Below, piece after piece: positions 1 through 33,180 of a DNA stretch of 33,180 nt; positions within the stretch are counted from its first letter, which is position 1, and every line of letters starts with the position of its first letter. Both the position numbers and the translations under genes were made by a program. Under the pieces are notes generated by a model. The model had not been told where the DNA came from. It worked only from the letters and a program-made list of their open reading frames with translations, and did not search any database. This DNA is from Clostridium sp. GTDB lineage: Bacteria; Bacillota; Clostridia; Clostridiales; Clostridiaceae. The stretch is taken from contig NZ_JAENWM010000040.1 of NCBI RefSeq assembly GCF_016650035.1, positions 1 through 33,180 on the forward strand, read 5' to 3'.

Positions 1-47
1 GCTAAAAAGCATGAAATAGTGCTTTTCCAACTTAATTATAAAAATAT

Positions 48-90
48 AAAGCATGGAATATCCATAAATATGGATATTCCATGCTTTTTC
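48..90. terminator. Long perfect hairpin upstream of murA
   Basis: A 17-bp perfect inverted repeat (48-64 with 71-87, loop TAAATA) is followed by a few T residues. It probably ends transcription of a gene left of the window. A second weaker inverted repeat (ACTGAAAAA at 111-119, TTTTTCAGT at 127-135) follows. I see no gene in 1-325 beyond these and the murA promoter region. Confidence 0.6.
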
Positions 91-232
91 TGTTCAAGCT
101 TAAAAACTTTACTGAAAAAAGAGTGCTTTTTCAGTGGCCTCGTATTTTACGGGTGATTTTTTATTGTTATTAAAAAACTTATTATATTTTTATGCAAAAT
201 ATAATAATGCTATTTTACATTTTCAAAATAAA

Positions 233-262
233 TGTTAGAATATAATGTAGGTATGGTATAAT
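233..262 (+). promoter_or_regulatory. Possible murA promoter
   Basis: A perfect TATAAT at 257-262 lies 64 bases before the murA start. The matching -35 is weak (TGTTAG, 233-238, 18-bp spacer). This is the only promoter-like signal close to the gene, but the AT-rich background makes chance matches common. Confidence 0.4.
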
Positions 263-325
263 TAATGAATATAAATAAAAATATAAGTAACACAATATAT
301 AATGTATAGTGAGGATGATACAAGT

Positions 326-1582
326 ATGGATAAATTGGTAATCAATGGAGGTAGACATGTCTTTGGTAAAGTGGAAATAAGTGGAGCGAAAAATGCTGCA
401 GTAGCAATTTTGCCAGTGGCAATAATAGCGAGTAAGGGTAAGTGCATCATTGAAAATATTCCTGATATAGAAGATGTGAATTGTATAGAAAGAATATTAG
501 AAGATTTAGGCTGCGAAGTAAAAAGAGATAAAGACTCAGTGTCTATAGATAGTTCAAATATAAGTAGTAAAGATGCTAACACAGAAGATGTAAGAAGAAT
601 GAGAGCATCCTATTATCTTATTGGTGCACTTTTAGCTAGGTTTAAACAGGCTAAAGTAGACCTTCCAGGGGGGTGCCCTATAGGTGTGAGACCTATAGAT
701 CAGCATATAAAAGGGTTTGAGGCGCTTGGAGCAACGGTAACTATTGAAGATGGTGCTGTAAATGTTAAGGCGGATAAATTAATTGGAACTAGTATTTATT
801 TTGATGTTGTTAGTGTTGGGGCAACAATAAATGTAATGACTGCTGCTACACTTGCAGAAGGGACAACTATTTTAGAGAATTCTGCAAAAGAACCACATGT
901 TGTTGATGTTGCTAACTTTTTAAACTCTATGGGAGCTAATATTAAAGGCGCAGGTACTGATGTTATAAGGATTATAGGCGTAAAAGAGTTAACAGGATGT
1001 ACTTATAGTGTAATCCCTGATCAAATTGAGGCAGGTACATTTATGATAGCAGCAGCTGCTTGTGGTGGAGAATTAACTATAAATAATGTTATTCCAAAAC
1101 ATCTTGAATCAATTTCTGCAAAACTTATGGAAATGGGAGCAGAGGTAATTGAAGGTGGAGACAGTGTTACAGTTAAAGCCGAAGGTAGGCTAAAGGCTGT
1201 AAATATTAAGACTCTTCCTTATCCAGGATTTCCAACGGATGTTCAGCAACCAATGAATACACTATTAAGTGTTTCAGAGGGGAAAAGCATAATAAATGAA
1301 AGCATCTGGGAATCTAGATTTAAACATGTGGATGAGCTTCTAAAGATGGGAGCTAATATAAAAGTGGAAGGAAGCGTTGCTACAGTATATGGTGTAGATA
1401 AACTTATAGGAAGTGTGGTAATAGCATCAGATTTAAGAGCAGGGGCAGCGTTAGTTATAGCAGGGCTTATAGCAGAAGGTACTACGGAAATTTTAGGAAT
1501 TGAGCATATTGATAGAGGATATCCTAACATAGAAGAAAAATTCAGGAGTATAGGGGCAGATATAAGGAGAGTTACTACATAA
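326..1582 (+). CDS. murA: UDP-N-acetylglucosamine 1-carboxyvinyltransferase (MurA)
   Basis: Catalyses the first committed step of peptidoglycan synthesis in the cytoplasm: transfer of enolpyruvate from PEP to UDP-GlcNAc. The 418-aa length is normal for the family. Visible signatures are the N-terminal GAKNAA (residues 20-25) and the active-site loop GGCPIGVRP, whose cysteine (Cys117) is the fosfomycin-target residue. An upstream in-frame ATG at 302 exists, but GTGAGG at 309-314 is placed correctly for the ATG at 326, which gives the usual MDKLVINGG start. walJ follows 25 bases downstream on the same strand. Clostridia often carry two murA paralogues; which one this is cannot be told from the window. 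Confidence 0.95.
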
Positions 1583-1607
1583 CAATATAAAACCAAAGGA
1601 GACAATT

Positions 1608-2393
1608 ATGATATTTTGTCCATTATATAGTGGAAGTACTGGAAACAGTATATTTGTAGCGTCAGAAAATACAAAAATTTTAGTGGATGCTGGTATGCCA
1701 GGAAAAAGCATTGAAAGTGCACTTAAACATATAAATCAAAATCCGAGTGATGTGGATGGTATTTTTATCACTCATGAACATTCTGATCACATAAAGGGTG
1801 CAGGGATTATTTCTAGAAGATATGACATACCAATCTATGCAAATAAAAACACTTGGGAAGCTATGGAGAATAAAATAGGTAATGTAAAAGAACATAATAT
1901 AAAAGTTATTTATAATAATTCTGTAGATATTAAGGACATGCATATAATAAATTATAATATATCACATGATGCAGCAGAACCTATAGGATACGCATTATAC
2001 AGTGGTAATAAGAAAGCTTGCATAGCTACAGATTTAGGTTATTTTTCTGAGGAAGTAAAGAATATAATAAAAGATGCAGATGTAATTTTACTTGAGAGTA
2101 ATCATGATGTAGAAATGTTAAAGTTTGGTCCTTATCCTTATCCATTAAAAAGAAGAATATTAAGTGATGTGGGGCATTTATCCAATGAGGCATGTGGGAA
2201 TGCAATAGTAGAAATAATGAATAATAAACAAAAGCATATTGTTTTAGGTCATTTGAGTAAAACTAACAATTATCCTGAGTTAGCCTATCAAACAGTCGTT
2301 AATATTCTTAATGAAAACCATATTAAAATAGGTAGGGATGTCTCTTTAATTTTAGCTAGAAGAGATATGCCAAGTGATTTAATTGAGTTTTAA
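1608..2393 (+). CDS. walJ: MBL-fold hydrolase, YycJ/WalJ family
   Basis: A 261-aa metallo-beta-lactamase-fold protein with the metal-binding motif THEHSDH at residues 55-61 and a later conserved histidine segment (GHLS). YycJ/WalJ proteins are single-domain predicted nucleases of this fold, linked in Bacillota to DNA processing and cell-wall or replication coordination; the exact substrate is not settled. The start ATG has AAAGGAGA just upstream. The gene sits between murA and a GerMN lipoprotein with short gaps (25 and 15 bases), consistent with an operon. It lacks the beta-CASP insert seen in RNase J, and its length fits YycJ. Confidence 0.85.
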   Translation: MIFCPLYSGSTGNSIFVASENTKILVDAGMPGKSIESALKHINQNPSDVDGIFITHEHSDHIKGAGIISRRYDIPIYANKNTWEAMENKIGNVKEHNIKVIYNNSVDIKDMHIINYNISHDAAEPIGYALYSGNKKACIATDLGYFSEEVKNIIKDADVILLESNHDVEMLKFGPYPYPLKRRILSDVGHLSNEACGNAIVEIMNNKQKHIVLGHLSKTNNYPELAYQTVVNILNENHIKIGRDVSLILARRDMPSDLIEF

Positions 2394-2408
2394 AGGGGGA
2401 GGTCAAAT

Positions 2409-2972
2409 ATGAAAAGAAAAGTTAAAATATTATTATGTTCATTGCTAGTTGTTTCAACAGTGTCATTTTTAGGGTGTGAAAAAAAAGACGCGAAAAGCGT
2501 TGTAAATAAAGAAAAGCTTGAAAATCTAAAACTCCCCCTAGCAAAAGAGGATTTAGTTGAGTTCGGTCTATACTTTGATGGGTCTAAAGATGATACTACA
2601 GTAGAAATAATTAAAGATATTAGACTTATAAATAAAGAAGAACTTATAGGTGAAACTATTATGCAAGAGCTTATAAAAGGACCTACAGCGAAAAGTGAGC
2701 TAAAGCCAATATTGACCGAAGAAACCAGATTATTAAGTTTTTCGATTAAAGACGGTATTGCCTATGTTAATTTAAGCAAAGAAGCTAAAATAGTTATGTC
2801 AGAAACAAAAGAAAGAATTTGTCTAGAAAGCATAGAAGCTTCATTAACTCAATTACCATCTGTAGAAAGAGTGAAAATAACAATGGAAAATAAGAATATT
2901 GATACCTTAGGTGGAAACTTCGATATATCCAAACCTTTTAGCAAAAGTGAAATAGTTTCAATTAAAAAATAA
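2409..2972 (+). CDS. GerMN-domain lipoprotein
   Basis: A 187-aa exported protein with a type II signal: positively charged MKRK, a hydrophobic stretch, and lipobox FLGC (Cys23), so it should be anchored to the outer face of the membrane. The mature part matches the GerMN pattern (LIKGPTAKSEL, then SFSIKDGIAYVNLSKEA), the domain found in GerM of sporulation and germination and in the LpqB family. The ribosome binding site is AAAGGGGGAGG. It follows walJ by 15 bases. Role in spore envelope or wall assembly is inferred from GerM; the family is broader than sporulation. Confidence 0.82.
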   Translation: MKRKVKILLCSLLVVSTVSFLGCEKKDAKSVVNKEKLENLKLPLAKEDLVEFGLYFDGSKDDTTVEIIKDIRLINKEELIGETIMQELIKGPTAKSELKPILTEETRLLSFSIKDGIAYVNLSKEAKIVMSETKERICLESIEASLTQLPSVERVKITMENKNIDTLGGNFDISKPFSKSEIVSIKK

Positions 2973-3084
2973 GAACAATGTATTCCATTTAAGAAATTTA
3001 GACAGATGTGTTGAAAACTAATGCAATCTTTATTATAATAATGGAATATAACAAAATACATTACGATTTAAAGGAGAATAGAAA

Positions 3085-3582
3085 ATGGGATTATATAAAG
3101 AATGGACAGATATGGTGGTTGATTATGTTAAAAGTAAAGGAGAACCTGCATTTTGGAAAGAATATGGAGAAGTTGAAAAACAAATTTATACTAAACTATT
3201 ATCAAATCATAAAGAGGAACCTAAGGGAACAATGGAAGATCTTGCGAAATACTTTGATGTGTCTAACGTTTATTTTATGGGATTTACTGATGGAATAAAT
3301 GATAGTCTTATTCAATCTGTAGACTTAGAGAAAACTGAAGTTGACACAGAAGTACATTTTAAAATAGACTTTGAAAAACTTTATTTCAATATGTTAGACG
3401 CAAAAGCAGATTATCTATATGAACTTCCTCAATGGGAAGGAATCTTTTCTAAAGAAAAAAGAAAAGAAATTCAAAGAGATTATAAAGATTCAAAAACGGT
3501 AGTTAATACTGAAAAAATTGGAAGAAATGATGCATGCCCTTGTGGTAGTGGGAAAAAATATAAGAAATGTTGTGGGAAGTAA
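3085..3582 (+). CDS. SEC-C motif protein
   Basis: A 165-aa protein ending in a SEC-C zinc-binding motif ([20 protein letters not shown], with the CxCx8CC ligand set), as found at the SecA C-terminus and in many small proteins. The N-terminal 140 residues are mostly helical and not recognised by me. AAGGAGA is placed correctly for ATG 3085. An overlapping ORF from 3008 in another frame has no ribosome binding site and is a shadow. A terminator follows. Function is unknown; the motif suggests metal-dependent binding to proteins or ribosomes. Confidence 0.85.
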
Positions 3583-3605
3583 TTTTTAGTATAATTATAA
3601 TAAGT

Positions 3606-3642
3606 AAAATCTTGCACTTTTGTGTAAGGTTTTATTTTTTTT
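3606..3642 (+). terminator. Intrinsic terminator after the SEC-C gene
   Basis: AAAATCTTGCAC pairs with GTGTAAGGTTTT (G-U pairs allowed) and is followed by a T-tract of eight. It separates the murA cluster from the tetR-ABC operon. Confidence 0.8.
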
Positions 3643-3681
3643 GAGGGTTTCATATTAGTAGAAAAAATATATATAAGCCTA

Positions 3682-3710
3682 TTGACCAAGGTGGTCAAGG
3701 GTGCTATTAT
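3682..3710 (+). promoter_or_regulatory. tetR-ABC promoter with overlapping TetR-type operator
   Basis: TTGACC (3682-3687), a 17-bp spacer and TATTAT (3705-3710) form a good sigma-A promoter. The perfect palindrome TTGACC-AAGGT-GGTCAA (3682-3698) covers the -35 box and part of the spacer. A repressor bound there would block RNA polymerase, the usual autorepression design for TetR regulators, and the tetR start lies 54 bases downstream. Confidence 0.75.
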
Positions 3711-3763
3711 ATTATCAATACCAATTATATTTATTCTTAATAAATCATAAATTAAGAAAGAAG

Positions 3764-4396
3764 ATGAAAAATATGTTTTCAAAGTTTTTAAACTTAAAGC
3801 CAGAAAAACAGGAAAGAATATTACAGGCAGGTATTAGGGAGTTTTCAAATAAGGGCTTTGAGAAAGCATCTACAAATGAGATTGTTAAACAAGCAGAAAT
3901 ATCAAAAGGAATTTTATTTCACTATTTTCAAAACAAAAAAAAATTTTTTATATTTGTATATGATTATTCTTTAGGACTTTTAGGAGACGAAATATTTAAC
4001 AAGATTGATGTTGAAGAAGGAGATATTTTTATTCAATTACGTAAGATAGCATCAATTAAGATGGAACTAGCACATAAATATCCCGAAATTTTTAAATTTA
4101 TTGGAGTGGCAACAGTTGAAGAATGTAATGAGGTGAAAAGTGAAATAAAAGAAAGACAGAAGAAAATTAATGAGAGTAGTTACAGTAAAGTATTTAATAA
4201 TATAGATAAATCAAAATTTCGTGATGGAGTTGATGTAGGTAGAGCTATTAATATTATAATGTGGACATTTGAAGGATTTGGTATAAGTGAATTACAAAAG
4301 GCAAAAGTGTCTGCATCTAAAGGTCTGGACTATGAAAAAATATTTCATGAGATGGACATTTATATAGATATATTTAAAAAAAGTTTTTACAAATAG
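3764..4396 (+). CDS. TetR/AcrR-family transcriptional regulator
   Basis: A 210-aa repressor. The N-terminal helix-turn-helix is clear: RILQAGIREFSNKGFEKAST, NEIVKQAEISKGILFHYFQNK, then the KKKFFIFVYDY linker. The C-terminal ligand-binding part is variable, as usual. An in-frame ATG at 3701 would add 21 residues overlapping the promoter and is rejected; ATG 3764 (or 3773) fits the family start. It leads an operon with an ABC ATPase (60-base gap) and two permeases, so it probably senses a substrate of that exporter and represses it through the palindrome at 3682-3698. Confidence 0.88.
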   Translation: MKNMFSKFLNLKPEKQERILQAGIREFSNKGFEKASTNEIVKQAEISKGILFHYFQNKKKFFIFVYDYSLGLLGDEIFNKIDVEEGDIFIQLRKIASIKMELAHKYPEIFKFIGVATVEECNEVKSEIKERQKKINESSYSKVFNNIDKSKFRDGVDVGRAINIIMWTFEGFGISELQKAKVSASKGLDYEKIFHEMDIYIDIFKKSFYK

Positions 4397-4456
4397 TAGG
4401 TAGGTATCCGAAAAAATTTAGGCGTATAGAAAAAAAACACATGGGAGGTCAAAAAA

Positions 4457-5341
4457 ATGAATGTTATTGAAATCAAGAATTTGACTAAAAGTTACGGAAA
4501 GGCAAGAGGAATTATAGATGTAAGTTTTAATGTTGAGCAGGGAGAAATTTTTGGGTTTATTGGGCCTAATGGTGCCGGAAAATCAACACTAATTAGAACA
4601 CTATTATCTCTTATTTATCCGACATCTGGCAGTGCTACAATTTTTGGTAAGGACTGCGTGGAATTTGGACCAGAGATAAAAAAAGAAATAGGGTATCTAC
4701 CATCGGAGGTTTTTTATTATGACAATATGAAGGTTATTGATCTACTAAAGTACTCAGCTAGTTTTTATAAGAGTGATTGTAGCAAGAGAATTGTGGAACT
4801 CGCTGAGATAATGGATCTTGACCTAAATAAAAAAATTGATGATTTATCCTTTGGTAATAAGAAGAAAGTTGGGATTGTACAAGGACTATTACACTCACCT
4901 AAACTTATTATACTTGACGAACCTACTAGTGGACTTGACCCACTCATGCAACAAAAGTTTTTTGAACTCCTCGAGGAAGAGAACAAAAAGGGTGCAACAA
5001 TTTTACTGTCTTCTCATATTTTGGGGGAAGTTCAGAGGCTGTGTAGTCGCGTTGCAATTATTAAAGAGGGGAAAATAATAAAGGTTGAAAAAATTAGTAC
5101 ATTACAAGAAAATAATCATAAAAAATTTAAAATTGAAGTGAAATCAAAAATAGATGATAATTATTTCAAAATTGACGGAGCCACTAATTTAGATGTAAAT
5201 GGTAACACAATAAGCTTTTTATTTAGAGGCAATATTAATTTTATTATGAAAAAGATTTCGGAAATAGAAATCACTAATCTTTGGATTGAAGAGCCAGATC
5301 TTGAAGAGATTTTTATGCATTACTATGAAAAGGAGGATTAA
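4457..5341 (+). CDS. ABC transporter ATP-binding protein
   Basis: A 294-aa ATPase of the ABC-2 exporter type. Walker A GPNGAGKST at 36-44, signature LSFGNKKKVGI at 130-140 (a non-canonical LSGGQ, common in this subgroup), Walker B LIILDEP at 150-156, and the H-loop in LLSSHIL. A C-terminal extension of about 80 residues is typical of drug, bacteriocin or lantibiotic exporters. GGGAGGT lies 7 bases upstream of the ATG. It should power the two downstream permeases at the cytoplasmic membrane. The substrate is unknown. Confidence 0.92.
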   Translation: MNVIEIKNLTKSYGKARGIIDVSFNVEQGEIFGFIGPNGAGKSTLIRTLLSLIYPTSGSATIFGKDCVEFGPEIKKEIGYLPSEVFYYDNMKVIDLLKYSASFYKSDCSKRIVELAEIMDLDLNKKIDDLSFGNKKKVGIVQGLLHSPKLIILDEPTSGLDPLMQQKFFELLEEENKKGATILLSSHILGEVQRLCSRVAIIKEGKIIKVEKISTLQENNHKKFKIEVKSKIDDNYFKIDGATNLDVNGNTISFLFRGNINFIMKKISEIEITNLWIEEPDLEEIFMHYYEKED

Positions 5342-5346
5342 GAGCT

Positions 5347-6144
5347 ATGAATATGTTTCTACATGAACTTAAGGCTTATAGAAAATCAACGATCATATGG
5401 ACGTGCTCTTTAGTTACTTTTGTTGTACTTTTCTTATCAATGTTTCCTGCTTTCTCAAAGGAAGTTGAAACATTTAAAAAATTAATGGAAGGATTTCCAG
5501 AACCGGTAAGAAAAGCATTGGGCCTTTCTGTAGATAGTATGTCTTCTATCTTAGGATTTTACGCCTATATATTTTTATATATAACACTTTGCGGAGCAAT
5601 TCAAGCTATGAATTTAGGAACTTCAATTATATCAAAGGAAACAAGTGGGAAAACAGTAGATTTCCTTTTAACGAAGCCTGTTACCCGCAGCAAGATTATG
5701 ACATCAAAGCTAACAGCTGCAGTAACATGCTTAGTAATTACTAATGCTACCTATTTAGTGGTTGCTAGCATTATGGCATCCATTGTAAAAACTGTAGACT
5801 ATAGTTACAAAATATTTTTTATGATATCTATTACATTGTTTTTCGTTCAGCTTATGTTTTTAGCTCTAGGGGTTATAATTTCTGTAATGGCTTCCAAGAT
5901 TAAATCTGTGATACCTGTTTCTCTCGGGACTGTATTTGCATTTTTCTTTATTGGGATGCTTGCATCTACAACAGGCGATGGTGCTCTGCGTTATATTACT
6001 CCCTTTAAAAATTTTGATACAAGCTACATTATAAAAAATTCTAGTTATGACACTCCATTTATTATAATAGAAATAGCATTTATTATTGTAGCAATTACTG
6101 CCAGTTATTTTGTATTTGCTAAAAAGGATATTCATGCTGTGTAA
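5347..6144 (+). CDS. ABC-2 type permease subunit 1
   Basis: A 265-aa integral membrane protein with about six hydrophobic segments, starting 5 bases after the ATPase stop. The internal stretch SIISKETSGKTVDFLLTKPV followed by TRSKIMTSKL is the conserved cytoplasmic-loop motif of ABC-2 permeases of the bacitracin/lantibiotic exporter type. The same motif occurs in the next gene, so the two probably arose by duplication and act as a heterodimer. Confidence 0.88.
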   Translation: MNMFLHELKAYRKSTIIWTCSLVTFVVLFLSMFPAFSKEVETFKKLMEGFPEPVRKALGLSVDSMSSILGFYAYIFLYITLCGAIQAMNLGTSIISKETSGKTVDFLLTKPVTRSKIMTSKLTAAVTCLVITNATYLVVASIMASIVKTVDYSYKIFFMISITLFFVQLMFLALGVIISVMASKIKSVIPVSLGTVFAFFFIGMLASTTGDGALRYITPFKNFDTSYIIKNSSYDTPFIIIEIAFIIVAITASYFVFAKKDIHAV

Positions 6145-6199
6145 CAAGTAATATTTCAGTGCAGCAGGTAATGATTAAGGAATATAAGGAGGTCAATTT

Positions 6200-6997
6200 A
6201 TGAATATATTTACTGTAGAGATGAAAGCACATAGAAAAGGTCTTATTATATGGGCTTTTGGTATACTACTTATGATTGCTGGTGGGATGGGAAAATATGT
6301 TGCATTTTCATCTGATAGTCAAGCTATAAATGAGCTAATGTCACAAATGCCAAAATCTATGCAAGCCATTATGGGTATGGGTACTTTTGATTTGTCAAAA
6401 GCCAGTGGTTTTTACGGAGTAATCTTTTTATACTTAGTTCTCATGGCAACTGTACATGCTACTATGCTTGGAGCTGATATAATTTCAAAGGAAGAACGAG
6501 ATAAAACCGCAGAGTTTCTAATGGTAAAACCTATTTCAAGAAGTAAAATTATAACATCAAAACTATTGGCAGCCACAATGAATATTTTAATATTTAATAT
6601 TATCACATTAGTTATTTCAATTATTATAGTAGGAAGATACAGCAATGGGGAAGCCGTAAGTTCAGATATAGTAATTTTAATGATTGGAATGTTTATTTTG
6701 CAACTTATGTTTATGTTTATTGGCACAGCAATAGCCGCAATATGTAAAAAACCAAAGTCAGCTACATCAATATCCACATCAGTGCTATTAATTACATTTA
6801 TATTATCTATAGCTGTAGATATGAACAGCAAGCTTGAAAGTCTTAAATACCTTACACCGTTTAAATATTTTGATGCTAAAAACTTGATGTATGGTGGTGG
6901 ATTTCAATTGAGTTTTGTAATACTATCGATTATAATTATTTCCGCATCTGTGTGGGTAACATATAATTTTTATGAAAAAAGAGATATGAATATATAG
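6200..6997 (+). CDS. ABC-2 type permease subunit 2
   Basis: A 265-aa membrane protein, the same length as its upstream paralogue. It shares the loop motif (DIISKEERDKTAEFLMVKPI, SRSKIITSKL) and the N-terminal pattern of a short amphipathic helix, a first membrane helix and an extracytoplasmic loop with FGKY/PKSMQ features. AAGGAGG lies upstream of the ATG. Last gene of the operon; a strong terminator follows at 7018. It is expected to pair with subunit 1 and the ATPase in export or self-protection. Confidence 0.88.
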   Translation: MNIFTVEMKAHRKGLIIWAFGILLMIAGGMGKYVAFSSDSQAINELMSQMPKSMQAIMGMGTFDLSKASGFYGVIFLYLVLMATVHATMLGADIISKEERDKTAEFLMVKPISRSKIITSKLLAATMNILIFNIITLVISIIIVGRYSNGEAVSSDIVILMIGMFILQLMFMFIGTAIAAICKKPKSATSISTSVLLITFILSIAVDMNSKLESLKYLTPFKYFDAKNLMYGGGFQLSFVILSIIIISASVWVTYNFYEKRDMNI

Positions 6998-7017
6998 TAT
7001 TATAAAAATTTTGGTTA

Positions 7018-7052
7018 TAACATGGGGCATTGCTCCATGTTATTTATTTTTA
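7018..7052 (+). terminator. Terminator of the ABC operon
   Basis: TAACATGG and CCATGTTA flank a short GC-containing loop (7018-7042), followed by a T-rich run (TTTATTTTTAT). Confidence 0.78.
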
Positions 7053-7157
7053 TGTACATAAATTTGAAATGTGGGGTTCAATAGTATAAAATATCTATGA
7101 CAACATTAATATGACAGTAGCGCAGATAACGTATATATATGATGAAGGAGATTTAAA

Positions 7158-7637
7158 ATGAACATAACTATAATTTGTGTAGGGAAAATAAAAGAGAAAT
7201 ATTTAAAAAGTGCTATAGATGAATATTCAAAAAGACTATCTAGATACTGTAAACTGAGCATTGTTGAATTAAGCGATGAGAAAACTCCTGATAATGCTTC
7301 TGAAAAAGAAGAGATTATAATAAAGGGTAAAGAAGGGGGAGCAATACTTAAGAGCATAAAGGATAACATGTTTGTTATTGCTTTAGAGCTAAAGGGAGAT
7401 ATGATATCTTCAGTGGAGCTTTCAAATTATATAAGAGATTTAGGAATAAAGGGTGAAAGTAATATAGCTTTTGTTATTGGGGGTTCATTAGGGTTATCTA
7501 AGGCAGTTTTGGAGAGAGCTAATTACAAATTATGCTTTTCAAAAATGACTTTCCCACATCAGTTATTTAGGGTGATGCTGCTTGAGCAGGTGTATAGAGG
7601 GTTTAGAATAATAAGTGGTGAACCGTACCATAAATAA
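7158..7637 (+). CDS. rlmH: 23S rRNA (pseudouridine1915-N3)-methyltransferase RlmH
   Basis: A 159-aa SPOUT methyltransferase that methylates pseudouridine 1915 of 23S rRNA in the assembled 70S ribosome. It has the family length and conserved features: start NITIICVGKIKEKY, the AdoMet-binding GGSLGLS, and the C-terminus FPHQLFRVMLLEQVYRGFRI ending GEPYHK. AAGGAG precedes the ATG. The last codons (GGT GAA CCG TAC CAT AAA TAA) are the attachment site used by the element to the right, so the gene stays intact after insertion, exactly as at the staphylococcal SCC site. Confidence 0.97.
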   Translation: MNITIICVGKIKEKYLKSAIDEYSKRLSRYCKLSIVELSDEKTPDNASEKEEIIIKGKEGGAILKSIKDNMFVIALELKGDMISSVELSNYIRDLGIKGESNIAFVIGGSLGLSKAVLERANYKLCFSKMTFPHQLFRVMLLEQVYRGFRIISGEPYHK

Positions 7638-7639
7638 CG
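7617..7639 (+). repeat. Left attachment site (attL) within the 3' end of rlmH
   Basis: GGTGAACCGTACCA, one variable base, then AAATAACG. It matches 25761-25783 at 22 of 23 positions (T7631 versus C25775). It encodes the last residues GEPYHK and stop of RlmH. Confidence 0.88.
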
Positions 7640-7649
7640 AGGACTTTTT
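7634..7649 (+). repeat. Left terminal inverted repeat of E1
   Basis: ATAACGAGGACTTTTT reads like the reverse complement of the right end (25735-25751, giving ATAACGTAGACCTTTTT), with small differences in the middle. A similar left-end sequence (ATAACGCGGATCTTTTA) starts E2 at 25778. Confidence 0.6.
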
Positions 7650-7738
7650 AGATAGGGAGAGTATAAGTGTCTTCGCCATCAATGAAAACCTCGGCAGAAG
7701 TGTCAAGTGTTATTTCATATGTATAAGTTTATAATTAG

Positions 7739-7767
7739 TAAAAAAAGAAAGTACTATTGTACTTTCT
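7739..7767 (-). terminator. Terminator for the minus-strand 119-aa gene
   Basis: AGAAAGTAC (7746-7754) and GTACTTTCT (7759-7767) form a 9-bp stem with loop TATT. On the minus strand the stem runs into six U (A7741-A7746 on the plus strand). The gene's stop codon lies at the edge of the stem. Confidence 0.7.
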
Positions 7768-8113
7768 CTTTATATATCCAACTAGTTAGATGTGAATTGA
7801 TAAACCTATTAAAGTATATTGATACCCAATAGTTATTATGAATAATTACGGTCGCTTTTGTAATGTTATTAGGATATAAACAAATATTAACTATTTTGCA
7901 TGATTTAAGAATATCTACACCTTTGATATTAATTTCTTTAATATCTGATGTTGGTGAAATAGCTATTAATGAACAGAAGTCAGAAACATCAGATGTACTT
8001 AAATCATCAAGCAAGAATAATAGGTCATCTGATAATATTTCTATAAATCTATTAGTAAATAAATTAGAGTTCTTTATACTTTCAAGATTAGTTGATGTGT
8101 TTACAATAAACAT
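7754..8113 (-). CDS. Hypothetical protein, divergent to the restriction-modification operon
   Basis: A 119-aa protein I do not recognise. On the minus strand GGGAGG is placed 6 bases before its ATG, which supports it over the opposite-strand ORF at 7863-8156. The sequence alternates short hydrophobic strands and acidic helices (for example SDDLLFLLDDLSTSDVSDFC) and has no visible helix-turn-helix, signal peptide or membrane segment. Its start is about 40 bases from the first of two 18-bp repeats around the restriction-modification promoter, so it could regulate or respond to that operon. Function unknown. Confidence 0.6.
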   Translation of the reverse strand: MFIVNTSTNLESIKNSNLFTNRFIEILSDDLLFLLDDLSTSDVSDFCSLIAISPTSDIKEINIKGVDILKSCKIVNICLYPNNITKATVIIHNNYWVSIYFNRFINSHLTSWIYKEKVQ

Positions 8114-8155
8114 AAATACCTCCCTTAGTAATTCTATAAATAATATATATTTATA

Positions 8156-8225
8156 AAATCAGACGTTTGTAGTTGACAAAATTATATGAGAGGCATATAA
8201 TGTAATTAAATCAGACGTTTGTAGT
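8156..8225 (+). promoter_or_regulatory. Restriction-modification promoter bracketed by 18-bp direct repeats
   Basis: TTGACA (8173-8178), a 17-bp spacer and TATAAT (8196-8201) make a consensus sigma-A promoter. Two identical copies of AAATCAGACGTTTGTAGT lie at 8156-8173 and 8208-8225, one ending in the -35 box and one just past the -10 box over the start-site region. A protein bound to both would block the promoter. The spacing (52 bp, about five helical turns) puts both sites on one face of the DNA. Confidence 0.8.
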
Positions 8226-8241
8226 CAAATGGAGGCGCAAT

Positions 8242-10362
8242 ATGAAAAAGTTAAACAAATATTATTTTATTGAATTCGAGAGCAAGTACAGTGTATTAGA
8301 CAAAATTGATTCAGATTGGTATAAAAATGAGTTAGCGGTAAAAGCATTTTGTAATGGAGCAAAGGTAAAAGATACAAATGGAAATTATTCAGAAGAGTGG
8401 TATAGAGCTAGATTTGTATATATGATGGTTAAATCAGGTAAATATGATAAAAACCTAATTTGTGTAGAGTTATCATTACCAAAGGGGAATGGTGGAAAAT
8501 CTATAAATCCCGATATTGTAGCATTTAAAAATAATAATTGGAGTAAATCTTTAGAGGATGGTGATTATGATAAGCTAAGGGCAGAGATATTAGTTGTTTT
8601 TGAGGCTAAAGATAATCCTGACGAAGTAGAAAAAGCTATTAAGAAACAAATTGAAGTAGCTTTAGAGAGAAGAGTTTCCACTGATAAATTTCAAGACTGG
8701 GCATATGGAGTATACTTTGACAATCAAGAAGATATAATCTTAATAAAAAAGGAAGGGTTAGCTGAGTTGGAAAGGTATAATATATCAAAGATGATACCAG
8801 CTAGCAAAAATATTGTAAGATTAAATGTTGCTGATAGAGATAGTCTAGAGGAACTACCTGAGCTTCAAAATTTAATAGCACAAATTGATAGAATAGCCGT
8901 AACTCATCAGTTTTATTTTGATGATTTAGACCCTATAGGGCAAGAAAGTTTTGAAGGGATACTTGATTATCTACAAAGAGAAAAGGATAAAATACAACAT
9001 CCGAATGCAAAGCGTTTATTAGTGGAAGCCTTAATGATTAAAGTAAATGAAGAAAATAATATAAAATTGAATGGTGAAAAATCATGTTTTTATATAAGTA
9101 AGGATGAAATAAGGACTAACGGTAGTGCTACTTTAGAATTTAGAAAAAGAATATATAAATTATATGAAGAAGCAAAAGAAAATTATAATGCATTAGAAGG
9201 AACTCAAAGATATATTAAGCATAGTGAAACTAATATTACGCCTATAAATCAGCATGATGAGAAAATGCTTATTGCTATTGTTAAATCTCTTCAAGGAAAA
9301 AGTATTCTTAGGGGAGTAACTACAAATTTTAATCAAACTATATTTAATAATTTTGGTGATGAAGTAGAAAAGACTGTTGCTGGTCAGTTTTTTACGCCTA
9401 TTCCAATAATATTAGCAATAATATCTATAATTAATCCGAGAGTAAATGAAACATTCATTGACCCTTGTTCTGGAATTTGTGATTTTCAAGCTATAGGATG
9501 GAAACATACTGGTGTAAAAGAAAATTCGAAAAATTACTATGGGGTAGATATATCTTCTACTGTATTAACCTTAGCAGAGCTAAATTTAGTACTTAATGGA
9601 GCGGGTACAATTAATTTATATCATAACAATTCGTTGTTTGAAAAGTTATGTATTGGAGGTCAATTCACAAATATAGATACATTCAATATAAATAATTATG
9701 ACCCATTGACATGGAAAAGTTTAGATAATAAAACACTGGATATTAAGAGATATGATACAGTTAATACTAATCCTCCTTTTGGACAAGGTAGAGATTTAAG
9801 AACTGGAAAAAATGGTATATGGGATTATGGACTTAACAGTGATATTATGAAAATGTATGAAACATGGTCTTTGTTAGGGGAGCCTAAAAGTATAGATATG
9901 GGAATTATATTTTTAGAAAATGCTTATAGGATAACTAAACCAGGTGGAAGATTTGCAATAGTATTATCTAATTCAATTGCATCAATACAAAGTTGGGATT
10001 CGGTTAGACTATGGTTATTTGAAAAGGTAAGATTAGTTGCTACAATAGATTTACCTCAAAATTGTTTTGGAGAAACGGGTGTATCTACTACAGTTTTAAT
10101 TGCATACAAACCAAAAGAAGATGAGAAAAGTGAACTTTTATCTGAAGATTATGACGTATTTACAAGGAATATAAAATACACTGGATATGAAGTTAAAACT
10201 GTAAAAAGAAACATTGTTTTTGAACCAGTAAAAGAAGTAGACCCTGTGACCCTAAAGGATACGGGGAAGCTTAAAGAAGATTTCACTAAGATGATAGGGG
10301 ACTTTGAGGAATATATGAAGTCACAAAATGCAATAATTAAGAGTGCATTTGGGAGAGGGTAA
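8242..10362 (+). CDS. Fused nuclease/N6-adenine DNA methyltransferase (type IIB/BcgI-like RM subunit)
   Basis: A 706-aa protein that joins cutting and methylating domains. The N-terminal part has a PD-(D/E)XK-type nuclease pattern: PD at 90-91 and EAK at 121-123 in hydrophobic strands (DIVAF, EILVVFEAK). The middle and C-terminal part is an HsdM-like N6-adenine methyltransferase: AGQFFTP, the AdoMet motif DPCSGICDF near 406-414, and the catalytic NPPF near 511-514. The next gene is an HsdS-like specificity subunit one base away. A methylase-nuclease plus separate S subunit, with no HsdR motor nearby, matches BcgI-type systems rather than type I. GGAGG precedes the ATG. Alternative: an HsdM with a non-cutting N-terminal domain. 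Confidence 0.82.
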   Translation: MKKLNKYYFIEFESKYSVLDKIDSDWYKNELAVKAFCNGAKVKDTNGNYSEEWYRARFVYMMVKSGKYDKNLICVELSLPKGNGGKSINPDIVAFKNNNWSKSLEDGDYDKLRAEILVVFEAKDNPDEVEKAIKKQIEVALERRVSTDKFQDWAYGVYFDNQEDIILIKKEGLAELERYNISKMIPASKNIVRLNVADRDSLEELPELQNLIAQIDRIAVTHQFYFDDLDPIGQESFEGILDYLQREKDKIQHPNAKRLLVEALMIKVNEENNIKLNGEKSCFYISKDEIRTNGSATLEFRKRIYKLYEEAKENYNALEGTQRYIKHSETNITPINQHDEKMLIAIVKSLQGKSILRGVTTNFNQTIFNNFGDEVEKTVAGQFFTPIPIILAIISIINPRVNETFIDPCSGICDFQAIGWKHTGVKENSKNYYGVDISSTVLTLAELNLVLNGAGTINLYHNNSLFEKLCIGGQFTNIDTFNINNYDPLTWKSLDNKTLDIKRYDTVNTNPPFGQGRDLRTGKNGIWDYGLNSDIMKMYETWSLLGEPKSIDMGIIFLENAYRITKPGGRFAIVLSNSIASIQSWDSVRLWLFEKVRLVATIDLPQNCFGETGVSTTVLIAYKPKEDEKSELLSEDYDVFTRNIKYTGYEVKTVKRNIVFEPVKEVDPVTLKDTGKLKEDFTKMIGDFEEYMKSQNAIIKSAFGRG

Positions 10363-10363
10363 T

Positions 10364-11827
10364 ATGGTGAAAAAATATATTAAAGAACCGAATACTCTTA
10401 AAAAGAGTGATATATTAAAAAAGATGTCTCTCTCAGGAAAAGATTACTGGGAGTTTATAGAAGTAGAAAATGGAGTTGAGCTAGATAAAATTGTAGAGCA
10501 CAAAGTAGGAGATTCTTTCTTAAGAGAAGACTTTACTTATGAAGATATTTGTAATGAGTTTAGATTTATAAAAACAGGGAACCTATCTCCTAATAAAATG
10601 TTAGTAGATTTTACGAGCACTCAATATTGTAAGCCTAATGGAGAGATTGCATTAGAGGATGGAGATATATTAATTGCAAAAGATGGTGGGGGAAATGGGT
10701 TAGCTGACACGAGTATATATTTTAAACTAGATGATTCTATTATTGCTGATTATTTTTGTGGAGAAGTACTGAGAATAAGAGTAAAAGAATCATATAATAA
10801 ATGGTATATATTTGCCATATTAAAATCTCAGTATTTTAAAGAATTCTTAGATGGGGTTACACCTGGAGGTTCTACATTAAGACACTCTAAGCTATTAGCC
10901 CTAGATATACTAATTCCATATAGCGAAGATAAAAAGGATGAAATAGAATATATAGCAACCTTGATGCAAAACTTAGTTGATAAAGAAATACAAATGAATA
11001 ATAAAATAAATTTAATAGACAAAAGAATAACGGATGAATTGGATATATCTAATAATAAGATAATAGCGAATCGGTATGCAAAAATAAGTGAAATGAAAGC
11101 AGCAAAAAGGGTGGATACAGGCATTTTTAGTGATGAATACAAAACTCTGGAAAGTAATGTAAAAAGCTATAAACATGGTTATTATCATATAAATAGTCAG
11201 AACATTTCACCAGGAAGAACCCCCGATGATTATAGGTACACGGATAAAAAAATTAATAATACGTTTTTATGGATAACTCCCAAAAATATAAATACTTTGG
11301 AGTTAATATATAGGACATATATTAGTACTAAAAGTACTAGCAAAATTGGTACCACTGATATAATACTATCTGGTATAAGATATTTAGGATATGGCTATTA
11401 TGATGATGGAGAAGAAGTTATATTTAGCAATCAGAATACTTTAGTAATTACTAATGATAGCAAAGATGAAAAAGAACAAATGTTTTTACTGGCTTTTTTA
11501 ACGTCATCAACAGGTAAAAAAATGCAAATGGCATGGAGAGTTGATGGAATGGTACCTATATTATACAAAGAGGGTATGTCAAATATTCCTATACCTAATT
11601 TCAACAGTGAGTTGAGAGAAGAATTGGTTAAAATATATTATAATAAAGTTTGCAGTATTAATAATTTAACACAAGAAAATTATTATTCAAAATCAGTAGA
11701 GAGAAATAAGGAATTGGGGATATATCAATTAAATAATGAAATTTTAAAACTTAAGGAATTCATTGAAAATAAAGTTGAAAAAATGATTTTTGGCACAGAA
11801 GTTGAAAAAAATTATGAAGTAATGTAA
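10364..11827 (+). CDS. Restriction-modification specificity subunit (HsdS-like)
   Basis: A 487-aa protein with two target-recognition domains, each followed by a helical spacer, as in HsdS and BcgIB. The first spacer is clear (LDILIPY, then an amphipathic helix through IEYIATLMQNLVDKEIQ). The second domain ends in IPIPNF and a helix near the C-terminus. Two different domains predict a bipartite, asymmetric target. I start at ATG 10364 because GGGAGAGGG sits 3 bases before it; the GTG at 10343 overlaps the upstream gene and has no site. The upstream stop is one base away, so the two are translationally coupled. Confidence 0.82.
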   Translation: MVKKYIKEPNTLKKSDILKKMSLSGKDYWEFIEVENGVELDKIVEHKVGDSFLREDFTYEDICNEFRFIKTGNLSPNKMLVDFTSTQYCKPNGEIALEDGDILIAKDGGGNGLADTSIYFKLDDSIIADYFCGEVLRIRVKESYNKWYIFAILKSQYFKEFLDGVTPGGSTLRHSKLLALDILIPYSEDKKDEIEYIATLMQNLVDKEIQMNNKINLIDKRITDELDISNNKIIANRYAKISEMKAAKRVDTGIFSDEYKTLESNVKSYKHGYYHINSQNISPGRTPDDYRYTDKKINNTFLWITPKNINTLELIYRTYISTKSTSKIGTTDIILSGIRYLGYGYYDDGEEVIFSNQNTLVITNDSKDEKEQMFLLAFLTSSTGKKMQMAWRVDGMVPILYKEGMSNIPIPNFNSELREELVKIYYNKVCSINNLTQENYYSKSVERNKELGIYQLNNEILKLKEFIENKVEKMIFGTEVEKNYEVM

Positions 11828-11867
11828 AAATATATAGGAACTGATAAATATATATTATAACAGAAAT

Positions 11868-11920
11868 AATAACTTTTACTTGTATTTAATAATACAGGTA
11901 AGAGTTATTTTTATTTTTAG
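11868..11920 (+). terminator. Terminator of the restriction-modification operon
   Basis: AATAACTTTTACTTGTATT pairs with AATACAGGTAAGAGTTATT with a few wobble pairs around an AT loop, and runs into TTTATTTTTA. Confidence 0.7.
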
Positions 11921-11931
11921 GAGGTAATAAA

Positions 11932-12294
11932 ATGATAGAAATTAGTTATTTAAAAGAAAAAGAAATTCTTAAAGGTCTACCATGGGAGGTACAAGAAAAC
12001 ATTAAAGGTATACTACAAATACTAGACAGAGAATATGGAGAAAACAGAAACAAGTACGAAGATAATGGAGGATATGTCTTGGTTATAGAAAAGGAAGAGG
12101 ACTTTAAAAAAATAAAACGTAAAGTATATATAGACTGTAATCATATTATTCCAGAATATGTCGACAGGGTAATATGCTCCAATTGCGAAGATTACACTAG
12201 TTGCTTAATAATTTGTAATAATGATTATGTGATTTCACTTATTATTCCAATGAAACTAACTCCACAAAATCTTATAAACTATATGATAGATTAA
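11932..12294 (+). CDS. Hypothetical protein with CxxC pairs
   Basis: A 120-aa protein I do not recognise. It starts after AGGAGG at a good distance. Features: an amphipathic N-terminal helix (EILKGLPWEVQENIKGILQI), then a central segment with CSNCEDYTSC that could bind a metal, then a hydrophobic strand. The last nine codons lie inside direct repeat A, so its C-terminus may have been shaped by the event that made the repeats. It stands alone between two terminators. Confidence 0.65.
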   Translation: MIEISYLKEKEILKGLPWEVQENIKGILQILDREYGENRNKYEDNGGYVLVIEKEEDFKKIKRKVYIDCNHIIPEYVDRVICSNCEDYTSCLIICNNDYVISLIIPMKLTPQNLINYMID

Positions 12295-12399
12295 AAGCCT
12301 TAATTACCGATACAACGGTGATTAAGGCTTTTGTTATTGCAAAAAAAACATTGGAGGTTTATTATTGCAATAAAAGTAACAAAGGAGACTAAATACTGT
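12272..12399 (+). repeat. Direct repeat A left of the radical SAM gene
   Basis: About 128 bp homologous to 13540-13666. It holds the end of the 120-aa gene, a hairpin (12293-12332), a GGAGG site and a decayed copy of the first codons of the gene at 13631 (shared AGACTAAATACTGT). The hairpin loop is inverted relative to copy B. Confidence 0.8.
12293..12332. terminator. Hairpin/terminator in repeat A
   Basis: A 17-bp stem (AAAAGCCTTAATTACCG with CGGTGATTAAGGCTTTT, one G-U pair) and loop ATACAA. The T4 end makes it a plausible terminator for the 120-aa gene. The same stem occurs at 13560-13599 with the loop in the opposite orientation. Confidence 0.65.
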
Positions 12400-12492
12400 A
12401 AAATTTAAAAATAATATAGAAACAATCAACATTTAACTATAGCTTGAACATATAAAAATTATATATTTAAAGGGGTTAATCAGATTTTATTC

Positions 12493-13335
12493 TTATAACC
12501 TTAGATTACAACAATCATCAGGATTGTAATTAATACTATTCTTCCAATATCTATAATGTTCTTCTACATCTTCACAAACTGAAATCTCTTTGAATCCTAC
12601 AATATTACTTAAATAATCAATTTTCTTTTCTAAAGGAAGATGTTTATATCCGCCTGAAATTATTGTGTACTCACTATAATCTATATCAAACCATTTTTGA
12701 ATCCATGTATTAATCCTTAAAAATTCAACAAGTATTTTATCACATTTCACATCATTTATTAAATTAAAATCTATGAATTTAGGAATAAAAGGTGACAATC
12801 TTAATTGAACATCGAAACCTAAAGAATATAGTTTTTCTATAGCTTCTATTCTTTTGGATGGAACCGATGCTTTTTCATATGTTTGAGAAAATTTATCATC
12901 TGTTGAAGTGACTGAAATCTGTATATGAGCAAGCTTTTTATCAAGTATAGCAATATACTCATCATCTGCAATGAGATGGCTTTTTGTTACTATAAGATAA
13001 TGTTTTTTGTGGGAATTTAACTCCTTAATAGCATTGTAGCTATTTCTTATCTGCTTTTCCATTGGCATAAAACAATCGGTCATGCCACCTAGCCTAACAC
13101 AAATATCATTTGGTAATAATGAAATTCTTTTTCTTACTTTTGAGATATCAGCAACTTTAGGTTGTTCGCTGTTCCAATGCTTTCTAAAATTCAATAAACT
13201 TTTTGAAAAACAGTAAGAACAATCATGTTGGCATCCACAACCATATACATCAAGCCTTGTAGAATAATTACATCTACTTCCCTCACCACCTACAACTTTA
13301 CGATAAAAACTTTTATATTCAAGTATTTCTTGCAA
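12493..13335 (-). CDS. Radical SAM protein (SPL-like)
   Basis: A 280-aa radical SAM enzyme. The [4Fe-4S]/AdoMet motif CQHDCSYC (Cys35, Cys39, Cys42) and the preceding Cys33 are visible, followed by GGMTDCFMPMEK and a TIM-barrel-like pattern (HYLIVTKSHL, HIQISVTSTDD, VQLRLSPFIP). It resembles the spore-photoproduct-lyase-like radical SAM group common on phages and islands; the substrate is unknown. The start is TTG at 13335, with GGTGGG upstream as a modest ribosome binding site. It is the only clearly cargo-like gene on the minus strand in the middle of E1 and lies between direct repeats A and B, suggesting separate acquisition. Confidence 0.78.
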   Translation of the reverse strand: MQEILEYKSFYRKVVGGEGSRCNYSTRLDVYGCGCQHDCSYCFSKSLLNFRKHWNSEQPKVADISKVRKRISLLPNDICVRLGGMTDCFMPMEKQIRNSYNAIKELNSHKKHYLIVTKSHLIADDEYIAILDKKLAHIQISVTSTDDKFSQTYEKASVPSKRIEAIEKLYSLGFDVQLRLSPFIPKFIDFNLINDVKCDKILVEFLRINTWIQKWFDIDYSEYTIISGGYKHLPLEKKIDYLSNIVGFKEISVCEDVEEHYRYWKNSINYNPDDCCNLRL

Positions 13336-13501
13336 TATACACCCACCGATTTTATTGTTTGTCTAATGTATATGCGAATAAGTTGTTATTATTTACTTTT
13401 AGACCATTTCTATTGTTCCTAAGTTGTGATTAGAATATAAATTTACTTATACCACTAAGACTAACAGCTAAAGAACTGCTAATCTATTTGGAGGTGTAGT
13501 T

Positions 13502-13621
13502 GTGAATGAAAATAAGGATACCAATAACATTACAGGGTTTTATAAACTATATGATAGATTAAAAGCCTTAATCACCGTTGTATCGGTAATTAAGGCGTTT
13601 GTTATTGCAAAAAAAACATAG
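13502..13621 (+). CDS. Small protein, 39 aa
   Basis: A GTG-start ORF with GGAGG 7 bases upstream. It encodes a hydrophilic N-terminus and a basic, hydrophobic second half (LKALITVVSVIKAFVIAKK) that could be one membrane-associated helix. Most of it lies in repeat B, including the hairpin. Its stop overlaps the ribosome binding site of the next gene (13631), so it may serve as a leader peptide coupling translation of that operon. Confidence 0.45.
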   Translation: MNENKDTNNITGFYKLYDRLKALITVVSVIKAFVIAKKT

Positions 13622-13666
13622 GAGGTAATTATGGCAAGAAAAATAATAAAAGAGACTAAATACTGT
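13540..13666 (+). repeat. Direct repeat B right of the radical SAM gene
   Basis: Homologous to repeat A (12272-12399), starting with TTATAAACTATATGATAGAT in both. Within the hairpin the central sequence is the exact reverse complement of that in A (ATCACCGTTGTATCGGTAAT here). It runs into the intact gene at 13631. Confidence 0.8.
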
Positions 13667-13924
13667 CAGATATTAAATCAAGGAAAATTAGCTGATGAAG
13701 AGTATACCTATTGTATCGAAAAGATATTTATTAAGGATAAGAAGAGGGATGAAATTAGGTTCAGCTTGTATAAGGATACTATAAAATCAAAAGAGAGGTA
13801 TGTTCCACGTTCATTAGATGTAACAGAAGAACAGCTATTGCAACTAATGAAGGAAGCATTATCAGGAGCAGTATTTTCAAAAGAATTTGTAAAAAGTTTA
13901 GCTGAAATATTAAATGTAAAATAA
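13631..13924 (+). CDS. Hypothetical protein, 97 aa
   Basis: Not recognised. AGGAGG is correctly placed for the ATG. A soluble, charged protein with predicted beta strands in the first half (CQILNQGKL, YCIEKIFIKD, RFSLYKDT) and a helical end. It is first in an apparent operon of accessory element genes (this gene, radC, a DUF960 gene, an ecsC-like gene, a 64-aa gene), all on the plus strand with short gaps. Its first codons are duplicated in decayed form at 12355-12399. Confidence 0.65.
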   Translation: MARKIIKETKYCQILNQGKLADEEYTYCIEKIFIKDKKRDEIRFSLYKDTIKSKERYVPRSLDVTEEQLLQLMKEALSGAVFSKEFVKSLAEILNVK

Positions 13925-13946
13925 ATAATTGAAAGAAGGTAGGAAT

Positions 13947-14465
13947 ATGTCAAAGAGCACATATTGTGTTGATAAAATAGACGGAGGTAAAAAGGAAATG
14001 ATAACAGCAGAAAATAAGAATACACCTGCTAAAAGGATAAACATAGTATCTATAAAAATGGTAAGAGAAGCAACTATCCTATACAACATACGAAAGATAA
14101 CGAGCCCAACAGATGCGGTGGAGCTTGGAAAAAAAATTCTTGAAGACTCAGACCGTGAACATCTATGGCTACTTTGCCTTGACACGAAAAATCAGCCAGT
14201 TGCACTGAATGAAGTTTCGGTAGGGAGCCTTTCTAGCTCGATTGTTCATCCAAGAGAAGTTTTTAAGGCTGCAATTCTAAGCAATGCAGCTTCAATAATA
14301 CTTTTTCACAATCATCCATCAGGAGACCCTTCAGCTTCCAATGAAGATATAAAAATCACAACAAGGATCAAAGAATGTGGGGAGATACTAGGGCTTCCGC
14401 TTATTGACCACATCATTATTGGGAATGAAAGTTATTGTAGCCTAAAAGAAAAAGGAATATTATAG
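13947..14465 (+). CDS. radC: RadC/JAB-domain protein
   Basis: A 172-aa protein of the RadC family with the JAB-type metal motif HNHPSGDPSASNED at 121-134 and the upstream conserved DTKNQPVALNEVSVGS. It lacks the N-terminal helix-hairpin-helix domain of chromosomal RadC, as is usual for copies on mobile elements. Despite the name, a repair role is doubtful; the element-borne copies are of unknown use, possibly in handling element DNA. The start is ATG 13947 with AAGGTAGGA upstream; the TTG at 13929 is rejected. It precedes a DUF960 gene by 14 bases. Confidence 0.88.
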   Translation: MSKSTYCVDKIDGGKKEMITAENKNTPAKRINIVSIKMVREATILYNIRKITSPTDAVELGKKILEDSDREHLWLLCLDTKNQPVALNEVSVGSLSSSIVHPREVFKAAILSNAASIILFHNHPSGDPSASNEDIKITTRIKECGEILGLPLIDHIIIGNESYCSLKEKGIL

Positions 14466-14479
14466 GGAGAATTACGGAT

Positions 14480-14788
14480 ATGTTTGATAATGCTAGGTAT
14501 ATTACAAACGGAATAAATGAAAAAGTTGGTGAATCCATCCAAGTAGCATTATGGAACTTTATTGACTTATTAAAGCTAAAAAAAGATTTTACAATAGATT
14601 ATCTACAAGTATTTGAACTTAGAGAAATAAGGAATAGTAAGACTTTTAATCAAGAAATAGTACACTCACAGGAAGAGCCATTATACAAGAAACATTACTT
14701 GATATCCGTTGATAAGCCTATTAATACTAAAGTATATGTAATAGATGACTCACAACAAAGCGTGCTTATGTTAGCAGACGAGTATTAA
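14480..14788 (+). CDS. DUF960-family protein
   Basis: A 102-aa protein whose start (MFDNARYITNGINE), central DYLQVFELREI and the later QEEPLYKKHYL pattern match DUF960, a small soluble family regularly found on SCC and other Gram-positive elements. Function unknown. GGGAG precedes the ATG. Its presence with RadC and a Cch-like ATPase is part of the evidence that E1 has an SCC-type backbone. Confidence 0.78.
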   Translation: MFDNARYITNGINEKVGESIQVALWNFIDLLKLKKDFTIDYLQVFELREIRNSKTFNQEIVHSQEEPLYKKHYLISVDKPINTKVYVIDDSQQSVLMLADEY

Positions 14789-14819
14789 AAAGTATATATA
14801 ATGTAGGGGAAGATAAATA

Positions 14820-15449
14820 ATGGGTGAATTAATACAGAATAATAAAATTATGCAGGCATTGGATTGGACTTATGAAAAATCCTTAAGTGGATTACCAGGA
14901 ACATTATCAGCAGAAGAATTAGCAATTTCGTATCTAAATAAAAATGGTTGTAATACTGTAAAGTCATGTGATAGTTTAATAAGTTGGCAAGTAGGAAAAT
15001 GTACAACATCTGGGTTTATAACAGGATTAGGGGGAGTGATAACATTGCCAGTTGCAATGCCTGCTAGTATTTATAGTGTAATATACGTTCAAATTAGAAT
15101 GATAGCGGCAGTAGCATTCATAGGCGGATATGATATAAAGGATGATTCGGTAAAGAGCTTAGTTTATATGTGTTTAGCAGGAAATACAGCTATAGAAATT
15201 GCAAAGGATGTTGGAATGAAAGTAGGTACTAAATTAACACAATCAGCTATACAGAGGATTTCTTTAGAAACAATAAAGCGAATCAATAAAGCTGTAGGTT
15301 TTAGACTGCTAACAAAGTTTGGACAAGAAGGAATATTAAATCTAGGTAAGGCAGTTCCATTAATTGGTGGAATTATCGGTGGAGGAGTAAATTTAGCTTC
15401 TACTAAGACTATAGGAAAGATATCAAAGAAAGTATTTTTAAGTTATTAA
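14820..15449 (+). CDS. EcsC-like protein
   Basis: A 209-aa protein with glycine-rich hydrophobic segments (TSGFITGLGGVITLPVAMPA and AVPLIGGIIGGGVNLASTK) and the pattern typical of the EcsC family, a poorly understood group named from the Bacillus ecs operon. It may associate with the membrane. GGGGAAG precedes the ATG. A 64-aa gene follows 27 bases later and may be its partner. Confidence 0.7.
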   Translation: MGELIQNNKIMQALDWTYEKSLSGLPGTLSAEELAISYLNKNGCNTVKSCDSLISWQVGKCTTSGFITGLGGVITLPVAMPASIYSVIYVQIRMIAAVAFIGGYDIKDDSVKSLVYMCLAGNTAIEIAKDVGMKVGTKLTQSAIQRISLETIKRINKAVGFRLLTKFGQEGILNLGKAVPLIGGIIGGGVNLASTKTIGKISKKVFLSY

Positions 15450-15476
15450 TAAGAATAGAAAGAAGGTAAGATAAGT

Positions 15477-15671
15477 ATGGGGTTCGTTAATATATTAAAA
15501 ATAGGAATAAAAGCGATTGCATCTACGGTAATGGATGAAGTATTAAGTACAATTGGTCTGGCAGCAGAAATGGATAATTATCCTGACGAACGACTAATGA
15601 AAATAATAAAAACAGGCGCTTTAAAACAGAAAAGTGCAGCAGCATATGCATTAAAAAAAAGAGGTAATTAA
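15477..15671 (+). CDS. Hypothetical small protein, 64 aa
   Basis: Not recognised. GAAGG lies upstream of the ATG. One long amphipathic helix with a weakly hydrophobic N-terminal half (FVNILKIGIKAIASTVMDEV) and a basic tail. It follows the EcsC-like gene closely and ends the RadC-DUF960-EcsC group. It could be a partner of the EcsC-like protein. Confidence 0.55.
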   Translation: MGFVNILKIGIKAIASTVMDEVLSTIGLAAEMDNYPDERLMKIIKTGALKQKSAAAYALKKRGN

Positions 15672-15797
15672 AGCATTATAGTATTATATGGAGCTTGATA
15701 TATTAGATGTATCTGAATATGGAAATAAGAAAGAACCAAAGGTATTATAGAAATATAGATACGTTTGGTTCATCATTACAGTAAATATTGATTAATA

Positions 15798-15839
15798 CAC
15801 AAAAAAATATTAAAATAAGTATATAAATATTTTTTTGTG
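15798..15839 (+). terminator. Perfect 14-bp inverted repeat before the transposase-like gene
   Basis: CACAAAAAAATATT (15798-15811) and AATATTTTTTTGTG (15826-15839) are perfect reverse complements around a 14-base loop. The stem is AT-only apart from its base and ends 14 bases before the next ATG. It could end the upstream operon or bind the encoded protein. Confidence 0.5.
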
Positions 15840-15853
15840 AAGTAGGTGAATTA

Positions 15854-16966
15854 ATGAGAAAAAATGATGATATATTAAAGGATTTGGAAGACTATTTATC
15901 AGATACTGAAAAAAGTGTTAAGTATAATAAATTATCAAAGAGACTCAGAGTATTAATAAATTATTATAAAGGTGTAAGTAATAAAGATAACGCGGAAGAA
16001 CACAAAGTATCGATAAGAACTATAAGTAGATGGGTAAATAGATATGATATAGGTGGAAGATATGAAATTATTAATTATGATTACTCAGGACGTATGCCTA
16101 AAATGGATGAAAAACAGAAGGAGAAAATAGAAAAAGCTTTAAAAAGAAATCCATTAAAGCTTGGATTAGGGTATTCAATTTGGAATGGTTCATTACTAAA
16201 AAGATACATTAACGGTAAGCTTGGTATAGAAGTAAGTAAGATATATTGTGATAAGTTATTAAGTGATAGTGATACTCTTTATAAAGTCAATAATTATGAT
16301 GCGGAGAAAAATAAAAGACTTACAAAAATTACAAATGACCTAATAAATGAATATGAAAATAATGAGTATTACAGCGTTTGGCATTTTGATACATACTATC
16401 TAGGCAGAAGGATACTAAAAAACCTTAGAAAATCAGAAGAAATAGACAAATCAGAAGTAATATACCATCGAGGCAAAAGGGTGCTAAAAAACCTTTTTAA
16501 AAAATCAGAAGAAATAGAAAAGGTAAAAAAAATAGACAAATCAGAAGAAGTAAAAAAAATAAAGGAAATAGAAATAATGTTGAGAGGAAATGATATTCAT
16601 ACTTATTCAAAATATATTTTATATGGATTTTACAATGTAAAAGAGCTATTTGAATATGATATTAAAAATCATATTAATAAAGAGATTTTCATTGATACTA
16701 TAAATGAATTCGTAGATGACAAAAAACAAAATCTTAAAGAAGATATTAAATTGATAATAGTTTTGAAAAGCAATAATATATTTAAAAGTTTAATAGAAGA
16801 AAATACTTATTATAAGAATGGAGTTGAAGTGATATTTCTTCCTAAAAAATTTTTGTGTGCAGACAGGATTAATTTAGTATGGGATGAAATAGAGAGAAAT
16901 AATTTTACTATTAAAGGTAAATCAGAAAACGAAATTAGTGATGAATTTGAAAGTTTAATTAAATAA
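15854..16966 (+). CDS. IS630-type transposase relative, probably catalytically dead
   Basis: A 370-aa protein. The N-terminal 140 residues look like the IS630 DNA-binding part: a helix-turn-helix (about 39-72, EEHKVSIRTISRWVNRYDIGG) and a second winged segment (GSLLKRYINGKLGIEVSKIY). The remainder keeps the outline of the DDE domain (VWHFDTYYLG near the first Asp; IIVLKSNNIF where IS630 has a DNxxxH motif; FLPKKFLCADRINLVWDEIE where it has LPxYSPELNPIE), but the second Asp and the conserved Pro-rich motif are gone. A lysine/glutamate-rich insert of about 65 residues, built from tandem repeats, splits the domain. The frame is open throughout, which argues for selection. Inference: a former transposase reused as a DNA-binding protein. 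Confidence 0.55.
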   Translation: MRKNDDILKDLEDYLSDTEKSVKYNKLSKRLRVLINYYKGVSNKDNAEEHKVSIRTISRWVNRYDIGGRYEIINYDYSGRMPKMDEKQKEKIEKALKRNPLKLGLGYSIWNGSLLKRYINGKLGIEVSKIYCDKLLSDSDTLYKVNNYDAEKNKRLTKITNDLINEYENNEYYSVWHFDTYYLGRRILKNLRKSEEIDKSEVIYHRGKRVLKNLFKKSEEIEKVKKIDKSEEVKKIKEIEIMLRGNDIHTYSKYILYGFYNVKELFEYDIKNHINKEIFIDTINEFVDDKKQNLKEDIKLIIVLKSNNIFKSLIEENTYYKNGVEVIFLPKKFLCADRINLVWDEIERNNFTIKGKSENEISDEFESLIK

Positions 16967-17041
16967 GACAATTTTAAATATAATAAGTATCTAATAAGAC
17001 AAAAATTAATATAAAAAGTAAATAAATCTAAAAACAGCAGA

Positions 17042-17084
17042 AATAATTTGGTTATATAGGCATATAACCAGATTATTTTTTTTT
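17042..17084 (+). terminator. Terminator after the transposase-like gene
   Basis: AATAATTTGGTTATAT and ATATAACCAGATTATT form a 16-bp stem (one mismatch) with loop AGGC, followed by eight T. A small inverted repeat TTAAGC/GCTTAA follows in the 17130-17150 region; otherwise 17085-17243 holds nothing I can name. Confidence 0.85.
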
Positions 17085-17243
17085 GTATAAGAATGTTATC
17101 AGTACGATTGTTAGATACGAATTTAAGCTAAAAAACTGCTTAACAGTATGGTGTTTTACCGGAAATTTTATCCATGATAATATATTAATACAAGCCAAAC
17201 ACAATAAATAATATCAAAAATAAAAACATGGAGGCGTTGTTAA

Positions 17244-17558
17244 ATGTTTATGCGACAAGGAATGATTGGGGAAGGAACTTGGAAAATAATGGTGGAGAGT
17301 GCAAACAATATTAAATTTGGGAATGGATCAGAAGCATTAAGGATAGGGGTAACAACTAAGGATGGTATGACTGGCAGCTTTCTTATATTTACTAATAATA
17401 ATTATTTGATTAATAAGTTGTTAAACTGTGTGTATTATGACGGGGTACCAAGACAAGAAGAAATAGACATACAATATTTTGTAAGTAGTATGTTAACCAT
17501 AACAACTAAAGAAAATAATGGATACTTAAACATTGTAGATATTAACCCTTTTGAATAA
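17244..17558 (+). CDS. Hypothetical protein upstream of the Cch-like ATPase
   Basis: A 104-aa protein, not recognised with certainty. GGAGG precedes the ATG. It is rich in predicted beta strands (EALRIGVTTKDGMTGSFLIF, IQYFVSSMLTITTKE). In staphylococcal SCC elements a small single-stranded-DNA-binding protein is encoded next to the cch helicase. Size, position and strand-rich pattern make this a candidate for that role, but I see no decisive motif. It is 61 bases ahead of the ATPase and likely co-transcribed. Confidence 0.6.
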   Translation: MFMRQGMIGEGTWKIMVESANNIKFGNGSEALRIGVTTKDGMTGSFLIFTNNNYLINKLLNCVYYDGVPRQEEIDIQYFVSSMLTITTKENNGYLNIVDINPFE

Positions 17559-17619
17559 GATAGCTAATTGAATTATGTTAATGAGGATGAGCAAAAATAA
17601 TAACTAGGAGGAATAAAAA

Positions 17620-19524
17620 ATGATGAAGAAGCAAAGAGAATGTCCCTTAGGAGGATTTCCACGTAAAAGAAATAAAGATGGGTCATTACAAACAATGGAT
17701 ACTTTAAATAACTCAATAACAGATGGAGATAATTGTTTAAGAGAGAATATAAGTAAGAGAGCAAATAGTAGCTTGGGAGATGTAATGGATGGAACCGAAA
17801 AAAGATTTACATCAGATTATCCTTTCAATACCGAGAGGGCAGATAGTGTGTCTACACCTTGTACAAGGTTGGAAATAGAAATACAACCAGAAACAGCAAT
17901 AGCTGAAATTAAGGGTAACATGAATAAATATAAGTGTGATGAAAATGGAGTTTATTTAATGAATAGTGGGAAAAAGATATCTAATTATATTGAAATAAAG
18001 GAAATTATTACGAATATAGAAGATTCAACTTGTAAAGCAATTTTAAAATATAAATCATTCGAGGGAATCAAAGAAAGAACAGTTAATAGAGAAAATTATT
18101 TAAATAAAAGAAATCTAATATCACTTCAAAAGTATGGAGTAGATATTACAAATTCTAATTCTGGGCAGTTAGAGGAGCATCTTAGGGAGTGTGAAAATAA
18201 TGCACTGGTGAAAAAAGTGCATTCAAAATTAGGGTTTTCAAAAAATGGTGATAAAGAAATATATAATTTGTATAATTCAATAGGTATTGACTCTGAGTAT
18301 GTAGGTAACTACGAACTTAAACCGCAAGGTAGTAGAGATGAATATGTAGAAATGTTAAAAAGAGAAGTTATTGGAAAATGTGAATTAGAATTTGCAGTTA
18401 TAAGTGGGTTGTCAGCTATACCTCTAGCATTTGTAGGGGAAGAGTTAGGATTAGATACTATGATAATTCATTTAGTAGGAAATTCAACTACAGGTAAATC
18501 TACAGCATTAAAGTTAGCAATATCTATGTTCGGATATCCTGATGTAAAGAAGACTGGATTGTATGGAACCTATAACGGAACTAATAACGCACTGCTAAAG
18601 AAGTTAACTTGGTTGAAAGGTGTTCCTTATGCTATAGATGAGATATCAATGTCAAATACAACAAATTTCACAAATTTCATATATGCTTTAGCTAATGGAA
18701 CGGATAAAGATCGTCTAAATAAAGAGTGTGAAATAATAGAAAGTGCAACGTGGTTAACTACTATACTATCAAATGGAGAGAAATCTTTAATTGGTTCAGC
18801 TAGTAAGAACGCTGGCGTTCAGATTCGAGTAATGGAAGCAAGTAATTTTGAATGGACTAAAAGTGCGGAAAATTCTGAAACTATAAATAATGCTATATTA
18901 AAAAACTATGGTCACCTAGGAATTGAATTTGCAAGCTATGTTATAAGTATAGGTAAATCTAAATTAATACAACAATTTAAAGTTATTAAGGAAAACCTGT
19001 ATAAGATTATGGATGAAAAGCTTATTCTTGATAATATGGCTATGAGAAGGTGCAATAAATATGCGATTTTATTACAAACTGCGAAGCTATTCCAAAATAT
19101 GATGGATATTAAGTTAGATATTGAAGGTATAACTAGCATGATACTAAAAATAGAAGAACAATCTTTAAGTAATAGAAATTTTGGAGTTTCAGCTATAGAC
19201 TACATCAAACAATACGTTTCTAAGTATAAGAACAAATTTGATGATGGAGGCAAAACGTATGGTGATATATTTGGTAAGATAATACAAAAAAAATCTTGCA
19301 CTGAGTTACAAATGAACAAAATAGCCTTTAATGACATGATAATATCAGCGGGATACGAAAATAAAAATATAGTGCTCAAGGAACTAAAGAATGCTGGAAA
19401 GCTAAGTTGTGAAAAAGGTAGATTAACTAGAAGTAGAAATAATTCATTAGGATATAAGGAAGAAGTATATGTAGTTATAATAGATGGATATGAATTATTG
19501 GGGGAAAACCCCGTTTCCCCATGA
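17620..19524 (+). CDS. DUF927/Cch-like ATPase (element helicase)
   Basis: A 634-aa protein with a P-loop ATPase in its second half: Walker A GNSTTGKST near 287-295, Walker B-like PYAIDE near 334-339, then a Gly/Asn-rich region and an arginine-containing segment (VQIRVMEAS). This matches the DUF927 family, which includes the Cch self-loading helicases of SCC elements. The first 110 residues are hydrophilic and low in structure; the middle resembles a DNA-binding region (EIKEIITNIEDSTCKAILKY). AGGAGG precedes the ATG. Expected job: unwinding or replicating the excised circle. Not close to RepA-type initiators, so helicase is the better guess. Confidence 0.78.
   Translation: MMKKQRECPLGGFPRKRNKDGSLQTMDTLNNSITDGDNCLRENISKRANSSLGDVMDGTEKRFTSDYPFNTERADSVSTPCTRLEIEIQPETAIAEIKGNMNKYKCDENGVYLMNSGKKISNYIEIKEIITNIEDSTCKAILKYKSFEGIKERTVNRENYLNKRNLISLQKYGVDITNSNSGQLEEHLRECENNALVKKVHSKLGFSKNGDKEIYNLYNSIGIDSEYVGNYELKPQGSRDEYVEMLKREVIGKCELEFAVISGLSAIPLAFVGEELGLDTMIIHLVGNSTTGKSTALKLAISMFGYPDVKKTGLYGTYNGTNNALLKKLTWLKGVPYAIDEISMSNTTNFTNFIYALANGTDKDRLNKECEIIESATWLTTILSNGEKSLIGSASKNAGVQIRVMEASNFEWTKSAENSETINNAILKNYGHLGIEFASYVISIGKSKLIQQFKVIKENLYKIMDEKLILDNMAMRRCNKYAILLQTAKLFQNMMDIKLDIEGITSMILKIEEQSLSNRNFGVSAIDYIKQYVSKYKNKFDDGGKTYGDIFGKIIQKKSCTELQMNKIAFNDMIISAGYENKNIVLKELKNAGKLSCEKGRLTRSRNNSLGYKEEVYVVIIDGYELLGENPVSP
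19501..19520 (+). repeat. GC-rich inverted repeat at the 3' end of the ATPase gene
   Basis: GGGGAAA-ACCCCG-TTTCCCC lies over the last codons. A related GGGGAAAAGGG occurs at about 19606. In an otherwise AT-rich stretch these stand out; they could be a processing or origin signal for the ATPase. Nothing else was seen in 19525-19719. Confidence 0.35.
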
Positions 19525-19719
19525 ATAAAATAGTATGTATAGAAAAACTATTACAATAAATTAATCTGAATATGGCAAAAAATAAATATATATTTAAGAA
19601 ATAACGGGGAAAAGGGATTTTTATTATAATCTTATAGAAAGTTAAGGGATAGAAATAAATATAAACAAAAAATATTTTAATATAAAATGAAAATAATAAA
19701 GTTAAAAGGAGAAATAAAA

Positions 19720-20097
19720 ATGGACAAAAAATATTTAGTAGGGATTAATATAACAATGAATAAGGGTGAGGCAACACTTGAAATAGCAATGGCAATGAAA
19801 GAATGTTTAAAAAAACATTATAAGATTGGTTATTTGATAGTTGAAGAGGGGATTACCGTTGAGATCGAGTGTTTAATTAAGGGTATTGAAATTGATGGTG
19901 ATAGTGAAGGTGGTGACGATATATCAAAAAATATACAAACTCAGGCAGGAATAACGCTTAATGAAATAGGCATAAAACCTAAACATATTGGTAGTATTAT
20001 TTATGATAACACTACACGCTCGGCACTAGTCTATATTGATGTTGATGGTATGAAGCTACGCAAACAAGAGGTGAATATTATGCAGTTTGATTTATAA
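19720..20097 (+). CDS. Hypothetical protein, 125 aa
   Basis: Not recognised. AAAGGAGA sits before ATG 19720; the in-frame ATG at 19687 has no site and is rejected. Strand-rich protein (YLVGINITMNKGEATLEIAM; YLIVEEGITVEIECLIKGIE; ALVYIDVDGM) with an acidic Asp/Gly loop, suggestive of a compact alpha/beta fold. It lies between the Cch-like ATPase and the recombinase, a position usually held by backbone genes in SCC-like elements. Confidence 0.65.
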   Translation: MDKKYLVGINITMNKGEATLEIAMAMKECLKKHYKIGYLIVEEGITVEIECLIKGIEIDGDSEGGDDISKNIQTQAGITLNEIGIKPKHIGSIIYDNTTRSALVYIDVDGMKLRKQEVNIMQFDL

Positions 20098-20249
20098 TAT
20101 TCAAAGAATATAAACCTAAAGTATAACGTAAGAGGAATAGGAGCTTGTTATAAGAGTTTATTAAGAATCCAATGGAAATTAATTTTCTTATAAAAAGCAA
20201 GTTTCTAACCTATTATTAGACAAAATCAATTAATGATGGGGGAATGACA

Positions 20250-20645
20250 ATGTTTGCGTCTGATGTCGAGTTTGTTATTAATGAATATACCACCAATGGA
20301 ATAAGTAGAATGTCATTGACTGATGAAATTATATTAGCAATTTGTGTAAATCCGTGTTATGACTGGTTTCAAGAAAATTGTAATATTAGTTATAAATTAT
20401 TGAAAGGATTTGTAACAAACATTGTTCCACTTGGTGATGCTGGAAGAAATTATTTTGAAAATATTGCAGAAAAGAAGATTGGCTTTACTATTGAATTAAT
20501 GTCTTTATATAATCGTTTAGAAAAAGAATTTATTAAAGGAACTCTAAGGATAAAATCTTATTTAGAATTACAACATTTAGGATATACAGGTACAATTTTA
20601 TATGAAAATTGTCCTGTTGATGATGTTTGGGAGTTTATAAAGTAA
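20250..20645 (+). CDS. Hypothetical protein, 131 aa
   Basis: Not recognised. Two start codons are close together: ATG 20244 is only one base from the GGGGGA site, so ATG 20250 with a 6-base spacing is preferred. A mixed alpha/beta soluble protein with few charged runs; the C-terminus (LELQHLGYTGTILYENCPVDDVW) looks folded. No signal peptide or membrane segment. It is part of the set between helicase and recombinase. Confidence 0.65.
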   Translation: MFASDVEFVINEYTTNGISRMSLTDEIILAICVNPCYDWFQENCNISYKLLKGFVTNIVPLGDAGRNYFENIAEKKIGFTIELMSLYNRLEKEFIKGTLRIKSYLELQHLGYTGTILYENCPVDDVWEFIK

Positions 20646-20721
20646 CAATAGCCATAGGTGTATTCAACAATATATGTAAATATATATAATTAAATAGATA
20701 AAGATACTGGGGGAATTTATA

Positions 20722-20847
20722 ATGAAAAAGGAAAGCGTAAGCTATGAAATAATGATAGATTTAATTACTAATATAGTTAAAAAGTACATTAATAATGATG
20801 GAGAGAAAAGTAAGGAGGCTAATGATAAATGCTTAAACGTAGGATAG
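20722..20847 (+). CDS. Small protein overlapping the recombinase start, 41 aa
   Basis: An ATG ORF after GGGGGA with good spacing. It encodes an amphipathic helix (YEIMIDLITNIVKKYINND) and a charged tail. Its last 19 bases overlap the recombinase start in another frame, and the recombinase ribosome binding site lies within it, so the two are likely translationally coupled. It may act only as a leader or may be a recombinase accessory factor. I know no named family for it. Confidence 0.5.
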   Translation: MKKESVSYEIMIDLITNIVKKYINNDGEKSKEANDKCLNVG

Positions 20848-22445
20848 TCGCTTATTTAAGGGTATCCACAGCTGAGCAAGCTGAGGAAGGTTATAGTATT
20901 GCAGGACAGGAAAATGTAATAAGACAGAAGTGTGAAGCGGAAGGCAAAGAGCTAGTTGCAGTATATGCTGATAAAGGTATAAGTGGAAAATCAATGATCA
21001 ATAGACTTCAACTACAGCAAATGCTCCAAGATGCTAAGGCAGGTAATTTCGATGAAGTTTGGACATGGAAGACAAACAGGTTAGCCAGGAATCAATATGA
21101 TTTACTTACAATAGTTAAAGAGCTAGAAAGGCATGATGTAGCCTTTAAAAGTTGTTCAGAAGCTTTTGAGACTACAACGCCAGCAGGAAAGCTGATGATG
21201 AATGTCTTGGCTTCAATAGGTGAATTTGAGAGAGAAACTATTGTGGAAAATGTTAAGATGGGCATGAAGCAGAGAGCAAGAACGGGAAAATGGAATGGTG
21301 GAACTGTACTTGGATATAAGTCGGTAATAATAAATGAGAATAATACAAGACTAGAAATAGTTGCACAGGAAGCAGCTATAGTTAAAATGCTATTTGACAT
21401 GTATGCTTCTGGTAAAGGACTAAAGGCTATTGCTAATCAGATTAACCATGAAGGATATAAAACTAAAAGGGGCAATATGTTTGGTGCAGGTGGAGTCAAA
21501 GATATACTAATGAATCCTCTTTATATTGGTAAGATACGTTATAATGTTAGAGAAAATTGGACAGAAAAGCGAAGAAAGGGTACAAATAAGTCACCAATAA
21601 TTGCGGATGGAGAACATGAAGCTGTAATTCCAATAGAATTGTGGGATAAGGTCCAAGTGCTATACAAGATGAAAGGGGGTAAACCTAAAAAGGCATTTGT
21701 AAGTAACTATATTTTAACAGGACTAATGAAATGTCCTGTTTGTGGATATTCAATGGTAGCAAGTAGGACTAAAAAGAAGCGTAAAGATGGTACGTATAAT
21801 GTAAATAGATATTATGTCTGTGGAAACTGGAGGAATAAAGGTACTGCCGCTTGCAATTCCAATGGAATAAGAGCCGACTATGCAGAAGAATATGTATTAT
21901 CAAGAGTTAAAGACGTAGTATTTAGTGAAAGGATACTAAAGGATATCGTAAAAAACCTAAACAGAGAAAGAAAGGACATAATAGTACCACTGGAAAAGGA
22001 ACTGGAGCATCTATCAAAGAGCCTAAAAGACCTAGAAAACAGAAAGAATAGAGTCTTTGAGCTATATGAAGATGGGACGATAGACAAGACAACACTGGCA
22101 CAAAGAATGGATACCATAACAGCAGATATAGAGGTGCAATCTAATCGTAGGATACAAATACAAATAAAGTTAGAAAATAATGATTCAGTAAACATACCTT
22201 ATGAGGTAGTAAGAAGTACATTGAGTGATTTTCAAAAGCTACTTGAAATAACGGCTCCAGAAGAAAAAAAATCTTTACTTCAATTAATAATAAATAAGAT
22301 AACCATAAAAGGTAAAAAGGATATAGAAAGCATAGTACTACACTTTGACGAAAAGGTACAAAAATATTTCATAAAAGATAAAGAAGGAGAATCTCCAAAT
22401 GATGGGGGTTCTTCTTCTTTTATTTTGTTTACAATAAAAATTTGA
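20829..22445 (+). CDS. Large serine recombinase (integrase of E1)
   Basis: A 538-aa site-specific recombinase. Domains: N-terminal resolvase domain with catalytic Ser13 (RIVAYLRVSTAEQ), the DKGISGKS and KTNRLARN motifs (about 49-85) and GEFERE; a recombinase domain (about 165-270); a zinc ribbon (CPVC near 303-306 with paired Cys near 331 and 341); and a coiled coil (about 385-460). This is the class that includes Ccr proteins and phiC31/TndX integrases. TAAGGAGG precedes the ATG. Inference: it cuts at the GGTGAACCGTACC core in rlmH and the E1 ends. The last 20 residues (DGGSSSFILFTIKI) are encoded by terminator-like DNA, suggesting a changed C-terminus. Confidence 0.92.
   Translation: MLKRRIVAYLRVSTAEQAEEGYSIAGQENVIRQKCEAEGKELVAVYADKGISGKSMINRLQLQQMLQDAKAGNFDEVWTWKTNRLARNQYDLLTIVKELERHDVAFKSCSEAFETTTPAGKLMMNVLASIGEFERETIVENVKMGMKQRARTGKWNGGTVLGYKSVIINENNTRLEIVAQEAAIVKMLFDMYASGKGLKAIANQINHEGYKTKRGNMFGAGGVKDILMNPLYIGKIRYNVRENWTEKRRKGTNKSPIIADGEHEAVIPIELWDKVQVLYKMKGGKPKKAFVSNYILTGLMKCPVCGYSMVASRTKKKRKDGTYNVNRYYVCGNWRNKGTAACNSNGIRADYAEEYVLSRVKDVVFSERILKDIVKNLNRERKDIIVPLEKELEHLSKSLKDLENRKNRVFELYEDGTIDKTTLAQRMDTITADIEVQSNRRIQIQIKLENNDSVNIPYEVVRSTLSDFQKLLEITAPEEKKSLLQLIINKITIKGKKDIESIVLHFDEKVQKYFIKDKEGESPNDGGSSSFILFTIKI
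22379..22432 (+). repeat. Repeat of a terminator module inside the recombinase 3' end
   Basis: About 50 bp closely matching 23432-23482 (shared AAGAAGGAGAATCTCCAAA and TTCTTTTATTTTGTTTA). The copy at 23432 is an intact terminator; this one reads through as coding sequence with a looser stem. Confidence 0.7.
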
Positions 22446-22453
22446 TTATTCAA

Positions 22454-22574
22454 TATGTGTCTAGACTGTCTAAAATTTATTTTTGAAATAACTTGACATT
22501 TTTAGAGGGTGTGATATAATAAAAACAAAAGTATAGACACATAGAGCGTAATATAATAAACGGTATAGACACAT
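22454..22574 (+). promoter_or_regulatory. Promoter and three operator-like repeats of the small regulator
   Basis: TTGACA (22493-22498), a 16-bp spacer and TATAAT (22515-22520) form a consensus promoter. GTATAGACACAT occurs twice downstream (22531-22542 and 22563-22574, 32 bp apart, three helical turns), and once inverted upstream with one mismatch (22454-22465). The arrangement suggests binding sites for the encoded regulator, with possible looping over the promoter. Confidence 0.75.
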
Positions 22575-22611
22575 TAGACACGAAAAATTAAATGTGAAAG
22601 AGGGTTATATT

Positions 22612-23028
22612 GTGGGTAGAGACAAATCTGTAGATAATAAAAAAACATCTCTTGCAATAAATTACTACTATAATGAAGCCAAACGTAAAGGATTACTGGA
22701 TAAGGTTCTTAATGAAGGTCAATTTAAAGAAGATGCAATAAGAACCGCAATAGCTCGTGGGAGGATATCAATTAAAATGATAGGTGCTTTTTGCGTAGCT
22801 ATGGGAATTGATTCCAAGGAGCTTACTGGAGAAAGTGAACTTACTGGAAATGTTCAAAATATAAGCCAATTAACTGATACGGTAATTAAACTTTATGATG
22901 AAGTTAATTATGATGAAATATTAAGGGATGTTCAGTTAATAATAGAAACCCAAAAGGTGAATCCTAATGAACAAAGGGAAAAAATAATAAAAATGTTCGA
23001 TGATGCTATAAAAAATAATAATTGGTAA
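22612..23028 (+). CDS. Probable DNA-binding regulator of the element
   Basis: A 138-aa protein. The GTG at 22612 has AGAGGG seven bases upstream and is preferred to the GTG at 22594. The central stretch EDAIRTAIARGRISIKMIGAFCVAMGIDSKEL resembles the later helices of a Cro/CI-like helix-turn-helix, followed by an acidic helical tail. Promoter and three repeats lie just upstream, so autoregulation is likely. It is transcribed away from the recombinase stop and with the next small gene, and may control cargo or recombination. The fold call is a judgement from pattern only. Confidence 0.6.
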   Translation: MGRDKSVDNKKTSLAINYYYNEAKRKGLLDKVLNEGQFKEDAIRTAIARGRISIKMIGAFCVAMGIDSKELTGESELTGNVQNISQLTDTVIKLYDEVNYDEILRDVQLIIETQKVNPNEQREKIIKMFDDAIKNNNW

Positions 23029-23049
23029 AATTAAAGGGGGAAATATTAA

Positions 23050-23412
23050 ATGAAAAATTATAAAGAAGTTATAGACGAGAGATTATACAATCACTACAAC
23101 CCAAGAATTAAAAAATATGTTGATAAGCAAATTCAATACTTAGGAGAAAATAAAAATAGAGGTTTTAGTTATTGTGATAACTTGCATGTGTATAAGGATA
23201 TAAATGCTGTAAAAGACAGTGATAATTTAATTTGTTACTTGTTATTTAATGTTAATAATAAGGTAGAATTAAAAGAATGCAGGGCTAACAAACAAATAAA
23301 ATACGCAGGACATTTTAATGAATTAGGCATTGTACCAAGAAAATATGATTTGAGCGTATATGAAGATTTGATGGATTTTGAAGAGTTAATTGGTGCGATA
23401 GCTAGTATTTAA
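23050..23412 (+). CDS. Hypothetical protein, 120 aa
   Basis: Not recognised. AAAGGGGGA precedes the ATG, 21 bases after the regulator stop, so the two form a short operon ending at the terminator at 23432. Tyr- and Asp-rich soluble protein with a basic N-terminal third (NHYNPRIKKYVDKQIQYL) and a strand-rich middle (LICYLLFNVNNKVELKEC). No membrane segment seen. Confidence 0.6.
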   Translation: MKNYKEVIDERLYNHYNPRIKKYVDKQIQYLGENKNRGFSYCDNLHVYKDINAVKDSDNLICYLLFNVNNKVELKECRANKQIKYAGHFNELGIVPRKYDLSVYEDLMDFEELIGAIASI

Positions 23413-23431
23413 AGTTATGAGGGAAGCTTAT

Positions 23432-23480
23432 AAAGAAGGAGAATCTCCAAAGCAGGGGGGCTCCTTCTTTTATTTTGTTT
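23432..23480 (+). terminator. Terminator of the regulator operon
   Basis: AAAGAAGGAG (23432-23441) and CTCCTTCTTT (23461-23470) form a perfect 10-bp stem followed by TATTTTGTTT. A related copy lies in the recombinase 3' end (22379-22432). Confidence 0.85.
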
Positions 23481-23566
23481 ATTATTAGAATATAAATGGT
23501 TCTTCTTTTTATTTTAACTTAACGGTAAAGCATGAATGTATTTTATTAACGTTGTAGTATGATATG

Positions 23567-23595
23567 TTACTATGTATATTTTTGTATGATATAAT
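23567..23595 (+). promoter_or_regulatory. Possible promoter of the 422-aa/TIR-like operon
   Basis: TATAAT at 23590-23595 is preceded at 17 bp by a weak -35 (TTACTA). A very strong GGGGGGAGAG site follows at 23619-23628. Confidence 0.4.
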
Positions 23596-23636
23596 AAATA
23601 TATGCATATTTTGATTTTGGGGGGAGAGTATGAAGC

Positions 23637-24905
23637 ATGGCATATATTTTAACAACATTAATTACTAATAATATAAACAATGGGTCTTTATCTAATTTTC
23701 TTTTTAAATATCAATTTCATAAAGAATTTATTGAGTCTGGAAAAAAATATGAAGATTATATTGCTGAGTTAATAAATTCAGGGAAAATATCTTTTCAAAC
23801 ATTTAATGATTACCTATTTAATGAGTTATCTTATGGTAAGCAAAGGGAAACGTATGTTTATAAAATACATTCATTTAATAATATAATAAAAGATTCAAAT
23901 CAATTAATTGAAATAATGAAAAGTAATTATAATATAAATGAGATATATTATAATAAAATAGCGACAACATACTTTTCTAATGATGATGAGAAGAAGGAAT
24001 TAGTTGCTTTTAAAATAGTACCTAGCTTTGACGATAAAACTGTATCTAAAATAAAATTATTATTTGGATATAAAGTTGAAGTATTGGATAAAGATGATAT
24101 TAAGCAAAGTGAACACAGTTATGTAGCTGTAGAAGTAGATTTGGATAATAAAATTGTAGTGATAAAAGTTTCTCCAAAGGCAAAAGTAATACAGGATAGA
24201 CATAAACCAGATTTTTTATTTAGAAAGTATAAAGAAAAAGTATTTTCTTTATTTGATATTATTGTGGATGCCTTTAATTATACACACAAGGTAGTTTTGT
24301 ACAGAATGTGCGAAGATTTATATTCCCAAATATATAGAAAAATGGTTTCTATAAAACCTGTTGAAGTAGATACAATATTAGATAATACAACAAAAGAATT
24401 GATGGATACACTAAAAATTTCAGCTATAGAGATGAAAAAAACACAAAACAATATATTTGACATAAAAAGTAGCTTGGTGAAATTAATTGAACATCTATTA
24501 ATTTCAGATATAATTTATTCCAAAAAATTAGGTGAAGAAATTGAAGGTGTGGATGGGTTTGTTACATATTTAAAATTTAACGATGGTACCAATGTTAGCG
24601 CGAGATTAAGAGGTGAAAATTGTAAAGACCCTATATTTGATTCTGAAACATATATGGCTTTACGAAGCCCTATTGATAATTCGAAAAAGATTTCTGTACT
24701 TCAAGTGCTATGGTTGAGTAATGGGCAAGATTTAAGGACATGTTATGATACTAATAGCTCTGAGTTTTTAAACATTCATTTCTTTAAAAATTTAAGTGAG
24801 AAGGATTTTGATTATGGATATAGTAGATATACAAAATATGAACAAGCCCTTAGTTCGAAAGTTCTTGAAGTGGATAAAGATGATACCGAAATTGCATCTG
24901 AATAA
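23637..24905 (+). CDS. Unknown 422-aa protein paired with a TIR-like gene
   Basis: Not recognised. A large, Lys/Asp/Ile-rich soluble protein without signal peptide. Predicted layout: helical N-terminal part (1-110), a strand-rich middle (KELVAFKIVPSFDD; YVAVEVDLDNKIVVIKVSPK, about 120-190), a long helical section (about 195-290) and a mixed C-terminus. The strong GGGGGGAGAG favours ATG 23637. Its 3' end overlaps the TIR-like gene by 92 bases in a different frame, so the two are expressed together. In two-gene anti-phage systems such a partner is often the sensor; here that is inference only. Position at the right end of E1 is typical for cargo. Confidence 0.65.
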   Translation: MAYILTTLITNNINNGSLSNFLFKYQFHKEFIESGKKYEDYIAELINSGKISFQTFNDYLFNELSYGKQRETYVYKIHSFNNIIKDSNQLIEIMKSNYNINEIYYNKIATTYFSNDDEKKELVAFKIVPSFDDKTVSKIKLLFGYKVEVLDKDDIKQSEHSYVAVEVDLDNKIVVIKVSPKAKVIQDRHKPDFLFRKYKEKVFSLFDIIVDAFNYTHKVVLYRMCEDLYSQIYRKMVSIKPVEVDTILDNTTKELMDTLKISAIEMKKTQNNIFDIKSSLVKLIEHLLISDIIYSKKLGEEIEGVDGFVTYLKFNDGTNVSARLRGENCKDPIFDSETYMALRSPIDNSKKISVLQVLWLSNGQDLRTCYDTNSSEFLNIHFFKNLSEKDFDYGYSRYTKYEQALSSKVLEVDKDDTEIASE

Positions 24906-25734
24906 TTTAGATTATACAAAATTTGCGGAGTATACAGAAATATCTGACATAAAAGCACAAGACTTTTTTCAATATTTAAGTAGAAGCGGGTATATATATT
25001 TAAAAGTAATTACTAGATGCCCAAATTGTAATTGTGATTGTACGGTTGATACAAAATTATATGGTGCACTATTTGAATGTAACGATTGCGGTGAAGAATT
25101 TAATTGGAGGGATAGGATAGGATTTGCTAACTTTTCCTATAAAGTTAATCCCGATATAGTTATAGAAGATAAGAAGAAAAGGATTTCATCTCCTTTAGAA
25201 ATATTTGTGAATAGTGAAATACAACATGAGACAAAAGTTATAGAAATGGTAGATAAAATCAAAGACACAAAACAAGCAAGCGAGGAGGATATTAGGGTGG
25301 ATAGAAAAGAAAAGGTATTTATAGTACATGGAAGTGATGAAGCTACTGCAAGAAGAGTTAAACAATTTATAAAAGACGATTTAAATATGGAAGCCGTAAT
25401 ATTAATGGATGAAGTAAATTGTGGGCTAACTATTCCTGAGAAATTTGAGCAACGTGCTAATGAATGTTCCTATGCAGTAATAATAATGACTCCTGATGAT
25501 GTGCTTAAATACGAAGGGGATAATAAAATAATTTATAGGGCTAGGCAAAATGTAATTCTTGAATTGGGCTACTTTTGGGCTAAATGGGATAGAAAACAAC
25601 TTGCTGTTATTAAAAAAGGCAATATAGAAAATCCTTCTGACATACAAGGTGTTGTTTATTTAGAGTTTAATAAGCGTGTTGAAGAGGTTCTTTATGACTT
25701 AACTAGAGAAATTAAAGCTTCTTTAGGCATATAG
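24814..25734 (+). CDS. Zinc-ribbon protein with C-terminal TIR-like nucleotide-binding domain
   Basis: A 306-aa protein with three parts: a helical N-terminus resembling a winged helix (about 30-65), a zinc ribbon (CPNC at 69-72, CNDC at 89-92), and a TIR-like domain (about 167-300) of the group annotated as predicted nucleotide-binding protein. Signatures are KVFIVHGSDEATARRVKQF, the LDE-type acidic segment at 197-203, YAVIIMTPDD, and NVILELGYFWAKWDRKQ with candidate catalytic Glu250. In CBASS, Pycsar and Thoeris-like defence such domains degrade NAD+ once activated. No nucleotide cyclase is nearby. The start is ATG 24814 after GAGAAGGA; the GTG at 24796 is rejected. The gene ends exactly where the E1 right inverted repeat begins. 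Confidence 0.75.
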   Translation: MDIVDIQNMNKPLVRKFLKWIKMIPKLHLNNLDYTKFAEYTEISDIKAQDFFQYLSRSGYIYLKVITRCPNCNCDCTVDTKLYGALFECNDCGEEFNWRDRIGFANFSYKVNPDIVIEDKKKRISSPLEIFVNSEIQHETKVIEMVDKIKDTKQASEEDIRVDRKEKVFIVHGSDEATARRVKQFIKDDLNMEAVILMDEVNCGLTIPEKFEQRANECSYAVIIMTPDDVLKYEGDNKIIYRARQNVILELGYFWAKWDRKQLAVIKKGNIENPSDIQGVVYLEFNKRVEEVLYDLTREIKASLGI

Positions 25735-25751
25735 AAAAAGGTCTACGTTAT
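25735..25751 (+). repeat. Right terminal inverted repeat of E1
   Basis: AAAAAGGTCTACGTTAT. Its reverse complement matches the left end (7634-7649) in ATAACG, a central AGAC/GGAC and TTTTT. It begins at the base after the TIR-like gene stop. Confidence 0.6.
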
Positions 25752-25755
25752 AACG

Positions 25756-25783
25756 GGTACGGTGAACCGTACCACAAATAACG
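25756..25783 (+). repeat. First right attachment site (attR1) with a perfect palindrome
   Basis: GGTACGG-TGAA-CCGTACC (25756-25773) is a perfect 7-bp palindrome overlapping the 23-bp att copy (25761-25783). Only the right half is present in attL, because the left half there is rlmH coding sequence. Confidence 0.85.
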
Positions 25784-25880
25784 CGGATCTTTTATAGCAT
25801 TTTTATTATTAAATTATGGTATAATAAATTACTTAAATAAAAACATTTAAATTGATAAATTTATAAATGAGGTGTTAAGC

Positions 25881-26984
25881 TTGAATAATACTGATTTAGG
25901 ACGAGCCCTACAGGAATATAAAGGTAGAATGATAAATTTGCAAGAATTTTTTAAAAGACTTCCTGATGAAAAAGAAAGATTATTTGAAGTTTATATTGTA
26001 TATGTAATATTGGAAACAGAGTCTATTGAGGATAAATTACTTGAAATTTTGAAAGAATATCAAGATAGTTCAAATATTTTTTACACTGCTTTTTACTGCC
26101 TATGTACATATTATAGAAGAAGAAAAGATACTAGTAAATATGGAGAAACACTTGAACAATATAAATACGTCTTTTATGAAAATCCCACATATAGTTATTT
26201 AAAGGCAATGTTTTTAATGCAACGTGGTAGAGAAGAGGATATAAAGGAAGCTATTGTATTGTCCAGAAAATCAATAAAGGATGTACCTCATAATGTAGGT
26301 ATAATTCATTGTTTTACAGAGATTATTGCTGAAGCTTTTGAAGATGGTGTACTTGAGGTAAAGAGTAACCTAGTAGAGTTAGAACAAGCTACGCAATTGC
26401 TACAAGATGTTTTAAAAGAAACATCAGATTATGCTAAATTTTATTGCACATATGGAAGATTACTTGCATTATCTGGAGAGTATAAAAAAGCAAAGCAAGA
26501 AATATTATTTGCTATTGATAAAGAAAATTCTAGTAGGACTGATTATTCTATAAGGATAGGAGAATATCAAAGATATTTAATTCAAATAACTTCTAAAAAT
26601 TATGCAGATAAGTCCTTTCTTGAATTTGAAAATTATCGTAAAAAAATGGAGGACTTTAATAAGGACATAAGAGAATCGATGGTGAAATCAGAAAAGGAAG
26701 TGCAAGGTAAAATACAAGATTCTTTAAATAAAAACTTAGAGTTTTTAGGCTTTTTTACGGCATTAATAAGTTTTATTATTGCTTCTGTTCAAATTTTAAT
26801 TAAATCAAATTTTCAAGATGCTTTTCTACTAATATTAGAATTAGGCGGTATGATTATGCTAGTATTAAGTAGTTTTGGTATAATACTTAACGGAAATAGG
26901 TACATTAAAAGGAGTATAGTCATATTTATAATGGGTATAACATGTATTGTTTTGGCATTCTGTATTCATATACTTATCTACTAA
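25881..26984 (+). CDS. TPR-like protein with C-terminal membrane helices
   Basis: A 367-aa protein, family not identified. Residues about 1-245 are helical with tetratricopeptide-like repeats (NIFYTAFYCLCTYYRRRKD; NPTYSYLKAMFLMQRGREED; YAKFYCTYGRLLALSGEYKK with AKQEI). An amphipathic linker follows (about 250-283), then three hydrophobic helices (about 285-305, 312-332, 340-362) that should place it in the membrane with the TPR part in the cytoplasm. The TTG start at 25881 is chosen because GAGGT is 7 bases upstream; the GTG at 25872 overlaps the site. The PP2C gene follows 38 bases later. A role as sensor or membrane effector is inference. Confidence 0.68.
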   Translation: MNNTDLGRALQEYKGRMINLQEFFKRLPDEKERLFEVYIVYVILETESIEDKLLEILKEYQDSSNIFYTAFYCLCTYYRRRKDTSKYGETLEQYKYVFYENPTYSYLKAMFLMQRGREEDIKEAIVLSRKSIKDVPHNVGIIHCFTEIIAEAFEDGVLEVKSNLVELEQATQLLQDVLKETSDYAKFYCTYGRLLALSGEYKKAKQEILFAIDKENSSRTDYSIRIGEYQRYLIQITSKNYADKSFLEFENYRKKMEDFNKDIRESMVKSEKEVQGKIQDSLNKNLEFLGFFTALISFIIASVQILIKSNFQDAFLLILELGGMIMLVLSSFGIILNGNRYIKRSIVIFIMGITCIVLAFCIHILIY

Positions 26985-27022
26985 TTTTTAGAATGAAACG
27001 TATAAAAAAGGAGTTGTATGAA

Positions 27023-27868
27023 ATGAAATTCTCAATACACGACTCGATTTCAATTGCAGGGAATAAAACTAATGAAGATATTGTTTATGCAACGGATAAT
27101 TATGGTTGGGTTATAGATGGGGCAACAGGGCTTAATAACAAAAATTTTACAGGTTCCTTAAGTGATGCATATTGGTTTGTTAATGAGTGGAATAACTACC
27201 TTAAAGAAAACATTTCGGATAATTCTACAGGTATTAAAGAAATTATTATTAAGGGGATAGAGTGTATAAGTAATAAGTTTTACCATATTGTAAAATTAAA
27301 ACATATTGATAGAACTGATTTACCATCAGCATCTATAGTTGTTATACGAATTAACAATAAGAAAGTAGAATACTTTTTACTTGGAGATTGCACTCTAATA
27401 GTTCAAAATAATAATGGCAAATCATTAAGTATAAAACAGAACTTACTTGATATACTAGATGGTAAAGTAAAAACAGAAATGGCGAAATTGATGGTAGATA
27501 AAGGGATGAAATATATTGAAGCTAGACAAGAAATAAATTCATTACTTGTTAAACATAGGTTACTTAAAAATACTCCAAATGGCTACTGGACATTAGAATT
27601 TGATAAAAATGCAGTAGAAAACTCCCTTTGCGGTTGTTTTGATTTTGTGGAGTGTAAAAAGATTTTATTAATGTCAGATGGTTTTTCAGTAATTTTTGAT
27701 AATTATAATTATGTAGATAAAAATAATATTATTTCAATAGTTGAAAAACAAGGATTAGAGCAAATCTATAACGTTATAAGATTTATTGAAGAAGAAGATG
27801 CAGATATATTAAAATTTCCTAGATTTAAAAAAAGCGATGATGCTTCTGCTATAATATTTTCTGAATAG
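27023..27868 (+). CDS. PP2C-family protein phosphatase
   Basis: A 281-aa predicted Ser/Thr phosphatase of the PPM/PP2C fold. Visible metal-site motifs: NED at 17-19 in SIAGNKTNEDI, VIDGATG at 30-36, GDC near 119-121, MSDG near 217-220, and the final SDDASAII. Order and spacing fit PP2C, and the length is normal for a single domain. The start is ATG 27023 after AAAAAGGAG; the upstream in-frame ATG at 26942 overlaps the TPR gene. No kinase, vWA or TerY-type gene is nearby, so the phosphoprotein it acts on is unknown; the TPR-membrane partner or host proteins are candidates. Confidence 0.82.
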   Translation: MKFSIHDSISIAGNKTNEDIVYATDNYGWVIDGATGLNNKNFTGSLSDAYWFVNEWNNYLKENISDNSTGIKEIIIKGIECISNKFYHIVKLKHIDRTDLPSASIVVIRINNKKVEYFLLGDCTLIVQNNNGKSLSIKQNLLDILDGKVKTEMAKLMVDKGMKYIEARQEINSLLVKHRLLKNTPNGYWTLEFDKNAVENSLCGCFDFVECKKILLMSDGFSVIFDNYNYVDKNNIISIVEKQGLEQIYNVIRFIEEEDADILKFPRFKKSDDASAIIFSE

Positions 27869-27877
27869 ATTCAAAAT

Positions 27878-27889
27878 CACAAATAACGC
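27878..27889 (+). repeat. Partial att copy at the right end of E2 (attR2)
   Basis: CACAAATAACGC is identical to bases 25773-25784 of attR1 and close to the attL core. The upstream GGTGAACCGTAC part is missing. Chance in AT-rich DNA is possible, but position just after the PP2C gene and just before a terminator supports a boundary. Confidence 0.5.
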
Positions 27890-27899
27890 ACTTAGAATT

Positions 27900-27946
27900 A
27901 AAGCATCACACTGTTATAGTTCATAGCAGTGTGATGCTTTATTTCA
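27900..27946 (+). terminator. Terminator, probably the ancestral rlmH terminator
   Basis: AAAGCATCACACTG (27900-27913) and CAGTGTGATGCTTT (27927-27940) form a perfect 14-bp stem followed by ATTTC. If E1 and E2 are removed it would lie about 20 bases after the rlmH stop. Confidence 0.75.
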
Positions 27947-28102
27947 AGAGTTGCCCAGGAAATAAATAACAAGATGCTGGATGATTAGTTGACTAAACAA
28001 ATTGTTTTTATCTTCATATGCATTAATGTAAAATAATATTTGAAATACTGTTTACAATAAATTATAATAAAACAAACAAATGAAATTTAATGAGGTGTAT
28101 TT

Positions 28103-29305
28103 ATGTTAAAAGTTATTGTTGTTGGTGGCGGTCCTGCTGGAATTATGGCAGCCATTAGTGCATCAAAAGATAATGAAGTTATATTAATAGAAAGAAATAA
28201 AGAAGTTGGTGCCAAGCTAAAACTTACAGGTGGAGGCAGATGCAACATTACAAATAATAGAGATATAGAGGAATTTTTTGATAAAATAGTGAGTAATAAA
28301 AAATTCCTCTATAGTGCTCTTTATACATTTTCAAATCTTCAACTTTTAGAGTATTTTAGAGAAAATGGATTAGAATATAAAGAGGAGCTTGACCAAAAGA
28401 TATATACTAAAAGTGATAAGGCCGATGAAGTTATAGAAGTATTAAAAAGTGATTTAGAAAGAAATAACGTTAAGATTATGTATAATAGTAAAGTCCAAGA
28501 GTTAATTATTAAAGATGGAATAATTAAGGGTGTAATAACTGACGAGGGAAAACGAATTTTAGGAGAAAAAGTAATTGTCACAACTGGAGGAAAGAGCTAT
28601 CCGGATTCAGGTTCAGATGGTTCTATGTTTGAAGTACTAAGTAATAACGGACACACTATAACGCCCTTATATGCTGCATTAATTCCCTTGGTTATAAAGG
28701 AAGAGTTTGTTAAGAGTTTACAAGGTGTTTCAATGAGGGATGTTGTAATTTTAGTTAAGATTAAAAAGAAGAGTATAGAAAAGTTTGGTGACATGATATT
28801 TACTCATTTTGGAATATCAGGACCAGCAGTATTAAAGCTTTCATCATATATAAATAAAGCTTTAGTAGAGGGGGAAGTACAAGTTACTTTAGACTTTTTA
28901 AGAGACACGTCTAAGTCTGAGATATCAGAAATCATGAGAATAAATCCAAATAAGACTGTACTTAATAATTTAAAAGGAACTCTTCCACAAAACTTCTTAA
29001 AGGAAATATTTAATATGTTAGGCTTAACTGACGTTAAGGTTAATGATTTAAAGAAGGCGGATGAGAATAAAATAATTGATTATATGAAGGAAATGAAGCT
29101 AACAGCTAGAGAAACATTATCAATTAAAGCAGCTCAAGTAACTTCAGGTGGAGTTAAAGTCAAAGAAATAAATGCTTCCACCATGGAATCAAAGCTTATA
29201 AAGAATCTTTATTTTGCAGGAGAAGTTATAGATATTGATGCTGAAACAGGTGGATATAATCTTCAGATGGCGTTTTCTACAGGGTATTTAGCGGGAAGCA
29301 ATTAA
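28103..29305 (+). CDS. FAD-dependent oxidoreductase, BaiN/HI0933 family
   Basis: A 400-aa flavoprotein. N-terminal dinucleotide-binding motif VVGGGPAGIMAA (6-17), the family motif KLKLTGGGRCNITN near 37-50, a middle domain, and the C-terminal FAD-contact motif GEVIDIDAETGGYNLQMAF. These proteins are often annotated as aminoacetone oxidases or BaiN; the true substrate in clostridia is unknown, though bile-acid reduction was reported for one member. ATG follows AATGAGGTG. First host gene right of the islands; a convergent antiporter gene follows with a shared terminator. Confidence 0.88.
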   Translation: MLKVIVVGGGPAGIMAAISASKDNEVILIERNKEVGAKLKLTGGGRCNITNNRDIEEFFDKIVSNKKFLYSALYTFSNLQLLEYFRENGLEYKEELDQKIYTKSDKADEVIEVLKSDLERNNVKIMYNSKVQELIIKDGIIKGVITDEGKRILGEKVIVTTGGKSYPDSGSDGSMFEVLSNNGHTITPLYAALIPLVIKEEFVKSLQGVSMRDVVILVKIKKKSIEKFGDMIFTHFGISGPAVLKLSSYINKALVEGEVQVTLDFLRDTSKSEISEIMRINPNKTVLNNLKGTLPQNFLKEIFNMLGLTDVKVNDLKKADENKIIDYMKEMKLTARETLSIKAAQVTSGGVKVKEINASTMESKLIKNLYFAGEVIDIDAETGGYNLQMAFSTGYLAGSN

Positions 29306-29308
29306 GAG

Positions 29309-29346
29309 AAACCGACTTAGCTATTTAAGGTAAGTCGGTTTTTATT
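29309..29346. terminator. Shared bidirectional terminator
   Basis: AAACCGACTTA (29309-29319) and TAAGTCGGTTT (29331-29341) form an 11-bp stem flanked by T on the plus strand; on the minus strand it overlaps the 3' end of the antiporter gene. Confidence 0.8.
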
Positions 29347-30701
29347 GTATTATTGTTTTCATGATTAGCTATAAAGAGTTTTCTGTGTTTTATTTCTGAA
29401 AACTTAAGGGTTAACATGCTAACTATTGGAACAAGATATAGATAAAAGGCGTAAGGTACAAAACCTATACTACTTACTTCCATTGTGGTAGTAGGAACAA
29501 AAGCTGCTATATTCCATGGAATAAGTGCAGAAAGTAATATGGCTGTATTTTCTAAGTCAATAGATAACTTATATTTATCAATGTTTTTGTCTTCATAGCT
29601 TTTACTCATAAGATGGTGTGTTAAAACGATGGAAATAGACTGATTACAACCAAAGGCTGCAGTGATAATGCTGGTAATAGTTGTATAAATAAATAAGGCA
29701 TAGCGTGTTTTTGCCTTCATCAAAATATCTTCAACTTTTTTCAACATATTTGTTCCACTAAATATGCCAGCCAGAGCGCAGGATATAAAAACAACTAAAG
29801 CTGGTTTCCACATGGAGATAATTCCGCCACCTTTGAGGATGTTTTTAAGTGAGCTAGCGTCATCTAGTCGGAAGCCGAGAAGAATAAATTTCAGTACTTC
29901 TATAGGTGTATTTTGCTGAAATATTATAGCAATGATTGAGGCGATAACTATGCTAATAAACATAGATATCTTAACATTTATTCTAAACAATGAAAAAACT
30001 AGAATGGTTATTGATGGTAATAGAATAATCCAGTTAATTTGAAATATAGTTATTAGTTCAGTATCTATATTATTTTGTATTAGGTTTAATGGCTGCTTAA
30101 GTGAAATAATAAGATAAATAACTACAGATAAAATAAATGGTATTATTGATGTCTTAAACATATTGAATATATTTGTGTAAAGATTTGTTTTGGTTAAATT
30201 TGCAATTAAGTTTGCGCTAGAAGACATTGGAGAACATCTGTCTCCGAAATAGGAACCAGCAATAATAGCACCTGCGGCAATATTTACATTTACATTGCCA
30301 CTTTTAGCCATTAAAATGAGTGCTACCCCCACAGTACTGACAGTTCCTAAAGATGTACCAAGTATAAAAGATACGGCACAACTAATTATGAAGGTATATA
30401 GAATAAAGAAATTAGGGTTCATATATGTTATTCCATAATATATTATCGCTGGAACCGTTCCTGAAGCCATCCATATACCAGTAATGCTCCCTATCAAAAC
30501 AAATATATTTAAGACAATAAAAGATTTTTTGCCTCCATCAATGGACATTTTAATAACATCGTTTAATAAGAAGCCTCGTCTTAATGAAATATAAGCAAAA
30601 ATAAAAAAAACAAGGAGAAGTGGGAATCCTACAAATATTCCTTTGAAAATAGCAAAAATCAACACACAAAATGTAATAATCATGCCTATAATTATGTCCA
30701 T
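29325..30701 (-). CDS. Na+/H+ antiporter, NhaC family
   Basis: A 458-aa membrane protein with about 11-12 hydrophobic segments. The signature GSYFGDRCSPMSSSANLIA and the second region FGCNQSISIVLTHHL with LIPWNIAAFVPTTTM place it in the NhaC group, which exchanges protons for sodium, or for organic ions in related members (malate/lactate antiporters). On the minus strand GAAAGG is nine bases before ATG 30701, so that start is chosen over TTG 30710. It lies alone, convergent with the flavoprotein gene. The true substrate is not evident. Confidence 0.85.
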   Translation of the reverse strand: MDIIIGMIITFCVLIFAIFKGIFVGFPLLLVFFIFAYISLRRGFLLNDVIKMSIDGGKKSFIVLNIFVLIGSITGIWMASGTVPAIIYYGITYMNPNFFILYTFIISCAVSFILGTSLGTVSTVGVALILMAKSGNVNVNIAAGAIIAGSYFGDRCSPMSSSANLIANLTKTNLYTNIFNMFKTSIIPFILSVVIYLIISLKQPLNLIQNNIDTELITIFQINWIILLPSITILVFSLFRINVKISMFISIVIASIIAIIFQQNTPIEVLKFILLGFRLDDASSLKNILKGGGIISMWKPALVVFISCALAGIFSGTNMLKKVEDILMKAKTRYALFIYTTITSIITAAFGCNQSISIVLTHHLMSKSYEDKNIDKYKLSIDLENTAILLSALIPWNIAAFVPTTTMEVSSIGFVPYAFYLYLVPIVSMLTLKFSEIKHRKLFIANHENNNTIKTDLP

Positions 30702-30931
30702 AATAAACAACCTTTCATATAAACCAATATTTATATCTCCATTATATTTAATATTATAACATTACCTTAGGTCATTGTAACATGGATTCTAAGACATCCT
30801 GCTAAAATCCATCCAATGGTGGTACAATAAATCAAAAAAGATTAATAGTTATTTATTTCAAGACTTCTTATAGATTAAACTTGTACAAATAGGATATAAT
30901 TAATATATACTATACAATAAGAGGTGTATTT

Positions 30932-31333
30932 ATGGATAACTTAAAAGATATTAGATGGAAACAAAGATTTGAGAATTTCAATAAATCATATAAGTTAATG
31001 GAGAAATATTCAAAGCAAGAAATAACTTCAGAATTAGAAAAAGCGGGTATAATTCAATTTTTTGAAATGACCTTTGAGTTAGCATGGAAGGTATTAAAAG
31101 ATTATTTAGAAGTTGAAGGATATATTGTAAAGAGCCCTAGGGAAGCAATTAAGCAAGCTTTTCAGATTGGGATAATAGATAATGGTCATGTATGGATAGA
31201 TGCATTAGCAAACAGAAATCTAACTACACACACTTATGATGAAGGGTTAGCGAGTAAAATGGCAAAAGAAATAGTTGAACTGTACTTTCCAGAACTTAAA
31301 AAGATGCATGATAGATTATCAGGGGAACTATAA
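30932..31333 (+). CDS. hepT: HepT-type HEPN toxin (HI0074-like)
   Basis: A 133-aa helical protein of the nucleotidyltransferase-substrate-binding (HI0074) family. The HEPN RNase motif RX4HXY is present (Arg95, His100, Tyr102 in ANRNLTTHTYDEG), so the active site is intact. In HepT/MntA systems HepT is an RNase toxin and MntA silences it by adding AMP to the motif tyrosine. GAGGTG precedes the ATG. The stop is one base before the partner gene's ATG. Toxin-antitoxin or anti-phage roles are both documented for the family. Confidence 0.85.
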   Translation: MDNLKDIRWKQRFENFNKSYKLMEKYSKQEITSELEKAGIIQFFEMTFELAWKVLKDYLEVEGYIVKSPREAIKQAFQIGIIDNGHVWIDALANRNLTTHTYDEGLASKMAKEIVELYFPELKKMHDRLSGEL

Positions 31334-31334
31334 T

Positions 31335-31640
31335 ATGTTTGGATTATTAAATAGAGATATTCAGTATATTAATGAGGCTATATCAAAATTTGAAACTATA
31401 GAAAAAGTGGTTATATTTGGAAGTAGAGCTATGGGAAATTATAAAAAGGGATCAGATGTTGATATTGCTATTTTTGGTAAACAGGTAACAAGAGAGGATA
31501 TTTTTAAACTGGATGATTATTTAAATGAAATTTTCCCTTTACCTTATATTTTTGATATACATCATTATGAAAATATATCAAATGATAACCTTAAAAAACA
31601 TATAGATGATGAAGGAGAGATTATATTCGAAAGAAAATAA
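31335..31640 (+). CDS. mntA: MntA-type minimal nucleotidyltransferase antitoxin
   Basis: A 101-aa minimal nucleotidyltransferase. The GSX10DXD motif is intact: Gly29-Ser30, then Asp41 and Asp43 (VIFGSRAMGNYKKGSDVDIA). It is the partner of the upstream HepT gene, in the order toxin then antitoxin. The start is ATG 31335 with AGGGGA upstream; the longer ORF from 31275 overlaps hepT and is rejected. A hairpin follows and serves as terminator. Confidence 0.87.
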   Translation: MFGLLNRDIQYINEAISKFETIEKVVIFGSRAMGNYKKGSDVDIAIFGKQVTREDIFKLDDYLNEIFPLPYIFDIHHYENISNDNLKKHIDDEGEIIFERK

Positions 31641-31670
31641 ATCTCTCCTTTTCATTTATTTTACATCAGT
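31613..31670. terminator. Terminator after the HepT/MntA pair
   Basis: AAGGAGAGA (31613-31621) and TCTCTCCTT (31653-31661) form a stem with a long AT loop, then TTTCATTTATTTT. The convergent minus-strand gene ends at 31656, so it may work both ways. Confidence 0.6.
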
Positions 31671-32450
31671 TACTATTAATATTACATCATCTATGGAGTA
31701 GCCATGGATACTTTTAAAGCTTGTATAGTTATTCTTTATCTTTTTAAAAACATTTCTTGTATATGACGTTCTAAATGGAGAGTATTTCTCCATATCTTTA
31801 ATGTATTGTTTACTGTATAAATTATAGTTTTGTGAAATTGCTTCAAAAATTAGAGAAACTAAATTTTTCTTTAAAAAATCTTTCGTTTTTTCGCCTTCTA
31901 GTCTTAATTTAAACCTCTCATTAATTGATTTTTTATTTTTTAAGGATATCAAAGGGTTGTCTAAATAATTATCAGTATAGGGGTAAAGCATGCTATATGT
32001 AAAAAAAGAAGGGGTATATTCCACCTTGATGATAAAAAGAACTTGAAGTATATTCATAATCCAAACATTTCCGAAGTCTTGTACCATTTTATCTAAGTTT
32101 ATAGTGTTATCGAATTCTTTAACGTTATTTATAAACTTATGGGTTATTATTGGAAGTTGCTTCGAGAAGTCGCCATTAATTTCATCCTCAGTAAAACCAA
32201 CATCATGTCCAAAATATTTTAGAGTAGACCATAAAGTATTTCTCCACTTTACGCGGTCATATTCGTTTTCAGGACACTTCTTTAAGTGAGAGAATAGGTC
32301 ATTTAAAAACTTACTCATATGTTTTTCTTTTAGGATTTTCTCTTTAAGAGTAATTTCCTTGCTGAATCTCGGAAAACATTTATCTGTAATCCACCATAAT
32401 TCACCTCTTTTTCGATTATAATAAAGTACGTGTGGTTTGTATAGTGCGAT
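31656..32450 (-). pseudogene. Unknown gene, 5' end missing
   Basis: A well-formed reading frame of about 260 residues (starting near YKPHVLYYNRKRGELWWITDK) that I do not recognise. It is rich in Lys, Asn, Phe and Tyr and mostly helical, with no membrane segment in this part. There is no credible start with a ribosome binding site at its beginning. The frame stays open to 32756 only by running antisense through a MarR gene, where the translated sequence changes to implausible hydrophobic runs. I infer that the 5' part was lost at a junction near 32430-32460. An intact short form starting at the Met in EKHMSKFLND (near 32320) is possible. Confidence 0.5.
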
Positions 32451-32853
32451 TTTGTTTTTTCCAGAACAGTGGAGTGATATATTCTTAGATTTTTCTAAAA
32501 ATGAAATATTAACATTATTATTATTGTATAGAAAGAAGAAGGCCAATAAGACGGAGATAGCAGAGTATATAATAGCACCATTAAACACTGCTACAGTGGT
32601 TATATCCAGATTAGAAAAGAAGCTTATGGTAGATAGAATTAGAAGTGTAGAGGATAGAAGAATAGTATTAATAACCCTTACAGAGGCTGCCAGTAGTGTG
32701 ATTGAAATGGAAAAGGCTATGATTACTAAATATTTTATTAAATACATATCGACCATAGAGATTAATATGCTGGCATTATTGAGCGCAATACTTCCAATAA
32801 ATCTTTCTCTGGTTATGAAAGCAAAAAATAATCACATCGGTCTTTATTGGTAA
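32437..32853 (+). pseudogene. MarR-family regulator, N-terminus missing
   Basis: The frame holds a clear MarR winged helix-turn-helix: LDFSKNEILTLLLLYRKKKANKTEIAEYI, APLNTATVVISRLEKK and the wing LMVDRIRSVEDRRIVLITLTEAA. It lacks the N-terminal dimerisation helix that normally adds about 30 residues, and the first codons (TTG TAT AGT) have no good ribosome binding site. Its start meets the broken minus-strand gene, so both look cut by one deletion or insertion event. A short functional form cannot be excluded. Confidence 0.6.
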
Positions 32854-32981
32854 ATTACAGTCTGTCATATATTAACATTTCTTGTCCGATAGTGTATAGC
32901 AAAAGTATACTTAATGGAACAGTATTGTCATTACCTTATACCAACAGTTTGAATAGTATCAATAAGTTAGAATTATATCTT

Positions 32982-33030
32982 TGGAACGTTTCTAAAGTGT
33001 GTTGACTATATGGAACGTAAATTATACAAT
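32982..33030 (+). promoter_or_regulatory. Promoter of the edge recombinase with two TGGAACGT repeats
   Basis: TTGACT (33002-33007), a 17-bp spacer and TACAAT (33025-33030). TGGAACGT occurs at 32982-32989 and at 33011-33018, upstream of the -35 and inside the spacer, 29 bp apart. A likely regulatory site for the recombinase. 32854-32981 shows nothing else. Confidence 0.65.
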
Positions 33031-33068
33031 TAAAGTATCAAAAGGATATTAAAGGAAGGATTGATACT

Positions 33069-33180
33069 ATTAAAACTGTAGCATATTTAAGAGTAAGTTC
33101 AAAAGACCAAAATTTGGATAGACAGTTAGATGAAATTAAGAAGTTAGGCATAGAGGATAAATATATATATACTGATAAAC
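33069..33180 (+). CDS. Serine recombinase, resolvase/invertase type (cut by the window end)
   Basis: The first 37 residues of a serine recombinase: IKTVAYLRVSSKDQNLDRQL, with the catalytic serine in RVSS, then the DEIKKLGIEDKYIYTDK strand-helix pattern. The rest lies outside the window, so small resolvase versus large integrase cannot be decided. No ATG, GTG or TTG is in frame; an ATT at 33069 is nine bases after AAGGAAGG and is the best start. An ATT at 33060 abuts the site. The TTG at 33061 is out of frame and soon stops. Confidence 0.75.
   Translation, partial: MKTVAYLRVSSKDQNLDRQLDEIKKLGIEDKYIYTDK

Follow-up and report, generated by a model that had tools for sequence, protein, structure and literature searches.

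In staphylococci, methicillin resistance is carried by SCC, and CcrB works together with CcrA. In the accessible sections of the literature, staphylococcal SCC elements are described as carrying restriction-modification (R-M) genes too (PMC6222049), and the central dinucleotide of SCC sites is stated to be GA (PMC10581047). Islands resembling SCC have already been published for the rlmH locus of other Bacillota, as far as the available parts of these sources go. For Clostridia the available parts disagree: PMC10061031 places the C. difficile and C. perfringens cases in ssrA, not rlmH, whereas PMC10581047 lists C. difficile among the rlmH hosts, at odds with that ssrA case.

Here, we describe a stretch of Clostridium sp. 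DNA of 33,180 nucleotides, called the window below, in which a block at rlmH is very probably an integrated SCC-family cassette chromosome element with its own CcrB-clade recombinase acting at the rlmH end. The features of the locus are collected in Table 1.

Table 1. Features of the rlmH region in the window, in positional order.
Feature	Position	Strand	Evidence
rlmH, intact target gene	7158..7637	+	Pfam SPOUT_MTase E 7.7e-59; single match in genome
attL: rlmH codons GEPYHK-stop plus flank	7617..7650	+	34-bp repeat, 18-nt pattern match, symmetry test
N6-adenine methyltransferase with N-terminal HSDR_N-like region	8242..10362	+	Pfam N6_Mtase 9.1e-24
Specificity (S)-like subunit	10343..11827	+	NCBIfam MAD5 1.2e-17, below cut-off; PADLOC Specificity_I
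Small conserved cassette gene, 120 aa	11932..12294	+	67% in L149; weak in L032, L082
Radical SAM protein	12493..13335	-	Pfam Radical_SAM 3.4e-12
Small conserved cassette gene, 97 aa	13631..13924	+	75% in L149
RadC/JAB protein	13929..14465	+	Pfam RadC 3.6e-44; homologue in ccr locus of pRM27 (L116)
DUF960 protein	14480..14788	+	Pfam 3.3e-22, above cut-off; homologues in ccr loci L115, L116
EcsC-family protein, PADLOC candidate defence PDC-S29	14820..15449	+	PDC-S29 1.4e-79
IS630-like transposase-derived HTH protein	15854..16966	+	NCBIfam transpos_IS630 3.5e-18, below cut-off
104-aa protein in place of SSB-like gene upstream of Cch	17244..17558	+	OB-fold possible
Cch1-like AAA+ helicase	17620..19524	+	DUF927 and Cch-HTH (HTH_56) domains
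Small conserved cassette gene, 133 aa, upstream of recombinase	20244..20645	+	47% in L149
CcrB-clade large serine recombinase	20829..22445	+	Ser13 and zinc-ribbon cysteines conserved; Resolvase, Recombinase, Zn-ribbon domains
422-aa protein adjoining TIR gene	23637..24905	+	no family match
CAP12/Pycsar-type TIR protein, PADLOC PDC-S35	24796..25734	+	CAP12-PCTIR_TIR 1.8e-34 (Pfam); PDC-S35 1.1e-47
attR	25761..25794	+	34-bp repeat, 18-nt pattern match, symmetry test
TPR-like and PP2C-like gene pair	25872..27868	+	weak Pfam TPR, PP2C matches below cut-off
Half-degenerate third att site	27876..27891	+	one mismatch to AYCAYAARTAACGNNG
HI0933-like flavoprotein, chromosomal gene	28103..29305	+	Pfam HI0933_like 4.2e-85; 88% in G008

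The element is integrated at the 3' end of rlmH between direct repeats of 34 bp, identical at 30 of 34 positions, which begin at 7617 and 25761 and bracket 18,144 bp; the 22 of 23 matching bases reported by an earlier, sequence-only reading (7617-7639 against 25761-25783) were reproduced within them. That reading also placed the 18 kb at the last codons of rlmH: the position stands, but the codons belong to the site and are swapped rather than interrupted, the C-terminus of RlmH reading SGEPYHK-stop both before and after insertion. The 18-nt rlmH-end pattern GARCCNTAYCAYAARTRR occurs in exactly two copies in the 3.97-Mb genome, both of them the repeats and on the same strand, and the reversed pattern, used as a control, gave 0 matches in the same 3.97 Mb. 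As in SCC, attP and attR carry inverted repeats about a central GA, with 21/30 symmetric pairs each, a value reached at 6 of 32,980 window positions, attR being one of them; attL (10) and attB (8) are not palindromic. The crossover dinucleotide is probably the GA at 7620-7621.

The large serine recombinase expected inside the 18 kb is present. Its alignment against the Ccr families gives CcrB as the best NCBIfam model (E 7.5e-125, 417.6 bits, below the 900-bit cut-off), followed by CcrC (327.1 bits, also below a 900-bit equivalog cut-off) and then XisF (145 bits). On the CcrB model five site-linked relatives score 384-441 bits, true CcrB 1136-1137 and true CcrA 91-94, and the window recombinase is 38% identical to CcrB across the whole alignment. 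The tree holds 65 of the 81 collected recombinase rows, 6 duplicate, fragment or second-copy rows having been removed and 10 of 24 distant clostridial rows omitted; its reference rows are CcrA and CcrB sequences that pass the NCBI cut-offs, with no real CcrC row. In it, the window recombinase groups with CcrB in a 26-row clade of moderate support (95/74; 97/90 for the next larger clade), which contains two staphylococcal CcrB rows and 23 further rows, all from loci with rlmH-type sites. Three phage integrases included in the tree stand apart from it, and six clostridial recombinases without an assigned integration site (e.g., L120 and L123) adjoin the CcrB clade. A pair of the ccrAB type was not found, only this protein having recombinase domains among the 20 cassette ORFs compared with Pfam. 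The single recombinase nevertheless scores nearer CcrB than CcrC.

In one scan of the collection, covering the DNA around the loci, rlmH-end sites were found at all 23 loci with recombinase relatives, a count that also covers broken or partial recombinases (those of L089-L091 and one of the L087 pair), which lie outside the tree; rlmH itself is on the same contig in 16 of the 23. The finding that would have spoken against the sequence-only reading, nearest relatives using other sites, is therefore not what was seen. CcrB-clade recombinases sit at the same rlmH codons in Clostridium, Caloramator, Priestia, Bacillus and Paenibacillus, and the CcrC profile matched 3 other genomes among 398 Bacillota, in each of which the recombinase lies next to rlmH or an rlmH-end site; more distant recombinases, represented by 1.5-kb flanks only, showed no att sites, a result that is not counted as a control given such short flanks. 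The preference for rlmH is not absolute, because related cassettes or remnants lie elsewhere in G004, G028 and G459, the last with rlmH on a different contig. Over 46 cassette intervals from 29 sources chosen from a larger set, end complementarity was 14.0 for a cassette's own ends against 11.1 for the ends of other cassettes (0 of 20,000 permutations), some single intervals being at chance level (L153 10, L141 10 and one G229 interval 8). In the window this measure alone does not mark the interval, because the two flanks of attR fit each other (15) as well as those of attP do (14).

Near the recombinase lie a Cch helicase and DUF960-type helper genes, as in SCC. The Cch/DUF927-like ATPase proposed earlier is present and is, by its sequence, a Cch1 homologue: Cch1 is its best family model (E 2.8e-69, 234.1 bits, below the 700-bit NCBIfam equivalog cut-off), its conserved ATPase residues align with those of true Cch1, and its best PDB match is 5dgk, titled 'Active helicase', which we take to be the SCC helicase. 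RadC and DUF960 were likewise confirmed with Pfam. Relatives of the 120-aa product adjoin RadC or DUF960 in other cassettes, and the L149 homologue of the 133-aa gene is also upstream of a recombinase.

The proposed cargo of R-M, radical SAM and TIR-like genes instead of mec is borne out by family matches; Pfam gave no penicillin-binding or mec-regulator family, as would be expected for SCCmec, in the 20 cassette ORFs. The methyltransferase gene, which also matches mad2 and type I and II MTase models, may be an R-M fusion with a nuclease part, the HSDR_N_2 match being below the cut-off (2.8e-4). The radical SAM gene lies between two module genes, with no such gene between the same two in L149, and has the copies of a duplicated segment of roughly 150 nt on either side (D2/D3, 12257-12410 and 13525-13677). 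EcsC-family homologues are found in loci L078 and L084 (Paenibacillus) and L081 (Bacilli). The 422-aa protein had no Pfam, NCBIfam or PADLOC match at the limits used, and the true start of the TIR gene may be further in. The R-M, EcsC and TIR genes fit the view of rlmH as a hotspot for defence genes.

Between a clostridial relative of SCC and convergence, the two readings earlier offered, homology to SCC is far likelier, in view of the CcrB clade, the Cch1 homology and the shared sites. Under convergence, an unrelated serine-recombinase island would have come to the rlmH end and acquired DUF927, DUF960 and RadC genes by coincidence. Repeated arrival at this site is possible, because distant serine recombinases also adjoin rlmH, such as a 28%-identity match in G045; this one, however, is closest to the CcrB and CcrC models (418 and 327 bits, XisF 145) and is grouped with CcrB, and the window Cch, DUF960 and RadC have homologues among staphylococcal ccr-locus genes, making coincidence extremely improbable. 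It is also very unlikely that an integrative mobilizable element or satellite prophage occupies rlmH, with SCC likeness confined to recombinase and helicase. The size of the element would fit a phage capsid, and the helicase has 8tch, a 'Pathogenicity island protein' (E 1.1e-13), as its second-ranked PDB match, but 5dgk and the SCC Cch1 model rank first, and no relaxase, capsid, terminase or packaging match was found with Pfam in the 20 main cassette ORFs, nor any such gene in the ORF subsets run against NCBIfam, PADLOC and PHROGs.

Repeats and genes could also persist in a decayed relic that has lost mobility, as might be suggested by the radical SAM gene within its duplicated segment, the IS630-like remnant, the degenerate half of the third, downstream att site and the decayed copies in G028, G004 and G019. 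We consider this unlikely, though not negligible, given that the reading frames of recombinase and Cch are open across the conserved domains, both outer att sites are intact and the symmetry of attP is kept.

For the integrated SCC-family element, we propose that the CcrB-clade recombinase would cut at the central GA in the fifth-last codon of rlmH (GGT-GA-ACC, within GAA, Glu155 of 159), joining the palindromic attP of the circular cassette to the non-palindromic attB, the rlmH 3' end. Insertion would exchange the last codons of rlmH (A CCG TAC CAY AAR TAA) for an equivalent set from the cassette, so that RlmH would still be made, and the displaced copy would become attR. Replication of the excised circle probably falls to the Cch1-like helicase and the small gene preceding it. 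The recurrent helper module consists of DUF960, RadC and the 120-, 97- and 133-aa genes, and the R-M, EcsC (PDC-S29), TIR (PDC-S35) and radical SAM cargo, mostly anti-phage by family name, probably aids persistence of the element. Pfam revealed neither a relaxase nor a conjugation gene among the 20 main cassette ORFs; transfer would therefore need a helper.

The variable region probably continues past 25783, because a third att follows the TPR/PP2C-like pair and because same-genus G008 shows an empty site: rlmH, 12 nt, and then the counterpart of the window gene starting at 28103, the pair being absent between rlmH and the HI0933-like gene. The pair is bounded by attR and the half-degenerate att, which share the 12-mer CACAAATAACGC (0.10 matches to AYCAYAARTAACGNNG are expected at up to 1 mismatch), and this segment of about 2 kb is possibly a second, short cassette. 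We tentatively suggest, as a reading still open to considerable doubt, that across Bacillota, including Clostridia, the rlmH 3' end serves as a capture platform resembling an integron, where directional tandem arrays are built by CcrB-clade recombinases acting in cis or in trans. Many such cassettes would lack a recombinase and span just 1-2 kb, each with a single ordinary gene or a pair of them (for example, ARMT1-like phosphatase, metallo-hydrolase, DEAD helicase, transporter, AraC/GyrI-like regulator), and in every cassette a palindromic attP would restore the last codons of RlmH; the 18-kb element, as one of the autonomous drivers, and the 2.1-kb TPR/PP2C segment would be one array. If confirmed, short recombinase-less arrays would be the serine-recombinase counterpart of integron cassette arrays. 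The shared palindromic attP offers a simple means of delimiting cassettes in Bacillota genomes, and a solo CcrB-clade recombinase, apparently without CcrA, accompanied by Cch and DUF960 makes the Ccr reservoir and the solitary or paired origin testable.

Compared with staphylococcal ccrAB/Cch1 SCC (p59736-1, L115, and pRM27, L116, both with CcrA and CcrB above the NCBI cut-off, and Cch1 in L115), the window shares a CcrB-clade recombinase, a DUF927 Cch1-like helicase preceded by a gene of about 100 aa, DUF960, JAB/RadC (in L116) and, as far as the available text of PMC6222049 and PMC10581047 describes them, the rlmH-end site, inverted repeats and central GA. Unlike ccrAB SCC, it has one recombinase without CcrA, at 38% identity to CcrB, a cargo of R-M, EcsC, TIR and radical SAM genes, possibly a further 2-kb cassette downstream, and no mec; RadC-DUF960 is upstream of Cch, whereas in staphylococci it is downstream of ccr, and no SAUGI or DUF1643 homologue was found among the window ORFs compared with the staphylococcal ccr loci. 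The Enterococcus cassette chromosome, in the available portion of PMC6222049, resembles it in using the rlmH site, in having a serine recombinase, R-M cargo and genes for DUF927 and DUF960 proteins, and in its multiple attR sites and the inverted repeats of attR and of the circular site, but is enterococcal with paired ccrAB. The rlmH-linked Pol-SSB/helicase islands of Bacillota, in the accessible part of PMC10061031, also lie downstream of rlmH, with a large serine recombinase, a helicase (DUF927 in some), conflict genes, last-codon repeats and tandem composites; unlike them, the window has no A-family polymerase match (Pfam, 20 ORFs). The Caloramator sp. SKW144 cassette (L032/L069) has a recombinase of 61% identity, the RadC-DUF960-Cch-recombinase order and the rlmH site, and is closed by an att site that precedes a Na+/H+ antiporter gene, whose homologue is downstream in the window; it differs in being 11.5 kb, and tblastn gave no match in it to the window R-M, radical SAM, EcsC or TIR genes. 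Against this background, the clostridial SCC-family member in the window is apparently new, as apparently are the related tandem arrays of 1-2 kb recombinase-less rlmH-site cassettes in Clostridia.

The cassette is bounded by 34-bp repeats, which a comparison within the window found to be identical at 30/34 bases. An earlier sequence-only reading, which had proposed an SCC-like element at rlmH flanked by a repeat and containing a large serine recombinase with helper and cargo genes, was borne out: its repeat is real, with 22/23 identical positions over the first 23 of the 34 bases, and its gene list was recovered inside the cassette by domain and family profile searches. In a genome-wide search, a degenerate rlmH-end pattern occurred at two places in the whole 3.97-Mb source genome, the two cassette borders only; the reversed pattern used as a control had no occurrence in this genome and one, in G077, across 26 genomes searched.

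The recombinase was compared with CcrA, CcrB and CcrC, as that reading had proposed, by NCBIfam scores, and the best model was CcrB (E 7.5e-125, 417.6 bits), followed by CcrC (327 bits), XisF (145) and CcrA (116). Since the naming cut-off for both CcrB and CcrC is 900 bits, the protein is a CcrB relative and not CcrB by the NCBI rule. As a yardstick, true staphylococcal CcrB scores 1136–1137 bits on the CcrB model and 271 on the CcrC model, and true CcrA 91–94 bits on the CcrB model; five site-linked relatives score 384–441 and 326–373 bits on the CcrB and CcrC models, respectively, and thus form a separate group near CcrB. An alignment with the CcrB of a staphylococcal ccr locus (L115) gives 38% overall identity for the window protein and shows Ser13 and the zinc-ribbon cysteines in both. 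In a maximum-likelihood tree of 65 recombinases, with no CcrC sequence among the rows, it groups with proteins of Caloramator, B. salacetis, Priestia and C. homopropionicum (support 100/96), and this group is nested in a clade of 26 rows (support 95/74); two of these are staphylococcal CcrB and, the window protein aside, the remaining 23 all come from site-linked loci. CcrA and three phage integrases fall outside the clade, which is adjoined by six clostridial rows without an assigned target site.

The association of the recombinase with the rlmH end held in its relatives. A scan of genome contigs, in which loci were selected by recombinase peptides and not by site, yielded 23 loci, spread over 22 genomes (Caloramator, C. 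homopropionicum, Tepidibacter, Priestia, Bacillus, Thalassobacillus, Brevibacillus, Paenibacillus and other Bacilli/Bacillota), and at least one rlmH-end site was present in 23/23; rlmH itself lay within the examined DNA in 14 and on the same contig in two more (L070, L073). Among 391 Clostridia genomes, the CcrB profile matched 18 at E<=1e-60, source genome included, none reaching the cut-off. The best match was the window recombinase; in the next best, G459 and G391, the recombinase likewise lies between same-strand rlmH-end sites, the first being rlmH's own in G391 and not in G459. The CcrC profile matched 4/398 Bacillota genomes, the source genome and three others, with rlmH near in G842 and G504 and an rlmH-end site beside the recombinase in G493. 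A distant serine recombinase (28% identity; G045:C23:23429-24780) directly adjoins rlmH on the same strand, and is perhaps an independent family using rlmH.

The empty site (attB) and the site of the predicted circle (attP) were reconstructed by a script joining the cassette flanks, and RlmH ends in SGEPYHK* both before and after insertion. Around the GA of GGT-GA-ACC, attP and attR have 21/30 complementary pairs, a symmetry matched at just 6 of 32,980 window positions, attR included, whereas attL (10) and attB (8) are at background level. Across 46 cassette intervals taken from 29 sources, the downstream site's left flank complements the upstream site's right flank with a mean of 14.0, against 11.1 for pairings with other sources, 11.2 for pairings with different cassettes from one source and 11.9 for the two sides of attR, and 0/20,000 permutations reach the observed value. 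The average att-to-att interval therefore behaves as a single unit that has a palindromic attP of its own; this holds on average, and the test does not decide single intervals, the window's included. With the interval as the unit, the final codons of RlmH would move with the cassette.

In the 26-genome set, every member of which was selected for a recombinase from the family or for a remnant of one, 23 genomes contain 63 same-strand rlmH-end intervals of <=25 kb, of which 17 are <2.5 kb; in the 391 Clostridia, drawn by class, at least 26 occur in at least 16 genomes besides the source genome, at least eight being <2.5 kb, all these counts being lower bounds. Among the matches listed for the two sets, sites on opposite strands are never paired within 25 kb. 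The pattern was found in 102 of the Clostridia genomes and the reversed pattern, among the matches listed, in 11, never twice in one genome. Short intervals are also end-complementary (12.2 vs 10.2, 8/20,000 permutations; 14 intervals <2.5 kb). In G206, G033, G019 and G028 (L147, L142, L141 and L143), tandem same-strand sites lie 1.2–2.0 kb apart, the intervals holding ordinary genes, for the most part one or two, and nothing that matches the recombinase. G033 has three sites at and after rlmH and, genome-wide, no recombinase match at E<=0.001, so its cassettes would derive from a recombinase that acted in trans or that the genome has lost in the meantime.

That the downstream sites are copies of rlmH was rejected, because to the left of GA 46 sites average 5.8/18 matches, the random level (5.7). 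Away from rlmH, the left halves of sites in G028, G459 and two places in G004 match that of rlmH at 14, 12, 11 and 14 of 18 positions, random GA positions reaching 12 in 0.2% and 11 in 0.9% of cases; a further G004 site (L145) has an unlike left half (9/18). This small sample suggests that the rlmH-like left halves may reflect secondary attB use. Off-rlmH sites or cassette remnants are seen in L149 (872, 18455), L034 (9822, 13491), L036/L037 and L146, where most left half-sites are rlmH-like and possibly secondary attB sites. Near rlmH, Paenibacillus sp. N3.4 (L113/L114) has a second, incomplete rlmH 3' end (residues 114–155) about 1.1 kb from the full gene, and two loci of different genera (L060, L063) have in common a non-coding stretch, AGCAGAACTTAC..CAGCGAACG.ATGTGAGTCG, directly 3' of the rlmH stop codon.

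In G008, of the same genus, RlmH is 93% identical to that of the window and the HI0933-like gene (88% identical) begins 12 nt beyond rlmH; in Caloramator, the att site at which the cassette ends is followed by a gene for a Na+/H+ antiporter, 59% identical to its counterpart in the window. In the window, a TPR/PP2C-like gene pair sits between attR and the HI0933-like gene, followed by a half-site, ATCACAAATAACGCAC, that differs from the right half at one position (0.10 such matches expected); pair and half-site may represent an additional, short cassette whose end is worn.

Features of the cassette and its flank
Feature	Coordinates	Strand
attL	7617-7650	
31-nt direct repeats	8143-8173, 8195-8225	
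Methyltransferase with nuclease-like N-terminus and specificity-like subunit	8242-11827	
Duplicated segment, two copies	12257-12410, 13525-13677	
Radical SAM gene (within duplicated segment)	12493-13335	-
EcsC/PDC-S29	14820-15449	
Cch1-like DUF927 ATPase	17620-19524	+
Large serine recombinase	20829-22445	+
CAP12/Pycsar-type TIR, PDC-S35	24796-25734	
attR	25761-25794	
HI0933-like gene	28103 (start)	
Na+/H+ antiporter counterpart	29325-30710	

The ATPase matches the Cch1 model (E 2.8e-69) and PDB 5dgk ('Active helicase'; E 4.8e-48), which we take to be the SCC helicase, and far more weakly PDB 8tch ('Pathogenicity island protein'; E 1.1e-13); in an alignment, its ATPase residues line up with those of true Cch1. 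DUF960 and RadC have homologues in staphylococcal ccr loci. As for the cargo, family names, the sole basis for the assignment, suggest defence roles; EcsC/PDC-S29 is also found in the recombinase-scan loci L078 and L084 of Paenibacillus and L081 of Bacilli. The radical SAM gene separates two module genes that adjoin each other in L149 and is bracketed by the duplicated segment, in which the tail of one module gene, a terminator-like palindrome of 40 nt and the beginning of the following gene are found; this is a case of gene insertion by partial duplication. Just upstream of the methyltransferase gene, the two 31-nt repeats (84% identical, each with AAATCAGACGTTTGTAGT) are possibly an operator.

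Titles and abstracts, in a literature searched mostly without subscription papers, yielded no rlmH cassette in Clostridium and no short-cassette arrays. The idea of cassette arrays at the rlmH site is a bolder reading than the window element itself, and is unproven. Published sources describe the Enterococcus cassette chromosome (ECC) at rlmH in enterococci (PMC6222049) and, for several Bacillota, serine-recombinase islands linked to rlmH, tandem composites among them; the examples from C. difficile and C. perfringens sit in ssrA (PMC10061031). The window element is like ECC in the inverted repeats of attR and the circular site (PMC6222049) and like the CcrAB system in its central GA (PMC10581047), and we rate it as a further variant within the already published SCC-like rlmH islands.
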